From Mycobacterium saskatchewanense (lineage in GTDB: Bacteria > Actinomycetota > Actinomycetes > Mycobacteriales > Mycobacteriaceae), in assembly GCF_010729105.1 (NCBI RefSeq), contig NZ_AP022573.1:5890001-5954000 (forward strand): a DNA stretch of 64,000 nucleotides. The letters are read 5' to 3'. The notes below the pieces were generated by a model, which worked only from the letters and a program-made list of their open reading frames with translations, ran no database searches and was not told where the DNA came from. A program made the position numbers and the translations under genes. This document shows, piece after piece, positions 1-64,000 of this stretch; within the stretch, counting starts at the first letter, position 1, and every line of letters starts with the position of its first letter.

Positions 1-871
1 TGGCCAGCGAGACGACCAGCCGCAGGTTGGCTTCCAGCAGGTGGTTCTTGGCGCGGTCGCCGTCGCGGCAGATCCACATCATGTCGCGGCGCTGCGCGGC
101 GGGCAGTTTCTCGCCCTTCTCGGCGTACTCGGACATCAGCTGCGTGGCGTACAGGCCGGCCTCGATCCGCTTGGCCAGCTCGACCTCTTCTTCGGCGTTG
201 AGCAGCGCCACCTTGCCGATCTGCTTGAGGTAGGCGCGTACCGAGTCCGCCGAGGCGGTGAGTTCGGCGTCCTTGCGGGCCTGCCGCAGCGCCTCAGATT
301 CGTCTTCGTCCCAGACGAAATCGCCGGAGGCCTTGTCCTTCTCGGTGGGCTCGGCGATCTCCTCGTCTTCGTCGGCGGGGGCCGGCCCGGCCACCGCCAC
401 GGGGGCGGTTTCCTCGCCTTCCTCGGCGTCGGCCGGGTCGATGTCGACGTCCTCGGCGTCGGACTCCACGTCCTCGTCCAGCTCGTCCAGGCTCAGGTCG
501 GTCGCATCGATCTCGATGTCGTCGCCCTCGAGGTCGGGCTCGGCGTCGAGTTCCTCGACGGTGCCGTCGGACTCGACCGTCGACAGTTCGGCGTCCGCGT
601 CATCCCCGGCGCCCTTGCCCGCCGGCTTGGTTCCGCGGCCCGGCGATGCCTTGCCCGCCGGGGCCTTGGCCGTTGCTCGCGATTTCTTGGCGTCGATGTC
701 GGCTTCGGTCGCGGGCGTGGCGGCCCGGGGCGCGGCCTTGGCTGCCCGTTTCGCGGGGGCAGAGCCGTTGGGTGCCTTGGCGGGTGAAGCCGCCGACCTC
801 TTCGACGGAGCCTTGGTGGCGTTGCGCTTCACCGGCTCATCGGTTGCCGGGCTTGCCTTGGTCGCTGCCAC
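1..871 (-). CDS. sigA: Principal RNA polymerase sigma factor SigA, N-terminal part (runs off the window)
   Basis: Only the first 290 or so codons are present; the gene continues beyond position 1. Reading begins at a GTG (871) with AAGGGG just upstream and gives VAATKAS, the usual mycobacterial SigA start. A long Lys/Ala/Pro-rich and then acidic N-terminal extension follows, as expected for actinobacterial SigA. Region 1.2 comes next ([20 protein letters not shown], then [20 protein letters not shown]). The window edge falls in region 2.1 ([19 protein letters not shown]). The protein directs core RNA polymerase to housekeeping promoters. No disruption is visible. The 186-bp gap to ppgK should hold its promoter. 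Confidence 0.97.
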
Positions 872-1057
872 TTAAACCCCTTCGTTTGGACGCACTTCCG
901 GTGGGTATGGGCATGGAGAACCGAAAGTGTCAGTTATGTCTGTCTTGGCGTTGGTATCAGCGTGGGTGGTGCACGCTCTCGGTCTGGGCTAGGCGCTGGG
1001 GACCGCCGACGACCATTGTAACGACCGCGAGGGCTCGTACCGCCCTACCGGCGAGAA

Positions 1058-1855
1058 TCAGTGGGTGACGTCGATGGTGGCGGCCATGGCCGCGCCCACG
1101 ATGCCGGCCGTGTTCTGCAGGGCCGCCGCCACCACCGGAGTGCGGTTCTGCAGCAGCGGCAGCCACTTGTCCGCCTTGCGGCTGATGCCCCCACCGGCGA
1201 TGAACAGATCCGGCCAGATGGCGTTTTCTATGGCCACCAGCACCCGCGTCACCTGTGTGGCCCATTTCTCGTAGCTCCAGTTGTTGCGCTCCTTGACCGA
1301 CGATGCGGCCCGTTGCTCGGCCTCCTTGCCGCCGACTTCGAGATGGCCGAGCTCGGTGTTGGGTATCAGGGTCCTGTTGTGGATGACGGCGGAGCCGATT
1401 CCGGTGCCGAAAGTCAGCATCACGACGAGTCCGGACTGGTTGGCGCCCGCGCCGTAGCGCTCCTCGGCGAGCCCGGCCGCGTCGGCGTCGTTGAGGATCG
1501 TGACTGGCTGACCGTCCAGCTCGGCGCTGATGACGTCGCGCGCGTTCGTCCCGATCCACGACTTGTCGACGTTGGCCGCAGTCTGAGCGACGCCGTGGGT
1601 GACGACGCCGGGATAGGTCACCCCGAGTGGGCCGGTCCACCCGAACTCGTTGACGACGGCGGCGATCGTCTTGGCGACCGCGGCCGGCGTCGCCGGTTGC
1701 GGGGTCAGGAGCTTGAACCGGTCGCCGACGAGCAGCCCGGTGTTCAGGTCGACGATGCCGCCCTTGATGCCACTGCCACCGACGTCGATGCCGAACGCCT
1801 GACGTTGCGGCATGGCAACACCCGGATCGGCGCGCGGCGTGTCGGTACTGGTCAT
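1058..1855 (-). CDS. ppgK: Polyphosphate/ATP glucokinase PpgK (ROK family)
   Basis: The product phosphorylates glucose to glucose-6-phosphate using inorganic polyphosphate or ATP. The ATG at 1855 gives 265 residues, the usual mycobacterial length; longer upstream readings would run into the suhB promoter region. The N-terminal phosphate-binding loop [10 protein letters not shown] lies near residue 24. The catalytic-Asp segment [11 protein letters not shown], the [10 protein letters not shown] loop and ELGHLEVGG follow. The last half holds the [14 protein letters not shown] signature. It is divergent from suhB with a 112-bp gap, and this order is conserved in mycobacteria. Cytoplasmic enzyme, no anomaly seen. 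Confidence 0.95.
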
Positions 1856-1967
1856 CGAACCCCCTCGGCAAGACGTGGGCTGTCCGCTCACCTTAGCGCC
1901 CAGGGACCCGCGGAAGCGGCCGTTGGGCGTGTCTGCGCGGCGCCGGCCACTGTGATGCGATGGACGG

Positions 1968-2840
1968 GTGACGCGCCCCAGTACCAAACCCGCCGACCCC
2001 GCGCGGCTGCGCTCGGTGGCCGAAACCCTGGCCGCCGAAGCCGCAGACTTCGTGCGGCAGCGCCGCGCCGAGGTTTTCGGCACCGGTGGAGGCATCGGTG
2101 ACGCGGTCCGCTCGAAAAGCACCCCGACCGACCCGGTGACCGTCGTGGACACCGAGACCGAACGGCTGCTGCGCGACCGGCTGGCGGTGCTGCGTCCCGG
2201 TGACCCGATCCTCGGGGAGGAAGGCGGTGGGCCCGCCGATCACGGGTCGACGCCCGACGGCGCGATCACGTGGGTGCTCGACCCCATCGACGGCACAGTG
2301 AATTTCGTCTATGGCATCCCGGCCTATTCGGTGTCGGTGGGCGTGCAGATCGACGGCGTGTCGGTCGCCGGGGCGGTCGCCGACGTCGTCGGCGGCCGCG
2401 TGTACTCGGCGGCGACCGGGCTGGGCGCCCACGTCACCGACGGGCGCGGCACGGAGCCGCTGCGCTGCGCAGACGTCGACGAGCTGTCAATGTCATTGGT
2501 GGGCACGGGGTTCGGTTATTCGAAGGGCCGACGTGAAGCGCAGGCGGCGTTGTTGGCGCGGATGCTGCCGGTGGTCCGCGACGTGCGTCGCATCGGTTCC
2601 GCGGCGCTCGACCTGTGCATGGTCGCGGCGGGCCGCCTGGACGCCTACTACGAGCACGGGCTGCAGATCTGGGACTGCGCCGCCGGCGCGCTGATTGCGG
2701 CCGAGGCGGGAGCCCGGGTGGTGCTGCCGGCCAAGGGCGTCCGCGGGGCCGGGTTGACGGTCGCGGCCGCCCCCGGGATCGCCGACGAGCTGCTGGCGAC
2801 TCTGAAACGGTTCAGCGGGCTGGACCCGATCCCGGACTGA
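1968..2840 (+). CDS. suhB: Inositol-1-monophosphatase family protein SuhB
   Basis: Predicted Mg2+-dependent inositol monophosphatase, which supplies free myo-inositol for phosphatidylinositol, mannosides and mycothiol. The 290-residue protein starts at GTG 1968. The lithium-sensitive phosphatase motifs are all visible: the acidic site GEEGG, the metal-binding DPIDGTVNFVYG, and the C-terminal WDCAAGALIAAEAGA. It diverges from ppgK and converges on cei with 3 bp between stop codons. Substrate assignment rests on family knowledge; several paralogues exist in mycobacteria, but the neighbours identify this one as SuhB (Rv2701c-like). Confidence 0.93.
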   Translation: MTRPSTKPADPARLRSVAETLAAEAADFVRQRRAEVFGTGGGIGDAVRSKSTPTDPVTVVDTETERLLRDRLAVLRPGDPILGEEGGGPADHGSTPDGAITWVLDPIDGTVNFVYGIPAYSVSVGVQIDGVSVAGAVADVVGGRVYSAATGLGAHVTDGRGTEPLRCADVDELSMSLVGTGFGYSKGRREAQAALLARMLPVVRDVRRIGSAALDLCMVAAGRLDAYYEHGLQIWDCAAGALIAAEAGARVVLPAKGVRGAGLTVAAAPGIADELLATLKRFSGLDPIPD

Positions 2841-2843
2841 CTT

Positions 2844-3494
2844 TCAGCAGCTGCTGGAGTGAATCCTGGCCAGGAGCGCCGGATCTGACGGTTCGGAGGC
2901 ACCGGGCTTCAGGGTGGCCAGAACCGCGTCGATGTCGTCGTTGTGGGCCAGGGCGGAAAACTCGGTGCCGACCGCGAGGTCGACGGTGTCGTCGGCGCGG
3001 TTGTCGTTGAACAGTTCCGTGCACGGCGCCACCAGCCACACGGCGGCCGCGGTGGCCTGCCCTGCGGTGCCGAAGCGGATTTGTCCCTGACAATTCAGCC
3101 TGGTCCCGGCATAGACCGGGTCGTTGGCGGCGGTCGGCTGCGCGAAGCCGAGGTCCTTCATGGCGCCGGCGACATCGGCGGCCTGTCCGCCGCGCCCGCT
3201 GGCGTTCAGGACGCGCACCTTGGTGTCCGCGAGCTTGGCCGGTGCGACGTCGGCCATCGCGGTGCGCGAGACCTGTTCGCCCAGCTGCAGCGGCGCGGAG
3301 CCCGCCGGCTGCGGCGGGGGGTTGCACACCACGGCCTCGTGGACCTTGGCCGGCCGGGTCAGCGCCACGGTCCACACCACGCCCGTCGCGACGACCAGGA
3401 AGATCAGCACGATGATGGCCGGCCGGGGGTTGCGCCGCCGAAAGGGGCGACCATGCTTGTCGAAAGCGGTACCCTCGGTGATTTGTGCGACCAC
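2844..3494 (-). CDS. cei: Cell envelope integrity protein Cei
   Basis: A 216-residue membrane-anchored protein. A short basic cytoplasmic N-terminus (HGRPFRRRNPR) precedes one transmembrane segment (AIIVLIFLVVATGVVWTVAL, about residues 26-45). The extracytoplasmic part contains a LytR_C-type domain (KVRVLNASGRGGQAADVAGAMKDLGF-like region) and paired cysteines near the middle and end. Length and position between suhB and the DUF4193 gene match Rv2700, which is linked to cell-envelope integrity. It is divergent from the DUF4193 gene across 191 bp. Confidence 0.9.
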   Translation of the reverse strand: MVAQITEGTAFDKHGRPFRRRNPRPAIIVLIFLVVATGVVWTVALTRPAKVHEAVVCNPPPQPAGSAPLQLGEQVSRTAMADVAPAKLADTKVRVLNASGRGGQAADVAGAMKDLGFAQPTAANDPVYAGTRLNCQGQIRFGTAGQATAAAVWLVAPCTELFNDNRADDTVDLAVGTEFSALAHNDDIDAVLATLKPGASEPSDPALLARIHSSSC

Positions 3495-3685
3495 AGCTGC
3501 ACTCTAACCGCACGCCAAAGGCGCTGTTCAAAGCCGAACTCGGGGGCCGATCGGATAGTGTGACGCAATTCACACCTTAACGGGTAGCGATCCGGGCACG
3601 AATCGTTTGGTGGATGCGTTCGACGCTGGTACAAAGCGTTGCTTGGGATTACGAGGGTATCGAGGGGATAGGGCAGGGAATAGAT

Positions 3686-3988
3686 ATGCCTACCGACTAT
3701 GACGCGCCGCGCCGCACCGAAACCGACGACGTCTCGGAGGACTCGCTGGAGGAGCTCAAAGCGCGACGCAACGAGGCGGCCTCGGCCGTCGTCGACGTCG
3801 ACGAATCTGAAACCGCCGAATCTTTCGAGCTGCCGGGGGCCGACCTTTCGGGGGAAGAGCTGTCTGTTCGGGTCATCCCGAAGCAGGCCGACGAATTCAC
3901 CTGCTCGAGTTGCTTCCTGGTGCAGCATCGCAGCCGGCTGGCCAGCGAGAAGAACGGCGTGATGATCTGTACCGACTGCGCGGCTTGA
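3686..3988 (+). CDS. DUF4193 zinc-ribbon-like small protein
   Basis: A 100-residue acidic protein of the actinobacterial DUF4193 family (Rv2699c-like), of unknown function. The first two thirds are acidic and probably disordered (TETDDVSEDSLEELKAR). The C-terminus has two CxxC pairs (CSSC and CTDC), which suggests a zinc ribbon. The ATG at 3686 follows CAGGGAA at a suitable distance; an upstream in-frame GTG/ATG would lengthen it by about 24 residues without similarity to the family. It lies divergent from cei and convergent with the DUF3093 gene. Confidence 0.88.
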   Translation: MPTDYDAPRRTETDDVSEDSLEELKARRNEAASAVVDVDESETAESFELPGADLSGEELSVRVIPKQADEFTCSSCFLVQHRSRLASEKNGVMICTDCAA

Positions 3989-4000
3989 CCGGTTTCGAGG

Positions 4001-4477
4001 TCAGCTGCGCAATGCCGACAGCACCCGCTCGGGGCGGCGGCAACTCACCAGCCAATACGGCGTCGGGTCATCGGGGTCGTCGAGGACCAGCAGAATCATC
4101 GGGCCGATCCATGCCCTGTGCAGCACATAGGCGGCCGGGTCGAGCTGGCGGCCCAGGGCCGCGGACTTCGCCGACGGCGCCACTTCCGCGGACCGGGCGA
4201 CGACCGTGACGGGCAGGTGCGCCTCGGCGGCCCACAGCTCAACACCGCCGGGGCCGGCTGTGACTTTGATCTCGACCCTTCCGAGCCACAACAGCGCCCC
4301 GGCCGCGACAGCGAACAGCGTCGCGTACGGGACCCAGTCGGGCAGGGCGGGCACACCGAGGGTGACCTCGAAGGCGATCAGCGCCGCGAGCCCGAAGCCC
4401 AGCGGCCACCACCACCACGGCACCCATAGTCGTTCGCGATATCGCACGCTGTGCGGCGCGACGCGCGTCCCTGACAC
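4001..4477 (-). CDS. DUF3093 membrane protein
   Basis: A 158-residue protein of the DUF3093 family (Rv2698-like), function unknown. The start chosen is GTG 4477 ([20 protein letters not shown]), because the [10 protein letters not shown] block is the family N-terminus. Two closely spaced hydrophobic segments follow ([17 protein letters not shown] and [19 protein letters not shown]). A soluble C-terminal domain ends with [18 protein letters not shown]. The frame is open far upstream by chance of GC-rich sequence. It is divergent from dut with only 25 bp between starts, so the two promoters must overlap the opposite gene. Confidence 0.86.
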
Positions 4478-4502
4478 GCGGTCAAGGGTAGTCTGTGGCC
4501 CC

Positions 4503-4967
4503 GTGCAGACCAGTCTCGCCATCGTCCGCCTCGACCCGGACCTGCCGCTGCCCGGCCGCGCCCACGACGGCGATGCCGGTGTGGATCTGTACAGCGCCGA
4601 GGACATCGAACTGTCACCCGGGCACCGCGCCCTGGTCGGGACGGGCGTCGCCGTCGCCATCCCGCACGGGATGGTCGGGTTGGTGCATCCGCGGTCGGGT
4701 TTGGCTGCGCGCGTTGGCCTTTCGATCGTCAACAGCCCGGGGACCATCGACGCCGGGTACCGCGGCGAAATCAAGGTGGCACTGATAAACCTGGACCCCG
4801 CCAAGCCGATCGTCATCCATCGCGGCGACCGCATCGCCCAGCTGCTGGTGCAGCGGGTCGAGCTGGTGGAGCTGGTCGAGGTCTCGTCGTTCGACGAGGC
4901 GGGGCTGGCCGAGACCTCCCGTGGCGATGGCGGCCACGGTTCCTCCGGAGGACATGCGAGTCTGTGA
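4503..4967 (+). CDS. dut: Deoxyuridine 5'-triphosphate nucleotidohydrolase (dUTPase)
   Basis: Hydrolyses dUTP to dUMP and pyrophosphate, keeping uracil out of DNA and feeding thymidylate synthesis. The 154-residue protein from GTG 4503 has the five trimeric dUTPase motifs in order: [36 protein letters not shown], and the C-terminal glycine-rich arm [15 protein letters not shown]. Length equals that of mycobacterial Dut. The TGA overlaps the ATG of the next gene (TGATG), so the two are translationally coupled. Confidence 0.96.
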
Positions 4968-5725
4968 TGGCATTCGGTAGACGCAAAGACGACAGGGAAC
5001 GGACGCGGGATGACGTCGCGGCGCAGGCCGTCGACCACCAGTCCGCGGACGACGAGATCGAAGAGCTCGAGGGCCCGTTCGACATCGAGGACTTCGACGA
5101 TCCTTCGGTCGCCGAGCTGGCCCGGCTCGACTTGGGCTCGGTGCTCATCCCCATGCCGGAGACCGGCCAGCTGCAGGTCGAGCTGACCGAGACCGGCGTG
5201 CCCAGCGCGGTGTGGGTCGTCACGCCCAACGGGAGGTTTACCATCGCCGCCTACGCCGCACCCAAGACGGCCGGGCTCTGGCGCGAGGTGGCCGCGGAAC
5301 TCGCCGAGTCGCTGCGCAAGGACTCGGCCAAGGTCAGCATCAAGGACGGCCCCTGGGGCCGCGAGGTCGTCGGCACCGCCTCGGGCGTGGTGCGCTTCAT
5401 CGGGGTCGACGGCTACCGCTGGATGATCCGCTGCGTCATCAACGGTCCGCACGAGACGATCGAGGCGCTGGAACAGGAGGCGCGGGCGGCGTTGGCCGAC
5501 ACTGTCGTCCGGCGCGGCGACACCCCGCTCCCGGTGCGGACGCCGCTGGCGGTGCAGCTGCCGGAGCCGATGGCCGAGCAGCTGCGCCAGGCCGCGGCTG
5601 CCCAGCAGGCCCAGCAACAAGACGCGGCCCAGCAGGCGCCCGGCGAGGTGTCCATCGAGCCGGCCGCGCGCCGCGGCGCCGAGGGGTCGGCGATGCAGCA
5701 GCTGCGCACCACGACCGGCGGCTAG
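4967..5725 (+). CDS. DUF3710 family protein
   Basis: A 252-residue cytoplasmic protein of unknown function (Rv2696c-like). The ATG at 4967 overlaps the dut stop; a GTG at 4964 is an alternative that adds one residue. The N-terminus is charged ([16 protein letters not shown]) and acidic. The central DUF3710 domain has conserved blocks such as GPFDIEDFD, LDLGSVLIP, GPWGREVV and GVDGYRWMIRCVINGP. The tail is Gln/Ala-rich and low complexity. It is coupled to dut and overlaps the convergent hydrolase gene by 4 bp. Confidence 0.88.
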   Translation: MAFGRRKDDRERTRDDVAAQAVDHQSADDEIEELEGPFDIEDFDDPSVAELARLDLGSVLIPMPETGQLQVELTETGVPSAVWVVTPNGRFTIAAYAAPKTAGLWREVAAELAESLRKDSAKVSIKDGPWGREVVGTASGVVRFIGVDGYRWMIRCVINGPHETIEALEQEARAALADTVVRRGDTPLPVRTPLAVQLPEPMAEQLRQAAAAQQAQQQDAAQQAPGEVSIEPAARRGAEGSAMQQLRTTTGG

Positions 5726-6420
5726 AGCTCGCCGAGTGCGGCCAGGCAGGCCGCGCCCAGCGCGGCCGGGTCGGCGCCGATCTGTTCCAGCGTCACGGTC
5801 CGCAGGGCCGCGCGCGGGGCCGTGGCGACCCAGTCCACGGCGACCTGCAGCGGGTGAATGGGATCGTCGACGGCGGCGGCCACCCCCAGGGGCGTGGTCA
5901 GCCGGGCCAGCTCGGCGCAGCTCGGCGCGACGTAACCGGCGGCCTCTTCCATCGCCTCGGGCAGCTGGGGCCACTGCGCGCGCCACGAGCGCGTCAGTTC
6001 CTCGGCCAGCCATGGCGGGCTGGAGGCCCGCATCGCGGCGGTCGTGGGGGCCAGGCCGTCGGCGCGCAGCTGCGCCGCCGAATGCCGCGCCGCCAGCGCC
6101 GCCGGCGCCTCCCCGGGCGCCCCGGCCCAGGCCGGCAGCGCGGCCAGCACGGCCACGGTGCGATCGGGATGGGCCAGCGCCCAGGCGGCGGCCACTGCGG
6201 CGCCGATCGAGACACCACCGACGGCGATCGGAGCGGCGCGCCCGGCGTCGTCCAACGCCGCCAGGTAGCCGTCGATCAGTCGGTCCGGGCGCGGCCGCGG
6301 TGCCGCCAGCGACGCCCCGACCTCGCCCAACGGGCCGCCGAACGCCCGGTTGACGTAGTCCTCGTCGCTGCCGGTTCCGGCCAGCAGGACGGCCGTCACA
6401 CCACGCAGATCGACATTCAC
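5722..6420 (-). CDS. Alpha/beta hydrolase-fold protein
   Basis: A 232-residue protein (Rv2695-like) read from GTG 6420 (VNVDLRGVTAVLLAG). The beta-strand and oxyanion loop are visible as VTAVLLAGTGSDEDYV. The nucleophile elbow is GGVSIGAAVA, with Ser in the G-x-S-x-G position. The Ala/Gly-rich cap and a C-terminal VDDPIHPLQVAVDW segment supply the Asp and His expected of the triad. Substrate unknown. It lies between convergent DUF3710 and the divergent OB-fold gene, 148 bp away. Confidence 0.82.
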   Translation of the reverse strand: MNVDLRGVTAVLLAGTGSDEDYVNRAFGGPLGEVGASLAAPRPRPDRLIDGYLAALDDAGRAAPIAVGGVSIGAAVAAAWALAHPDRTVAVLAALPAWAGAPGEAPAALAARHSAAQLRADGLAPTTAAMRASSPPWLAEELTRSWRAQWPQLPEAMEEAAGYVAPSCAELARLTTPLGVAAAVDDPIHPLQVAVDWVATAPRAALRTVTLEQIGADPAALGAACLAALGEL

Positions 6421-6568
6421 CCCCCGATCCTGCCCCCGCCGCGACGGGCGCTCCAACACCAGGTTTGGTTCGGTTGGCGTGGGGGAACCAAGAGGTCTAC
6501 GGTGTCCGTTGGCATAGATAGAAGCACAACGCACATCAGCGGCTTTATCAGCATTGTCAGGAGTGGCC

Positions 6569-6937
6569 ATGGGGGCCCAAGGGTATCTGCGCCGGCTGAC
6601 CCGTCGTCTGACGGAGGATCCGGAGCAACGCGACTGTGCGGAGTTGTCCGACGAAGTCGCGAGTACCGGCGCGCAGCGTGTGATCGATTGTGAGCGTGGC
6701 CAGGAGGTCACCATGATCGGCACGCTGCGCAGCGTCGAGACCAACGGCAAGGGCTGTTCGGGCGGCGTCCGCGCCGAGCTGTTCGACGGCAGCGACACCG
6801 TGACCCTCGTGTGGTTGGGTCAGCGCCGCATACCCGGCATCGACTCCGGCCGCACCCTGCGGGTTCGGGGCCGGCTGGGCAAGCTGGAGAACGGCACCAA
6901 AGCCATCTACAACCCGCACTACGAAATTCAGCGGTGA
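6569..6937 (+). CDS. OB-fold nucleic-acid-binding domain protein
   Basis: A 122-residue protein with one OB-fold (Rv2694c-like). The ATG at 6569 follows CAGGAG at 6-7 bp, which decides this start over an upstream one at 6554. The OB-fold starts with EVTMIGTLRSVET and runs through AELFDGSDTVTLVWLGQR and RTLRVRGRLGKLENG. The N-terminal helix is rich in Arg. Role unknown; the fold suggests DNA or RNA contact. Its TGA overlaps the next start (GTGA), so the pair is probably one operon. Confidence 0.87.
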   Translation: MGAQGYLRRLTRRLTEDPEQRDCAELSDEVASTGAQRVIDCERGQEVTMIGTLRSVETNGKGCSGGVRAELFDGSDTVTLVWLGQRRIPGIDSGRTLRVRGRLGKLENGTKAIYNPHYEIQR

Positions 6938-7629
6938 CCGCCCACGACGATTGGGGGACAGGTCCGCGACCGGAATCCGGTACCACCGACGGCATCACCC
7001 CGGACCGCCTGCTCGCCCAGCTGGGCGGCGTGAGCGGTGTCGTCTACTCGTCGCTGCCGGTGGTGGTTTTCGTGGCGGTGTCGAGCGTGTCGGGACTGCT
7101 TTCGGCGATCGCCGCCGCCATGGGCGTGGCTGCGCTGATCCTGGTGTGGCGGCTGATCCGGCGCGGATCCACCCAGCCGGCGTTCTCCGGCTTCATCGGC
7201 GTCGCGATCTGCGCGTTGATCGCCTACGTCGTGGGCGCGTCCAAAGGCTATTTCCTGCTGGGCATCTGGATGTCGCTGCTGTGGGCGGTGGTGTTCGCGG
7301 CGTCGGTCCTGATCCGCAGGCCGCTGGCCGGCTACGCGTGGAGCTGGGCGACCGGGCGCGACCGCGCCTGGCGCGACGTCCCGCGCGCCGTCTACGCGTT
7401 CGACGCCGCCTCGCTGTGCTGGGTGGTGGTCTTCGCGTCCCGGTTCGTCGTCCAGCGGGTTTTGTATGACGCGGACCAGACGGGTTGGCTCGGGTTCGCC
7501 CGGATCGCGATGGGCTGGCCGCTGACGGTGATGGCCGCGCTCGTCACCTACGCCGCAATCAAGGCCGCGCAGCGCGCCATGACGGGCGCCGACACCGCCG
7601 AGCTCGAGGCGGACACCGCCAGCGACTAG
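6934..7629 (+). CDS. DUF3159 integral membrane protein
   Basis: A 231-residue protein with about five or six membrane segments (Rv2693c-like, DUF3159), function unknown. GTG 6934 overlaps the preceding stop by 4 bp. Hydrophobic stretches include VVYSSLPVVVFVAVSSV, GVAALILVWRLIRRG, GFIGVAICALIAYVVGA and SLLWAVVFAASVLIRRP. The conserved loop GYAWSWATGRDRAWR is present. This is the last core gene before the accessory block; in M. tuberculosis the next gene is ceoC (Rv2692), which here lies 40 kb away. Confidence 0.88.
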   Translation: MTAHDDWGTGPRPESGTTDGITPDRLLAQLGGVSGVVYSSLPVVVFVAVSSVSGLLSAIAAAMGVAALILVWRLIRRGSTQPAFSGFIGVAICALIAYVVGASKGYFLLGIWMSLLWAVVFAASVLIRRPLAGYAWSWATGRDRAWRDVPRAVYAFDAASLCWVVVFASRFVVQRVLYDADQTGWLGFARIAMGWPLTVMAALVTYAAIKAAQRAMTGADTAELEADTASD

Positions 7630-7780
7630 GGTGCCGCCTCGATGTCGGTCGCAAAGTCATGTGAGGCGTACGCATTCGCAGCACCGTCGGACGCGAGGCA
7701 GAAACGGTCGGACGGTATCCGTTTGCTGGCGTTACTGGGCGCAGTCGGGTCTTGATGGCGCCGGTGAAAGATTCTCGCGG

Positions 7781-8020
7781 CTAAGCCACGAGAACCGTTC
7801 GATAGCGGGACCGGCCCCGCCGCACGCGGTCCACCGCCTCATTGATCTCGCCATCGCGGACATGTCGATCAAAGGCCGAATCTCTTGGTGGGCGGCGAAG
7901 TCCAGCATCTGAGCGGTTTGCGTGCGCGAGTCTCTTCTACGCCGAAACCGCCGACGATCCGGCGGAGGATCACCAGCGGCGCCGCAACGCACTCAAACGC
8001 ACGGTGGAAAGAGCAGTGGG
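7781..8020 (-). pseudogene. Remnant of a zinc-type alcohol dehydrogenase (3' end, frameshifted)
   Basis: On the minus strand three frames together spell the C-terminus of a medium-chain (zinc-type) alcohol dehydrogenase. One frame gives PLVILRRIVGGFGVEETRAR, the next QMLDFAAHQEIRPLID, and the third INEAVDRVRRGRSRYRTVLVA followed by TAG at 7781. This order (VGG loop, MLDFAA, IRP, NEAxxRxxxGxxRYRxVL) is standard for the family. At least two frameshifts are needed, one near 7842 and one near 7920. Nothing recognisable remains upstream of about 8020, so the 5' part is lost. It marks the left edge of the accessory block. Confidence 0.72.
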
Positions 8021-8479
8021 CAAGTGAAGTATGCTGCGCCGGCGTACCGGTCGATGCCCAGTTCGCGAAGCACATTCGAACGTCGGTGACGCAACGATAG
8101 AAGGTCTCTGGATGTGCCATCACCGGCACCCGGTTGGTAAGTCGTATTGGCCTCGTTGTGCTGGCGCCCGTCGCCGTTGCGGTTCTTGCCCTTGACTCCG
8201 TCCGCTGCCGGCCGCCGCGAAGTCTCGAGTCCGCCGGGCCGGCAGGTTCGCTCCGACCACGCGCACGAGGATTTGAAGTCGTACGGCCGCGTTGCAGAGG
8301 CCGTCACGCCGGGTGGGCGGTCGATGCCCGCCTGATACCGGACGGGGTGGCGGCGATCCCCGCGCCGCGCGCACGCGCAATTGCCGTGCACCAGCCGTTT
8401 TGGGGTTGCCCTCCTGTGTCAGGCGTCACCGCGGAAACCCGGTGTGGCGCAGGACACTGATCATCGTTATCATAGACGC
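8021..8479. other. Non-coding or decayed stretch before the SDR-mce operon
   Basis: No reading frame here looks like a protein: the open frames are Arg/Pro/Ser-rich shadows with no recognisable motif. It probably holds decayed DNA left of the operon start plus the upstream part of the operon promoter. I see no tRNA, repeat or attachment site. Confidence 0.5.
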
Positions 8480-8495
8480 CTTAGGTAGATATGAG
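8480..8495 (+). promoter_or_regulatory. Island motif site 1 (CTTAGGTAGATATGAG), upstream of the SDR-mce operon
   Basis: This 16-mer ends 30 bp before the SDR start codon. It fits the pattern CnTAGnTAnnTATGAr that recurs upstream of most island genes. It may be an operator or a shared promoter element. Confidence 0.5.
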
Positions 8496-8525
8496 CCTCG
8501 GAGTCGCGGCGGCGGAAAGGTGCAG

Positions 8526-9353
8526 ATGTACGGGTTGGACGGCAAAGTCGCCTTCATTACCGGAGCGGCGCGAGGGCAGGGCCGCGCGCACGCAGAATTG
8601 CTGGCGAGCGCCGGCGTAGACATCATCGGAATCGACATCTGCGCACAGCTGGAGACGGTGGCTTACCCCATGTCCACGGCCGCAGACCTTGGCGACACGG
8701 CCGCCCTGGTCGAAAAGCAAGGCCGGCGCATGGTTGCCCTCCAGGCCGATGTCCGCAACGCTGCCGAAGTCCGTTCCGCCGTGCAGCACGGCGTGGCGGA
8801 ATTCGGACGCCTCGACATCGTGCTGGCCAATGCGGGCATCATGGCACACAGCCTGCCGCCCTACGCCAATTCAGAACAGGCGTGGAAAGATTCGATCGAC
8901 ACGATGCTTACGGGCGTGTGGAATACGTTGCAGGCCACCGTGCCCGCGCTGATCGCGGGCCAACGCGGGGGCGCCATCGTCATCACCAGCTCGGCGGCGG
9001 GCTTACGCGCCCAAACCACGGAACGTTCGGGTGGAGCTGACGGCTATTTCGCTGCCAAGTTCGGCGTCGTCGGATTGATGAAAGCGTACGCGGGATCGCT
9101 TGGCGAACATAACATCCGCGTAAATTCACTGCACCCCTGTGGTGTGAAAACCCCCATGGTGGTCAACGACTTCTTCCCGCGCTGGATCGATGCACACCCC
9201 AAAACGGCCACCGCGCTTGTCAACGCATTGCCGGCCGAAATGATCGAGACCACAGATGTGTCCAACGCGGTGCTGTATCTGGTCTCGGACGCAGGCCGTT
9301 TCGTGACCGGTTCGACGCTTACCGTCGACGCGGGCTTGACCACCGTTAATTGA
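8526..9353 (+). CDS. Mycofactocin-coupled-type short-chain dehydrogenase/reductase
   Basis: A 275-residue NAD-dependent alcohol or hydroxy-lipid dehydrogenase. The ATG at 8526 follows GGAAAGG. The cofactor loop reads TGAARGQGRAHA, and DIIGIDICAQL follows the second strand. GQGR(A/S)HA together with IDIC and the inserted acidic segment (ADLGDTAALVEKQGRRMVA) is typical of the mycofactocin-coupled SDR group, which holds its nicotinamide tightly and passes electrons to mycofactocin. ANAGIM, ITSSAAG and the catalytic YFAAK follow. It is the first gene of the mce operon, 16 bp before the aldehyde dehydrogenase. Substrate unknown; the context suggests an alcohol imported or produced by the island. 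Confidence 0.87.
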   Translation: MYGLDGKVAFITGAARGQGRAHAELLASAGVDIIGIDICAQLETVAYPMSTAADLGDTAALVEKQGRRMVALQADVRNAAEVRSAVQHGVAEFGRLDIVLANAGIMAHSLPPYANSEQAWKDSIDTMLTGVWNTLQATVPALIAGQRGGAIVITSSAAGLRAQTTERSGGADGYFAAKFGVVGLMKAYAGSLGEHNIRVNSLHPCGVKTPMVVNDFFPRWIDAHPKTATALVNALPAEMIETTDVSNAVLYLVSDAGRFVTGSTLTVDAGLTTVN

Positions 9354-9369
9354 GGCGAAGGACGTTTGC

Positions 9370-10854
9370 ATGACCCGGACAGCGGCACGGCCACAAAGCT
9401 ATAGCCTCTACATCAACGGTCGATGGGTCGAGGGCGCGGCCACCGATCCACTCGTCGTGCTCAACCCGGCAACCGGAGAGCCGATCGCCGAGGTACCGAA
9501 CGGAACCGTCGCCGACGCCCAACTTGCGATCCAAGCAGCGCGGCGAGCCTTCGATGATGGGCCGTGGCCTCGGTGGTCGCCGCGACAGCGTTCGACAGTC
9601 TTGTCCCGGATGGCGCAACGGCTGCGGGCACGTTACGACGACCTGGTCGACCTGAGTATCGTCGAAGCTGGGTCCACCCGAACGCTGGCGCCTTCCTTCC
9701 AGGTTGGCATCCCGATCGAGCGATTTACCGATGTTGTCGAGCGCGTACTGCCAAGGTTCGACTTCGAGACGGCATTGCTTCCCCTGGTTACCGATTCGCT
9801 AGGGCAAGGTGTGGTGCTGCGCGAACCCGCCGGAGTTGCCAGTTTGATTACGGCGTACAACTTTCCGCTGTTCCTCAACCTGTCCAAGATAGCGCCGGCG
9901 CTAGCTGCCGGTTGCACTGCAGTGCTCAAGCCTTCGCCTTACACACCTTTGGAGGCATTGATCCTCGGAGAGATCGCCGCTGAAGCCGACCTTCCCGAGG
10001 GTGTGCTCAATATCGTCACCGGGGCCACTGACGCCAGCCACGAACTCACCGTCAACCCCATGGTTGACATCGTGTCCTTCACAGGCTCGGTCGAGGTGGG
10101 GCGCTACGTCAACCGGCAGGCCGCCGACACCTTCAAAAGAGTGGTGCTCGAACTCGGCGGCAAATCGGCAAACATCATCTGCCCTGACGCCGACCTAGAC
10201 CGCGCAGCCATTGACGTGGTCGCCGGAATGACAATCCATGCCGGTCAGGGCTGTTCACTGCTGACTCGCACGCTCGTGCACCATTCCCGCCATGACGAGC
10301 TGGTCGAGCGTGTGACCCGCACGCTCGGTCAGCTCACCGTGGGCGACCCAGCCGACTGCGCCACCGACATGGGGCCTTTGATCAGGGAGGCGCAGCGCAC
10401 CAAAGTAGAAGCGATGATCGCGCGCGCTCGCGACGAGGGAGCCGAGGTCGCCTATGGGGGCGGGAGACCCGCCCATTTGGACAAGGGGTTCTATGTCGAA
10501 CCGACGTTGCTCGTCAATGTAGACAACAGGATGAACATCGCACGCCAGGAAGTATTTGGGCCCGTTGGCATCGTCATTCCCTTCGACGACGACGATCACG
10601 CCGTCCGACTCGCCAACGACAGTGACTTCGGACTCGGCGGCGGCGTATGGTCTGCCGACCCGGTTCGCGCATACACCATCGCTCGACGACTACGTACCGG
10701 CACGGTAAGCGTCAACGGCGGTGGGGGAGCGTTACATCCAGACGCGCCGTTCGGTGGCTACAAACACAGTGGCTTGGGACGCGAATGGGGAGGGCATGGC
10801 ATTGCGGAGTTCCTTGAAGACAAGGCCGTGACGTGGCCGGTGGCCGGCGGATGA
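9370..10854 (+). CDS. NAD(P)-dependent aldehyde dehydrogenase
   Basis: A 494-residue aldehyde dehydrogenase of usual length. The cofactor-binding region SFTGSVEVGR, the catalytic Glu motif LELGGKSANI and the catalytic Cys in HAGQGCSLLTR are intact. EVFGPV and the C-terminal PFGGYKHSGLGREWG block complete the family pattern. It should oxidise an aldehyde to a carboxylic acid, a natural second step after the SDR just upstream. Its TGA overlaps the yrbEA start (ATGA), so these two oxidoreductases are translationally joined to the transporter genes. Confidence 0.92.
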   Translation: MTRTAARPQSYSLYINGRWVEGAATDPLVVLNPATGEPIAEVPNGTVADAQLAIQAARRAFDDGPWPRWSPRQRSTVLSRMAQRLRARYDDLVDLSIVEAGSTRTLAPSFQVGIPIERFTDVVERVLPRFDFETALLPLVTDSLGQGVVLREPAGVASLITAYNFPLFLNLSKIAPALAAGCTAVLKPSPYTPLEALILGEIAAEADLPEGVLNIVTGATDASHELTVNPMVDIVSFTGSVEVGRYVNRQAADTFKRVVLELGGKSANIICPDADLDRAAIDVVAGMTIHAGQGCSLLTRTLVHHSRHDELVERVTRTLGQLTVGDPADCATDMGPLIREAQRTKVEAMIARARDEGAEVAYGGGRPAHLDKGFYVEPTLLVNVDNRMNIARQEVFGPVGIVIPFDDDDHAVRLANDSDFGLGGGVWSADPVRAYTIARRLRTGTVSVNGGGGALHPDAPFGGYKHSGLGREWGGHGIAEFLEDKAVTWPVAGG

Positions 10855-11705
10855 TCACTGAAGACGAGACCGTGGTCGTATCGGGCCCTCGCAAGTCCGG
10901 GAGTCCGAGCCGTCAGTTCCGGGACTACGCATACAGGTTCGCTGCGATGGGCAAACCTGTACGGGCGCTGGGCGGTTTCTTCCTTCTGTCCTTCGAAACC
11001 CTGACCGTCATGTGGCGCCGACCATTCGCATGGCGGGAGCTATTGCTTCAATCATGGTTTGTAGCGAGGGTTTCCCTTCTGCCAACGTTGCTACTTGCCA
11101 TCCCGTTCACTGTCCTGGCCGTCTTCACGTTCAACTACCTTCTCATGGAGTTCGGTGCTGCCGACTACTCCGGTGTCGGGGCAGGGGAGGGTACGGTCAC
11201 CCAGATCGGGCCGATCGTCACCGTGCTGGTGGTCTCGGGTGCAGGTGCGACCGCCATGTGCGCCGACTTGGGTGCTCGCACGATCCGGGAGGAACTCGAT
11301 GCTCTTCGGGTAATGGGCATCAACCCCATCCAGTCTCTGGTGGTGCCACGCGTGCTTGCCGCGATGGTGGTCGCAGTGCTGCTTTCCTCGCTGGTCATCT
11401 GGGTTGGCATAGGTGGCGGCTTCTATTTCTCCGTCTTCTTCCAGAATGTCAGTCCAGGAGCGTTCGTTTCCTCGCTGACCTTGGTCACCGGGATCAGCAA
11501 GGTGATCGTCGCCTGGATCAAGGCGGCTCTATTTGGTCTGGCGGCCGGACTGATTGCCTGCTACAAGGGTGTCACCGTGGGTCCGGGACCGGCCGCAGTC
11601 GGCAATGCCGTGAACGAAACAGTGGTCTACACCTTCGTGGCCCTGTTCGCGATCAACATCATCGCCACAGCGGTGAGCGTGTCGACCGTGGGAGCGATCG
11701 GTTGA
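10851..11705 (+). CDS. Mce-system permease YrbEA (MlaE family)
   Basis: A 284-residue integral membrane permease, one of the YrbEA/YrbEB pair of an Mce lipid importer. The start at 10851 overlaps the preceding stop by 4 bp. A cytoplasmic N-terminus and amphipathic helix precede membrane segments (LLPTLLLAIPFTVLAVFTF, IGPIVTVLVVSGAGATA, VVAVLLSSLVIWVGIGGGF). The MlaE signature IREELDALRVMGINPIQSLVVPR, the loop that contacts the MceG ATPase, is present in full over about residues 145-165. It would work with YrbEB and the MceA-F ring. No mceG lies in the window; it is normally encoded elsewhere. Confidence 0.93.
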   Translation: MITEDETVVVSGPRKSGSPSRQFRDYAYRFAAMGKPVRALGGFFLLSFETLTVMWRRPFAWRELLLQSWFVARVSLLPTLLLAIPFTVLAVFTFNYLLMEFGAADYSGVGAGEGTVTQIGPIVTVLVVSGAGATAMCADLGARTIREELDALRVMGINPIQSLVVPRVLAAMVVAVLLSSLVIWVGIGGGFYFSVFFQNVSPGAFVSSLTLVTGISKVIVAWIKAALFGLAAGLIACYKGVTVGPGPAAVGNAVNETVVYTFVALFAINIIATAVSVSTVGAIG

Positions 11706-12556
11706 GCGCGCCGACGGTGGGAGTGCGCTTCCATCATATGGGCCAAACGGTGCGCAATTTGGTCCGGGAAGCCGAACGTGTCGGCGAACAGACGAGGTTC
11801 TATGGCCGCACTATAGCCTCAGTCGGTGACGCCCTCGGTCATTACAAGATCGAGACGCTGCGATTGATAGCCCAAATGGGTTTGGGTACAGGTGCATTGG
11901 CGATCATCGGTGGGTCGGTGGTGATTGTCGGCTTTCTGACGATGATGACCGGCGCCCTTGTCGCCGTCCAGGGCTATAACCAGCTGGCGGCGACCAGCGT
12001 CGAGGCGCTAACCGGGTTCTCCTCGGCATTCTTCAACGTGCGCCTGATCTCGCCGTTGACAGCAGCAGTGGCATTGGCAGCCACCATCGGTGCCGGCGCC
12101 ACTGCGCAACTGGGCGCGATGCGCATCAATGAGGAAATCGATGCTCTGGAAGTGATGGGTATCCGCTCGGTTGCCTACCTTGCATCGACTCGCGTCGTTG
12201 CCGGCGTCGTCGTCGTCATACCCCTGTACTGCGTGGCGATGGTAATGTCTTTTCTGGCAGCACGATTCGGTACCACCGCGATCTACGGGCAGTCGACCGG
12301 CGTGTATGACCACTACTTCAATACGTTCCTGATACCGGTTGACCTAATCTGGTCGTTCCTGCAAGCCGTAGCAATAGCCGTAGTGATCATGCTGATCCAC
12401 ACCTACTACGGCTACACCGCTTCCGGCGGGCCCGCCGGGGTGGGGGAAGCCGTCGGGCGAGCGGTACGTGCTTCGCTGGTGGTCTCTGCGGCCGTCATCT
12501 TGTTTGCGTCCCTCGCGATCTACGGGCGCACCGGCAACTTCAACATGTCCGGGTAG
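11702..12556 (+). CDS. Mce-system permease YrbEB (MlaE family)
   Basis: The 284-residue partner of YrbEA. I chose TTG 11702, which overlaps the upstream stop (TTGA); ATG 11738 is the alternative and gives 272 residues. Membrane segments include LAIIGGSVVIVGFLTMMTG, VAGVVVVIPLYCVAMVMSF and LLVVSAAVILFASLAIYG-like stretches. The MlaE signature INEEIDALEVMGIRSVAYL is intact. The C-terminal TYYGYTASGGPAGVGEAVG motif is typical of YrbEB. Six base pairs separate it from mceA. Confidence 0.92.
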   Translation: MSAPTVGVRFHHMGQTVRNLVREAERVGEQTRFYGRTIASVGDALGHYKIETLRLIAQMGLGTGALAIIGGSVVIVGFLTMMTGALVAVQGYNQLAATSVEALTGFSSAFFNVRLISPLTAAVALAATIGAGATAQLGAMRINEEIDALEVMGIRSVAYLASTRVVAGVVVVIPLYCVAMVMSFLAARFGTTAIYGQSTGVYDHYFNTFLIPVDLIWSFLQAVAIAVVIMLIHTYYGYTASGGPAGVGEAVGRAVRASLVVSAAVILFASLAIYGRTGNFNMSG

Positions 12557-12561
12557 CAACC

Positions 12562-13962
12562 ATGAATGACGGACTACGACGACAACGCATCCACCCACTG
12601 TGGTGGACCGCCGCACTCGTCACCGTGGTGATTGTCCTGATCACCTTGAGCCTGGCGCAATTCAACGGGTTGCTGCGACAGAGCATTACCGTGATCCTGG
12701 CGTCCGATCGCGCCGGTCTGGTGATGAACCCGGGCGCCAAAGTCAAGCTGCGGGGTGTGCAAGTCGGCACGGTAGGCAACATCGTCGGATCCCGCCAAGC
12801 GGCGCGGCTGCAGCTGGACATAGATCCTGCGGAGATTCGCTACATTCCCGCCAACGTCCAAGCCGAGATCAAAGCGACCACTGCATTCGGCACCAAATAC
12901 GTCGATCTGATCTACCCCGACAAGCCCACACCCGCCCGACTCAAAGCCGGAGAGGTCCTGTATTCGCGCAACATCACCACCGAAGTAAACACCGTCTTTC
13001 AGAATCTCGTCGACGTACTCAAATCCGTAGACCCGGCCAAGGTCAACGCGGTCATTAGTGCCCTCGCCGAGGGATTGCGCGGGCGCGGCCAGCGCATGGG
13101 CGAAGCCATCACCGCCGCGAACGAGGTACTGACCGCCTACAACGCAAGGGTGGATACCGTCGGACGTGACTGGCGATCGTTCAACGAGTTCAGCAAGGCC
13201 TATGACGTCGCGGCAAACGACATCCTGACCACGCTGGACGCTGCCAGCACGACGAGCACCACACTCAGCGCTCATGCTAAGGAGCTGGATAGTCTGCTGC
13301 TCAACGTCATTGGATTCTCACGCAGCGGTGTCGCCCTGGTGGGCCCCAACCTCGACAACCTCATCGATGGCATCAATGGCCTGCAACCGACCACTGACCT
13401 CTTACGAAAGTACAACCCGGAATACACCTGCATGCTGGTGGGTGCCAAGTACTACATGGATCACGGCGGCCTGCAAACCCGTGGAGGCAACGGCTATTCG
13501 CTCGTTATCGACAGCGGCCTCCTCTTTGGCAAAGATCCCTACATTTATCCCGACAACCTGCCGTTCGTCGCGGCCAAGGGTGGCCCCGGCGGCCAACCTA
13601 GCTGCGGTTCACTGCCTGACGTCTCCAAGAACTTCCCGGTGCGCCAGCTCATCACCAACACCGGTTGGGGCACCGGCCTGGACATCCGTACCAACCCGGG
13701 CATCGGGCATCCGTGCTGGGCTGACTTCCTGCCCGTCACACGCGCCGTGCCGGAGCCGCCGAGCATTCGGCAATGCATCCCGGGGCCGGCGCCCGGGCCG
13801 GCGGTACCCGCGGGTGCGCCGCCCTACGGCGCGCCGCAATACGCCGCCGACGGCAGTCCCCCTGGCCCGGCACCGCAAGGCGCAGCGCTACAAAACAGCG
13901 AAACCGCACCACCCAATCCCGCGACCGTGACGTCAGCGCCGTCCGCTGCGGGGCCTAATTAG
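12562..13962 (+). CDS. MceA-type substrate-binding protein
   Basis: A 466-residue MlaD/MCE-domain protein, first subunit of the six-protein Mce assembly. One N-terminal membrane segment (WWTAALVTVVIVLITLSLA, about residues 14-32) anchors it. The MCE domain follows (DRAGLVMNPGAKVKLRGVQVG, then the conserved TKYVDLIYPDKP). The long helical region forms the tunnel. A Cys-containing region (YTCMLVGAKYYMD) and a Pro/Ala-rich tail end the protein. It appears intact although mceD and mceE downstream are broken. Confidence 0.92.
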   Translation: MNDGLRRQRIHPLWWTAALVTVVIVLITLSLAQFNGLLRQSITVILASDRAGLVMNPGAKVKLRGVQVGTVGNIVGSRQAARLQLDIDPAEIRYIPANVQAEIKATTAFGTKYVDLIYPDKPTPARLKAGEVLYSRNITTEVNTVFQNLVDVLKSVDPAKVNAVISALAEGLRGRGQRMGEAITAANEVLTAYNARVDTVGRDWRSFNEFSKAYDVAANDILTTLDAASTTSTTLSAHAKELDSLLLNVIGFSRSGVALVGPNLDNLIDGINGLQPTTDLLRKYNPEYTCMLVGAKYYMDHGGLQTRGGNGYSLVIDSGLLFGKDPYIYPDNLPFVAAKGGPGGQPSCGSLPDVSKNFPVRQLITNTGWGTGLDIRTNPGIGHPCWADFLPVTRAVPEPPSIRQCIPGPAPGPAVPAGAPPYGAPQYAADGSPPGPAPQGAALQNSETAPPNPATVTSAPSAAGPN

Positions 13963-13974
13963 CGAGGTGCATTG

Positions 13975-15006
13975 ATGGCAAAGAACTTTCATTCCGCCGT
14001 GTTACGGCTGTCCGTATTCGTCGCGCTTTGCTTGTTGGGCGCCTTGGGACTGGTGATGGTGTTCGGCCAGCTCCGGATCGGAGGTGCCGAAAACACCTAC
14101 AACGCCGAATTCGTCAACGTATCCGGGCTTTCAGGGGGCAATTTCGTGCGGATTGCCGGAGTCGAAGTCGGCAAGGTTCAACACATATCCGTCAACTCTG
14201 CAGGACACGCCCTGGTAGCCTTTGCGGTCGACCGCGCCGTCCAGCTGACCGACACGACTCGGGCCCTTATCCGCTACGACAACCCCATCGGGGGCAGATA
14301 TCTGGAGTTGCAGAAGGGCGCCGCTGTCGGCAAACGCTTGGCACCGCACGCCACGATACCGGTTGACCGGACCCGGCCGGCCTTGGACCTCGACGCCCTG
14401 ATCGGCGGTTTTCGTCCGCTCTTTCGTGCCCTGAGTCCCGCTCAAGTCAATGCGTTGTCAACGCAACTGATTCAGGCATTCCAGGGCCAGGGCACCACCA
14501 TCAATGCGCTGTTCACTCAGACTGCGGCATTCACCAACACGCTTGCCGACCGCGACGCCCTGATCGGGCAAGTCGTTAACAACCTCAACACCGTGCTCGC
14601 CTCGCTTGGCCCCCAAAGCGACCAACTCGCCACTGCGGTGGACTCACTCGCTGAGCTGATGTCGACGCTCGCCGGGCATAAGACCGCCATCGCCAACTCG
14701 CTGGCCTACTCCAACGCCGCAGCGGCAAACATCGCCGATCTCCTCACCCGCGCGCGACCGTCATTGAAAGACACTGTGCAGCAGACCGATCGGGCTGCGG
14801 GAGTCGCCATGGCCGATCACGACTACCTCGACAACCTGTTAAACACCTTGCCCGACGCGTATCAAATGCTTGCTCGGCAGGGGCTCTATGGCGACTTCTT
14901 CAGCTTTTACCTCTGCGACTTGATCCTCAAACTGCCCGGCAAAGGAGGTCAGCCGGTCTACGTGAAGATAGCGGGCCAGGCGAGCGGTAGGTGTACCCCC
15001 AAATGA
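13975..15006 (+). CDS. MceB-type protein
   Basis: A 343-residue MCE-domain protein. ATG 13975 is chosen; TTG 13972 would add one residue. A membrane segment (LSVFVALCLLGALGLVMVFG) precedes the MCE domain (VNVSGLSGGNFVRIAGVEVGKV, then GGRYLELQKG). The helical part ends in the typical MceB C-terminus, LYGDFFSFYLCDLILKLPG and ASGRCTPK. The stop overlaps the mceC start (ATGA). Confidence 0.92.
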   Translation: MAKNFHSAVLRLSVFVALCLLGALGLVMVFGQLRIGGAENTYNAEFVNVSGLSGGNFVRIAGVEVGKVQHISVNSAGHALVAFAVDRAVQLTDTTRALIRYDNPIGGRYLELQKGAAVGKRLAPHATIPVDRTRPALDLDALIGGFRPLFRALSPAQVNALSTQLIQAFQGQGTTINALFTQTAAFTNTLADRDALIGQVVNNLNTVLASLGPQSDQLATAVDSLAELMSTLAGHKTAIANSLAYSNAAAANIADLLTRARPSLKDTVQQTDRAAGVAMADHDYLDNLLNTLPDAYQMLARQGLYGDFFSFYLCDLILKLPGKGGQPVYVKIAGQASGRCTPK

Positions 15007-16337
15007 AATGGTCTCTACAGCAACACAATCCGTTGGTCATCGGCGGCATTGGGCTTGGCGTCGTCGCGGCCGTAATTGCGTTCGCGTTGAACTTCCACAG
15101 CATAGGTTTCCTCAATCACACCACCGGATACACCGCCTACTTCGCCGAGGCCAGCGGCCTGGCCGCCGGTACCGATGTCCAAGTGGCCGGTCTCAAGGTC
15201 GGCAAAGTGACTGCGGTGGCGCTGGAAACGAACAAGGTCAAGGTCGAGTTCGAGGTATCCGACGACGTTCGCCTCGGCGACAGATCTGAAGCGGCCGTCA
15301 AGACCAAAGCGCTGTTGGGCACCAAGGTTCTCGAGGTGACGACCCGCGGGGACGGGCCCCTGTCAGCGCCGATTCCGCTGGACCGCACTCAGCCGGCTTA
15401 CCAGCTGACCGACGCGCTAGGCGATTTATCAACGGCCATCAGTGGATTGCATACCGACGACCTGAACCAGTCCCTGGCAACGTTAGCTCAGACTTTCGCC
15501 GACACGCCCGCCGGCTTCAAGATCGCCGTGGACGGAGTCGCGCGAATCTCACATACCCTCAGTGAACGCGACGCGCAATTGCGTAGTCTGCTCGCCAACG
15601 CCAACAAGGCGACCACCGTTTTGGCCGACCGTAGTCGCCAGATCGTCGATCTGGTCCGGGACACCAACGCCTTGCTGGCAGCGCTACGGGAGCAGCGCCA
15701 TTCGATGGACCAGATCTCATCCAATATTTCGAAGCTTTCGCAGCAACTGTCAGGGTTCATCGACGACAACCGCTCCCAGCTGCGTCCCGCCCTGGACAAG
15801 CTCAACGGCGTACTGGCCATTATCGACAACCGCAAAGAGCAGATCCAGAAGTCGATCAAGCTGCTTAATTCCTACGCCATGTCACTGGGGGAATCGGTGG
15901 CGTCGGGCCCGTTCTTCAAGGCCTACCTGGCGAATCTGGTGCCTGGACAGTTCATTCAGCCGTTTGTCGACGCTGCGTTCTCCGACCTTGGGCTTGACCC
16001 CAATGTCTTGTCACCGTCTCAACGCGTCGATCCGCCTACTGGTCAGCCCGGTACGCCTCCGCTTCCCGTTCCTTACCCCCGCACAGGGCAAGGGGGAGAA
16101 CCAAACCGCACGTTGCCAGATGCGATTACCGGTAATCCCGGCGATCCGCGCTACCCCTACCGCGAACCTCTGCCGGCGCCGCCGACCGGAGGACCGCCGC
16201 CAGGACCGCCTGCGGTCGGCTCGCCCGGGCCCACGTCGGGCCCCGCCCCTACGCCGACGTCGTTTGACGTGCCGCCGCCCCCTGCGGCGCACCCGCCACC
16301 TTCGATGACCAGGCAGGAAAGGCAGGACGGACCGTGA
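15003..16337 (+). CDS. MceC-type protein
   Basis: A 444-residue MCE-domain protein from ATG 15003, which overlaps the mceB stop. A membrane segment (IGGIGLGVVAAVIAFAL) is followed by the MCE domain (EASGLAAGTDVQVAGLKVGKV; KALLGTKVLEV). Coiled-coil-like helices (REQRHSMDQISSNISKLSQQ) come next. The last 100 or so residues are Pro/Gly-rich, as in other MceC proteins. Its stop overlaps the mceD start (GTGA). Confidence 0.92.
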   Translation: MKWSLQQHNPLVIGGIGLGVVAAVIAFALNFHSIGFLNHTTGYTAYFAEASGLAAGTDVQVAGLKVGKVTAVALETNKVKVEFEVSDDVRLGDRSEAAVKTKALLGTKVLEVTTRGDGPLSAPIPLDRTQPAYQLTDALGDLSTAISGLHTDDLNQSLATLAQTFADTPAGFKIAVDGVARISHTLSERDAQLRSLLANANKATTVLADRSRQIVDLVRDTNALLAALREQRHSMDQISSNISKLSQQLSGFIDDNRSQLRPALDKLNGVLAIIDNRKEQIQKSIKLLNSYAMSLGESVASGPFFKAYLANLVPGQFIQPFVDAAFSDLGLDPNVLSPSQRVDPPTGQPGTPPLPVPYPRTGQGGEPNRTLPDAITGNPGDPRYPYREPLPAPPTGGPPPGPPAVGSPGPTSGPAPTPTSFDVPPPPAAHPPPSMTRQERQDGP

Positions 16338-17355
16338 TGTTGCAGCGGTTAAGAGCCATTTTGTTGATGCTGCTGCCCGTTGTCCTCTTGGGAGGGATAG
16401 CCGCGGCGTCGGGTGCCGCATCCCACCCCAACCGCACGACAGTGGTGGCCTACTTCGACAACAGCAACGGAATCTTCCCGGGCGACGACGTCATGATCCT
16501 TGGTGTGCCGGTCGGCAAGATCCTTCGCATCGAGCCGCAGCCACAGCGCGCGAAGGTCACCTTTTGGGTCGACGCCAAGTACCCAGTGCCTGCGGAGGCC
16601 AAAGCGGTGATCCTGCTGCCACAGCTGATCACCGCACGCGCAATACAGCTGACACCCGCCTACACCGGTGGGCCGGTTCTGCGCAGCGGGGCCTTGATTC
16701 CGCAGGAGCGCACGGCGGTCCCGGTCGAATGGGATGACCTGCGTTCTCAGCTGCAAAAGCTCGCTGACGCACTGCAACCGACCGAACCAGGTGGCGTCAG
16801 TCCCCTAGGGGCGCTGATCAACACCGCCGCGGACAATCTCCGTGGGCAGGGCAGCCGCATTCATGACATGGTGATCGAGCTGTCCCAAACCCTTTCAGCG
16901 CTGGGTGATCACAGCGGCGATCTCTTCTCCACGATGAAGAATCTGTCGATGTTGGTGTCCGGATTGCACGACAGCGCCGAACTTCTGCGAGCGCTCAACA
17001 CAAACCTGGCGTCGGTGACTCAAGTGCTGGCTAACGACCACGACGAAGTGGGCCAGGCGATCGACAGCCTGAACACCGCGTCGGAGAAAGTGAGGACCTT
17101 CGTCGCCGACAACCGCGACGCACTGGGCACGACCGCAGACAAACTTTCCGGCATCTCTCAGGCGCTCGTCGCCAGTCTCGATGACATCAAACAAACGCTG
17201 CACGTCGCCCCCACCGCATTCCAAAACTTCCTCAACATCTACGAGCCCGCTCACGCGTCACTGACCGGGGCGTTAGCGCTCAACAACTTTGCCAACCCGA
17301 TCACTGAGCCGTCCCGGCGTTTCCGGAGACTCCCGATCTTGGGAGGATCTGGGTT

Positions 17356-17679
17356 ATGGGACGTGTCAGCAAGTACCCCGACGAGCTTCGTGAACGTGCG
17401 GTGCGCATGGTCGCTGAGGTGCGCCCGCAGTACCCGTCGCAGTGGGCGGCGATCACGGCGGTCACGGGCATGTTGGGGATCGGCACACCGGAGACGTTGC
17501 GGACCTGGATCCGCCGCTCGGAGGTCGATACCGGCCAGCGACCGGGTGTGACCTCCGCGATGGCCGAGGAGAACAAGGCGCTGCGCAAGGAGATTGCCGA
17601 GCTGCGCCGGGCCAACGAGATCTTGAAAGCAGCGGCGATTTTCTTCGGGGCCGAGCTCGACCGGCCCGGGAGACGGTGA
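17356..17679 (+). CDS. IS3-family transposase OrfA (copy 1)
   Basis: A 107-residue helix-turn-helix protein that binds the IS ends. It begins MGRVSKYPDELRERAVRMVAE, very like OrfA of IS6110, and ends in the leucine-zipper-like segment KALRKEIAELRRANEILKAA followed by FFGAELDRPGR. Its TGA overlaps a GTG for orfB (GTGA at 17676-17679). The T-rich ATTTTCTT just before may serve as the -1 slippage region; this is inference. Confidence 0.9.
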   Translation: MGRVSKYPDELRERAVRMVAEVRPQYPSQWAAITAVTGMLGIGTPETLRTWIRRSEVDTGQRPGVTSAMAEENKALRKEIAELRRANEILKAAAIFFGAELDRPGRR

Positions 17680-18640
17680 TCCGGTTCATCGCCGAACACA
17701 AGGACCACCAGGTGGCCGGCCCCAACGGCGGGGCCGGGCTGCGCTGGGGTGTCGAGCCCATGTGTGCGGTGCTGTCTGAGCATGGCGTGCCGATCAGCCC
17801 GTCGACCTACTACGAGTGGATCAACAAGACCCCGACACGACGGCAGATCCATGACGCCGAGCTGGTCGAGATCATCACCGCGGCGCGGGAAGACAAGAAA
17901 AGGGCAAGTTCGTCCAGACGCTGGGGTCACGCAAGTTGTGGATCTGGCTACGCAGCCAGGGTCACGATGTCGCCCGGTGCACGGTGGAGCGGATCATGCG
18001 CGAGAACGGTTGGGAGGGCGCGCGGTACGGATCCAAGCACAAGACCACCATCGCCGACGACACTCATCGGCGATACCCGGATCTGGTGGACCGCCGCTTT
18101 TATGCCGCGGCGCCAAATCGGTTGTGGGTGGCCGACTTTACGTATGTGTCGACCTGGATGGGATTCGTCTACGTCGCATTCGTCATCGACGCCTACAGCC
18201 GCCGGATCCTAGGCTGGCGGGCCGCCAGATCCATGACCACCGATCTGGTCCTCGACGCTATCGAGCATGCGTTCTTCACTCGCGCCCAGGACGGCACCAC
18301 CAGTCTGCACGGGCTGATTGCGCACAGCGACGCGGGCAGTCAATACACCTCGGTGGCCTTCACCCAGCGGCTCATCGATGAGGGCGTGGATCCCTCCGTC
18401 GGCTCGGTTGGCGATGCGCTGGACAATGCGCTGGCCGAGACCACCGTCGGCTCGTTCAAGAACGAACTTATCCGCCGGCAAGGCCCGTGGCGCGACGTCA
18501 ACCAGGTCGAGCTGGCGACCGCTGAATGGGTGGTCTGGTTCAACACCGAACGCCCCCACGAGTACCTCGACGACTTCACTCCCGAGGCCGTCGAGACGCT
18601 CTACTACGATCACAAACGCACCCCACCAAAGGCAGGGTGA
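17676..18640 (+). pseudogene. IS3-family transposase OrfB, frameshifted (copy 1)
   Basis: The first part reads VIRFIAEHKDHQVAG through IITAAREDKK, then a one-base deletion in an A run (four A at 17898-17901; five in copy 2) shifts the frame. The remainder is open in another frame from 17936 and holds the DDE catalytic residues (WVADFTYV, SDAGSQYTS, NALAETTVGSFKNEL). Because the catalytic part is separated from the start, copy 1 should make no active OrfAB transposase unless a second slip occurs in the A run. Confidence 0.88.
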
Positions 18641-19003
18641 TTCAACGAATGCAGTCTCCGGACTCACCGGGACGGCTCACACCTTCCTATGCGGGGCGAT
18701 CCAGGCCGCAGCCCGGCTGGGAGCCGAGCAGTCGGCCAAGCTGTGTGTGCAATATCTGGCCCCCATCATCAAGAATCGCCAATACAACTTCTTCCCGCTG
18801 GGCGAGAATCTGTTCGTCGGCGCACAGGCACGGCCCAATGAAGTCACATACAGCGAGGACTGGATGCGGCCGGACCATCGGCCTGGGGCCCCGCCGCCCC
18901 CGATTCAGCCAGCGCCGCCCCCGGCTGTCGGCGCGGCGCCGCCTCGCGCTCAGGGCCCCGAGGCCGGATTGACCGCGTTGATGGTTCCACCAGGTGTGGG
19001 ACC

Positions 19004-19690
19004 ATGACGCGACCCAGCCGCCGTCACGGGGTCGCAGCGCTGCTGGCAACCGCACTGCTGGTACCCATGATCTCAAGCTGCACCTGGCGGGGCCTTAACA
19101 CCCTGCGCCTGCCTGGTACAGCGGGAAACGACGCGAATGCGCTTGTCGTACAGGCCGAAATGCCGGACGTTAACAACCTGCAACCCAACTCACCGGTACA
19201 GGTTGCCGACGTCACGGTTGGCAGCGTCACCAAGATCGAACGGCAAGATTGGCATGCCGTTGTCACGATGCGCCTCAACCGCGACGTGGATCTGCCGGCC
19301 AACTCGACAATCACACTGGCCCAGACCAGCCTGCTTGCGACGCTGCACCTAGAGCTGGCACCTCCGGTCGCGGTGCCGGCCCAGGGAAGATTGCGCACCG
19401 GCTCAGTGATTCCGTTGTCAGCGGCGGGGGCATACCCAGACACCGAGCAGACGCTGGCGATGCTGTCAATGCTGCTCAACGGGGGTGGAATCGGTCAACT
19501 TCAGGACATCACCGAGGCGTTCAGCACTGCATTCGCCGGCCGCGAAGGAGACCTTCGTAGCCTCCTGGAGCAACTCAATAGGTTCGTCCGCAGTCTCAAT
19601 GAGCAAAAAGACGACATCGTGGCGGCCACCGAAAGCTTCAACAGCCTAATTGGCAAATTCGCACAACAAAAACCGGTTCTGGACAAATGA
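19004..19690 (+). pseudogene. mceE-type lipoprotein gene truncated by IS copy 2
   Basis: The first 228 residues of an MceE protein remain. It starts at ATG 19004, overlapping the mceD stop. A lipoprotein signal with lipobox MISSC (near residue 24) and the MCE domain (DVNNLQPNSPVQVADVTVGSV; LATLHLELAPP) are present. The helical region breaks off at QQKPVLDK, where the TGA is supplied by the first bases of the IS. MceE proteins are usually about 380-420 residues, so nearly half is missing. The rest is not found on the other side of the IS. Confidence 0.92.
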
Positions 19691-19726
19691 GCCGTCCCGG
19701 TGAGTCCGGAGACTGCATTCGTTGAA

Positions 19727-20692
19727 TCACCCTGCCTTTGGTGGGGTGCGTTTGTGATCGTAGTAGAGCGTCTCGACGGCCTCGGGAGTGAAGTCGTCGA
19801 GGTACTCGTGGGGGCGTTCGGTGTTGAACCAGACCACCCATTCAGCGGTCGCCAGCTCGACCTGGTTGACGTCGCGCCACGGGCCTTGCCGGCGGATAAG
19901 TTCGTTCTTGAACGAGCCGACGGTGGTCTCGGCCAGCGCATTGTCCAGCGCATCGCCAACCGAGCCGACGGAGGGATCCACGCCCTCATCGATGAGCCGC
20001 TGGGTGAAGGCCACCGAGGTGTATTGACTGCCCGCGTCGCTGTGCGCAATCAGCCCGTGCAGACTGGTGGTGCCGTCCTGGGCGCGAGTGAAGAACGCAT
20101 GCTCGATAGCGTCGAGGACCAGATCGGTGGTCATGGATCTGGCGGCCCGCCAGCCTAGGATCCGGCGGCTGTAGGCGTCGATGACGAATGCGACGTAGAC
20201 GAATCCCATCCAGGTCGACACATACGTAAAGTCGGCCACCCACAACCGATTTGGCGCCGCGGCATAAAAGCGGCGGTCCACCAGATCCGGGTATCGCCGA
20301 TGAGTGTCGTCGGCGATGGTGGTCTTGTGCTTGGATCCGTACCGCGCGCCCTCCCAACCGTTCTCGCGCATGATCCGCTCCACCGTGCACCGGGCGACAT
20401 CGTGACCCTGGCTGCGTAGCCAGATCCACAACTTGCGTGACCCCAGCGTCTGGACGAACTTGCCCTTTTTCTTGTCTTCCCGCGCCGCGGTGATGATCTC
20501 GACCAGCTCGGCGTCATGGATCTGCCGTCGTGTCGGGGTCTTGTTGATCCACTCGTAGTAGGTCGACGGGCTGATCGGCACGCCATGCTCAGACAGCACC
20601 GCACACATGGGCTCGACACCCCAGCGCAGCCCGGCCCCGCCGTTGGGGCCGGCCACCTGGTGGTCCTTGTGTTCGGCGATGAACCGGATCAC
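19727..20692 (-). CDS. IS3-family transposase OrfB, intact (copy 2)
   Basis: A 321-residue integrase-core transposase if read from GTG 20692, or an OrfAB fusion after -1 frameshifting. The HTH_21-like segment MCAVLSEHGVPISPSTYYEW is followed by the rve catalytic core: Asp in WVADFTYVSTWMG, Asp in HSDAGSQYTS, and Glu in ALAETTVGSFKNEL. The C-terminus is NTERPHEYLDDFTPEAVE. Here the A run has five A and the frame is whole, so this copy could supply transposase to both. Confidence 0.93.
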   Translation of the reverse strand: MIRFIAEHKDHQVAGPNGGAGLRWGVEPMCAVLSEHGVPISPSTYYEWINKTPTRRQIHDAELVEIITAAREDKKKGKFVQTLGSRKLWIWLRSQGHDVARCTVERIMRENGWEGARYGSKHKTTIADDTHRRYPDLVDRRFYAAAPNRLWVADFTYVSTWMGFVYVAFVIDAYSRRILGWRAARSMTTDLVLDAIEHAFFTRAQDGTTSLHGLIAHSDAGSQYTSVAFTQRLIDEGVDPSVGSVGDALDNALAETTVGSFKNELIRRQGPWRDVNQVELATAEWVVWFNTERPHEYLDDFTPEAVETLYYDHKRTPPKAG

Positions 20693-21012
20693 CGTCTCCC
20701 GGGCCGGTCGAGCTCGGCCCCGAAGAAAATCGCCGCTGCTTTCAAGATCTCGTTGGCCCGGCGCAGCTCGGCAATCTCCTTGCGCAGCGCCTTGTTCTCC
20801 TCGGCCATCGCGGAGGTCACACCCGGCCGCTGGCCGGTATCGACCTCCGAGCGGCGGATCCAGGTCCGCAACGTCTCCGGTGTGCCGATCCCCAACATGC
20901 CCGTGACCGCCGTGATCGCCGCCCACTGCGACGGGTACTGCGGGCGCACCTCAGCGACCATGCGCACCGCACGTTCACGAAGCTCGTCGGGGTACTTGCT
21001 GACACGTCCCAT
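20689..21012 (-). CDS. IS3-family transposase OrfA (copy 2)
   Basis: A 107-residue helix-turn-helix protein, predicted to be identical in sequence to OrfA of copy 1; the one nucleotide difference noticed (in the codon before PGVTS) is silent. It ends four bases into orfB. Confidence 0.9.
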   Translation of the reverse strand: MGRVSKYPDELRERAVRMVAEVRPQYPSQWAAITAVTGMLGIGTPETLRTWIRRSEVDTGQRPGVTSAMAEENKALRKEIAELRRANEILKAAAIFFGAELDRPGRR

Positions 21013-21063
21013 AACCCAGATCCTCCCAAGATCGGGAGTCTCCGGAAACGCCGGGACGGCTCA

Positions 21064-21516
21064 TCACTCGCCGTGGTCGTCGTCTTGTCTGGATTGCTCG
21101 TATGGCTCGGATTTCAGGCCTATCAATCGCATCGAACCGATCTGCGCCACAGCCTGTTCATCCTGACCGCTCGCCAAGCTGCGCTCAATCTGACGACGAT
21201 CAACTACACCGAGGCGGAGGCCGATGTGCAGCGGATTGTGGACTCGGCCACGGGCGCGTTCCGCGGCGACTTCAAGAAACGTTCACAGCCGTTTATCGAT
21301 GTCGTCAAGCAATCGCAGTCTAAGTCGCAGGGCTCGGTCACCGAAACAGCCCTGGAATCCGAACAAGGTGATTCCGGTCAAGTCCTGGTGGCGGTGACGG
21401 TCAACACCTCGGTTGCGGGAGTAGCTGAGGAACAACCACGCGCTTGGCGCATGCGGATCACCGTGCAAAAAGTGGGGGACGACGCAAAGGTCTCGAATGT
21501 GGAATTCGTCCCGTGA
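21064..21516 (+). pseudogene. Mce-associated membrane protein, 5' end lost at IS copy 2
   Basis: Directly after the IS the reading is SLAVVVVLSGLLVWLGFQAY, a membrane segment, then a periplasmic domain typical of Mce-associated (Mam) proteins. Features include ARQAALNLTTINYTEAEADV, IVDSATGAFRGDF and a beta-rich C-terminus. The cytoplasmic N-terminus and start codon are gone. GTG 21073 could still start a 147-residue protein that keeps the membrane segment. Its stop overlaps the next start (GTGA). Confidence 0.85.
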
Positions 21517-22178
21517 AGTCAACGTCGCTATGCCAGCCAGTCGGCCACGACGAAAGCGGGGATGCTGTGCTCGTTGACGCCGAAGCGGCAACCGAGTCCG
21601 CTGCTGAGAGCGGCCAATATGATTGTGCCAGTTCATTGGACGCTAGCAACGTCTCGCCCGGTGACGCCGGCCAGCCAGCTGACCGTCGCAGTGGTGTGCA
21701 GTGGCGCCGCGTACTCGTGTACGGTGTGCTTCCCGGTCTTGCATTGATCATGGCAATGGCCGCAGGCTACTTGAAGTGGTACGACTTGTCGGCCCATGAT
21801 CGTCGTTTGGCAGCTAGCGAGTCGGTCCGAGCTGCCAGTGACGGCGCCATCGCGATGCTGTCCTATCGGCCGGAAACCGTCGAAAAGGACTTGAATGCGG
21901 CACGGGACCGACTGACCGGCACACTCCGGGACTCCTACAGTTCGTTGACTCGCGATGTCGTCATACCGGGCAGCAAGCAAAAGTCGATATCGGCATCCGC
22001 TACCGTGCCCGCGGCCGCGTCAGTGTCCGCTGCGCCGGATCACGCTGTGGTGCTGCTGTTTGTGGACCAGACCGTCGTCGTCGGCAACGATCCAGCCACC
22101 AACACCGCCTCACGGGTGCGCGTAATGCTCGACAAGGTTGCCGGCCGATGGTTGATTTCCTCGTTCGATCCCCTCTGA
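21513..22178 (+). CDS. Mce-associated membrane protein (Mam)
   Basis: A 221-residue protein starting at GTG 21513, overlapping the upstream gene. An Asp/Ser-rich cytoplasmic N-terminus of about 70 residues precedes one membrane segment (VYGVLPGLALIMAMAAGYLKW). The extracytoplasmic domain (ASDGAIAMLSYRPETVEKDL, VVIPGSKQKSISASATV, VLLFVDQTVVVG, WLISSFDPL) is the Mam fold found downstream of mceF in most mce operons. Such proteins are thought to stabilise the transporter. It looks intact. Confidence 0.88.
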   Translation: MKSTSLCQPVGHDESGDAVLVDAEAATESAAESGQYDCASSLDASNVSPGDAGQPADRRSGVQWRRVLVYGVLPGLALIMAMAAGYLKWYDLSAHDRRLAASESVRAASDGAIAMLSYRPETVEKDLNAARDRLTGTLRDSYSSLTRDVVIPGSKQKSISASATVPAAASVSAAPDHAVVLLFVDQTVVVGNDPATNTASRVRVMLDKVAGRWLISSFDPL

Positions 22179-22357
22179 TGAGCGACACAAATGTCACGAG
22201 CCAACGTTGTCTGTGTCCGCCGCGCCGTTGCGCCCGGCTACGGGAGAGGAATAAGCGGCGGAATGGACCGGGCCAGCGCCGCGGGAATCTCGTCATCCGC
22301 ATCAAGGGCGGCCTCACCACATCCTTTGCCCGCCAGGGCTCTGATCGCAGAAGGTAG
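22178..22357 (+). CDS. Small Arg-rich hypothetical protein
   Basis: A possible 59-residue basic protein (MSDTNVTSQRCLCPPRRC...) whose ATG overlaps the stop of the preceding gene (TGATG) and which ends 3 bp before the CAP-domain gene. The coupling supports a real gene. The composition (Arg/Cys-rich, no recognised domain) is also what chance reading in GC-rich DNA gives, so I hold this loosely. No function is proposed. Confidence 0.35.
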   Translation: MSDTNVTSQRCLCPPRRCARLRERNKRRNGPGQRRGNLVIRIKGGLTTSFARQGSDRRR

Positions 22358-22360
22358 ACG

Positions 22361-23017
22361 ATGTCGATTACCAGTGCCTTCGGTATGCGTCAGCCGCTGG
22401 TCGCCGCCATTGTCACCGGGGCCGCAGTCCTTTCGGTGCCCGTGGCGCGAGCCGACAACAAGCGCCTTAACGACGGAGTCGTCTCCAATGTGTACACCGT
22501 CCAGCAGCAAGCGGGTTGTACCAACAACGTGACGGTCAACCTCCAACTTCAACAGGCCGCAGAGTGGCATGCGCACGATCTGGTGAGTAATCGCAGCCTC
22601 GACGGAGATATCGGGACGGACGGGTCAACACCTCAAAGTCGGTCTGCTGCAGCGGGTTTTCGCGGTCCGGTGTCCGAAACGGTAGCCATCAACCCGGCGT
22701 TGGCGATCAGCGGTATTGAGCTGATCAACCAGTGGTACTACAACCCCGACTATTACGCCATCATGTCCAATTGTGCCAACAGCCAAATCGGGGTGTGGTC
22801 TGAGAACAGTCCCGGTCGCACGGTTGTCGTTGCCGTCTACGGGCAACCGCCACCCGGACGCTCAACCGTTCAGGCTTCCCCCCACGCGGGGACCCAGGAC
22901 GCTCCAGTTGATCCCGGACCGGACTACGACGCCAGCGACGAAATCGAGTTCGGCACCAACTGGTTCGCCTGGATCCTTCGCGGAGTCTACCCACCCCCTG
23001 CATACCCGCCGAATTAA
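22361..23017 (+). CDS. Secreted CAP-domain-like protein of the mce operon
   Basis: A 218-residue exported protein. A signal peptide (hydrophobic VAAIVTGAAVLSVPVARA, cleavage near residue 31) is followed by a CAP/SCP-like domain: LQQAAEWHAHDLVSNRSL, DGSTPQSRSAAAGFRG, VSETVAINPALAISGI, and IMSNCANSQIGVW. The single-domain CAP pattern (helix with His, Asp-Gly-Ser-Thr turn, Glu after the loop) is recognisable though divergent. The tail is Pro/Asp-rich and ends in a short hydrophobic WFAWILRGVYPPP. Similar secreted genes follow mce operons elsewhere. Role unknown. Confidence 0.75.
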   Translation: MSITSAFGMRQPLVAAIVTGAAVLSVPVARADNKRLNDGVVSNVYTVQQQAGCTNNVTVNLQLQQAAEWHAHDLVSNRSLDGDIGTDGSTPQSRSAAAGFRGPVSETVAINPALAISGIELINQWYYNPDYYAIMSNCANSQIGVWSENSPGRTVVVAVYGQPPPGRSTVQASPHAGTQDAPVDPGPDYDASDEIEFGTNWFAWILRGVYPPPAYPPN

Positions 23018-23234
23018 GAACCGGCACCTAATGTCCACGGTGGCGCCGGGTGGCGTCGCCACGAACCGAATCTGGGAGCGCATGAGCCTACTTCCCTGGG
23101 CTAACCGGACCTGTTCGCACGGAGGGGACGTGAATTCAGTTGAACTGCAACATCCAGGCCGCGGCGTGAGAAATCCGCGCCGGAAAGCCCGATTCGTCAC
23201 CGACCGACAGTCTTCGGCGGGTAGCGCTAAGGCC

Positions 23235-23606
23235 GTGAAATGTCCTAACCCGTCGCGAGTCTCGCGCATTGTTGCGGCCGCTGTAGCATGGGCTGTGCAG
23301 GTGTCAGCATGGCCCGCGCACGCCGCTCCGGCGCCCGAGGTGGAGTATCTCTACGACGTCACGGCCCGACGTCACTACAACGTCCCGAACAACGACGCAC
23401 TTGGCTACGGTCACAGGATCTGCGACGAGGTCAGTCGTGGCGCGAGCTACGCACAAGTGATGAGTGATGTCAAAAATGATGTGACCCCGAATGACGAATT
23501 CGCGGCGAATTACCTGGTGTCCTACGCGGTCAATCTGCTTTGCCCCGGCCAGATTTGGCGGTTACGCGAGTCGGCCGCGCACTACCAACCCCCGGCGGGG
23601 GGTTGA
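23235..23606 (+). CDS. Secreted DUF732-like protein
   Basis: A 123-residue exported protein from GTG 23235, chosen because the following stretch (NPSRVSRIVAAAVAWAVQV...AHAA) is a good signal peptide. Further in-frame starts at 23031 and 23082 would bury it. The mature part, VEYLYDVTARRHYNVPNNDA, ALGYGHRICDEVSRGASY and NLLCPGQIWRL, fits the DUF732 pattern with two Cys. DUF732 proteins are small secreted actinobacterial proteins of unknown function. Probably the last gene of the mce transcription unit. Confidence 0.75.
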   Translation: MKCPNPSRVSRIVAAAVAWAVQVSAWPAHAAPAPEVEYLYDVTARRHYNVPNNDALGYGHRICDEVSRGASYAQVMSDVKNDVTPNDEFAANYLVSYAVNLLCPGQIWRLRESAAHYQPPAGG

Positions 23607-23698
23607 ACAACAATCGGTGACTCGACTGATGGAGACATCGATCGCTCGAGTCAGTCGTGGCCGGCTACCCTGGGCGTCTTGACAGTGATGGCGACGGA

Positions 23699-24913
23699 TC
23701 AGCGCGTTGCATCCCACACGATAGGAAGGCGGTCGATTCCGAAAACGCCGTTTCCTCCGTGCTCGGTGATCGTCGCGCCGTCCGGCAATCGGTAGTCGGG
23801 GATCAGACGATGCCATTCTTGCAGTGCGATGAGCATTTCACGTCTGGCGAGGTGGGATCCAAGGCAGCGATGCGGGCCGGCGCCGAAAGAGATGTGCCTG
23901 ACCATACCGCGGTCGATCTCATATGCCGTGCTGTTGGGGAATACCTTCGCATCCCTACCCGCAGAAGGCAGCGCGAACGACACGACCTCACCAGCCTTGA
24001 GAGGACAACCCGCGAACTCGACGTCGCGGGTGACTTGCCGACCCACCATGACGATCGGATAGGCGCGCAGGAACTCTTCGACGGCGGACCCGGCGAGCTC
24101 CGGATCGTCGACCAGGCGGACGCGGTCGGAGGCATGTGTTGCCAAGTGATAGAAGGCATAAGACAGCTGGGACGCTACGGTGTCGAGGCCCGCCATGAAA
24201 AGAAGCAACATGCAGTTGAGCAAGTCGTCGTCGGGCACCGACTCGCCGTTGATTCTCCATTCCACGGCGGCCGACACGATGTCCTCCGCGCCTTGTCGCC
24301 GGTTGGCTTTGCGCTCGGCGATGAGGTCGGCGAAGTAGTCTCGGACCTGGCCCATGGCAGTGGCAAAGCCCGAATAATCCGGATCGGTGCGTTTCGAGTA
24401 GTGCATGATGGCCTTTTCCCATGCCATGAATCGGTCCAGCTCCTGCACTGGCAGACCTAGAATCGAAAGGAAAACTGTCGTGGGGAACTGACCTGCGAAG
24501 TCGGCCACGAAATCGCAACTGCCCAGGGGCGCTAGTTCCTCGACGAGATGGGCACAGCGCTGCCGCACCAGGCCGTCCATTCGGGCGATGCGCTTCGGAG
24601 TGAACCACCCACCGAGCAGCTGACGCCACCTGGTGTGTTCCGGTGGATCGATCATCTGTGGTATCCAACGGAAGTCGGGATACGGCATAGTTGGCAGCGT
24701 TGCGTGGCTGGAGAACAGATCCGGCTTCTGAAGAGCCTGCAAAATCGCGTCGTGCTCAGTGAAGACGTGATAACCAGGCTCTTCGGTCGACCAGAAAACC
24801 GCGTACTGTGCCCTTAGCTCATCGAAGCGGTGCACGCCGGCAAGAACAGGTCGACTCCCTTCCGAATACTCATAGTGAAATACGGGACAAACGTGATCGG
24901 TTGGGTGAGTCAT
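23699..24913 (-). CDS. Cytochrome P450 (first of three)
   Basis: A 404-residue soluble bacterial P450 from ATG 24913 (MTHPTDHVCPVFHYEYSEG). The frame is open to 25090 but the extra N-terminus lacks P450 character. MIDPPEHTRWRQLLGGWFTP is the C-helix region. The I-helix oxygen-binding motif is MAGLDTVAS, the K-helix E-x-x-R is EEFLRAYP, and the heme loop is FGAGPHRCLGSHLARRE with the Cys thiolate. It needs a ferredoxin, and one is encoded at 36781-36969. It is divergent from the DUF35-thiolase operon, as cyp125 sits near igr genes in M. tuberculosis. Substrate not predictable from sequence. Confidence 0.93.
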   Translation of the reverse strand: MTHPTDHVCPVFHYEYSEGSRPVLAGVHRFDELRAQYAVFWSTEEPGYHVFTEHDAILQALQKPDLFSSHATLPTMPYPDFRWIPQMIDPPEHTRWRQLLGGWFTPKRIARMDGLVRQRCAHLVEELAPLGSCDFVADFAGQFPTTVFLSILGLPVQELDRFMAWEKAIMHYSKRTDPDYSGFATAMGQVRDYFADLIAERKANRRQGAEDIVSAAVEWRINGESVPDDDLLNCMLLLFMAGLDTVASQLSYAFYHLATHASDRVRLVDDPELAGSAVEEFLRAYPIVMVGRQVTRDVEFAGCPLKAGEVVSFALPSAGRDAKVFPNSTAYEIDRGMVRHISFGAGPHRCLGSHLARREMLIALQEWHRLIPDYRLPDGATITEHGGNGVFGIDRLPIVWDATR

Positions 24914-25085
24914 CGTTGCGAAGCCCTCCGAGGTGACGCGTACGATCCGAACGCGCCGTGACGGGATCGATTCAACCGAATGACCGGGGAAGGTGCGTGT
25001 GGGCGCCGTATCCGCCCTGATGTCGACATGAATCGGTACCTGCCATCCAACGAGTGGCTGAAGAATGCGCCTACGGGGGAACCTC

Positions 25086-25101
25086 GTCATCTTATACTAG
25101 G
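25086..25101 (-). promoter_or_regulatory. Island motif site 2 (CCTAGTATAAGATGAC), facing the P450 gene
   Basis: The minus-strand 16-mer fits the CnTAG-N5-(T/G)ATGA pattern. It lies 172 bp upstream of the P450 start chosen here. Confidence 0.42.
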
Positions 25102-25301
25102 TGAGGTGGGAAACGCACTGGCAGGGCGTCAGTTGCGGCACCGCGGACCTTGTCCATTGGGCAAGTGGGAAAGGCCAATTCACCTGAGACTTGGACCGGT
25201 GGTGGGCAACCGGGATCGTGGACGAAGGCGGACGTGCAACCCGCCGGTGCTGTGCGGCGCCGCCTGACCGGTACTTCCCCCTTCAACGTGTTCTATGCGA
25301 T

Positions 25302-25317
25302 CCTAGATAGGTATGAG
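25302..25317 (+). promoter_or_regulatory. Island motif site 3 (CCTAGATAGGTATGAG), upstream of the DUF35-thiolase operon
   Basis: This 16-mer differs from site 1 at three positions only (CYTAGRTAGRTATGAG). It lies 92 bp before the DUF35 start codon. Confidence 0.5.
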
Positions 25318-25409
25318 ATGAATGCCGCGCCGGAATGTGTTGTCATCGCGGCGGTGGTTGTGGAGTCGCGTGGCTTTGGTGGGTGTGTCGATCGTAACCG
25401 GGAAGGCAG

Positions 25410-25862
25410 ATGGGCGTAATACATTGCGGTGCAGCCATATCGGATGACCCTCTGCTGCATCGATTGCGTCCGGCCCCCGATCCGGAAGCCGAGTTCTTCT
25501 GGCTGAGCGGTCGCGACGGCCGACTACGGATCCAACGCTGTCGTGACTGCGGCCACTACGTGCATCCGCCCACGGGGCATTGCCCGGCGTGTGACGGCGT
25601 TCATTGTGCCCCGGCAGTTGTTTCTGGGCGGGGCACCGTGCATACCTTCACGGTCAACCATCAGCCGTGGACACCCGGGCAGCCGCCCTTCGTCGTCGTG
25701 ATCGTGGAGCTAGAGGAGCAATGGGGGCTGCGTCTCACGTCGAACCTGGTGCATAGCCAGATCGATGAGGTGAGGATCGGCATGCCGGTGACGGTGGGAT
25801 TCATTGGCCGACATGGGCTGTGGTACCCCGTTTTCGTACCGGCGGATGGCAGAGATGACTGA
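25410..25862 (+). CDS. DUF35 (zinc-ribbon plus OB-fold) acyl-CoA-associated protein
   Basis: A 150-residue protein; ATG 25410 follows GGAAGG. The N-terminal zinc ribbon has two Cys pairs (CRDCGHYVHPP and CPACDG) and the C-terminal half is an OB-fold (GRGTVHTFTVNHQPW, PFVVVIVELEEQWGLRL). DUF35 proteins pair with thiolase-like lipid-transfer proteins; in cholesterol degradation the DUF35 domain of ChsH2 is needed by the retro-aldolase Ltp2. The next gene is such a thiolase, overlapping by 8 bp, so this is probably its obligate partner. Here DUF35 is free-standing rather than fused to a MaoC domain. Confidence 0.87.
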   Translation: MGVIHCGAAISDDPLLHRLRPAPDPEAEFFWLSGRDGRLRIQRCRDCGHYVHPPTGHCPACDGVHCAPAVVSGRGTVHTFTVNHQPWTPGQPPFVVVIVELEEQWGLRLTSNLVHSQIDEVRIGMPVTVGFIGRHGLWYPVFVPADGRDD

Positions 25863-27048
25863 CGCCGGCTTCGAGCGTCACGCCGCCATCACCGGGATCG
25901 GTCAGTCGCAGGTGGGTAGGCGCCTCGGCCGTTCGGCAATCGACTTGACCATGGAAGCCTGTCTCGCCGCGATCGCCGACGCCGGTCTGGTGAAGGGGCA
26001 GATTGACGGAGTCTCGACCTATCCGGGTGGCGATGAGTTGACTTCGATGGGTTATTGCGGACCCACCGCCAATGCCCTGCAGGACGCGATGCGCTTGGAA
26101 TTGTCCTGGTACCAGGGTGCAGCGGAGTTGCCCGGTCAACTGGGGGCAGTGGTAGCCGCCTGCATGGCAATCGCCACCGGCTTGGCCCGCCACGTACTGG
26201 TGTATCGGACGGTTACTGAATCCACGGCTCAAGGCGCTGCCGGGCGGGGCTCCGTATTGGGGGCCGCAGCCGATACAGCTGCCGGGATCGGGCGGTGGAT
26301 GGCGCCGTTTGGGGCGGTCTCTGCGGTGAATTGGTTGGCACCACTGGCGATGCGCCACTTTCACGTTTATGGCACCACCCGAGAGCAATTGGCGCAGATC
26401 CCGCTGGTGCAGCGTCACCACGCCTCATTGAATCCGAGGGCGGTGTTGCGATCACCGATGGCGTTGCAGGACTATCTCAGCGCGCGAATGATCTCGACCC
26501 CGCTATGCCTGCTCGACTGCGACATCCCCGTCGACGGTTCGACCGCTCTTGTCGTCTCGGTGATCGACACCGCAAAGGACAGCCCCCATGGCGCCGTGGG
26601 ATTCGAGGCGTTTGGCACCGCGTTACACGGCCGCCCATCGTGGGATCAATACCAGGACATGACCTCCATGGCGTCGCGCGGGGCTGCCGAGCATTTGTGG
26701 AGCCGAACCACTCTGCGACCCGCAGACATCGACGTCGCGCAACTCTACGACGGGTTCAGCGTTCTGGCTCTGATCTGGTTGGAGTCACTCGGCTTTTGCG
26801 AACATGGTGACGGCGGCCGTTATGTGGAGGGCGGCCAGCGTATTTCTCTCACGGGTGAGCTGCCGCTCAATACCGGAGGCGGCCAGCTCTCCGCCGGCAG
26901 GCTCCATGGTTTCGGTTTGATCTATGAGGCGGTTACCCAGCTGCGTCATCAGGCCGGCGAACGGCAGGTCGCGAAGGCCGAGGTAGCGTTGGTCGCCAAC
27001 GGCGGAGGGCCTATCGCGGGAGCGATGATCCTCACACGAATGAGATAA
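25855..27048 (+). CDS. Thiolase-like lipid-transfer protein (Ltp2/SCP-x type aldolase candidate)
   Basis: A 397-residue thiolase-fold protein from ATG 25855; ATG 25846 is an alternative. The N-terminus (AAITGIGQSQVGRRLG, then LTMEACLAAIADAGL) is of SCP-x type. The usual nucleophilic Cys context of thiolases is missing, whereas the QLYDGFSVLALIWLESLGFC block with its Tyr-Asp, the LPLNTGGGQLSAGRLHG segment and the C-terminal Gly-rich turn match the Ltp2/DitF aldolase branch. Ltp2 cleaves a beta-hydroxyacyl-CoA by retro-aldol reaction. With the DUF35 protein it should release a short acyl-CoA such as propionyl-CoA from a branched chain; this is inference. Confidence 0.85.
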   Translation: MTDAGFERHAAITGIGQSQVGRRLGRSAIDLTMEACLAAIADAGLVKGQIDGVSTYPGGDELTSMGYCGPTANALQDAMRLELSWYQGAAELPGQLGAVVAACMAIATGLARHVLVYRTVTESTAQGAAGRGSVLGAAADTAAGIGRWMAPFGAVSAVNWLAPLAMRHFHVYGTTREQLAQIPLVQRHHASLNPRAVLRSPMALQDYLSARMISTPLCLLDCDIPVDGSTALVVSVIDTAKDSPHGAVGFEAFGTALHGRPSWDQYQDMTSMASRGAAEHLWSRTTLRPADIDVAQLYDGFSVLALIWLESLGFCEHGDGGRYVEGGQRISLTGELPLNTGGGQLSAGRLHGFGLIYEAVTQLRHQAGERQVAKAEVALVANGGGPIAGAMILTRMR

Positions 27049-27214
27049 CCGATGCGGCCCGGTCAGTTGGGACGTCGATGATCGAGGTCGAGTCCGCCTT
27101 TTCTAGCGCGAACATATGCAAGCCCCGCGCGCCGATGTCACCGCGCTGATACCTACATCGTTCACGTACGATTACCACAGGCCGCCAGGCTTCAAGCGAG
27201 CGCTACGCAAGTCA

Positions 27215-27544
27215 TCACTCTTGAGGCGGTTCGGTGGCGAGGCCGTAGAACTGTGCGGCGTTGGCCGCAGTGATGACCGGATTCCGGGTTCGTGCTGCTG
27301 CGTCCTGGAGGGCACGCAGGCGCTGGCCGCAGCGAACGAGCTCGTCGCGTGTGGTGAGCGAATCCCCGCGTTCCAAACGTTGCCGGAGCGCATCACGGTG
27401 ACGTTCTTCGGCGACTATCTCTTCGGCGAGCCGGACGCGGACTTCGTTGTAAGTGAGCAAGTCGAGGTCGTCGTCGGTCTCGTCACGCTGAGGTTCGGGC
27501 CGTTCAGCGAGGGGCTGGGGATCGTCAATGTTCATGGAACCCAT
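27215..27544 (-). CDS. Small conserved hypothetical protein
   Basis: A 109-residue charged protein from ATG 27544, preceded by a GGAG at 5-6 bp. It is mostly helical (LTYNEVRVRLAEEIVAEER; RQRLERGDSLTTRDELVRCG; LQDAAARTRNPV) and ends NAAQFYGLATEPPQE. I have the impression that similar small proteins occur near steroid or CoA-thioester catabolic genes, but I cannot name a family. An overlapping plus-strand frame exists but looks less protein-like. It is transcribed divergently from the amidohydrolase operon, with a perfect palindrome in the shared upstream region. Confidence 0.62.
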   Translation of the reverse strand: MGSMNIDDPQPLAERPEPQRDETDDDLDLLTYNEVRVRLAEEIVAEERHRDALRQRLERGDSLTTRDELVRCGQRLRALQDAAARTRNPVITAANAAQFYGLATEPPQE

Positions 27545-27598
27545 TCGTTCTCCGGGGAGGGCTATTGCATTGTGCGGTGGTCGCGACTAGGTTGGTTC

Positions 27599-27615
27599 AT
27601 ATCTTACTAAGATAT
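27599..27615. promoter_or_regulatory. Perfect 17-bp palindrome (operator candidate) containing island motif site 4
   Basis: ATATCTTA-C-TAAGATAT is a perfect inverted repeat (8-bp arms, one central base). It lies 54 bp upstream of the small minus-strand gene and 46 bp before the amidohydrolase start. The minus-strand motif CTTAGTAAGATATGAA (27596-27611) overlaps it. It is the most symmetrical member of the island motif set and is well placed to control both divergent units. Confidence 0.65.
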
Positions 27616-27661
27616 AGGTGAACGGTCATTGCTGCCAAGAAGGACGGTAAGAGGAACCATC

Positions 27662-28813
27662 GTGCCGTTGCAGGATTACATGCAGATTCTCTCGGTCGAC
27701 GACCATTTGATCGAGCCGCCGCGCGTGTTCGTCGACCGCGTTCCGGGCAAGTACTTCGACCAGGTGCCACGCATCATCGAGGACGAGAACAATCATCACG
27801 TGTGGACATTTGAGGGTCGACGCTACCCGCAGATCGGGCTGAACGCGGTGGCCGGCAAGGATGCCACCGAGTACGGGACCGAGCCCGTGCGCTACGAGGA
27901 CATGATCCCGGGCTGTTACGACCCGATCGAGCGGGCCAAGGACATGGACCTCGACGGCGTCCAGGCCGCGATGTGCTACCCGTCGTTCCCGGGGTTCGCG
28001 GGCCGCGTGTTCCTCCAGGCCGATGACCACGATCTGGCGTACCTGTGTGTGCAAGCGTGGAACGACTTCTCCGTCGGGGAATGGAGCGGCTCCGCCCCGG
28101 GGCGTTTCATCCCGCTGGCGATGGTGCCACTTTGGGACACTGAGTTGTGCGTCAAAGAAATTGAGCGAGTCGCCGCGATGGGAGCGCGTGCCATCACCTT
28201 CCCTGAGAATCCCTCGCCACTTGGGCTGCCCTCGTTTCATACTCGGCACTGGGATCCCGTATTCGCCGCGCTCCAAGACGCCGGACTGCCGCTCTGCCTG
28301 CACTTCGGTTCGTCGAGTCACGTGCCCGGATTCGCCTCGGATGCGCCCTTGGCCGTGTCGATTGCCCTCTACAGCACCAATCTGATGGCGACCACGACCG
28401 ACTTGCTGTTCTCGGGCGCGTTGCAACGCCACCCCAGGCTGAAGATCGTCTTGGCTGAAGGCGGAATCGGCTGGATACCGTACGTTGTGGAGCGGTGCGA
28501 CTACGTGTGGGACCGCCACCGGTGGTACCAGGACATCGACAAACAGACTCGGCCCTCGGACCTTTTCCGCGAGCACTTCTACGGTTGTTTCATCGACGAC
28601 AACTTCGGAATCCGAGTGCGGCACGACATCGGGATCGACAACCTCACCTTCGAAGTCGACTACCCACACTCCGACTCGCAATGGCCCAACACACGCCGGT
28701 ACGCCACCGAGGCCTTCGCCAAGGTACCCGACGACGAGGTGCACCGCATCGTGGAACTCAACACCCGCAAGCTGTTCCGATTTGGACCCGCAGGTGAAAC
28801 CGTCGATCTGTAA
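27662..28813 (+). CDS. Amidohydrolase-2 (ACMSD-like) family protein
   Basis: A 383-residue TIM-barrel metal-dependent hydrolase or decarboxylase. GTG 27662 is chosen (AAGAGG 8 bp upstream, and VPLQDYMQILSVDDHLIEPP is the family start); TTG 27629 is further upstream. Metal-ligand segments are visible: DDHLIEPP at the N-terminus, LCLHFGSSSH in the middle, and FEVDYPHSDSQWP near the C-terminus. AEGGIGWIPYVVERCDYVW is also characteristic. Such proteins sit in many mycobacterial lipid or steroid catabolic clusters; the exact reaction is unknown. The following VOC gene overlaps its 3' end by 20 bp. Confidence 0.87.
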   Translation: MPLQDYMQILSVDDHLIEPPRVFVDRVPGKYFDQVPRIIEDENNHHVWTFEGRRYPQIGLNAVAGKDATEYGTEPVRYEDMIPGCYDPIERAKDMDLDGVQAAMCYPSFPGFAGRVFLQADDHDLAYLCVQAWNDFSVGEWSGSAPGRFIPLAMVPLWDTELCVKEIERVAAMGARAITFPENPSPLGLPSFHTRHWDPVFAALQDAGLPLCLHFGSSSHVPGFASDAPLAVSIALYSTNLMATTTDLLFSGALQRHPRLKIVLAEGGIGWIPYVVERCDYVWDRHRWYQDIDKQTRPSDLFREHFYGCFIDDNFGIRVRHDIGIDNLTFEVDYPHSDSQWPNTRRYATEAFAKVPDDEVHRIVELNTRKLFRFGPAGETVDL

Positions 28814-29363
28814 CGAACCGAGCTCTCCCGAATGCCTGGAGCCGGGCCGGCCAGGAACCGGGGGCGGCGCCGCGTTCTCACACGTCGCTGTCACGGTGAC
28901 GAACCTGGAGCGTTCGTTGGCCTTCTACCGGGACGGACTGGCGTTGGTGGAGGGGACAACGTACGAGGCTGCCGGCCGCAGTTTGGCGGCACTGATGAAC
29001 ATCGCGCCGACGGGATTCCGGGGAGTGTTCCTGCGGGCGGGACACGGCTACATCGAGCTGCTCGAGTACCGCACACCCACCCAAAGCAACACGGGGACAC
29101 GTCACCCCGATGCTGTTGGATACGCGCACATCAGCCTGCTCGTCGCCGACGTCGACCCGGTGCTCTCTGCCGTCGTGGAACACGGGGGCGCGGTACTGGC
29201 CCGGCTGCGGCACTCCTTTGGAGGCGTCGAAGACAGCGATATCGCGTTTGTCGCCGACCCGGACGGCAACCGCGTCGAACTCATCGCCCACCCCCATGTG
29301 CCCGAGGCTCGTGCACACGCACGGTTCCTGGGCGTCGATCAGCTGGACTGGCCACCGACCTGA
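28794..29363 (+). CDS. VOC-superfamily protein (glyoxalase/dioxygenase fold)
   Basis: A 189-residue protein with the betaalphabetabetabeta VOC repeats. FSHVAVTVTNLERSLAFYRDG opens the first module, VGYAHISLLVADVDPVLSAV the second, and FVADPDGNRVELIAHP supplies the Glu metal ligand (with the first His in SHVAV and second in YAHIS). The start is uncertain; GTG 28794 overlaps the amidohydrolase gene. Possible roles are ring cleavage, epimerisation of a methylmalonyl-type CoA, or lactoylglutathione-like chemistry; the sequence does not decide. Confidence 0.8.
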   Translation: MKPSICNEPSSPECLEPGRPGTGGGAAFSHVAVTVTNLERSLAFYRDGLALVEGTTYEAAGRSLAALMNIAPTGFRGVFLRAGHGYIELLEYRTPTQSNTGTRHPDAVGYAHISLLVADVDPVLSAVVEHGGAVLARLRHSFGGVEDSDIAFVADPDGNRVELIAHPHVPEARAHARFLGVDQLDWPPT

Positions 29364-29407
29364 TGGCTGCGACGGATTTCGGCTCGATGAGATTGGTGGA
29401 GGATTAA

Positions 29408-30544
29408 GTGGAATTCGGGTGGCGGGCAGAGGATGCCGACTTCCGACATCAACTGCGCAGTTTTGTCGGCGCCGAGTTGCCACCACGCTGGCAAGACCTC
29501 ATACCGGGGGAGGAGCCAGCTTCCGAATTCATCCTGGAGTTTTGCCGGAAGCTGGGCGAGCGGGGATGGTTGACGCCGCACTGGCCCGCCGAATACGGGG
29601 GCACCGACGGCTCTCCGTGGCAGTTCATCATCCTCGGCGAAGAGCTGTGGAGCGCCGGTGAGCCCCGCGGGTCCCAGTACATGAACGTCAACTGGATCGG
29701 GCCGGCGATCATCAATGCCGGAACCGCCGACCAGCGCGACTACCATCTCAAGAGGATCAGCGCGGGGGATGTCTTCTGGTGCCAAGGCTTCTCCGAACGC
29801 GACGCCGGGACCGACCTGGCGAACATGCGCACCAGCGCGGTACGCGACGGTGATGAGTACGTCATCAACGGCGAGAAGGTATGGACCTCGTACGCCGCTG
29901 AGGCTGACTTCTGCTTCTTGCTGGCCCGCACCGACCCGGAAGCGAAGGGTAATAAGGGGATTTCGGCATTTCTCGTACCGACCGACGCCGCGGGCTTCTC
30001 CATCGAGCCGATTCCCAGCGTCCTGGACATCCATGAATTCAACCGCCTGACCTTTGACAACGTTCGAGTGCCCTCCTCGGCGCGGCTTGGCCCCGAGAAT
30101 GACGGTTGGAAAGTGGTCCGCGAGGCGTTGTCACATGAGCGCATCGGTGGCCCCCGCTACGCTCGGGCCGCCCTGGTCACGCAACGGTTGCGCGATCTCG
30201 CCGATGACCGTGGATGGTGGGATCGCGATGGCGTCAAGTCCCGGTTAGCGGAGGCCGAAGCGGCCTGCGAGGCCGCTCGAATCCTCGTCTACCAGGCGAT
30301 TCACGCGCGCAGCGCCGGAAGGTCGGAGGATCTCGTCGTGAGCCTGGCCCGAGTGGCTATCGTGCGCAGCGAACGTATTGTGGCGGAGCTGGCGTTGGAG
30401 CTGTTCGAGGATGAAAGTCTTGAATTGGGCTCCATCGGCAACTCCCAATTGAAGACCTCAATGATCGCTGGCCTCGGTGGGGGAAGCGTCGAGGTCCAGC
30501 TCAACGGCATCGCGCGCGCGCTCATGGGTCCCAGCGAAAGGTAA
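29408..30544 (+). CDS. Acyl-CoA dehydrogenase, larger subunit of a likely heteromeric pair
   Basis: A 378-residue FAD-dependent acyl-CoA dehydrogenase. The N-terminal helical domain (GWLTPHWPAEYGGTDGS) is followed by the FAD/substrate segment (CQGFSERDAGTDLANMRTSA, then GEKVWTSYAAEADFCFLLAR) and the beta-domain end (RLTFDNVRVPSSARLG). The C-terminus is SVEVQLNGIARALMG. It is followed 4 bp later by a short 300-residue partner. This large-plus-short pairing is typical of the alpha2beta2 dehydrogenases used for steroid side chains (FadE28-FadE29 type). Confidence 0.88.
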   Translation: MEFGWRAEDADFRHQLRSFVGAELPPRWQDLIPGEEPASEFILEFCRKLGERGWLTPHWPAEYGGTDGSPWQFIILGEELWSAGEPRGSQYMNVNWIGPAIINAGTADQRDYHLKRISAGDVFWCQGFSERDAGTDLANMRTSAVRDGDEYVINGEKVWTSYAAEADFCFLLARTDPEAKGNKGISAFLVPTDAAGFSIEPIPSVLDIHEFNRLTFDNVRVPSSARLGPENDGWKVVREALSHERIGGPRYARAALVTQRLRDLADDRGWWDRDGVKSRLAEAEAACEAARILVYQAIHARSAGRSEDLVVSLARVAIVRSERIVAELALELFEDESLELGSIGNSQLKTSMIAGLGGGSVEVQLNGIARALMGPSER

Positions 30545-30548
30545 AGAC

Positions 30549-31451
30549 ATGGACTTCGACCTCAACGACGCTCAGCGCGAGCGCAGGGACAAGCTGAACC
30601 GCCTGATCGAGAGCAGCGGGCCGCGAGCCGATACCGAGCAGCTCGACAAGGTTTTGCTGGCAAGCGACGTGCAGCAGGATGCGACCGTGCTCGACCGATT
30701 CCTGATCGCGGAAGAGCTTGCCCGTCAAGGGCTGCCGAGTGCATACGGCCTCTACTGTCTGCTAAGCGATCTGCTGCCGCCGGAGATGCCGGCGGGACGA
30801 GTTGCGGTGATGGACGCCCATCGAACGGGGCCTGTTCGCTTCGCCGATAGCGCGGCGTTGGTGGTGCAGCTGGGTCGGCAAATCGCCACGCTGCACGAGC
30901 CACGAGACTCGCAGGTACGTATCGCGAACTCCACTTTCGGGTATCCGTACGCCTACGTCGCTGCGGGCCCGTCGATAGGCGCTCTGGGCGCCGCGGCGGA
31001 CACGCTGCGGGCGCGGTGGAGATTGGCGTTGATCGCCGAGATAGCCGGCAACGCGCAATCGGCGATCGAGAAGACCGCCGGGCACCTCACATCACGCATC
31101 CAATTCGGACGCCCCCTCGCCTCGTTTCAGGCGCTTCGGCACCGCCTGGCTGAAGCTGCGGTCTCGGCGGAAGCCACCCGCTGGCTGGGGCGGGAAGCGG
31201 CGTTCCACGACGAACCGCGTAGCGTGCTGCTCGCGGCGTGGTATGCCTCCGATACCGCAGCCAAACTCGTGCCGGAACTCGTGCAGATGTGCGGTGCGCG
31301 CGCATTCACCCTCGAATTCGGATTGCACGCCTATACGATGCGGATGAACTGCCTTCGGCTCGAGCTTGGTGGCATCGACCGGCTGGGCCGCGAACTCTCG
31401 GATAGCGCCCCTGCACCTCGGGAGCCCGTGGCCGCGATACGAACGCGATGA
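30549..31451 (+). CDS. Acyl-CoA dehydrogenase, short partner subunit
   Basis: A 300-residue acyl-CoA dehydrogenase-like protein, well below the usual 380 residues; the middle beta-domain is reduced. The C-terminal four-helix bundle is clear (SRIQFGRPLASFQALRHRLA, then MCGARAFTLEFGLHAYTMRM). Degenerate subunits like this complete one FAD site in heterotetrameric dehydrogenases. ATG 30549 follows the stop of its partner by 4 bp, and its own stop overlaps the next start (ATGA). Confidence 0.85.
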   Translation: MDFDLNDAQRERRDKLNRLIESSGPRADTEQLDKVLLASDVQQDATVLDRFLIAEELARQGLPSAYGLYCLLSDLLPPEMPAGRVAVMDAHRTGPVRFADSAALVVQLGRQIATLHEPRDSQVRIANSTFGYPYAYVAAGPSIGALGAAADTLRARWRLALIAEIAGNAQSAIEKTAGHLTSRIQFGRPLASFQALRHRLAEAAVSAEATRWLGREAAFHDEPRSVLLAAWYASDTAAKLVPELVQMCGARAFTLEFGLHAYTMRMNCLRLELGGIDRLGRELSDSAPAPREPVAAIRTR

Positions 31452-31933
31452 CCGACGAGTCGCACATCGGACCGGCCGTAACCGACGAGGCGCGCGCGCG
31501 AGTCGGCACGGTGACGGCCCGCTACCGCAGCGACCCGGTCTCGGTGCGGCAGATACGCGAATACATCGCGGGAACCGGCGGGCGTCCAGAAGAGTTGAAC
31601 GACATCAACGACGACGAGCTGGTGGCTCCGCCGCTGTTCTTCCACGCCGCGTGCCGTCCGGTCGTCGCCGAGGGGGACCTGCAACCTGACGGGCAATACC
31701 CGTTCCTCGGCGTGCAAGGCGTCTCCGGTCGCACGATGGCGGGTGGACACAAATATGAGGTGCTCGCGCCCGTGCGAGTGGGCGACGTGCTCACCGTGAC
31801 CGAGCGCCTCGCCGATATCGCCGAAAAGTCTGGTAAGACAGGACCTCTGGTGTTCGTGACGACCCAATCGGAATATCACAACCAGCGCGACGAGTTGGTA
31901 GCGCGGTACCGCCAAACGGTGATCTTCCGGTGA
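31448..31933 (+). CDS. MaoC-like dehydratase N-terminal-domain protein
   Basis: A 161-residue hot-dog-fold protein like the MaoC domain of ChsH2 (FAS1_DH region). VTARYRSDPVSVRQIREYIAG is the family N-terminus. LFFHAACRP, the GVQGVSGRTMAGGHKYEVL central helix and GDVLTVTERLADIAEKSGKTG follow. It lacks the DUF35 half that ChsH2 carries; the free DUF35 gene at 25410 may replace it. It overlaps both neighbours by 4 bp and probably forms a heteromeric enoyl-CoA hydratase with the next protein. Confidence 0.86.
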   Translation: MTDESHIGPAVTDEARARVGTVTARYRSDPVSVRQIREYIAGTGGRPEELNDINDDELVAPPLFFHAACRPVVAEGDLQPDGQYPFLGVQGVSGRTMAGGHKYEVLAPVRVGDVLTVTERLADIAEKSGKTGPLVFVTTQSEYHNQRDELVARYRQTVIFR

Positions 31934-32361
31934 GCCCCCCCGCGCTTGACGGCGCCGACGTGCGGGCGGGAGATGTGCTGCCGGCTCAGCATCATCGGCC
32001 CACACGGGTGTCCGTTTTCCTCTTCGGCGTGGCCTATTGGACGCCGCATCGCATCCACTACGACGTCGAATACGCGCGAGCAGAGGGCTTCGACGACGTG
32101 CTAGTCACCGCGAACCTGCTCAGCGCATACAACGTGCAACTGCTGACCAGCTGGACGGGAGATCGGCAGTGCGTGCTCGAACTCGAGGAGCGCAACGTTG
32201 CTCCCGCCGTCGGCGGTGATGCGCTCACGGTGACCGGCGAGGTGCTCCACGTTGAGGTGGTCGACGGGCGCCGGAGAGCGCGATGCGCATTGACCATCAG
32301 CCGAGACGACGACGCCACGATCATCGTCACTGGCGAAGCCTTGATCAACCTGCCCTGCTGA
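31930..32361 (+). CDS. MaoC-like hydratase (ChsH1 type)
   Basis: A 143-residue hot-dog protein from GTG 31930, overlapping the previous stop (GTGA). The hydratase segment TPHRIHYDVEYARAEGFDDV holds the His and neighbouring Asp expected at the active site; LVTANLLSAYNVQLLTSWTG follows. It resembles ChsH1, the small catalytic partner in the cholesterol side-chain hydratase. Expected reaction: addition of water to an alpha,beta-unsaturated acyl-CoA, supplying the beta-hydroxyacyl-CoA for the Ltp2-like aldolase. Confidence 0.86.
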   Translation: MSPPALDGADVRAGDVLPAQHHRPTRVSVFLFGVAYWTPHRIHYDVEYARAEGFDDVLVTANLLSAYNVQLLTSWTGDRQCVLELEERNVAPAVGGDALTVTGEVLHVEVVDGRRRARCALTISRDDDATIIVTGEALINLPC

Positions 32362-32388
32362 TAGCCAACGACTGAGGACGACACTGCC

Positions 32389-33537
32389 GTGAGAACGATC
32401 TTCGACCCCGAGCACGACGCGTTTCGCCAGTTGGCGCGGACATTTTTCGAGAAGGAATGTGCTCCCCACACTGCCAGGTGGGAGGAGCAGGGGCACGTCG
32501 ATCGTGATGTGTGGTTGCGCGCTGGTGACGTTGGGCTCCTGGGATGGGAGGCACCTGAGGAATACGGCGGAGCGGGGATCAAGGACTTTCGCTACAACGC
32601 CGTGATGACCGAGGAGTTCATTGCCACCGGCTCAGTCGGGTTCGGTTATGCGCTGCACAACGATGTCATGCCGCCCTATCTCATCGACCTGACAACACAA
32701 GAGCAAAAGAAGCGTTGGTTGCCGGGATGGGTGTCAGGCGAGTTGATTACCGCGATCGCGATGACCGAACCGGGCGCCGGCTCGGATCTGAAGTCCATCA
32801 CCACGACCGCCAAGCCCACCGACGGCGGCTTTCGGCTCAACGGCGCCAAGACCTACATCACCAACGGTCTCTTGGCCGACCTCGTCTTGGTCGTGGCCAA
32901 GACGGAGCCGACGGCGGGGCACCGCGGTATCAGTCTTCTCATGGTCGAACGGGGAATGGAGGGGTTTCACCGCGGCCGCAAGTTGGACAAAGTGGGAATG
33001 AGGGCACAAGACACCGCCGAGTTGTTTTTTGAGGACGTGTTCGTGCCCGCGACGAACCTGGTGGGTGAGCAGGGTCGCGGCTTCTATCATTTGATGAAAG
33101 GGTTGAGCCAGGAACGTGTCGGCTGCGCGGTGACCTCGACCGCAGTGATGGAGCGGGCTCTGCACCTGACCTGTGAATTCGTCCGCTCGCGCAAGGTCTT
33201 TGGTCAGCCGTTGGGGGCCATGCAGAACACGCAGTTCAAGCTTGCCGAAGTCGCGGCTTCCTTTGAAGTGTGTCGAACGTTCACCGATAGCGTTGTGGCC
33301 GAACTCGTGGCAGGCACACTGGCCCCGCACCGAGCGGCCGTGGCCAAGATGTTCGTCACCGAGCGGCAGTGGGAAGCCATTGACGAGTGTGTGCAACTTT
33401 TCGGCGGGGCCGGCTACATGAATGAATACGAGATCGCTCGACTGTGGCGGGACACCCGAATTCAACGTGTGCTTGCCGGATCCAACGAAGTGATGCGCCA
33501 CATCATCGGCCGTTCACTGGAATTGGAATCCGCGTAG
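32389..33537 (+). CDS. Acyl-CoA dehydrogenase (third, homomeric type)
   Basis: A 382-residue full-length dehydrogenase from GTG 32389. Signatures include APEEYGGAGI, AIAMTEPGAGSDL, YITNGLLADLVLVVAKT, FEDVFVPATNLVGE and the C-terminal QLFGGAGYMNEYEIARLWRD, whose Glu is the usual catalytic base position, then AGSNEVMRHIIGR. It closes the plus-strand operon that began at 25410, 27 bp after the MaoC pair. Being complete, it probably acts alone on a shorter or different acyl-CoA. Confidence 0.9.
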   Translation: MRTIFDPEHDAFRQLARTFFEKECAPHTARWEEQGHVDRDVWLRAGDVGLLGWEAPEEYGGAGIKDFRYNAVMTEEFIATGSVGFGYALHNDVMPPYLIDLTTQEQKKRWLPGWVSGELITAIAMTEPGAGSDLKSITTTAKPTDGGFRLNGAKTYITNGLLADLVLVVAKTEPTAGHRGISLLMVERGMEGFHRGRKLDKVGMRAQDTAELFFEDVFVPATNLVGEQGRGFYHLMKGLSQERVGCAVTSTAVMERALHLTCEFVRSRKVFGQPLGAMQNTQFKLAEVAASFEVCRTFTDSVVAELVAGTLAPHRAAVAKMFVTERQWEAIDECVQLFGGAGYMNEYEIARLWRDTRIQRVLAGSNEVMRHIIGRSLELESA

Positions 33538-33570
33538 CGACAGCGCCGCACATCCATCGCGGGTGGCCGG

Positions 33571-34707
33571 CTAGGCGATACCCGCGACCAGCGTGTCGAA
33601 GATCCGTTCGTCGTGCCATGCGGGCGCTCCGAGAAGCAGCTCGTTGACCTTCGCCCGGCGTAGATACAAATGCAAATCGTGCTCCCAGGTGAAGCCGATG
33701 CCGCCGTGCAACTGGAGGGCCTCGCTGGCAACCCAGGATGCCGCCCGGCCGGTCCAGGACTTTGCGACATGTGCCGCCACTGCCGCATCGGAGCGACGTC
33801 GGTGGATCGCCCATACCGATTCTTCGGTCGCTGCCGCAGCTCCTTCCAGTTGGATGTGCATGTCAGCGATGTGGTGCTTGATCGCCTGGAAACTGCCGAT
33901 CGGGCGATCGAACTGGTGCCGTGTGTTGACGTAGGACACTGTCATCTGGACGAGTCGGCGGGTGACTCCCACGCTCTCGGCGCACTGCAATGCCACTGCG
34001 GCGCGCCATAACTCCGAGGGTGCCGCGGTGAGCGATATGACTGCATCCGCCTCGACCGGGACGGCGTCGAAATCGACACGGGCATAGGGTCGGGTGAGGT
34101 CGATTGTGTGCTGGTCGGTGACACGCAGCGCGGTGCCGGCAGCGGCCACGTCGACGACGACCAGCAGCGGTTGCCCGTCAGCGCTGGCTTCCACGAGGAG
34201 ATGGTCCGCGCAATTTGCATAGGGCACCAGGCGTCGCGTGCCATTCAGCCGACCGTCCCGCAGCACCAGTGTCTCCGCGTCGCCGGGCTGGGGGAGAGCC
34301 CACGACGCGACGGCGTCACCACCGGCAAGAGACGGCACCAGTCGGACTTGTAAGTTCTCACTGCCACGTTGGGCGATCATCCACGTGACCAACGAATGAG
34401 CCAGGAACGGGCTCGGCTGCAGGCTGTAGCCGAACTCCTCGCCCAAGATCGCGAGTTCGGGCAGCCCCAGTCCGAGCCCATCGTTGTCCTCGGGGACTGT
34501 GAGCGCCAGCCATCCCATCTCCGCGATCTGGTTCCAGAACTCGGCGTCGTGTCCGGCGGCGGTGCTGGACACTTCACGGATTCTTTCGGAGGTGGCGTTG
34601 CGCAGCAACACTTTTCGGCTGGTGGACCGCAGTTCATCCTGCTCGGGGGTCTGCAGTTGCATGGCTGTTTGGCCTTTCGCATACGTCGACCGGCTCACTG
34701 CGGTCAT
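33571..34707 (-). CDS. Acyl-CoA dehydrogenase (FadE28-like subunit)
   Basis: A 378-residue dehydrogenase. ATG 34707 overlaps the stop of the upstream gene (ATGA); Met at 34662 (MQLQTPEQDELRSTSRK) is an alternative. VPEDNDGLGLGLPELAILGEE, ASWALPQPGDAETLVLRDGR, RHQFDRPIGSFQAIKHHIAD and LHGGIGFTWEHDLHLYLRRA are visible; the last block is characteristic of the alpha-type subunits of heterotetrameric dehydrogenases. It is translationally coupled to the next dehydrogenase and faces the plus-strand operon tail to tail. Confidence 0.88.
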   Translation of the reverse strand: MTAVSRSTYAKGQTAMQLQTPEQDELRSTSRKVLLRNATSERIREVSSTAAGHDAEFWNQIAEMGWLALTVPEDNDGLGLGLPELAILGEEFGYSLQPSPFLAHSLVTWMIAQRGSENLQVRLVPSLAGGDAVASWALPQPGDAETLVLRDGRLNGTRRLVPYANCADHLLVEASADGQPLLVVVDVAAAGTALRVTDQHTIDLTRPYARVDFDAVPVEADAVISLTAAPSELWRAAVALQCAESVGVTRRLVQMTVSYVNTRHQFDRPIGSFQAIKHHIADMHIQLEGAAAATEESVWAIHRRRSDAAVAAHVAKSWTGRAASWVASEALQLHGGIGFTWEHDLHLYLRRAKVNELLLGAPAWHDERIFDTLVAGIA

Positions 34708-35897
34708 CTGGTGGCGTCGCGCGGGAGTTTCAATGACCGTTCGGCGATTAGGTTGCGCATAATCTCGTTAGATCCGGCCGAGATGGTGAAACCGCGGGCC
34801 CAAAGATAGGCTTCTTGCCACTTGCCGCCTTCGATCGCGTCGCTATCGGTAGCTTCTAGGACGCCGCGGGCGCCCTGAAGGGTGAGGGCATACTCGGCAA
34901 TGTCGAGGTTGGCTTCGGTGAAGACCACCTTGGACACCGGTGAGTCGCCGACGTCGGGCACCCCATAGGTAGCCTTGAGTAAGGCTTTGAATCCCAACAG
35001 GTCTGAGACCTGGGCGCGTGCGAAGTAGGCGCCTATCCGCTGACGAACGTCGCGGTTGTCTGCCGGGACACCACCACTGTCGTCGGTGCGTGCATCAGTG
35101 GCGAAGCGGGCGAGGCGCCGAACGGCGTCGGCAATCGAGTCTTCGCGCTGTGCTTGGGAGCGTTCGTGGGCGAGAGCTGCGCGGGTGATCGCCCAGCCCT
35201 GGCCAGGTGCACCGATGATGTTGGCTGCGGGAATGCTGATGTCGTCGAAGAACACCTCGTTGAAGTCGCTGGACCCGGTTATCTCTCGTAACGGGCGTAC
35301 CGTGATCCCGGGTGTGCGCATGTCCACCACGAAGGCACTGATTCCTGCCTGCTTGGCAACACTGGAATCTGTTCTGGCCAAAAGGAATCCGAGGTCGGCA
35401 ACGTGGCCGTGGGTAGTCCACACCTTCTGTCCGCTGACCTTCCACGTCGCCCCGTCGAGGGTCGCCTTCGTCCGCAGCGCGGCGAGGTCACTGCCGGCTT
35501 CGGGTTCACTGAACAATTGGCACCACAGATCGTCGAACCGGCGGATGCGCGGGAGATAGTATTGCTTCTGATCGGCAGTGCCGTAGTTGAGCAAGGCGCC
35601 TGAGACCAGGTTGTAGGCCCCGATAGGCCGAGGGGCCTTCGCGTGAGCCAGTTCGGTGTCGAAGATGAAATCCTGGACGGCATCGTGGTCGTCGCGTCCG
35701 CCCCACTCGACCGGCCAGTCAGCGCCGACGAAGCCGGCGGTAAACAGACTTTTGCACCAGAGGCGGTACTGGGGCAGGTCGGCCGGCTTGGGGCTTCGTG
35801 TACCGGGCAAGCGTTCCATCGGCGGACGATGCTGTTGGATGTGGCGGCGAACACGATCCCGGTAATTCCGGAGGTCGTCGTCAAGTTCGAGGTACAT
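34704..35897 (-). CDS. Acyl-CoA dehydrogenase (FadE29-like subunit)
   Basis: A 397-residue dehydrogenase. GADWPVEWGGRDDHDA, CQLFSEPEAGSDLAALRTKA, GQKVWTTHGHVADLGFLLAR and FNEVFFDDISIPAANIIG are the family blocks. The C-terminus ends RGFTISAGSNEIMRNLIAER, the FAD-contacting tail. With the 33571-34707 protein it forms a second probable alpha/beta pair. It overlaps the F420 oxidoreductase upstream (TGATG) and the partner downstream (ATGA), so all four minus genes are one operon. Confidence 0.9.
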   Translation of the reverse strand: MYLELDDDLRNYRDRVRRHIQQHRPPMERLPGTRSPKPADLPQYRLWCKSLFTAGFVGADWPVEWGGRDDHDAVQDFIFDTELAHAKAPRPIGAYNLVSGALLNYGTADQKQYYLPRIRRFDDLWCQLFSEPEAGSDLAALRTKATLDGATWKVSGQKVWTTHGHVADLGFLLARTDSSVAKQAGISAFVVDMRTPGITVRPLREITGSSDFNEVFFDDISIPAANIIGAPGQGWAITRAALAHERSQAQREDSIADAVRRLARFATDARTDDSGGVPADNRDVRQRIGAYFARAQVSDLLGFKALLKATYGVPDVGDSPVSKVVFTEANLDIAEYALTLQGARGVLEATDSDAIEGGKWQEAYLWARGFTISAGSNEIMRNLIAERSLKLPRDATR

Positions 35898-36784
35898 CAG
35901 GCAGTGCTCACCGACTGGTGAGCGCGCTGGGGCGAGATGGCGTCCAGGGCAAGCAGTTCGGCGGCGCGTTCGGCCAGCCGGGCCACCACGGCGCAGGGTT
36001 GCGATCGGAAATCCAACACCACATGCTGGCAGCCGTGCGCGGCATAACCGTTGATCAGATCACTCAACCCAGGCAGATCCTTTTCGTTGACATGCAGGCG
36101 AACCGAGCGAGGTACCGCGCGCTCAGCCATCTCGTCGAGACGGGCCCCGATGGCAGTCAGTTCGGCGGGGGCGATGTCGTGTGGATGCCATACGTCGGCG
36201 AAGCGCGCCGCCCGCCGCAACGCCGGGCCGGAGTGGCCACCCACCCATATGGGCGGGTGTGGTTTCTGCTCAGGCGTGGGCTCGGCGCTTACGTGGCGGA
36301 AAGCGAAGAACTCGCCCTCGAAATCGACGTCGCCACCCGCCCAACAGCTGCGCATCACCTCCAGCGCCTCGTCGGTGACGCGTCCGCGTGCTTCGAAGAG
36401 ATGCTGCACCCCGAGGGCGCGGAACTCTACGCGGCTCCAACCGGTGCCGACTCCAAGATCGAGCCGACCACCGGACAGAATGTCGATCGTGGTGGCCATC
36501 TTCGAGGCCAATACCGGATTGCGGTGAGGTACGACCAGGACTCCGGTCCCTAATCTCACCATCTCGGTGGTGGCGGCGATCCATGTCAGCGCCGTGAAAG
36601 CATCGAGCCAGTAGTCGCCGTACACGCCATCCATGGCGCGTACGCCGACGCTGTGATCCGTCACCCACAGGGAGCGGTAGCCCCACCGCTCGGCGTTGAC
36701 CGGCAGCTCACGCACCATGTTGGCTGCACCGGGCTCGTTGGTCGGGACCACCAATCCGACAGAGCAGACCGCGGGACAGGTCAC
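35897..36784 (-). CDS. Luciferase-like (LLM) F420-dependent oxidoreductase
   Basis: A 295-residue TIM-barrel oxidoreductase from GTG 36784, overlapping the ferredoxin stop (GTGA). VCSVGLVVPTNEPGAANMVR, ERWGYRSLWVTDHS, LGTGVLVVPHRNPVLASKMA, LSGGRLDLGVGTGWSRVEF and HPPIWVGGHSGPALRRAARF are typical of mycobacterial F420-dependent LLM proteins. It would transfer hydride with F420 on an alcohol, ketone or enone; the substrate is unknown. Confidence 0.88.
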   Translation of the reverse strand: MTCPAVCSVGLVVPTNEPGAANMVRELPVNAERWGYRSLWVTDHSVGVRAMDGVYGDYWLDAFTALTWIAATTEMVRLGTGVLVVPHRNPVLASKMATTIDILSGGRLDLGVGTGWSRVEFRALGVQHLFEARGRVTDEALEVMRSCWAGGDVDFEGEFFAFRHVSAEPTPEQKPHPPIWVGGHSGPALRRAARFADVWHPHDIAPAELTAIGARLDEMAERAVPRSVRLHVNEKDLPGLSDLINGYAAHGCQHVVLDFRSQPCAVVARLAERAAELLALDAISPQRAHQSVSTA

Positions 36785-36969
36785 GGCTGCACCGTAATCG
36801 CCTGTTCCGGGCACGACTCGGCGGCATTCTCGAGGTCTCGTGCGGGCAGGTTGACTGCCTCGTCGGTGACCATGGCGTAGCCCTCGTCGTCGAGGTCGAA
36901 GGCCGCGGGCGCCAGCGCGTTGCACCGCGCGTGACCCCTGCACTTGGCGCTGTCTACTGCGATCTTCAC
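36781..36969 (-). CDS. [3Fe-4S] ferredoxin
   Basis: A 62-residue ferredoxin with the P450-associated [3Fe-4S] pattern: CRGHARC (Cys-x2-His-x2-Cys, the His replacing the fourth Cys) and a distal SCPEQAI Cys. Small ferredoxins of this type donate electrons to bacterial P450s, and three P450s are encoded nearby with no other ferredoxin in the window. No ferredoxin reductase gene is present. It is the first gene of the minus operon; island motif site 5 lies 37 bp upstream. Confidence 0.92.
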   Translation of the reverse strand: MKIAVDSAKCRGHARCNALAPAAFDLDDEGYAMVTDEAVNLPARDLENAAESCPEQAITVQP

Positions 36970-37006
36970 TTCGAACCTCCTGTCGCCGACTACCCATCAT
37001 ATTAGT

Positions 37007-37022
37007 GATAGATATATATGAA
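37007..37022 (+). promoter_or_regulatory. Island motif site 5 (GATAGATATATATGAA), upstream of the ferredoxin operon
   Basis: AT-rich 16-mer matching nTAGnTAnnTATGA, 37 bp before the ferredoxin start but in the opposite orientation to that gene. The surrounding ATATTAGTGATAGATATAT is itself partly symmetrical. Confidence 0.4.
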
Positions 37023-37079
37023 GCAAGGCGCTAAACACTCCCGAGGAGTCAGCGCAACAGCGCCAGCAGGCAAAACTGA

Positions 37080-37847
37080 TCAGTCGAGCAGCTCAATGAT
37101 CTCAAGAGTGGCGGAGTTCTCCAGCAACCGTTCCCCCGCCTGGGCCATGTGCTTGGCCCAGAATTGTTGCGCTTTCTCGCTTTCATGCCGTTCGATCAGG
37201 CCGACCAGTCGGCGATGCGCGCGATAAGCGCGAATGCGTTGCTCCTCCTGGTCGTCCCAGCCCAACAGCATCGCCGCGGCATGCCGCGCCGAGATCTTCT
37301 CCAGCGTTTCGGTGACCAGCGTCATTGTGATGTTGCCCGACAGGCGCACCAGCTCGCTGTGGAACCGCCATGCGATGGCTCCGAAGTCCCCTCCGTCGTC
37401 GATCGCCGCCTTTTCCTCGGTGAGCAAAGCCTGCAACGCGGCAACGTCTTCGTCGGTGGCCGTCTCGGCTGCCATGCGCGCGGCCGCGGGCTCAAAGATC
37501 ATTCGGAACCGGTAGACGTCGGCGATGGTGGCCTGCCGGAGCTGGAGATGCATGGTGAATACGTTGACGACTTGCTCGGTGTCGGGCCTGGCTGCGATGG
37601 GGCCACGGTGGGAGCCGCGCCGGATTGCGACCAGACCCTCGGACTCCAGCAAGCGCAGCGCCTCGCGCAGGGAGGGCCGCGACACGTTGTACTCTTCGAC
37701 CAACGCCGACTCCGGCGAGAGCGATTCACCCTCCCGGATCTCGCCGCGCAGGATTTTTTGCCGTAGCTCGGAGGCAACGATCTCAGAGATCTTGGGAACG
37801 CGCCGATTTGAGGCGGGCGTCGTCAGCGTGTAGTCCCGTGCAGTCAC
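37080..37847 (-). CDS. GntR-family transcriptional regulator with FCD domain (FadR subfamily)
   Basis: A 255-residue regulator from GTG 37847. The winged helix has KISEIVASELRQKILRGEIREG, LSPESALVEEYNVSRPSLRE and LRLLESEGLVAIRRGSHRG. The FCD effector domain (VYRFRMIFEPAAARMAAETA) keeps the His positions of the metal or ligand pocket (WRFHSELVRLSGN, RAHRRLVGLI, WAKHMAQAGE). FCD regulators bind organic acids or acyl-CoAs and usually repress their own neighbourhood. It is the only regulator gene in the island. A palindrome precedes it, and related motifs precede most island operons, so it is the first candidate for their control. Confidence 0.9.
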   Translation of the reverse strand: MTARDYTLTTPASNRRVPKISEIVASELRQKILRGEIREGESLSPESALVEEYNVSRPSLREALRLLESEGLVAIRRGSHRGPIAARPDTEQVVNVFTMHLQLRQATIADVYRFRMIFEPAAARMAAETATDEDVAALQALLTEEKAAIDDGGDFGAIAWRFHSELVRLSGNITMTLVTETLEKISARHAAAMLLGWDDQEEQRIRAYRAHRRLVGLIERHESEKAQQFWAKHMAQAGERLLENSATLEIIELLD

Positions 37848-37894
37848 AAGCGGCTTCCTTCGTCGAGTTGCGCGGCTGACGGAGGGTAAACCTC

Positions 37895-37928
37895 CTGTCT
37901 ATATAAGTATCTATGATGTCCTAGACAG
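37895..37928. promoter_or_regulatory. Palindromic operator candidate upstream of the GntR gene (site 6)
   Basis: Arms CTGTCTA (37895-37901) and TAGACAG (37922-37928) form a perfect inverted repeat around 20 bp. Inside, TGTCCTAGACA (37917-37927) is a second dyad with the GT...AC spacing common to GntR operators. The minus strand also carries the island motif CATAGATACTTATATA (37900-37915). It lies 48-81 bp upstream of the regulator start, fitting autoregulation. Confidence 0.6.
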
Positions 37929-38101
37929 ATTGAGCAAACACGCGCTATGCCGCGGGGACTTGGACTGCGCACCGCGGGGGAGACGGCCATGAGCCCCGGG
38001 GAACCGCACGGGATCGGACGCAGGTAGCCGCGGAGGTAGGCGGTGTCGGCTAGTCCGCAAACCCACCACCCATGCTATGCCCGGCCCAGGCTCTCCGTTA
38101 T

Positions 38102-38117
38102 CCTAGTTATAGATGAA
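38102..38117 (+). promoter_or_regulatory. Island motif site 7 (CCTAGTTATAGATGAA), upstream of the acyl-CoA synthetase
   Basis: The 16-mer ends 28 bp before the GTG start. It matches site 10 (CCTAGTTGTATATGAA) at 14 of 16 positions. Confidence 0.5.
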
Positions 38118-38145
38118 GGATCATTTTGCCGAGAGGATGTGACAC

Positions 38146-39768
38146 GTGGTCGTGTGGCATGGCGGTAGTTCAGACACCATCAACGCAGTGTTCGACCGTG
38201 CGCGCGAGGCGCATGGAGGGCAGACGTTTCTGGACTTCTCCGGCGACGAGTACACCTATGCCGACATCGCACACCGTTCCGCACAGGTGTCAAATCTATT
38301 GCTGTCGCTGGGCATCGGACATGGCGACACCGTAGTTACCGTTCTCGACAACAACGTCGACGCCGTGTCCACCTTTCTGGGCTCCAACCGTATCGGAGCC
38401 ATCTGCGTCCCGGTGAATACCGCTTATCGCGGCGAGTTCCTGCGCCACCAACTCGCCGACGCGGGCGCTGCCGTCGTTTTCGCGGAGCCCGACTATGCCC
38501 AACGGGTCCTGGAGATCGCGGATGGTGTGCCCGCGCTGCGCACCCTGATCTATCGGGACGGCACCGACGCTATGCCGCCGAGCCGTGCTGGGCTCGCCGT
38601 CCGAGGTCTGGCCGAGGCGCTCGATGGCCAATCCTCGATTGCGCCGAACGCGCCTGTGGCTGCCACCGACCTGTCGACGCTCATCTACACGGCGGGGACG
38701 ACCGGCCCATCGAAGGGTTGCATGATCACCCACGCCTACACGCTCAACATGGCACGGCAGTACCTCGAGGTCACAACTCGACGCCGCGATGAGCTGGCCT
38801 GGACGCCGCTGCCGCTGTTCCACTTCAATGCCTGGGCCTGCACTGTCGTAGCGACTGCATTGTTGGGTTCGAGCGCCGCAGTCGCGCCGCGCTTCTCGGT
38901 GTCGAGGTTCTGGTCGGAAATCGAACGAACCGGCGCCCGGATGGTGACGTTGCTCGGGCCGATGGTGACCCTGCTGGCACAGGCCGACGACTCGTCGGCC
39001 ATGCAACGTTGCTACGGCCAGCTGCGGATCGCGCAGAGCAGCCCCTTCCCGGCCGACATCACCAACGTGTGGCGTGAACGCTTCGGCGTGCCGCTGACCG
39101 GCAGCAACGCCTTCGGGCTGACCGAATGCTGTCTGACCACCCACCATCCGCTCAACGAGCCAGCGCCGGCGGGTTCGTCGGGACGGGCCAACGACGACTT
39201 CGACGTTCGCATCTTTGATGACGAGGACCGAGAGGTTCCGGTGGGGGCCGCCGGCGAGATCGTGGTCCGTCCCAAGAAACCCCACGTGATGTTCGAGGGT
39301 TATTGGAAGCGGCCCGAGTCGACGACGGCACTGCTGCGCAACCTATGGTTCCATACCGGCGACATCGGCCGTTTCGACGCGGACGGTTTCTTTTACTTCG
39401 TCGACCGCAAGAAGGATTACCTGCGGCGGCGTGGCGAGAACATTTCCTCATACGAGATGGAGACGGCGTTCATGTCCCATCCCGACCTCCTGGAGGTCGC
39501 GGTACATGCCGTCCACTCCGCGGTCACCGAGGACGACGTGAAGGTGACCGCGGTGTTGCGGCCCGGCTCGACGCTCAGCGAAGAAGCGTTGTGTGCGTGG
39601 TCGATGGACAAGCTTCCCTATTTCGCCGTCCCGCGCTACATCGAATTCCGTGCCGAACTGCCCAAGAACCCGGTTGGGCGCGTCCTGAAATACGTCCTAC
39701 GTGACGAGGGAAAGACGGCGAGCACGTGGGATCGTGAGGCCGCCGGCATCGCCATTGCGAAGCGTTAA
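38146..39768 (+). CDS. Acyl-CoA synthetase (FadD-type, AMP-forming)
   Basis: A 540-residue adenylate-forming ligase that would activate a fatty or side-chain acid to its CoA thioester at ATP cost. GTG 38146 has GAGAGGA upstream. The phosphate-binding loop is IYTAGTTGPSKG, followed by PLFHFNAWA, GLTECC, the YWKRPEST/WFHTGDIGRFDADGFFYFVDRKKD adenylation signatures, RRGENISSYE and the C-terminal catalytic-Lys segment NPVGRVLKYVLRD. Probably monocistronic, divergent from the GntR gene. It could provide the first acyl-CoA for the island's dehydrogenases. Confidence 0.92.
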   Translation: MVVWHGGSSDTINAVFDRAREAHGGQTFLDFSGDEYTYADIAHRSAQVSNLLLSLGIGHGDTVVTVLDNNVDAVSTFLGSNRIGAICVPVNTAYRGEFLRHQLADAGAAVVFAEPDYAQRVLEIADGVPALRTLIYRDGTDAMPPSRAGLAVRGLAEALDGQSSIAPNAPVAATDLSTLIYTAGTTGPSKGCMITHAYTLNMARQYLEVTTRRRDELAWTPLPLFHFNAWACTVVATALLGSSAAVAPRFSVSRFWSEIERTGARMVTLLGPMVTLLAQADDSSAMQRCYGQLRIAQSSPFPADITNVWRERFGVPLTGSNAFGLTECCLTTHHPLNEPAPAGSSGRANDDFDVRIFDDEDREVPVGAAGEIVVRPKKPHVMFEGYWKRPESTTALLRNLWFHTGDIGRFDADGFFYFVDRKKDYLRRRGENISSYEMETAFMSHPDLLEVAVHAVHSAVTEDDVKVTAVLRPGSTLSEEALCAWSMDKLPYFAVPRYIEFRAELPKNPVGRVLKYVLRDEGKTASTWDREAAGIAIAKR

Positions 39769-39890
39769 GGGGCCCGCAGCCCACCGGCACTCATTCTTGA
39801 GCTGCGGACGTGGGCAATGGGTCTGGGCATGAAGTCGTCATTGTCGCGCGTTGCGTCGCGCGACCGCCGGGATGGTTGCTATCTCCTTCA

Positions 39891-39912
39891 ATTATTACTA
39901 GGATATCTATGA
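39891..39912 (+). promoter_or_regulatory. Island motif variant (ACTAGGATATCTATGA), upstream of the second P450
   Basis: TTACTAGGATATCTATGA lies 53 bp before the P450 start. It is like the other sites but has six rather than five bases between TAG and TATGA. The right half TAGGATA equals that in site 10 read forward. Confidence 0.42.
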
Positions 39913-39965
39913 CTGCAGTCACACCGTCTGAGTTAAGCTCCGATGCTTTGGAGGCATGAGAAGAA

Positions 39966-41177
39966 ATGGCGGCTCCGTTGACCCGACCTTTGCCGAGCCA
40001 CATACCGGCCGAGTTGGTGCGCGATATCGACATTGTCAACGATGCCGACGTGCTTGCCGACCCCTATGCTGCGTTCGATCGATTGCGCGACGAAGCAGAT
40101 ATTCTGTGGTCACCGCAGCTGGGCGGTCATTGGATCGTCCTGGGGGCGCAGTTGGTGCGTGAGGCGTTCCAGAATCCGGACGCTTTCAGCAACTATCCCA
40201 CCGGCGTGCCGCCGATGACCGAGTTCTGGCCGCGCAAGCTCATTCCGCAGGAACTGGACGGTGACGAGCACACCCGGTACCGCCGTCTGCTGAGCCCCTT
40301 CTTCAAGCCGTCGGCCGTTCGTCCGATGGCTGAGTCTGTGACTCGGCGGGCTCGGGAACTCATTGGCGCGGTTGCCGATCGAGACGAGTTCGAATTCATC
40401 AGCGCGGTGGCGACTCCACTGCCATCGACGGTGTTCATGGACTTATTCGGGCTGCCGCTGGACCAAGCCGACGTTTTCACGATGTGGACCCAACAATTGC
40501 TGCACTCGGCTGATGTCACCGTGTCGGCACGGGCCGCGCACAGCGTGGTCGATTACTTGCTTGACCTCATCGGACAGCGACGCGCGGCACCGCAAGATGA
40601 TCTGATCAGCGCCCTGGTCACCGCCGAAGTTGAAGGTCGGCCGTTGAGTACCGACGAATTGCTCGACACGACCTTCTTGCTGTTCATCGCCGGATTGGAC
40701 ACCGTGACCGCGCAGCTGGGCGTTGTGGTCAATTGCCTCGCACGTGATGGCGAGGTGCAACGACAACTCCGGGCCGACCCGGCGCAGGTCCCCGTCGCGC
40801 TTGAGGAGCTGCTCAGGCTGTATCCGATTGTGCCGCCGGCAAGAACGTTGATCAAAGACTACGAACTCGGCGGTGTCTCGATGAAGGCGGGTGACACCGT
40901 GCTACTCGCCACCAGCGCCGCGAGCCGCGACCCACACGCCTATCAGAATCCGCGGCAGCTGGAGATCGGAAGAACGGGAGCGTCGACGGCGGCATTCGGC
41001 ATGGGCCCGCACCGCTGCCTGGGGTCGCATCTCGCGAGGCAGGAATTGACCATCGTGTTGCAGCTCATGATCGAAATGCTTCCCGAGTACGAGTTAGCGC
41101 GTGACTTCGAGCCGAAATGGCATACCGCGGGCAATGTTTGGGGTATCGACGCGCTACGGCTGCGATTGAAGCGATAG
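39966..41177 (+). CDS. Cytochrome P450 (second)
   Basis: A 403-residue soluble P450. Signatures: DGDEHTRYRRLLSPFFKP (C-helix region), FIAGLDTVTAQ (I-helix), LEELLRLYP (E-x-x-R), and FGMGPHRCLGSHLARQE (heme loop). It resembles the P450 at 23699-24913 in the AGLDTV and GSHLAR features, so the two may be related paralogues. Probably monocistronic with its own motif site. Confidence 0.93.
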   Translation: MAAPLTRPLPSHIPAELVRDIDIVNDADVLADPYAAFDRLRDEADILWSPQLGGHWIVLGAQLVREAFQNPDAFSNYPTGVPPMTEFWPRKLIPQELDGDEHTRYRRLLSPFFKPSAVRPMAESVTRRARELIGAVADRDEFEFISAVATPLPSTVFMDLFGLPLDQADVFTMWTQQLLHSADVTVSARAAHSVVDYLLDLIGQRRAAPQDDLISALVTAEVEGRPLSTDELLDTTFLLFIAGLDTVTAQLGVVVNCLARDGEVQRQLRADPAQVPVALEELLRLYPIVPPARTLIKDYELGGVSMKAGDTVLLATSAASRDPHAYQNPRQLEIGRTGASTAAFGMGPHRCLGSHLARQELTIVLQLMIEMLPEYELARDFEPKWHTAGNVWGIDALRLRLKR

Positions 41178-41362
41178 ACGCAAGGAATTGCCGGACGCTT
41201 ATGCTTGCGGCGAAAGCCACGTGGCCACCGGCCCCCAACGGCGACGTCATGGCACCTCGACCGTGACATGCCATCATTCATGGCAAGGGGCATCGGATTC
41301 GGCTTGCGACATCATGACTCGGTCATCCTCTTGACGGCAAGACCCAACGGCCGCACCTGCTG

Positions 41363-41377
41363 CTCATATCTTGATCG
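41363..41377 (-). promoter_or_regulatory. Weak island-motif candidate upstream of the SDR
   Basis: CTCATATCTTGATCG read on the minus strand ends in ATATGAG as in sites 1 and 4, but the TAG half is lost. It lies 76 bp before the SDR start. Confidence 0.22.
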
Positions 41378-41452
41378 ACCGGCCGGGTGACTGTTCCCCA
41401 CCCGCCACCCCATTGGTCACGGAACGTCCGAGTGGAAAGGAATTCGCTGCGC

Positions 41453-42205
41453 ATGGAGATCATCAACGCCGTCGCTGTCGTGACGGGCGGCGCCTCCGGG
41501 CTCGGTCTGGCCACCGCGAAGCGCTTGTTGGGAGCCGGGGCAAGTGTGGTCGTAATCGATCTCAAAGGCGAGGAAACCGTCGCAGAGCTAGGCGATCGCG
41601 CCAAGTTCGTAGCCACCGACGTCGCCGACGAGGTAGGCGTAGCCGAGGCCCTCGACGTTGCGGAATCGCTGGGCCCGCTGCGCATCAACGTGAACTGTGC
41701 CGGCATCGGCACCGCCACGAGAACATTGGGTCGATCCGGCCCCTTCCCGCTGGCGGAATTCGCGAAAACTGTTGAGGTCAACCTCATCGGTACTTTCAAC
41801 GTGCTGCGGCTGGCCGCCGAGCGCATCGCCAAGACGGAGCCGCTCGGAGAAGAGCGCGGCGTCATCATCAACACCGCGTCGGTCGCCGCGTTCGAGGGTC
41901 AGATCGGCCAGGCCGCCTACTCGGCGTCGAAGGGCGGCGTGGTCGGCATGACCCTGCCGATCGCGCGCGACCTGTCCCGCGACCTGATCCGCGTCGTGAC
42001 CATCGCGCCCGGGTTGTTCAGGACGCCATTGCTCGGCTCGCTTCCGGATAAGGCCCAGAAGTCGCTGGGCCAACAAGTGCCGCACCCCTCGCGCCTGGGC
42101 GACCCCGACGAGTACGGCGCGCTGGCCGTGCACATCATCGAGAACCCGATGCTCAACGGCGAGGTCATCCGCCTGGACGGCGCCATCCGCATGGCTTCGA
42201 GGTGA
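41453..42205 (+). CDS. SDR-family 3-hydroxyacyl-CoA dehydrogenase-like protein
   Basis: A 250-residue short-chain dehydrogenase from ATG 41453. Cofactor loop [18 protein letters not shown], catalytic [21 protein letters not shown] with Ser, Tyr and Lys, and [10 protein letters not shown]. The combination [21 protein letters not shown] with [13 protein letters not shown] is that of type-2 3-hydroxyacyl-CoA dehydrogenases (HSD17B10-like). It could carry out the 3-hydroxy oxidation of a conventional beta-oxidation turn. Confidence 0.87.
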
Positions 42206-42314
42206 TCCTCATCGCGATCGCGGCCAGCTTTGGGTCGTGGGCGTCAAGTCGCCATCGGGCCGGGTCGTCACCGCGCCGGCCCGGCCAGAGCGGCGAGACA
42301 CACATCCTTCCATG

Positions 42315-42330
42315 CTCATAGTTATCTACG
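42315..42330 (-). promoter_or_regulatory. Island motif site 9 (CGTAGATAACTATGAG), upstream of the third P450
   Basis: The minus-strand 16-mer matches site 3 at 12 of 16 positions. The plus strand also reads CATAGTTATCTACGAT, close to the same pattern, showing that the motif is nearly symmetrical. It lies 44 bp before the P450 start. Confidence 0.48.
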
Positions 42331-42373
42331 ATAGACTTCATAAACCCCACGGGATTGCAATGAGGAGCCCCCC

Positions 42374-43615
42374 ATGTCGCATGGCGTCGTCCTGCACGAA
42401 GAGGACCTGCCCGCGTTAGACGTCCTTGGCGAGACGTTTAAACGGGATCCGCATAGCGCTATCGCCGCGGTCCGCGCGTCGTCTCGGTTCGCGTTTAGCC
42501 GCAGGGGCATTGAAGTTCTGGCGCACGACGATGTACTCACGCTGCTGAAAGACGATCGGCTCCAAAGTCAGACGCACACAACGTATGAAGCCTACGGTGC
42601 GGGCCGGATGCTGCGTGCCTTCGCTTCCGACGGGCTTCTTGTCGGTATGCAGGGCGAGCGCCATGATCGCATCCGTCGTGTCTTTCTGGCGGCGTTTCGT
42701 GCGCGAATGGTTGAGCAGGAACGTGAACTGATGCGCGATGTGGCTCGCCGATTAGCTGGTCGCATGCTGGCCGCTGGACCCTCCCACGACTTTGTGTCGG
42801 CCTTTACCAGCCCTTACCCGATGGAGGTACTCTGCCGCATCCTCGGCATACCCGCCGACGACATCCCGGAATTCTCCGCTGCGGCGACAGAACTGCACCT
42901 CCTGGCTCAGGTTCCGCTATCTCCCGGTCTGCCCCGGGTCGAGTCGGCGCTGCACACCCTTTGGGACTACTGCTCGAATCTCATTGCCCAACGCCGATCC
43001 CATCGACAAGCTGACACCATCTCGGCTCTGATTGAGGCCCAGGAGACGCACGGCAAATTGTCTGACTCTGAACTCATCTGGAACATGGTGAACCTCATCT
43101 TTGCCGGACAGGACACCACTCGTTATCAGCTGGCCTCGTCGGTTCGCGCGATTGTTGACGTCCCCGGATTGTGGGATCGACTGGTCGCCGAACAGGACGT
43201 CATTCCCGGCGTCGTCGAGGAGTCGCTGCGCTGGTACCCGGTGGTGAACTTCGTCGTCCGCATTCCTACCGAGGATTTGGTCTTCGGCGGCGTCGAGATG
43301 CGTGCGGGACGGCGCGTCATCCTCAACTTCCAGGCGGCCAGCCGCGACCCGGAGCGATTCGACGATCCGTTCACTTTCACCCCGCGACCGCCGGGCCGGC
43401 ACCCCCAGTCTTTCGACATACCCTTCGGGCTAGCTACCCACTTCTGCCTGGGCGCCGCCCTGGCGCGTGCGGAAATCCAAGAAGCACTGCGTATCTTGAG
43501 TCACGAATTCGCCAGCGTCGAGATCGCCGGGACGCCCGAGATGACCGCCCCGGCAAGCATGCTCTACGGGCCGGAGACGATGCCCATCTTGACGACTCGG
43601 CGGTGGGCGAGTTGA
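42374..43615 (+). CDS. Cytochrome P450 (third)
   Basis: A 413-residue P450, more distant from the other two. C-helix region MQGERHDRIRRVFLAAF; I-helix FAGQDTTRYQ; E-x-x-R in VEESLRWYPV; heme loop FGLATHFCLGAALARAE. In the heme loop the second conserved Gly of FGxGxHxCxG is replaced by Ala (FGLATHFCLG), a tolerated but less common variant. ATG 42374 follows GAGGAGCC-like purine-rich sequence. Confidence 0.9.
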   Translation: MSHGVVLHEEDLPALDVLGETFKRDPHSAIAAVRASSRFAFSRRGIEVLAHDDVLTLLKDDRLQSQTHTTYEAYGAGRMLRAFASDGLLVGMQGERHDRIRRVFLAAFRARMVEQERELMRDVARRLAGRMLAAGPSHDFVSAFTSPYPMEVLCRILGIPADDIPEFSAAATELHLLAQVPLSPGLPRVESALHTLWDYCSNLIAQRRSHRQADTISALIEAQETHGKLSDSELIWNMVNLIFAGQDTTRYQLASSVRAIVDVPGLWDRLVAEQDVIPGVVEESLRWYPVVNFVVRIPTEDLVFGGVEMRAGRRVILNFQAASRDPERFDDPFTFTPRPPGRHPQSFDIPFGLATHFCLGAALARAEIQEALRILSHEFASVEIAGTPEMTAPASMLYGPETMPILTTRRWAS

Positions 43616-44458
43616 AGCAAGCTTGGCGCAGACGCCTCATTGCGAATCGTTAGGTCGACGGCGCGCATACAGGACGCAAGGGTCGTAAGAGGCAGTCGCA
43701 CAACCGAACCTCATTGGACGTCGGCGGCGAAGAGACGAGGGATATGACGCGCAGACACCATTACGCTCCGGGATGCCCAATGGAACTCGCCGCGGCGCAG
43801 ACGATACGTACGCCACAGGTTGCCGACGCGAAATGTGGCGGAGAGGTCGTGCTCCCGTGGACGGTCGCACGGCAGTGAACAAGGCGAGGATGGGCGCATG
43901 GAGATAAGGGCGACGTCGGCCGGTCGAGCGCGAGAGGCATGGCGGCCAGTCGAAGTGTTTCTCGCCGATGGCCTCACGCGGGGTCAGGTGAACGCAGAAC
44001 TGCGCAGCGCTGCAATGCGGACAGCGTCCGACTGCGGCGAGTTCGTGCGGGCGATCCGGATCGAGGGGACCGAAGCGCACACCGGGGGCTGGCGCAGATG
44101 GCGCGCGTCTTACCTGCTTGGCCCCCCTCGGATGTTCCGGGGGGCCATACAGGGGCTGGCGCGCACTGAAAGTCCTGCTGGCGCTGGGGGGTCGAAGTCA
44201 ATTCGCGACATGCGCAGTGCCCGCGGAGAAGGATGGGAGCGTCCGCGGCCGAATAATCCCGACGGCTGCCTGGGCAATCACGGTGGCTCAAAGGAGCCGA
44301 ATCGCCCGAAACAGCCCGGTCCTGAAACGAGGGATACCGACAGTGGCCAGCTGCGTGTCGGAACATCGCCTGGCTGTCAGGACGGCGCATGAACACCGTC
44401 CGAACGTGCCCTTTTGCCAGACGTTTTGCCGAAGGATGCGAGTGATGGGGGGAGCGAT
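43616..44458. other. 843-bp stretch without a convincing gene
   Basis: The open frames here are Arg/Ser/Pro-rich and share no motif with known proteins. One minus-strand segment, RVGNLWRTYRLRRGEFHWAS near 43737-43830, looks more protein-like and might be a remnant, but I cannot name it. No tRNA, IS end or copy of the island motif was found. Confidence 0.45.
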
Positions 44459-45346
44459 ATGAGCCCGCGCCTCCGGTTCTGGAATTCGGTGATCCACTTG
44501 CCGGTCACCGAAATGCTGCCATTGGCCAAACACGCCGAAGACCTGGGATTCGAAGGGGTGATGAGCCCCGACCACTTGGTGTGGTGGGGCGAGGAGATCA
44601 CGTCGAAGTACCCCTTCAACGCGAGTGGCGATGTGTGGTGGCCCGAAGAAGCGCACTGGCCAGATCCCTGGGTCTCGGCGGCAGCCATGGCGGCCGTCAC
44701 GTCTCGCGTCCGATTCGGGCATCACGTGTACGTCCTGCCCTTGCGTGATCCGATCAACGTCGCGAAGGCGGTCGCCACGACGGCGGCCGTGGCAGGAGGG
44801 CGAGTGGTCTTCGCCTTCGGCGTGGGCTGGATGCGTGAAGAGTTCGATTTGGTCGGCCAACAGTTCGCCCGCCGCGGCCGGCGCACCGACGAAATGCTGG
44901 ACGTCCTAAAAAAGCTGTGGACCGGCGAGCGGGTCAGTCACCACGGCGAGTTCTACAACTTCACCAACATCTCGATGCGGCCATTCCCGCCGGAGTCGAT
45001 CCCGTTGATCGCGGGAGGCCACTCGGAGTCGGCGCTACGTCGAGCCGCCAGCAGATGTGACGGCTGGCTCGGTGCGTCACGGTTCACCCCAGACGGCTTG
45101 ATCTCCATCGTGGACCGGCTGAAGGAATACCGCGCCGACGCCGGGCGTGAAGGCATGCCGTTCGACATCCTGATCTCACTCGGCAAGCGTGACCACAACC
45201 CCGACACTTTGAGCAAGGTGGCCGATCTCGGTGTCACCGGCCTGATGGTGGCGCCGTGGACGATCTTCCCGAACGACCGAATTGATTCGCTCGTCGGGAA
45301 AATGACTGCTATGGACGACTTTGCGAAGGCGTTCATGACTCCGTGA
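44459..45346 (+). CDS. LLM-class F420-dependent oxidoreductase (TIGR03619-like)
   Basis: A 295-residue luciferase-like oxidoreductase from ATG 44459, directly after a GGGGGGAG ribosome site. FWNSVIHLPVTEMLPLAKHA, LGFEGVMSPDHLVW, VRFGHHVYVLPLRDPINVAK, GGRVVFAFGVGWMREEF and IPLIAGGHSESALRRAASRC are typical. The N-terminal WNSV/HLP replaces the common G-x-x-x-P opening. Probable hydride transfer with F420; substrate unknown. It converges on the dehydrogenase gene with 47 bp between. Confidence 0.88.
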   Translation: MSPRLRFWNSVIHLPVTEMLPLAKHAEDLGFEGVMSPDHLVWWGEEITSKYPFNASGDVWWPEEAHWPDPWVSAAAMAAVTSRVRFGHHVYVLPLRDPINVAKAVATTAAVAGGRVVFAFGVGWMREEFDLVGQQFARRGRRTDEMLDVLKKLWTGERVSHHGEFYNFTNISMRPFPPESIPLIAGGHSESALRRAASRCDGWLGASRFTPDGLISIVDRLKEYRADAGREGMPFDILISLGKRDHNPDTLSKVADLGVTGLMVAPWTIFPNDRIDSLVGKMTAMDDFAKAFMTP

Positions 45347-45393
45347 CGCGCATGCCGGCGCGGGGCCTGCGGCCCGGTTGTTCAGCCATCCGG

Positions 45394-46275
45394 TCACCGG
45401 TTCACGGAGGCGGGGCTGGGCCCGAACTGTTGTATTCGGGGCGTGATGTGAGTGATTCGATCGACCGCGAGGTCTTCGAGTTTGGTTTGCATTACGCCAT
45501 GCTGTCGGCATGCCTGCTGAAAGAGGCGGGTGTCTTTCTCGACCATCTTGGCTGCGTGCATTGCGAACTCGGGATCCTTCATCAGCGTATCGACCAGCGA
45601 ATTCAGCGCGAAGCTCCCGGCACTGCCCGTGGTGAGGACGTCGATTAAGGCGTTAAGGTCGAGCTTGAGCGCTACGCCTGTCTCGATGGCGAGATTCGCC
45701 AGCTCCCCGGTCCCGAACCCCAAGACGTTGTTGAGGGCCTTGGTCACCTGGCCGGAGCCCAGCGGACCCATCCATCGGATCACCTTGCCATAGGCCTCCA
45801 AGACCGGCATCACCCGCGGCGAGAGCGTCTTTTCCCCACCCACCATGATGGTCAGTTCACCGCGCACTGCGGCCGCTCGCCCACCGCTTACGGGCGCATC
45901 AACGACATGCACGTCACGTTCGCGCGCGACGGACGCCAATTCGATACACAGCTCGGCCGACACGGTGCTGTGAATAAGCAGCACCGATCCTGGCGACATC
46001 GATGTCAGTAGGCCGTCGGGCGCCGCGGCCACCTCCCGCACATCCTCGTCGCCGAAGACGCACAGTCCCACCAGGTCGCGCCCGCGACCCAGGTCCGTCA
46101 ATGACGCCGCGACCTGGTAGCTTTCGGAACCCAATTCCGCCAAAGACGATGGCCGTCGCGCCCACACCGTTAGCGTATGCCCTGCGGCGGCGATACGGCG
46201 TGCTATCGGGCCGCCCATGTCGCCTAGGCCGACGAAGCCGATACCGCGCACCCCTGGCGACCGACTTGGATTCAT
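45394..46275 (-). CDS. NAD(P)-dependent 3-hydroxyisobutyrate dehydrogenase-family protein
   Basis: A 293-residue beta-hydroxyacid dehydrogenase. ATG 46275 has GAGGGGG 5 bp upstream; a frame extension to 46350 lacks such a site. The Rossmann start is IGFVGLGDMGGPIARRIAAA, then WARRPSS, HSTVSAEL, DAPVSGGRAAA (substrate loop) and GPLGSGQVTKALNN, whose Lys is the catalytic base of the family. It could oxidise a 2-methyl-3-hydroxy acid, a plausible product of branched-chain degradation; the substrate is inferred only. Confidence 0.88.
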   Translation of the reverse strand: MNPSRSPGVRGIGFVGLGDMGGPIARRIAAAGHTLTVWARRPSSLAELGSESYQVAASLTDLGRGRDLVGLCVFGDEDVREVAAAPDGLLTSMSPGSVLLIHSTVSAELCIELASVARERDVHVVDAPVSGGRAAAVRGELTIMVGGEKTLSPRVMPVLEAYGKVIRWMGPLGSGQVTKALNNVLGFGTGELANLAIETGVALKLDLNALIDVLTTGSAGSFALNSLVDTLMKDPEFAMHAAKMVEKDTRLFQQACRQHGVMQTKLEDLAVDRITHITPRIQQFGPSPASVNR

Positions 46276-46355
46276 GCAATCCCCCTCTGCCCAAGAGGCG
46301 TTCGCTTCCGCCCGCGCTGCTCTTCGCAGCGTTGAGCCACACACCAGCATAGCGC

Positions 46356-46371
46356 TTCATATACAACTAGG
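46356..46371 (-). promoter_or_regulatory. Island motif site 10 (CCTAGTTGTATATGAA), between the dehydrogenase and the metallo-hydrolase
   Basis: The minus-strand 16-mer lies 80 bp upstream of the dehydrogenase start, in the region shared with the divergent gene at 46543. It is nearly the same as site 7. Confidence 0.5.
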
Positions 46372-46542
46372 ATAGAGTTGATGATAATGGTGGACACCGT
46401 TATGTCGCCGGGCCATAAGGTGTGCTCTTGACGACGGTTTCCCGTCGCCGCTGAATCGAAGTGGAGCTCAGCATGGTGAGCAACGCAGATGTGGCCCTTC
46501 CGGCGGTAACATCGCCGCCGCGGGTCGTAGCAGGGAGCAAAT

Positions 46543-47457
46543 ATGGCTCACGCCTTCATCGATGAGAGCCTCGTTGCGTCGGCGCGGTGGCACGAGCGGC
46601 CGCGTGTTCGGTCGGTCTCATTCGGTTCTGTACGCGCTTCTTATGTAGTGGACGGCAGCTCGAAGCTCGCACCCACAACCCTATTTCCCGATAGCGGTGA
46701 GGAGTACTGGCGCGAACATCCCGAATACCTCGACGACGAAGGGTTTTTGACGCTCGGCGCAGGAGGGTTGCTCGTCGAGAATGGCCAGCACCGTGTTCTC
46801 ATCGACACGGGCATGGGACCGATTTTGACGCAGCCTAGTCCTGACGGCGCCTTTGGCGCCATCGTGGCGGGCGATCTTCTGCGTTCCCTGACAGCGCTGG
46901 GTGTACACCACAGCCAACTGGACACCGTTGCGTTTACTCATCTGCACACCGACCACACAGGTTGGTTGGCCACCGTCGTCGACCCCCTGACCGGTGAGCC
47001 TCCGCTGGGACACACCCAAGTCGTCGTGACTCGCGAGGAGGCCGACCACGGTGCTCACCCTTTTACCGGCCCGAGCCAGGCGGTCATCGACGCTCTGAAA
47101 CCGCGGCTGCGGATCCTGGCCGACGGCGAGCCCGTGAAGCCCGGGGTGGTGCTGCGTTTGCACCCGGGCCACACTGCTGGCCACGCCATATACGAAATTT
47201 ATTCTGCTGGAATAACATTAATCGCATTCGGCGACACATTTCACTCACCAGCCCACATCGAGCATCCCGAGTGGGCAGACGCGATGGACCTCGACCACGC
47301 CCAAGCGGTAGAGACTCGTCGCAGCATGCTGGGACGTCTCGCACAACCGGACACACTTGGTTTCGGGTTGCACTTCGCCGACGTTGCCTTCGGTCGGGTC
47401 GACGTGGTCGATGGCCACCCAACCTGGCGCCCGGTGGTCACCGACGGGACGGCCTGA
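46543..47457 (+). CDS. Metallo-beta-lactamase-fold hydrolase
   Basis: A 304-residue metal-dependent hydrolase. The zinc motif is AFTHLHTDHTGW (H-x-H-x-D-H), with further ligands in HPGHTAGH and FGDTFHSPAHIEHP. GGLLVENGQHRVLIDTGMG is the standard first strand-loop. It could be a lactonase or a thioesterase-like enzyme; the sequence does not say. It is the last island gene. A GC-rich hairpin GGCCTG-ACG-CAGGCC (47451-47465) spans its stop codon, without a T tract. Confidence 0.85.
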   Translation: MAHAFIDESLVASARWHERPRVRSVSFGSVRASYVVDGSSKLAPTTLFPDSGEEYWREHPEYLDDEGFLTLGAGGLLVENGQHRVLIDTGMGPILTQPSPDGAFGAIVAGDLLRSLTALGVHHSQLDTVAFTHLHTDHTGWLATVVDPLTGEPPLGHTQVVVTREEADHGAHPFTGPSQAVIDALKPRLRILADGEPVKPGVVLRLHPGHTAGHAIYEIYSAGITLIAFGDTFHSPAHIEHPEWADAMDLDHAQAVETRRSMLGRLAQPDTLGFGLHFADVAFGRVDVVDGHPTWRPVVTDGTA

Positions 47458-47740
47458 CGCAGGCCCTACCTGCTGTGGGTGCGCCCTTCAACTCGCTGCC
47501 AGTTGTACCCGGTCATGCGGTTGGTGGCAGGCGGCTGATCGGTGGGAGCGCTGTGACGTCGCAGCGCTTCGACGGCGCACGTCTTCCGCCAAGTGGAGCA
47601 CCACGTGTTGTGGAACCAGATGCAGGACACCGCCCGGACACCGGGCTGGCAACCCTGGAGCGGGCAGGGCCTCGGCGAGGCCTGACCGCAGACTTCCGGC
47701 AACCCGACACGCCCGCCACCGGCCTTATTACCCAGTACAT
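47458..47740. other. Right junction of the accessory block
   Basis: 283 bp between the last island gene and ceoC, with no gene I can support. No tRNA, no direct repeat matching the left junction (7630-7780) and no integrase site was recognised. Confidence 0.5.
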
Positions 47741-48418
47741 TCAGTCGGCGGCGGGCGCGGCATGCGGCAAGAGCAGGTCGCGCAGTTCCTCTTCGACCTC
47801 GGCGATCGCCACGAACAGCAGCTCGTCGCCGCCCTCCAGCGGCTCGTCGGCCTCGGGCACGATCACCCGCGGGCCCCGCAGGATCGTGACCAGCGAGGCA
47901 TCCCTGGGCAGCTGCAGCCGGCGCACCGGCTTGCCGCCCCACGGCGTGTCATCGGGCAGGGTGATCTCGACCAGGTTGGCCTGACCCCGGCGGAACTCCA
48001 TGAGCCGCACCAGGTCACCGACGGCGACGGCCTCCTCGATGAGGGAGGCCAGCATGCGCGGCGTGGACACCGCCACGTCGACGCCCCACGCGTCGGTGAA
48101 CAGCCATTCGTTGCGGGGATCGTTGACCCGGGCGACCACCCGCGGCACCGCGAACTCGGTCTTGGCCAGCAGGCTGAGCACCACGTTGGCCTTGTCGTCG
48201 CCGGTCGCGGCGACGACCACGTCGAACTCTTCCAGGTGGACCGACTCCAGCAGACTCAGCTCGCACGCGTCACCTAGCCGCCAGTGCGCGGCCGGGATGG
48301 CGTCGACGTCGACGTGGTCCGGGTTGCGCTCGATGAGCGTCACCTCGTGATCGTTGCCGACGAGTTCTCGGGTGACGGAGCGACCGACCGCGCCGGCCCC
48401 GGCCACAGCAACTCTCAT
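47741..48418 (-). CDS. ceoC: TrkA-type potassium uptake regulator CeoC (TrkB)
   Basis: A 225-residue RCK/TrkA protein. The NAD-binding Rossmann motif MRVAVAGAGAVGRSVTREL is followed by LIERNP and VVVAATGDDKANVV (TrkA_N), and a TrkA_C domain near the end (LVTILRGPRVIVPEADEPLEGGDELLF). It would gate a membrane K+ channel or transporter in response to nucleotides. It overlaps ceoB (ATGA). In M. tuberculosis this gene directly neighbours Rv2693c. Confidence 0.93.
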   Translation of the reverse strand: MRVAVAGAGAVGRSVTRELVGNDHEVTLIERNPDHVDVDAIPAAHWRLGDACELSLLESVHLEEFDVVVAATGDDKANVVLSLLAKTEFAVPRVVARVNDPRNEWLFTDAWGVDVAVSTPRMLASLIEEAVAVGDLVRLMEFRRGQANLVEITLPDDTPWGGKPVRRLQLPRDASLVTILRGPRVIVPEADEPLEGGDELLFVAIAEVEEELRDLLLPHAAPAAD

Positions 48419-49098
48419 TTGCGCGGTCCCGTCTCGAGGTCCTCACTGGGTGGTAGCGCGGCGATGGCCACCGCCTCGGCGGCGCGGCCGGAGATCGCGG
48501 CGATGTAGACCTGATCGCCGGCCTGGATCACCGTCTTGGGCTCGGGCAGCACACCGGTGCCGAACCGGATCAGGAACGCCACCCGCGCGCCGGTGGCCTG
48601 CTCGAGGTCGGTGGCCCGGTGCCCGACCCAGTCCTCATGCAGGTCGAGCTCGGCCACGGCGACGGTGCCGGTCGGATCTCGCCACTTGGCGGTTTCGCTT
48701 TCCCGGGTCAACGCGTTGAGCAGGCGGTCCGTGGTCCACGGCACGGTGGCGATCGTCGGAATGCCCAGGCGTTCGTACACCTCGGCGCGTTTGGCGTCGT
48801 AGATGCGGGCGACCACGCGCCTGACGCCGAAGGTCTCCCGCGCCAGCCGGGCCGAGATGATGTTGGAGTTGTCTCCGGAGGAGACCGCGGCGAAGGCATC
48901 GGTTTCCTCGATGCCCGCCCGCAGCAGGACGTCCCGGTCGAATCCTTGGCCCAGTACCCGCTCGCCGGCGAACTCCGCGCTGAGGCGGTTGAAGGCGGAG
49001 CTGTCACGGTCGATCACCGCAACGTCGTGGCCAATTCGGGACAGGCCGTCGGCCAATGACGACCCCACCCGGCCGCAACCCATCACAACCACCCGCAC
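48415..49098 (-). CDS. ceoB: TrkA-type potassium uptake regulator CeoB
   Basis: A 227-residue TrkA protein from GTG 49098. Rossmann motif VVVMGCGRVGSSLADGLSRI, VIDRDSSAF, FAAVSSGDNSNIISARLARE, then a TrkA_C domain (ARVAFLIRFGTGVLPEPKTV, IQAGDQVYIAAISG). With CeoC it forms the cytosolic regulatory pair of the Trk K+ system. It is divergent from the APC permease gene across 132 bp. Confidence 0.93.
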   Translation of the reverse strand: MRVVVMGCGRVGSSLADGLSRIGHDVAVIDRDSSAFNRLSAEFAGERVLGQGFDRDVLLRAGIEETDAFAAVSSGDNSNIISARLARETFGVRRVVARIYDAKRAEVYERLGIPTIATVPWTTDRLLNALTRESETAKWRDPTGTVAVAELDLHEDWVGHRATDLEQATGARVAFLIRFGTGVLPEPKTVIQAGDQVYIAAISGRAAEAVAIAALPPSEDLETGPRK

Positions 49099-49230
49099 TT
49101 CAGGTCCTCTCGGCTGGTCCTACTCGTGTGACTGGATCGGCAACCCCGGTTGGCCAGCCGATTTGGTTCAGCAACATTCTCGCCTACGGAACGCTACCGG
49201 CAACCCGGGATGGGCTTACCCTTGGCTCTC

Positions 49231-51225
49231 GTGTCCAAATTTTCAACGGCCGCGCGCCGGTTGCTGATCGGTCGGCCGTTTCGCAGCGACCGGTTGAGCC
49301 ACACGCTGCTGCCCAAGCGGATCGCCTTGCCCGTGTTCGCCTCCGATGCGCTGTCGTCGGTGGCCTATGCACCGGAAGAGATCTTCCTGATGCTCTCGGT
49401 GGCGGGGGTGACCGCCTACGCGCTGACGCCGTGGATCGGCCTTGCGGTGGCCGCGGTCATGCTCGTCGTGGTGGCCAGCTACCGGCAGAACGTGCACGCC
49501 TACCCGTCGGGCGGCGGTGACTTCGAGGTGGTCACCACCAACCTCGGCGACACGGCCGGCCTCGTGGTCGCGAGCGCGCTGATGGTGGATTACGTTCTCA
49601 CCGTTGCGGTCTCGACCGCCTCGGCGATGTCCAACATCGGCTCGGCCATCCCGGTCGTCGCCGAACACAAGGTGCTGTTCTGCGTGGTGTCGATCCTGCT
49701 CGTCATGGGGCTCAACCTGCGCGGCATCCGCGAGTCCGGGGTGGCCTTCGCGATCCCCACCTACGCCTTCATCGTCGGGGTCTTCATCATGATCGGCTGG
49801 GGCCTGTTCCGGATCTTCGTGCTCGGCAACCCGCTGCGAGCCGAATCCGCCGCGTTCCAGATGCATGCCGAGCACGGCCAGGTCGTCGGCTTCGCGCTGG
49901 CGTTCCTGGTGGCGCGGTCGTTCTCCTCCGGGTGCGCCGCGCTGACCGGGGTCGAGGCGATCAGCAACGGGGTGCCGGCGTTCGAGAAGCCCAAGTCGCG
50001 CAACGCCGCAACGACCCTGCTGATGCTGGGCGGCATCGCGGTCACCCTGCTGATGGGCATCATCGTGCTGGCCGAGAAAATCGGGGTGCAGCTGGTCGAC
50101 GACCCGGCCCGCCAGCTGGTGGGCGCCCCGCCGAACTACTACCAGAAGACGCTGGTCACCCAGCTGGCGGAAACGGTGTTCGGCAGCTTCCACATCGGGT
50201 TCCTGCTCATCGCGACGGTGACCGCCCTCATCCTGGTACTGGCGGCGAACACCGCCTTCAACGGGTTCCCCGTGCTGGGCTCGGTGCTGGCGCAGCACAG
50301 CTACCTGCCCCGGCAGCTGCACACGCGCGGCGACCGGCTGGCGTTCTCCAACGGCATCCTGTTCCTGTCGGGGGCGGCCCTCCTGGCGATCATCGCGTTC
50401 CGCGCCGAGGTGACCGCGCTGATCCAGCTCTACATCGTCGGCGTGTTCATTTCGTTCACGCTGAGCCAGATCGGCATGGTCCGGCACTGGACCCGGCTGC
50501 TGCGCACCGAGACCAATCCGCGGACGCGGCGGCAGATGATGCGCTCGCGGGTGGTCAACACCGTCGGGTTGCTTTCCACCGGCGCGGTGTTGCTGGTGGT
50601 CCTGGTCACCAAGTTCGTCGCGGGGGCGTGGATCGCCCTGTTCGCGATGAGCCTGCTGTTCATCATCATGAAAATGATTCACCGCCACTACAACACCGTC
50701 AGCCACGAATTGGAGGAGCAGGAGGCCGCCCAGCACGACGTGGTGCTGCCCAGCCGCAACCACGCACTGGTCCTGGTATCGAAGCTGCACCTGCCGACGC
50801 TGCGCGCGCTCGCGTACGCGCGCGCCACCCGGCCGGACGCGCTCGAGGCCCTCACGGTCAGCGTCGACGACGCGGAGACGCGCGAGCTGGTGCAGAAGTG
50901 GGAGGAGAGCGATATCAGCGTGCCGCTCAAGGTCATCGCCTCGCCGTACCGCGAAATCACCCGTCCCATATTGGATTACGTGAAACGGGTCAGCAAGGAG
51001 TCCCCGCGCACGGTGGTCACGGTCTTCATCCCCGAGTATGTGGTCGGCCACTGGTGGGAGCAGGTGCTGCACAACCAGAGCGCGCTGCGGCTCAAGGGCC
51101 GGCTGCTGTTCATGCCCAACGTCATGGTGACTTCGGTTCCATGGCAATTGAATTCGTCGGAGCGGCTCAAGACGTTCGAGCACCATGCGGCGCCCGGCGA
51201 TGCCCGTCGGGGAATCTTCGATTGA
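49231..51225 (+). CDS. APC-superfamily amino acid/cation permease
   Basis: A 664-residue membrane transporter (Rv2690c-like). GTG 49231 gives VSKFSTAARRLLIGRPFRSD, the family start; an upstream in-frame start at 49150 is less likely. About twelve membrane segments occupy residues 35-490. SDALSSVAYAPEEIFLML, SGCAALTGVEAISNGVPAFE and NTAFNGFPVLGSVLAQHSYL are typical of the KUP-related branch of APC proteins. A soluble C-terminal domain of about 170 residues follows (LVLVSKLHLPTLRALAYARA). Beside ceoB/ceoC it may move K+ or amino acids. Confidence 0.85.
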   Translation: MSKFSTAARRLLIGRPFRSDRLSHTLLPKRIALPVFASDALSSVAYAPEEIFLMLSVAGVTAYALTPWIGLAVAAVMLVVVASYRQNVHAYPSGGGDFEVVTTNLGDTAGLVVASALMVDYVLTVAVSTASAMSNIGSAIPVVAEHKVLFCVVSILLVMGLNLRGIRESGVAFAIPTYAFIVGVFIMIGWGLFRIFVLGNPLRAESAAFQMHAEHGQVVGFALAFLVARSFSSGCAALTGVEAISNGVPAFEKPKSRNAATTLLMLGGIAVTLLMGIIVLAEKIGVQLVDDPARQLVGAPPNYYQKTLVTQLAETVFGSFHIGFLLIATVTALILVLAANTAFNGFPVLGSVLAQHSYLPRQLHTRGDRLAFSNGILFLSGAALLAIIAFRAEVTALIQLYIVGVFISFTLSQIGMVRHWTRLLRTETNPRTRRQMMRSRVVNTVGLLSTGAVLLVVLVTKFVAGAWIALFAMSLLFIIMKMIHRHYNTVSHELEEQEAAQHDVVLPSRNHALVLVSKLHLPTLRALAYARATRPDALEALTVSVDDAETRELVQKWEESDISVPLKVIASPYREITRPILDYVKRVSKESPRTVVTVFIPEYVVGHWWEQVLHNQSALRLKGRLLFMPNVMVTSVPWQLNSSERLKTFEHHAAPGDARRGIFD

Positions 51226-52418
51226 GCGTGCAGCCGACGCCCGAACTGACCCTGGTGACCGGCGCCCCCGCCAACGGCGGCAGCTGCGTGGCGCACCACG
51301 AGGGCCGGGTGGTGTTCGTCCGCTACGCGTTGCCCGGCGAGCTGGTGCGGGTGCGCGTCACCGCCGAACGCGGGTCGTACTGGCACGCCGAGGCGATCGA
51401 GGTGCTCGAGCCGTCGGACGACCGAACCGAGTCGCTGTGCCCGATCGCCGGCGTGGACGGAGCGGGGTGCTGCGACCTGGCCTTCGCCGCGCCGGAAGCG
51501 GCCCGGGCGTTCAAGGCCCAAGTCGTGGCCAACCAGCTGCAACGGCTCGGCGGTCACCAGTGGAGCGGTGAGGCCGAGCCGTTGGCCGATTCGCCTCCCA
51601 CCGGATGGCGCACGCGGGTCCGGCTGGACGTGGGCGCCGACTGTCGGCCGGGTTTCCACCGCTACCACAGCGACGAGCTGGTGACCGACCTGCGCTGTGC
51701 CCAGCTGCCGGACGGCATGCTCGACGGATTGGCCGGTCCCCACTGGCCGCCGGGCGCGCAACTGCACGTGGCCGTGGGCGACGACGGCGAGCGCCACGTG
51801 GTGCGGACGCTGCGTCAGGGCCGCCGCACCGCGACCACGGTCGTCGAAGGCGCCTACGAGGCCGCCCAGCGGGTGGGTGGGCGCACCTGGCGGGTTCCGG
51901 TTACCGCGTTCTGGCAGGCGCATCGGGACGCGGTTCGGGTGTACAGCGGCCTGGTAGCCGACTGGGCACAGCCGACCACCGGTATGACGGTCTGGGATCT
52001 CTACGGCGGCGCCGGCGTTTTCGCCGCCGCGCTCGGCGAAGCGGTGGGGGAGTCCGGGCGGTTGCTGACCGTCGACACGTCGCGCGCCGCGTCGCGGGCC
52101 GCCCGGATCGCCCTGGCCGACATGCCGCACGTGGAGGTCGTGACGGATTCGGTGCGGCGGGCGCTGACGGGCCGCCGAGCCGGCGCCGACGTGGCGGTCC
52201 TGGATCCGCCGCGGGCGGGCGCCGGGCGCGAGGTGATCGACCTGCTGGCGGCGGCCCAGGTGCCGCGCGTGGTGCACATCGGTTGCGAGCCGGCATCTTT
52301 CGCCCGCGACGTCGGCTTGTATCTGGGCCACGGCTACGCCGTCGAGAAGATCAGGGTGTTCGACGCCTTCCCGCTCACCCATCACACCGAGGCCGTCGCG
52401 CTGCTGACACGCGCTTAG
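51222..52418 (+). CDS. TrmA/RlmD-type SAM-dependent RNA (uracil-5-) methyltransferase
   Basis: A 398-residue methyltransferase (Rv2689c-like). TTG 51222 overlaps the upstream stop; GTG 51228 is equally possible. A TRAM RNA-binding domain opens it (GAPANGGSCVAHHEGRVVFV). Cys residues (CPIAGVDGAGCCDLAF) recall the iron-sulfur cluster of RlmD proteins. The SAM domain has VWDLYGGAGVFAAALGE, AVLDPPRAGAGREV and the C-terminal HIGCEPASFARD, whose Cys is the usual nucleophile. The exact RNA target is unknown. Confidence 0.88.
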   Translation: MSVQPTPELTLVTGAPANGGSCVAHHEGRVVFVRYALPGELVRVRVTAERGSYWHAEAIEVLEPSDDRTESLCPIAGVDGAGCCDLAFAAPEAARAFKAQVVANQLQRLGGHQWSGEAEPLADSPPTGWRTRVRLDVGADCRPGFHRYHSDELVTDLRCAQLPDGMLDGLAGPHWPPGAQLHVAVGDDGERHVVRTLRQGRRTATTVVEGAYEAAQRVGGRTWRVPVTAFWQAHRDAVRVYSGLVADWAQPTTGMTVWDLYGGAGVFAAALGEAVGESGRLLTVDTSRAASRAARIALADMPHVEVVTDSVRRALTGRRAGADVAVLDPPRAGAGREVIDLLAAAQVPRVVHIGCEPASFARDVGLYLGHGYAVEKIRVFDAFPLTHHTEAVALLTRA

Positions 52419-52575
52419 CGAGGTGCGAGCGGCTAGACTCCGTCGCGGTGTGCCGGGAAGTCTGGTCGGCGATGTTCTCGATGTCCCTGTCGATCCATCG
52501 AAAGGCTGGAGTGCCCCCCATCGTCGACCGGCTGCCCGCATGGCACGTGTTCGCCCGTACCCGGTTGCCGCGATC

Positions 52576-54039
52576 GTGAACGACAGCCTTCGCTACGCCC
52601 TGATCATCCTGTTTTCCAGCGCGGTCGGTTTGGTCGCGGTGCTGGCGAACCGCCTGACCGAGCGGGTCAAGATTCCCGTGCCGCTGCTCGTGCTGGTCGG
52701 CACTGCACTGGTGGTGCACGCCGTGCCCGCGGTGCAGTCACCGTCCGAACGGATCGTGGAACGGGTCATCACCATCGCGCTGGTGCTGGTCTTGTTCGAC
52801 GGCGGAATGCACATCGGGCCTTCGCGTTTCCGCGCGGCGGTGGTGCCGATCCTGTCGGTCGGCGTCGTGGGCACCGCGCTCACCGCCGCCGGCGCCGCGC
52901 TGATGCTGCACTACGGGTGCGGAGTCGGCTGGTTCCCCGCGGTCCTCGTCGCCACCGCGGTGGCTCCCACCGATCCGGCCGTGGTCTTCTCGGTGCTGGG
53001 CAAACGCGAGATCAGGGGTCGCAGCAGCACCATCCTGGAGGGCGAGTCCGGCGCCAATGATCCGGTGGGCATCGCGTTGATGTCCAGCCTGATCGCCGCT
53101 GGTGGCCTCAGCGCGGCCGGGTTCGCCGGCGTGGGGGCACAGTTCGCGCTGCAGATGGCGGTCGGCCTTGCCGTCGGGGTTGTCGGCGGCCGCGCCCTGC
53201 TCGTCTTCATGCGTCGCGTGGCGTTGCCGAGCGAGGGCCTCTACTCGCTGCGGACGCTGGCCTCCAGCCTGATGCTGTACGGCATCGCCACGCTTGCGCA
53301 CGGGTCGGGGTTTCTGGCGGTGTTCGTCGCCGGCATCGTGATCGGTGACGCGCGCGCGCCCTACAAGCCGGAGATCAAGAGATTCCACGCCGCCCTGGCC
53401 GGATTGGCCGAGATCGTCGCGTTCGCCATTCTGGGGTTGACCGTCGACCTCAACGTGCTCACCCATCCCGACGTGTGGATTCCCGGCGTCGTTCTCGGGG
53501 CGGCGCTGACGGCGCTGATTCGCCCGGCGGCCGTGAGCGCCTGCCTGGTCGGCGTGCGACTCAGGCGAAACGAACGCCTCTTCATCCTGTTCGCCGGGCT
53601 CAAGGGGGCGGTGCCGATCCTGCTCGGCGAGTTCCTGCGGGCAGCGCATATCCCGGACGCCGAGCGTCTGTACGGCGTGGTGGTCGTGGTCGTCATCTTC
53701 TCGGTGCTGGTGCAGGGCAGCGCGGTGCCCGGCGTCGCCCGGCTGCTGCGCCTCCCGATGCGGACCGTGGAGACCCAGCCCTGGGCGATAGGGGTCCGGC
53801 TGGCGGACGAACCGGAGGGCGTCCATCGCTTCAACGTCGCCTCGGGGTCCGCCGCCGAGGGGTGCACGGTCGAGGGGGTCAGCGACCGCGTCGGCGACAT
53901 CTGGGTCAGCATCGTGGTCCGCACCACCGGCCTGGTGCCGGTGCGCGGCGACACCGAACTTCAGGCCGGCGACGAGGTCGTCATCCTGGCCGACCCCGAA
54001 CTCCACGACACCCTGGCCGAACTGTTCGGCTCGAGGTAG
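52576..54039 (+). CDS. CPA1-family monovalent cation/proton antiporter with TrkA_C domain
   Basis: A 487-residue antiporter from GTG 52576 (VNDSLRYALIILFSSAVG); ATG 52540 is another start. About twelve membrane segments are present. The ion-binding motif VAPTDPAVVFSVLG and the EGESGANDPVGIALM segment with paired acidic residues are those of NhaP/CvrA-type exchangers. A TrkA_C domain lies at the C-terminus (AEGCTVEGVSDRVGDIWVSI, LQAGDEVVILADP). I do not recall it at this place in M. tuberculosis, where ABC-transporter and arsenical-pump genes lie before dxs. It fits the local K+ theme. Confidence 0.88.
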   Translation: MNDSLRYALIILFSSAVGLVAVLANRLTERVKIPVPLLVLVGTALVVHAVPAVQSPSERIVERVITIALVLVLFDGGMHIGPSRFRAAVVPILSVGVVGTALTAAGAALMLHYGCGVGWFPAVLVATAVAPTDPAVVFSVLGKREIRGRSSTILEGESGANDPVGIALMSSLIAAGGLSAAGFAGVGAQFALQMAVGLAVGVVGGRALLVFMRRVALPSEGLYSLRTLASSLMLYGIATLAHGSGFLAVFVAGIVIGDARAPYKPEIKRFHAALAGLAEIVAFAILGLTVDLNVLTHPDVWIPGVVLGAALTALIRPAAVSACLVGVRLRRNERLFILFAGLKGAVPILLGEFLRAAHIPDAERLYGVVVVVVIFSVLVQGSAVPGVARLLRLPMRTVETQPWAIGVRLADEPEGVHRFNVASGSAAEGCTVEGVSDRVGDIWVSIVVRTTGLVPVRGDTELQAGDEVVILADPELHDTLAELFGSR

Positions 54040-54097
54040 GCCGGGTGCTTCCGGTCGCCTCCCTGCCACCCCCGCGGTCGCTGCGTAGACTATCGGG

Positions 54098-56011
54098 ATG
54101 CTGGAACAGATCCGCGGCCCCGCCGATCTGCAGCACCTTTCCCAACAGCAGCTGCGCGCTCTCGCCGCCGAGATCCGCGAGTTCCTGATTCACAAGGTCG
54201 CTGCCACCGGGGGACACCTCGGACCCAACCTGGGCGTCGTCGAGTTGACGCTCGCGCTGCACCGGGTGTTCGACTCGCCGCACGATCCGATCATCTTCGA
54301 CACCGGCCACCAGGCCTACGTGCACAAGATGCTGACCGGGCGCTCCCAAGACTTCGAAACCCTGCGCAAAAAGGGCGGTCTCTCCGGGTATCCGTCGCGC
54401 GCCGAGAGCGAGCACGACTGGGTGGAGTCCAGCCACGCCAGCGCCGCGCTGTCCTACGCCGACGGCCTGGCCAAGGCGTTCGAGCTGACCGGGCACCGCA
54501 ACCGGCACGTCGTCGCGGTGGTCGGGGACGGCGCGCTCACCGGCGGCATGTGCTGGGAGGCGCTGAACAACATCGCCGCGTCGAAGCGGCCCGTGATCAT
54601 CGTGGTCAACGACAACGGGCGCAGCTACGCACCCACGATCGGCGGCGTCGCAGACCACCTGGCCTCCCTGCGGCTGCAGCCGGCCTACGAGCAGGCCCTG
54701 GCCAAGGGCCGAGAGGCCGTCCGCGCCGTCCCGGTCGTCGGCAAGCTCGCGTACCGCTTCATGCATAGCGTCAAGGCCGGTATCAAGGACTCCCTGTCGC
54801 CGCAGCTGCTGTTCACCGACCTCGGGCTCAAGTACGTCGGCCCCGTCGACGGGCACGACGAGCGCGCCGTCGAGGCCGCGTTGCGGCACGCCCGCGGCTT
54901 CGGCCGCCCGGTGATCGTGCACGTCGTCACCCGCAAGGGCATGGGCTTCGCGCCGGCCGAGGACGACGAGGCAGAGCAGATGCACTCCTGCGGCGTGATC
55001 GACCCCGTCACCGGCCGGGCCACCAAGGTCGCCGCCCCCGGCTGGACCGCCACGTTCTCCGACGCGCTCATCGGCTACGGCCGCAAGCGCCGGGACGTCG
55101 TGGCCATCACCGCGGCGATGCCAGGTCCCACCGGGCTGACGCCGTTCGGGCAGCAGTTCCCCGATCGCCTGTTCGACGTCGGCATCGCCGAGCAACACGC
55201 GCTGACGTCGGCCGCGGGGCTGGCGATGGGCGGCATGCACCCGGTGGTCGCCATCTATTCGACGTTCCTCAATCGCGCCTTCGACCAGATCATGATGGAC
55301 GTCGCGCTGCACAAGCTGCCCGTCACGATGGTGCTCGACCGCGCCGGCATCACCGGTTCGGACGGCCCCAGTCACAACGGCATGTGGGACCTTTCGGTGC
55401 TGGGCATCGTGCCGGGCATGCGGGTCGCCGCGCCGCGCGATGCGACCCGGCTGCGGGAGGAACTGGGCGAGGCGCTCGATGTCAACGACGGTCCCACTGC
55501 GCTGCGGTTCCCGAAAGGCGATGTGGGTGAAGACATCCCGGCCCTGGAGCGGCGGTCGGGCGTGGACGTGCTCGCGGTGCCGGCCGCCGGGTTGAACCAC
55601 GACGTGTTGCTGGTGGCGGTCGGCGCGTTTGCGTCGATGGCGCTGGAGGTGGCCAAGCGGTTGCACAACCAGGGCATCGGCGTGACCGTGATCGACCCGC
55701 GGTGGGTGCTGCCGGTGTCCGACGCCGTCGTCGACTTGGCGGCGCAGCACAAGCTGGTCGTCACGTGCGAGGACAACGGCGTCAACGGCGGGGTGGGCTC
55801 GGCGGTGTCGGGCGCGCTGCGGCGCGCCGAGATCGACACGCCGTGCCGCGACGTCGGGCTGCCGCAGGACTTCTTCGAGCACGCGTCCCGCGGTGAGCTG
55901 CTGTCCGACCTCGGGCTGACCGACCAGGACGTCGCCCGCCGGATCACGGGTTGGGTTGCCGCGCTGGGCAGCTACGAATCGAAGACCGAGATCCGCGAGG
56001 CCCTCGACTAG
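54098..56011 (+). CDS. dxs: 1-deoxy-D-xylulose-5-phosphate synthase
   Basis: A 637-residue thiamine-diphosphate enzyme, first step of the MEP isoprenoid pathway: pyruvate plus glyceraldehyde-3-phosphate to DXP and CO2. [33 protein letters not shown], the ThDP motif [16 protein letters not shown] with [12 protein letters not shown], the transketolase middle domain ([17 protein letters not shown] with catalytic Glu) and [15 protein letters not shown] are intact. A C-terminal transketolase domain follows. Converges on the RNase D-like gene. Confidence 0.97.
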
Positions 56012-56047
56012 CAGGGGCCGGGCGCCGAGATCGACGTCGGCGGGCCC

Positions 56048-57337
56048 TCACTCGTCCGGCGCATCCGGTGGCCGCAGGGCCTCGGCCAGCGCCCCGACCA
56101 CGAGCTCGCGCTGCCATGGCCGCGCGTGGCCGGCGCGCAGGAACGCGTCGACGGCGCCTGCCCGGTCGGGCGCGTCCTCCCAGTCCCAGCACAGCCGCCG
56201 CACCAGGTCGGGCGAAACCAGGTTCTCGGTGGGAATCCCGACCCGCTCCGACACCTCGGACAGCGCGGCCCGCGCGGCCTCGAGCCGGGCCGCCGCCTCC
56301 GGTTTGCGCCTGCTCCACCGCGCCGCCGGGGGCGGCCCGTTCGGCGGCTCGACCTCCTCGGGTGGGCTCGGGTTCTTCCGGGCGGCTTCGAGGGCCGCCA
56401 GCCAGGTCGCCGCGCTGCGCCGTTGGTTGCGCCCGCCGAACACCGGCAGCGCGACCAGCTCCTCGATGGTTTTCGGGTCGGCGACCGCGGCGTCGATGAT
56501 GGCGGAGTCGGGCAGGATGCGGCGGGGCGCGATGTCGCGGCGTTCGGCGATCCGGTCGCGCGTCGTCCACAGCTCGCGGACCGCGGCCAGGGCGCGCCGG
56601 TCGCGCACCCGGTGGATCCCCGACGTCCGGCGCCAGCGGTCCCGCCGCGCGGCGCCGTCCCTCAAGACGTCCCCCGTCTTGAACGTGCGCAGGTAGTCGA
56701 ATTCCTGTGCGGCCCAATCGGTTTTGCCCTGGCCGGCGAGCACCTCGGAGATCGCCGCGCGCAGCTCGATCAGCAGCTCGACGTCCAGGGCGGCGTAGTT
56801 GAGCCACTCATCCGGCAGCGGGCGCCTGGACCAGTCGGCGGCCCCGTGGCCTTTGGCCAACCCGAAACCCAGCAGCCGCTCGACCATGGTCGCGAGGTTC
56901 ACCCGGTCGAACCCGGCCAGCCGCCCGGCGAGTTCGGTGTCGTAGAGGGCGGGCGGGCGCATGCCGAGTTCGGCCAGGCACGGCAGGTCCTGGTCGGCGG
57001 AGTGCAGGATCCACTCGTCGTCGCCGAGCACCTCGGCGACGGGCCGCAGCGCGGTCAACGGGTCGGCGCCGTGGCTGACGGGGTCGATGAGGACGGTGCC
57101 GGCGCCTGCGCGCCGGATCTGGATCAGGTATGCCCGGTTGGAGTAGCGGAAGCCCGACGCGCGCTCGGCGTCCACCGCGAACGGTCCGTGGCCACCTGCC
57201 AGCAGCCCCGCGGCGGCCTCGATCTCGGGGACGCTCACCGATAGATCGGGGAGTCCCTTGGCGGGGTACAGCAGCGGTGTGGGCGGGGGTGTCTCGGGGT
57301 CGGTGCTGCCTTGGTCGCGGGTGTCCGGTTCGCTCAT
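56048..57337 (-). CDS. RNase D-like 3'-5' exonuclease with HRDC domain
   Basis: A 429-residue protein (Rv2681-like) from ATG 57337. The DEDD exonuclease shows Exo I as FAVDAERASGFRYSNRAYLI, Exo II as ILHSADQDLPCLAELG and Exo III as YAALDVELLIELR. An HRDC domain follows (RALAAVRELWTTRDRIAERR, LPDSAIIDAAVADPKTIEEL). A Pro/Arg-rich linker and a C-terminal helical region end it. It probably trims structured RNA. It lies 1 bp after the DUF3000 gene, in one operon. Confidence 0.9.
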   Translation of the reverse strand: MSEPDTRDQGSTDPETPPPTPLLYPAKGLPDLSVSVPEIEAAAGLLAGGHGPFAVDAERASGFRYSNRAYLIQIRRAGAGTVLIDPVSHGADPLTALRPVAEVLGDDEWILHSADQDLPCLAELGMRPPALYDTELAGRLAGFDRVNLATMVERLLGFGLAKGHGAADWSRRPLPDEWLNYAALDVELLIELRAAISEVLAGQGKTDWAAQEFDYLRTFKTGDVLRDGAARRDRWRRTSGIHRVRDRRALAAVRELWTTRDRIAERRDIAPRRILPDSAIIDAAVADPKTIEELVALPVFGGRNQRRSAATWLAALEAARKNPSPPEEVEPPNGPPPAARWSRRKPEAAARLEAARAALSEVSERVGIPTENLVSPDLVRRLCWDWEDAPDRAGAVDAFLRAGHARPWQRELVVGALAEALRPPDAPDE

Positions 57338-57338
57338 G

Positions 57339-57941
57339 TCAGGCGCGGGAGCGCGAGCTGAGGTCGGTGACCCCGGCCGGCGGCAGGCCCGCGGCATGCT
57401 CGAGCACGTCGCAGAACGCCTCGACGTGCGCGCCGACGTCGGGGGTGGTGGCCGTCCACGACGCCCGCAGCTCGAGCTGGTGGGCGCGCGGCGGCCCGGA
57501 GATGTCGCCGTAGCGCACCGACGTGGTGGCGGTGACGGTGCCGCCCAGCGCCGTGACGCGCTCGGTGCGCGCCTCGAGCGCGTCGTGCAGCCAGCTCCAG
57601 GCCACCTCGGGCAGCAGGGGATCGACGGCTTCGCTGGGATCCAGGTCGGCCTGGATGAAGGCGACCAGCCGCAGCGTGCCGTCCCAGGCGTCGGCGCCGT
57701 CGGGGTCGTACAGCAGGATGAGCCGGCCGAAGGCGTCACCCTCGGAGCGCTCGGGAATGATTTCGAGGTCGGGGTGCTTCACCTCGGCCCCCAGCGCGTA
57801 GCTGAAGGGCGCCAGGCGCTGCGGCGGGCGGATCGGCCCCAGCTCGATCTCCGGCCGCGGGGTGACGGCGTTCATCGCCGCCACCGCCTCGCGGAAGGGG
57901 GCCGGTTCGAGTGAGCTCACAGCGTCCGACGGTAGACCCAT
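57339..57941 (-). CDS. DUF3000 family protein
   Basis: A 200-residue actinobacterial protein of unknown function (Rv2680-like). ATG 57941 gives MGLPSDAVSSLEPAPFREAV; GTG 57923 is an alternative. Conserved blocks are RLAPFSYALGAEV, GRLILLYDPDGADAWDGTLR, LVAFIQADLDPSEAVDPLLP and VAWSWLHDALE. It is tightly linked to the RNase D-like gene downstream. Confidence 0.87.
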   Translation of the reverse strand: MGLPSDAVSSLEPAPFREAVAAMNAVTPRPEIELGPIRPPQRLAPFSYALGAEVKHPDLEIIPERSEGDAFGRLILLYDPDGADAWDGTLRLVAFIQADLDPSEAVDPLLPEVAWSWLHDALEARTERVTALGGTVTATTSVRYGDISGPPRAHQLELRASWTATTPDVGAHVEAFCDVLEHAAGLPPAGVTDLSSRSRA

Positions 57942-58039
57942 CGGTGGACACGCCGAAACAGGCGCGCCGATTCGGGCACCCGTCGCGACCAAGCCGTTAT
58001 CCGGGCCCACCGGGGCCTTGCTGAGGCCGAAGTGCCTGC

Positions 58040-58861
58040 TCAGGGGGTACTTCCTCCGGTGAACCGGGCGGGGCGCTTCTCCCGGTGCGCCGCGAGTCCC
58101 TCCTGGACGTCCGGGCCGCTGAAACTGAGGAATTCCAGGCCGAGCGACGTTTCGAAGGTGGGCCCGAACATCCGGTACCAGGAGTTCAGGCTGTGCTTGG
58201 TCCAGCGGATCGCGTTCTGCGCGCCCTGCGCCAGGTTCTCGGCGAGCCGGGTGGCGGTCGGCAGGACGTCGTCGTCGTCGACGCAGGTGGACACGAGGCC
58301 GATGCGCTCGGCCTCATCGCCGAGCAGCGTCTCGCAGGTCAGCAGGTAGTACTTCGCCTTGGCCATCCCGACCAGCAGGGGCCAGCAGATCGCGGCGTGG
58401 TCGCCCGCCGCGACGCCCAGCTTGGTGTGCCCGTCGATGAGTTTCGCGGTGCGGCCCGCGACCGAGATGTCGGCGAGCAGCGCGACCACCAGGCCCGCCC
58501 CGACGGCCGGTCCCCGGATCGCCGAGACCACCGGCTTGTCGAAGTTGACCATGTTGAGCACCAGGTCGCGCGCCTCCCGCATGATGCGGATCCGGCCCTC
58601 GTAGTCGCCGATGGTCTCGGCGATCAGGTCGAAGCTGCCGCCGGACGAGAAGGCCTTGCCCTCGCCGCGGACCAGGACCACCCGCACGGCGGGGTCGCGG
58701 GCGATGGCCGGCCAGACGTCGGCCAGGTCCCGGTGCATTTGCGGGCCGACGGAGTTGAGTCCGGGGGAGTCGAGCACCAGCGTCAGGATGCCGTTGTCGC
58801 CCACTTCGCAGCGCAGGCTGGGGAACTCGGCGTAATCCACCGGGGGCTCGTTGACTGGCAC
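58040..58861 (-). CDS. echA15: Enoyl-CoA hydratase/isomerase family protein EchA15
   Basis: A 273-residue crotonase-fold protein from GTG 58861 ([20 protein letters not shown]); ATG 58900 is a longer alternative overlapping the hemE upstream region. [38 protein letters not shown] (oxyanion-hole loop) and [20 protein letters not shown] are family signatures. At the catalytic-Glu positions of classical hydratases the residues are not clearly conserved, so the exact reaction is uncertain. Divergent from hemE with 47 bp between starts. Confidence 0.9.
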
Positions 58862-58908
58862 GGTCGTCGATACTACGCAGCGGCACCCACGTGGCAGCAT
58901 TGAGGACG

Positions 58909-59966
58909 ATGGACAGCCCCACGCTTACTCGTCGCGACCTTCCGGAGTCGGCCTACCTGGCCGCCGTCACCGGCCGCAAGCCCGCCCGGATCCCGGTGTG
59001 GTTCATGCGGCAGGCCGGACGATCGCTCCCGGAGTATCGCGAGCTGCGGGCCCAGACCGACATGCTCGCGGCCTGCTTCGACGCCGAGCTGGTCTGCGAG
59101 ATCACTTTGCAGCCGGTGCGCCGCCACGACGTCGACGCGGCGATCCTGTTCTCCGACATCGTGGTTCCGCTGCTCGGCGCCGGCGTCGACCTGGACATCG
59201 TCGCGGGCGTCGGGCCGGTGATCGCGTCGCCGGTGCGCACCGCGGCAGACGTCGACGCGCTGAAACCCCTCGACGCACAGCGCGTCCAGCCGGTGGCGGA
59301 CGCGGTCAGCCTGCTGGTGGCCGCCCTGGGTGAGGTGCCGCTGATCGGGTTCGCCGGCGCGCCGTTCACGCTGGCGTCCTACCTGATCGAGGGGGGGCCC
59401 AGTCGTCACCACGCCCGCACCAAGGCGATGATGCTCGCCGAACCCGACAGCTGGCATGCGCTGTTGGAGAAGCTGACCGACATCACCGTCGGTTTCCTGC
59501 GGGCGCAACTCGACGCCGGGGTGGACGCCATCCAGGTGTTCGACTCGTGGGCCGGGGCGCTGTCGCTGGCCGACTACCGCGCCCATGTGGCGCCGCACAG
59601 CGCGCGGGTGTTCGCCACGCTGGCCGAGTACGGCGTCCCCATGACCCACTTCGGGGTGGGCACCGCCGAACTCCTGGGCGCGATGTCGGCCGCGGGTGCC
59701 ACGGTCGTCGGCGTGGATTGGCGGACCGCGCTGGCCGACGCCGCCACCCGCGTGGCGCCCGGCACCGCGCTGCAGGGCAACCTCGATCCGGTGGTGGTGC
59801 TGGCCGGTTGGCCGGTGGTGGAGCGCGCCGCGCGGGCCGTGGTCGACGACGGGCGCCGCGCGGTCGACGCGGGCGCGGCCGGACACGTCTTCAATCTCGG
59901 CCACGGCGTGCTGCCGGAAACGGACCCCGGCGTGCTGACCGAGCTGGTGTCCCTGGTCCACTCCCT

Positions 59967-59970
<4 letters not shown>
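58909..59970 (+). CDS. hemE: Uroporphyrinogen decarboxylase
   Basis: A 353-residue enzyme converting uroporphyrinogen III to coproporphyrinogen [23 protein letters not shown] is the N-terminal substrate-binding signature; [17 protein letters not shown] is the second. [11 protein letters not shown] carries the catalytic Asp region, and [14 protein letters not shown] closes the family pattern. ATG 58909 is chosen over the earlier GTG 58891. The stop overlaps the hemY start (ATGA), beginning a four-gene haem operon. Confidence 0.96.
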
Positions 59971-62769
<2,799 letters not shown>

Positions 62770-62824
62770 GGCGGGCTCGTCCGCTTTTGCGGCGTTTTGG
62801 CGCCGCCCTGGGCCCCCTTGGCGC

Positions 62825-62838
62825 CGCGACACATAAAC
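62825..62838. repeat. Left arm of 14-bp inverted repeat framing the DUF559 gene
   Basis: CGCGACACATAAAC here is the exact reverse complement of 63812-63825. A related copy, CGTTTATGTCTCG at 62871-62883, forms a local hairpin with CGACACATAAACG (62827-62839; one mismatch). Confidence 0.75.
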
Positions 62839-62918
62839 GTCTGCGACGACACGCTGGAAAGCAACGCAGCCGTTTATGTCTCGTGGATCCCTGCGCCGGG
62901 TACCGACGTCTTTCGGTT

Positions 62919-63776
62919 GTGGGCGACGTGTTCAAAGGCAGCGAGGCCGTGCGGCAGGGCCGGCTTACCCCGTATCGGCTGCGGACCGAGTTCCGGGCAG
63001 TCCTTCCCGACGTGTATCTGCCGAGTCACGCCGCGCCGTCGCTGCGCGCCCGTTCGACGGCCGCGTGGCTGTGGTCGGGCCGTCGCGGCGTGCTGGCCGG
63101 ACTCGCCGCCGCGGCGCTGCACGGCTCGTGCTGGGTCGACGACGACGAGCCCGTCGAGTTGATTTGGCGAAACCAGCACGCGCCGGTCGGCGTGCTGACC
63201 CGCAACCTGCGGGTGGGGCCCGACGAGGTCACCCGTGTCTCTGGGTTACCCGTGACCACCCTGGTGCGGACGGCTTACGACCTGGCCAGGAGGGCGCCGA
63301 TCGGCGAGGCGGTGGCGCGGCTCGACGCGCTGATGCGGGCCACCCCGTTCCGCGTGGACGACGTGCTGTGGCTGGCGGAGCGGTACCCGGGTGCGCGTGG
63401 CCTGCGGCGGCTGCGCGCGGCGCTGCCGCTCGTCGATCCCGGCGCCGCGTCGCCCCGGGAGACCTGGCTGCGTCTTCTGCTGGTCGACGCCGGGTTGCCG
63501 GCCCCGGCCACGCAAATACCGATCAACGAGGGCTGGCGAACGGTTGGCGTGCTGGACATGGGCTGGGAGCGGTACGGGGTGGCCGCCGAATACGACGGCG
63601 ACCACCACCGCACCAGTCGCCGCCAGTACGCCCGGGACCAGTGGCGATCGCGCAAGCTGGAGGAACTCGGCTGGATCGTCATCCGGGTGATCGCCGAGGA
63701 CAGGCCGGAGGACGTCGTGCGTCGCGTGCGCGCCGCGCTGATCCACCGCGGGTGCCCCGAGCTTCGCGAGATATAA
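62919..63776 (+). CDS. DUF559-domain protein (Vsr-like endonuclease fold)
   Basis: A 285-residue protein from GTG 62919, though the frame opens earlier. The N-terminal half resembles AbiEi-like winged-helix regions of mycobacterial DUF559 proteins (SEAVRQGRLTPYRLRTEFRA, LPDVYLPSHAAP, GLAAAALHGSCWVDDDEP). The C-terminal DUF559 part (VGVLDMGWERYGVAAEYDGD, then LGWIVIRVIAEDRPEDVV) has the acidic and Glu/Asp positions of a Vsr/restriction-like nuclease. I recall no such gene between Rv2675c and msrB in M. tuberculosis. Inverted repeats on both sides suggest an acquired or mobile cassette. Function unknown. Confidence 0.8.
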   Translation: MGDVFKGSEAVRQGRLTPYRLRTEFRAVLPDVYLPSHAAPSLRARSTAAWLWSGRRGVLAGLAAAALHGSCWVDDDEPVELIWRNQHAPVGVLTRNLRVGPDEVTRVSGLPVTTLVRTAYDLARRAPIGEAVARLDALMRATPFRVDDVLWLAERYPGARGLRRLRAALPLVDPGAASPRETWLRLLLVDAGLPAPATQIPINEGWRTVGVLDMGWERYGVAAEYDGDHHRTSRRQYARDQWRSRKLEELGWIVIRVIAEDRPEDVVRRVRAALIHRGCPELREI

Positions 63777-63811
63777 GTGTCTGCGACGCCCGTCGGCGAG
63801 TCGTATGTGTG

Positions 63812-63825
63812 GTTTATGTGTCGCG
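63812..63825. repeat. Right arm of 14-bp inverted repeat framing the DUF559 gene
   Basis: GTTTATGTGTCGCG is the exact reverse complement of 62825-62838. It lies 36 bp after the DUF559 stop and 21 bp before the msrB 3' end. GTCTGCGAC also occurs near both arms in direct orientation (62839-62847 and 63779-63787). Confidence 0.75.
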
Positions 63826-63845
63826 ACGGCGCGGCGGAACGAACC

Positions 63846-64000
63846 CTATGAGCCCGTCGGCACCAGGCGCAGCGAGATCGAGTTGATGCAGTAGCGCTGA
63901 TCGGTGGGCGTCGGGTAACCCTCACCCTCGAACACGTGCCCCAGGTGGCTGTGGCAGTTGGCGCACAGCACCTCGACCCGACGCATGCCCATCGAGTCGT
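63846..64000 (-). CDS. msrB: Peptide-methionine (R)-S-oxide reductase MsrB, C-terminal part
   Basis: Only the last 51 or so codons lie in the window; the gene continues beyond 64000. [20 protein letters not shown] holds a zinc-binding Cys pair, and [18 protein letters not shown] holds the catalytic Cys in RYCINS. The enzyme reduces methionine-R-sulfoxide in oxidised proteins. TAG stop at 63846. The position after the haem operon matches Rv2674. Confidence 0.93.

Follow-up and report, generated by a model that had tools for sequence, protein, structure and literature searches.

What governs the expression of a lipid-degradation gene island in Mycobacterium saskatchewanense? A sequence-only reading of the 64,000-nucleotide stretch that contains it (the window; positions below are window coordinates unless a locus is named) had described a 16-bp dyad-like motif upstream of nearly every transcription unit of the island, and proposed either a single regulator for the whole island or a shared unusual promoter element. 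We consider it likely that the motif serves as operator for a GntR/FCD protein whose gene lies at 37080-37847, and which is predicted to regulate the FadD, P450, LLM-ACAD, amidohydrolase-ACAD and mce operons. The genes concerned are as follows.

8526..19690, plus strand: SDR, ALDH, two MlaE and Mce genes (mce operon); mce4 and mce5 are interrupted by two IS copies
23699..25090, minus strand: cytochrome P450a
25410..27610, plus strand: ChsH2-like OB protein, thiolase-like protein, small ORF
27629..33537, plus strand: amidohydrolase_2, ACAD1, ACAD2, two FAS1-DH (MaoC-like) proteins, ACAD3
33571..37000, minus strand: ACAD4, ACAD5, luciferase-like monooxygenase LLM1
37080..37847, minus strand: GntR/FCD regulator, putative dyad binder (PF00392, 6.2e-17; PF07729, 2.5e-19)
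38146..39768, plus strand: FadD-type acyl-CoA ligase
39966..43615, plus strand: P450b, SDR, P450c; no separate dyad for the SDR at 41387
45394..47457: NAD-binding_2 dehydrogenase (minus strand), metallo-beta-lactamase-fold (MBL) protein (plus strand)

The GntR/FCD protein is the only regulator that a Pfam scan recognised among the island ORFs. Two of the enzymes, P450c and ACAD1, had no match at a strict cut-off in 395 and 296 congeneric genomes, respectively (4 and 6 candidates scored per genome).

A 25-bp dyad

All eleven 16-mers of the sequence-only reading are present, although its word CnTAGwTAnnkATGAr is matched exactly by only three of the nine sites said to fit it (25302, 38102, 42315), the others being one (8480, 27596, 37007, 46356), two (37900) or three bases off (25086). 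The motif is real, but the word covers only two thirds of the full unit, a 25-bp dyad with the consensus TCATA-nn-TA(A/T)C-nnn-G(A/T)TA-nn-TATGA, in which the half-sites TA(A/T)C and G(A/T)TA are the consensus over 10 window sites and 24 outside sites. Positions to the left of the word, which were not used in defining it, hold a T 10 bases before its left edge in all nine sites (chance about 1e-7) and a C 9 bases before it in eight (chance about 1e-3). Of the 12 pairs of facing positions, 6–8 are symmetric in each of seven reported sites, compared to 3 and 4 in the remaining, weak two.

Ten of the eleven places are copies of this dyad, eight strong and two weak. They include the supposed six-spaced variant at 39891, whose spacing is normal and which is an ordinary site in the 25-bp register (matrix start 39888), while the weak site proposed at 41363 is absent from the 45 best matrix matches in the window and is not supported. 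The sites are listed here with their scores under a symmetrised matrix trained on the nine reported sites, 39888 being outside the training set.

8461..8485: second, overlapping copy, shifted 9 bp from that at 8470 (15.0)
8470..8494: predicted operator dyad, TCATAGACGCCTTAGGTAGATATGA, before the SDR-ALDH-mce operon (27.9)
25087..25111: weak dyad, overlapping the earliest candidate start of minus-strand P450a (16.0)
25292..25316: predicted operator dyad before the ChsH2-like and thiolase-like genes (23.7)
27597..27621: predicted operator dyad before the amidohydrolase-ACAD-MaoC genes (34.1, the top score)
36997..37021: predicted operator dyad before the minus-strand LLM1-ACAD5-ACAD4 genes (30.5)
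37901..37934: weak extended dyad before gntR itself, with overlapping registers at 37901 (16.4) and 37910
38092..38116: predicted operator dyad before FadD (28.7)
39888..39912: predicted operator dyad before P450b (30.7)
42316..42340: predicted operator dyad before P450c (27.9)
46357..46381: predicted operator dyad between the divergent NAD-binding_2 (minus strand) and MBL (plus strand) genes (32.9)

The best window match that overlaps no site scores 9.9. When each reported site was left out of training in turn, seven remained within rank 10, while 37901 dropped to 4.0 (rank 37) and 25087 to 8.2 (rank 17); because their scores collapse in this way, these two are not self-standing. The claim that nearly every unit carries the motif holds for most units, but no match was found at SDR 41387, LLM2 44414 or the IS genes. 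Likewise the proposed distance of 28–92 bp to start codons is close to what we found (mostly 25–93 bp to plausible starts), except that the MBL gene begins 161 bp away and the P450a site overlaps the first ATG.

The dyad also emerges from the window without being specified in advance. A palindromic expectation-maximisation search of the 32 gaps between ORFs ranked it first, the best model, TCATnTnTATCnnnGATAnAnATGA, having a log-likelihood of 77.9 compared to 45.5–56.5 in six Markov shuffles with equal seeds, and matches above 9 falling in 6 of 20 island gaps and in none of 12 others. A second search covered 52 upstream regions (1 of 53 having been dropped as too short), in which four gene starts had been shifted downstream with knowledge of the sites; it recovered the ten sites plus one match in coding sequence, at 110.7 compared to 43.1–57.4 in four shuffles that had fewer seeds. 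None of the 18 core-gene regions matched; the sequence-only reading, too, had noticed no copy upstream of core genes. With unadjusted starts, where the regions include coding DNA, the best model in two runs was a G+C-rich palindrome of coding type (120.2 and 102.0, compared to 53.4–57.5 and 47.9–55.3 in shuffles), and the dyad appeared only as a later model or not at all.

Confinement to the island

Scored across the 6.0-Mb genome with up to 3 mismatches, a symmetric pattern that captures 5 of the 10 window sites occurs in five places, all of them in the island. This pattern was used in place of a word built on CnTAGwTAnnkATGAr, which proved a poor tool for genome searches: extended to 25 bp and with up to 2 mismatches, it gave 132 genome matches compared to 61 for its reversed control, an excess that weighs against the operator assignment. 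Among the loci inspected outside the island, matrix matches were seen at locus L008 (21.4, within coding sequence) and at locus L004 (12.6, between ORFs).

That the dyad might be a promoter element, either an unusual -10 box or the site of an alternative sigma factor, is suggested by its A+T-richness and its position mostly within 25–93 bp of start codons, but we regard this as very improbable. Its symmetry spans 25 bp, it is absent from all 12 non-island gaps and, by the symmetric pattern, from the rest of the genome, and in 296 other genomes of the genus the exact extended word is in no excess (18 matches in 16 genomes, compared to 17 for the reversed control). A sigma-70 scan of 36900–46600 found 2 sites where 1.7 were expected; both touch the 46357 dyad, and the other dyads in this stretch have none. 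The dyad is therefore not a general promoter element, and the second of the two original proposals finds no support.

It is also very improbable, in our view, that the sites resemble each other merely through duplicated or co-inherited leader DNA free of selection, the least probable of the explanations considered. Leader duplication does occur in this genome, since a decayed P450c copy at G000:C1:4987182 has a leader 85% identical to that of P450c. However its 25-mer is identical to the 42316 dyad, so that 0 of 25 operator columns differ compared to 35 of 199 flanking columns. Columns flanking the dyad hold little information, among the nine reported sites as among the 24 sites of other genomes, and only the 25 bp are thus common to the sites.

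Co-occurrence with relatives of the regulator

Other genomes indicate which protein probably reads the dyad, and six of them encode GntR/FCD relatives of 46–62% identity; these were found by an alignment-based profile search of contigs, a query with the single protein having found none. Using a matrix trained on the window sites only, and counting separately those overlapping matches above a score that are shifted by 9 bp, we found 20 matches above 17 in 143,638 positions around the seven GntR genes of this similarity, at least one of them at 6 of the 7 loci. Around 63 distant FCD genes (at most 38% identical; 9 of 72 such loci, with G+C below 0.58, were dropped before counting) there were 3 in 1,232,145 positions, making the dyad about 57 times denser near the close relatives. 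Markov controls gave 0 and 0.33 matches, respectively. Locus L088, whose GntR is 47% identical, has a single modest site (16.7). The symmetric pattern gave ten matches in four of the six whole genomes, all on the GntR-bearing contig, and none in the other two, both of which are MAGs, one being that of L088.

The dyad accompanies these relatives into Pseudonocardia, Nocardia and Dactylosporangium, and stands before corresponding genes in rearranged clusters. Counterparts of FadD and LLM1 in Nocardia alni keep it despite a changed gene order (the FadD relative's copy lies at L087:11631), as does a P450b relative in Mycobacterium sp. 236 (L086:13395), where gene order has also changed, and P450c-like genes of 40–42% identity carry it in three genomes. 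Since the dyad travels with this regulator in distantly related bacteria, the island GntR/FCD protein very probably docks on it. The comparison loci were picked by GntR similarity, therefore co-inherited enzymes track the motif too. A related mce operon adjoining the Mycobacterium sp. 236 cluster has no match above 15, thus it may be only in the present genome that mce falls under this control.

Among the GntR relatives listed from 61 genomes, the best outside this genome is 40% identical, and only L039 of the 29 such loci analysed (L035–L063) has a match above 11 (12.5); plasmid-borne relatives are at most 42% identical. A class-wide search of 394 genomes listed 37 matches; in the 29 of their loci that were analysed the regulators are only 34–43% identical, and the search so tested sister proteins. 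With a matrix from all sites, 7 of these 29 loci have a match above 14, which at four of them (L176, L179, L184, L187) falls in the roughly 150 bp upstream of the regulator gene; a matrix from the window sites alone finds such matches at 4 of the 29. This result is a supportive but weak backing for the pairing of dyad and regulator.

The dyad could instead belong to another regulator, for instance a double-TetR, putatively Mce3R-like protein that is encoded 38 kb beyond the window and would control mce and lipid genes. The genome has at least 150 TetR domains, a pair of which shares a 411-aa frame (genome positions 5992338–5993057), and Mce3R of Mycobacterium tuberculosis is described as regulating mce3 and lipid genes through 25-bp sites (PMC11667970). 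We nevertheless judge this improbable: the Mce3R sites in that description are asymmetric, without palindromes, and form a pair 53 bp apart, whereas the island dyads are symmetric and follow the GntR relatives from genus to genus. Furthermore, among families present in at least four of the seven genomes compared the only regulator is GntR, itself the search bait. Comparative genomics thus singles out the GntR/FCD protein, which the sequence-only reading had named as a candidate alongside TetR-type regulators, and supports its idea of one regulator for the island, the symmetric matches in this genome being all within it.

Proposed mechanism and significance

What follows on binding, on repression rather than activation, on the number of dimers and on the effector is the model that we infer. 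A GntR/FCD dimer would bind the central 11-bp palindrome TA(A/T)C-nnn-G(A/T)TA. Offset from it by 9 bp on either side, and in register with it, TCATA and TATGA would most likely each accommodate one more dimer, so that the dimers line up cooperatively in a short row over some 25–35 bp. Lying over promoters or leaders, this row may repress the catabolic and uptake operons of the island together with the regulator's own gene, until a pathway intermediate, either an acid or a CoA ester, occupies the FCD domain and releases them. The same protein might instead act on the dyad as an activator, a variant with the sign reversed that we think unlikely. Some FCD proteins do activate, CitO being described as binding upstream of the cit promoters and inducing expression, but at sites this near to start codons a bound protein would more probably block RNA polymerase.

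If the GntR/FCD protein is indeed the regulator, an anonymous lipid-degradation island becomes a defined regulon, with a candidate regulator, an operator and targets common to several actinobacterial genera. The operator would also make it possible to look for the compound that induces the island, and from there for what the pathway degrades.

Comparison with known regulators

The protein combines a GntR helix-turn-helix with an FCD domain, as do members of the FadR/FCD subfamily (PdhR, LldR, FadR, DgoR), and its profile matches include NanR, 2di3 and pyruvate dehydrogenase repressor chains. The residue that we align with FadR Arg35 is small (Ser, Ala or Gly) in all 7 relatives, and site positions 6 and 14 are mostly A/T in the dyads, which speaks for the operator assignment; that a small residue is also found there in 19 of 72 more distant proteins speaks against it. 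As described in PMC4494728, which names 2di3 as LldR, FadR Arg35 prefers G/C at these positions. Gly at HTH position 59 is said there to have the same preference, and its presence here although positions 6/14 are A/T counts against the operator assignment.

Operators of the subfamily are described as palindromes with 2–3 nt between half-sites and weaker extra half-sites 7–12 nt from the centre (PMC4494728). The island dyad is similar in its 3-nt spacer and in its outer boxes at 9 bp, but differs in having TA(A/T)C/G(A/T)TA in place of the TKGT/ACMA half-sites, to which NanR and BioR are other exceptions named in that source. It would thus add an FCD regulator in which an operator unlike that of the family goes with an altered contact residue. 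Boxes offset by 9 bp score on average -0.9 in the window and 2.4 at other sites, compared to averages of -16.5 and -12.5 over 13–40 bp. A second, lower peak stands at 4 bp (-4.1 and -0.3), and there is no clear peak at 18 or 27 bp. This test is partly circular, as the 25-bp matrix had served to select the outside sites and the original word contained the right outer box, though not the left.

Spacing of this kind suggests several dimers side by side, by analogy with NanR of Escherichia coli (6on4, 6wfq, 6wg7), the best profile match among solved structures (E 1.6e-28), whose operator is described as a set of three repeated boxes on which three dimers assemble cooperatively (PMC8012715). Three closely spaced boxes are also seen here, as a central box and outer half-boxes (subject to the same partial circularity), although those of NanR are GGTATA direct repeats and those of the island palindromic and 9 bp apart. 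NanR also has a 32-residue N-terminal extension, 29 of its residues preceding the alignment compared to 17 in the island protein. In Atu1419, a VanR-type FCD tetramer of Agrobacterium, an FCD dimer is described as binding a 10-bp palindrome, therefore more than one dimer would fit on a 25-bp site; the Atu1419 palindromes ATGTATACAT differ in lying 190 bp apart, bridged by looping (PMC7797058).

Among the open-access papers searched, we found none on a GntR protein that controls mce or steroid genes through an operator of this kind. Mce3R resembles the proposed system in its 25-bp sites and in having an mce operon and lipid genes as targets, but differs in being a double TetR protein with asymmetric sites 53 bp apart. 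Set against these systems, we tentatively propose, as a possibility somewhat less probable than its converse, an FCD regulator of actinobacterial lipid catabolism in which three dimers occupy a three-box, 9-bp-phased palindromic operator, specificity for TA(A/T)C rather than TKGT arose with the loss of an Arg35-type contact, and the regulon moves between genera as a package that captured an mce uptake operon in this genome.

Composition of the island

The contig carrying the window is a single one of 6.0 Mb, of which the window takes up positions 5890001–5954000. In 1-kb steps, G+C content is 60–67% in the middle of the window (about 8.3–47.5 kb) and 66–76% in both flanks. A Pfam-type domain reading of the open reading frames (ORFs) indicates that this middle part encodes lipid uptake and oxidation functions:

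mce operon, island: SDR, ALDH, two MlaE, several Mce proteins
Other genes, island: three P450s, a ChsH2-like protein with a thiolase-like partner, an amidohydrolase, five acyl-CoA dehydrogenases
Further enzymes, island: two FAS1-DH (MaoC-like), two luciferase-like monooxygenases, FadD, a second SDR
Remaining genes, island: NAD-binding_2 dehydrogenase, MBL-fold protein
37080–37847 (-): GntR/FCD regulator, the one regulator recognised in the island

No convincing gene was found at 43650–44414 (about 0.75 kb). The mce genes have relatives of 65–86% identity in Mycobacterium sp. 236, and tblastn found no counterpart in the window of the sixth Mce protein of that operon. Two IS3-like copies (rve integrase) lie in inverted orientation within the mce operon (17501–20867), 99.8% identical over 1,180 bp; one splits mce4 and the other cuts mce5.

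At the level of the contig, the ends (G000:C1:1–17935 and 5990935–6008916) match over 18 kb with 99.4% identity and 68 gap openings, the pattern of a circular assembly that was left untrimmed and carries indel errors. Inside the overlapping end, 38 kb beyond the window, sits an open frame of 411 aa that has two TetR_N domains in an Mce3R-like layout (G000:C1:5992338–5993057); its copy at the contig start reads as two shorter frames.

A 25-bp dyad upstream of island genes

The sequence-only reading described a 16-bp word, and all of its sequences are present where they were reported. When the nine sites were aligned with their flanks, a conserved T (9/9) and C (8/9) appeared at 10 and 9 bases before the word's left edge, completing a dyad; conservation extends past that edge and the full unit is 25 bp. 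A symmetrised matrix built from the nine sites, with 39888 left outside training, scores 23.7 to 34.1 at eight places in the window and 16.4 and 16.0 at two more, compared to 9.9 for the best match elsewhere. Site 39888, previously taken for a six-spaced variant, is among the eight although outside training, and is a real site in the normal dyad register; the weak site proposed at 41363 is unsupported by the matrix. On leave-one-out the weak sites 37901 and 25087 drop to 4.0 and 8.2, and it is their position that places them in the set.

A randomly seeded motif search across the window's 32 inter-ORF gaps, with all gene starts left unadjusted, gave TCATnTnTATCnnnGATAnAnATGA as its best model (77.9, versus 45.5–56.5 in six shuffles). 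Matches to it occur in 6/20 island gaps and 0/12 other gaps. When 52 upstream regions were searched in an earlier run, in which four gene starts had been moved with prior knowledge of the sites, all ten places were recovered (the gntR site with its register shifted by 9 bp), and the 18 core regions gave no match. With coding DNA included and starts unadjusted, a coding-type palindrome ranks above the dyad.

Specificity within the genome and genus

In its exact 25-bp form the word has three genome matches, all in the island. One mismatch adds 11 further matches: four fall at island dyads, one lies within the coding sequence of ACAD5 (5924954), one at 4987182 is identical to the 42316 dyad and upstream of a decayed P450c copy, and five are elsewhere in the genome. 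Allowing a second mismatch swamps the word (132 matches versus 61 in the control). The symmetric pattern TCWTANNTAWCYWRGWTANNTAWGA, allowing up to three mismatches, finds five genome sites, all island dyads, and none in the control; the remaining five dyads escape it. A search for the exact word in 296 other genomes of the genus gave 18 matches in 16 genomes, and its reversed control 17. By the refuting condition that the sequence-only reading set itself, the motif is not a general promoter element.

The decayed P450c copy and its leader (G000:C1:4987143–4987364, locus L033) lie about 0.95 Mb away, the matched stretch being 85% identical. Between the two leaders, 0/25 operator columns differ and 35/199 flanking ones. 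Another genome of the genus (G110) holds a single strong dyad, scoring 23.7, between ORFs (L168:9577–9601), in a cluster of SDR, ALDH, ChsH2-like and thiolase-like genes with a TetR gene nearby.

Co-occurrence with GntR/FCD relatives

The GntR/FCD protein has database relatives from 89% identity downwards, and according to the protein database listing five contigs with such a relative apparently also carry a FadD relative. With an alignment of 21 relatives as query, 79 named loci were fetched. Seven genes are 46–62% identical, from Pseudonocardia sp. CNS-139, Nocardia alni (twice), Dactylosporangium sucinum, Mycobacterium sp. 236, a Cryobacterium and a Microbacteriaceae MAG. A matrix trained on window sites alone found 20 matches above 17 in 143,638 positions around these genes, in 6/7 loci, and 3 in 1,232,145 positions around 63 genes of 38% or less; Markov control sequences gave 0 and 0.33, respectively. 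One of the three distant matches is in locus L093, whose protein nearly equals the closer relatives in its DNA-binding region.

Across the whole genomes of six relatives (about 41 Mb), the symmetric pattern has ten matches, which are spread over four genomes and always lie on the contig of the GntR gene (contigs being recognised by their length), and no match in the two MAGs; the reversed control gave one forward and one reverse match, both in N. alni. Sites in the GntR loci were already known when the pattern was drawn up, so matches there are partly circular; the lack of matches in the rest of those genomes is free of circularity. Three of the ten matches lie at the opposite end of the 90-kb Dactylosporangium contig; the GntR gene is >40 kb away, but relatives of island genes surround them.

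Enzymes of the island recur in the relatives' clusters, many of them at 40–77% identity and in changed gene order. Dyads lie upstream of the FadD and LLM1 counterparts in N. alni, the P450b counterpart in Mycobacterium sp. 236, and P450c-like genes (40–42%) in Mycobacterium sp. 236, Dactylosporangium and the Microbacteriaceae MAG. Relatives of ACAD1 and ACAD5 also have dyads upstream in these clusters, while ACAD1 and ACAD5 of the window sit inside dyad-headed units. ORFs were called crudely, each extended to its longest possible 5' end, and on that basis 17/24 outside sites fall outside them. Among gene families found in at least four of the seven genomes GntR is the sole regulator, having also been the bait by which the loci were chosen. 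From these sequence comparisons, the island dyads very probably mark an FCD-regulator regulon of the lipid-catabolism island, with binding, sign of regulation and effector all putative.

The Mycobacterium sp. 236 cluster has a related mce operon beside it (L167:3297–15960), which comprises six Mce genes, lies near another GntR/FCD gene, 36% identical, and has no dyad above score 15.

A class-wide search returned more distant GntR/FCD relatives alone (34–43% identical in the 29 loci fetched). A match above 14 occurs in 7/29, four of these just upstream of the regulator gene, which weakly supports an ancestral operator shared with these sister proteins.

Architecture and recognition of the proposed operator

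With window and outside sites each scored by a box matrix from the other set, the 11-bp box TA(A/T)C-nnn-G(A/T)TA reaches 10–12 at the dyad centre. Mean scores at 9 bp either side are -0.9 for window sites and 2.4 for outside sites, versus backgrounds of -16.5 and -12.5, respectively, a peak that is partly circular through site choice except for the left outer box of window sites. A lower second peak lies at 4 bp, and no clear one appears at 18 or 27 bp. Overlapping matches shifted by 9 bp occur in the window (8461/8470, 37901/37910) and in two fetched loci (L163, 3181/3190 and 8685/8694; L165, 1104/1113).

Operators of the FadR subfamily are described as palindromic, their half-sites two or three nucleotides apart, and many also have weaker half-sites 7–12 nucleotides off centre (PMC4494728). 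Two other papers report that an FCD dimer can bind a 10-bp palindrome (PMC7797058) and that three cooperating NanR dimers bind a triple repeat (PMC8012715). NanR is the best solved-structure match to the GntR/FCD protein. By analogy with these cases, one central dimer would be the minimal occupancy of the dyad, and three dimers are likely.

Where FadR has an Arg that meets site positions 6/14, all seven close relatives have Ser, Ala or Gly; of 72 other proteins, 38 have Arg or Lys and 19 a small residue. These positions of the dyad are mostly A/T, and Gly at HTH position 59 is also said to prefer G/C there (PMC4494728), which counts against the residue fit. The operator is off the subfamily consensus: the half-site of the FadR subfamily is TKGT, whereas that of the dyad is the unusual TA(A/T)C.
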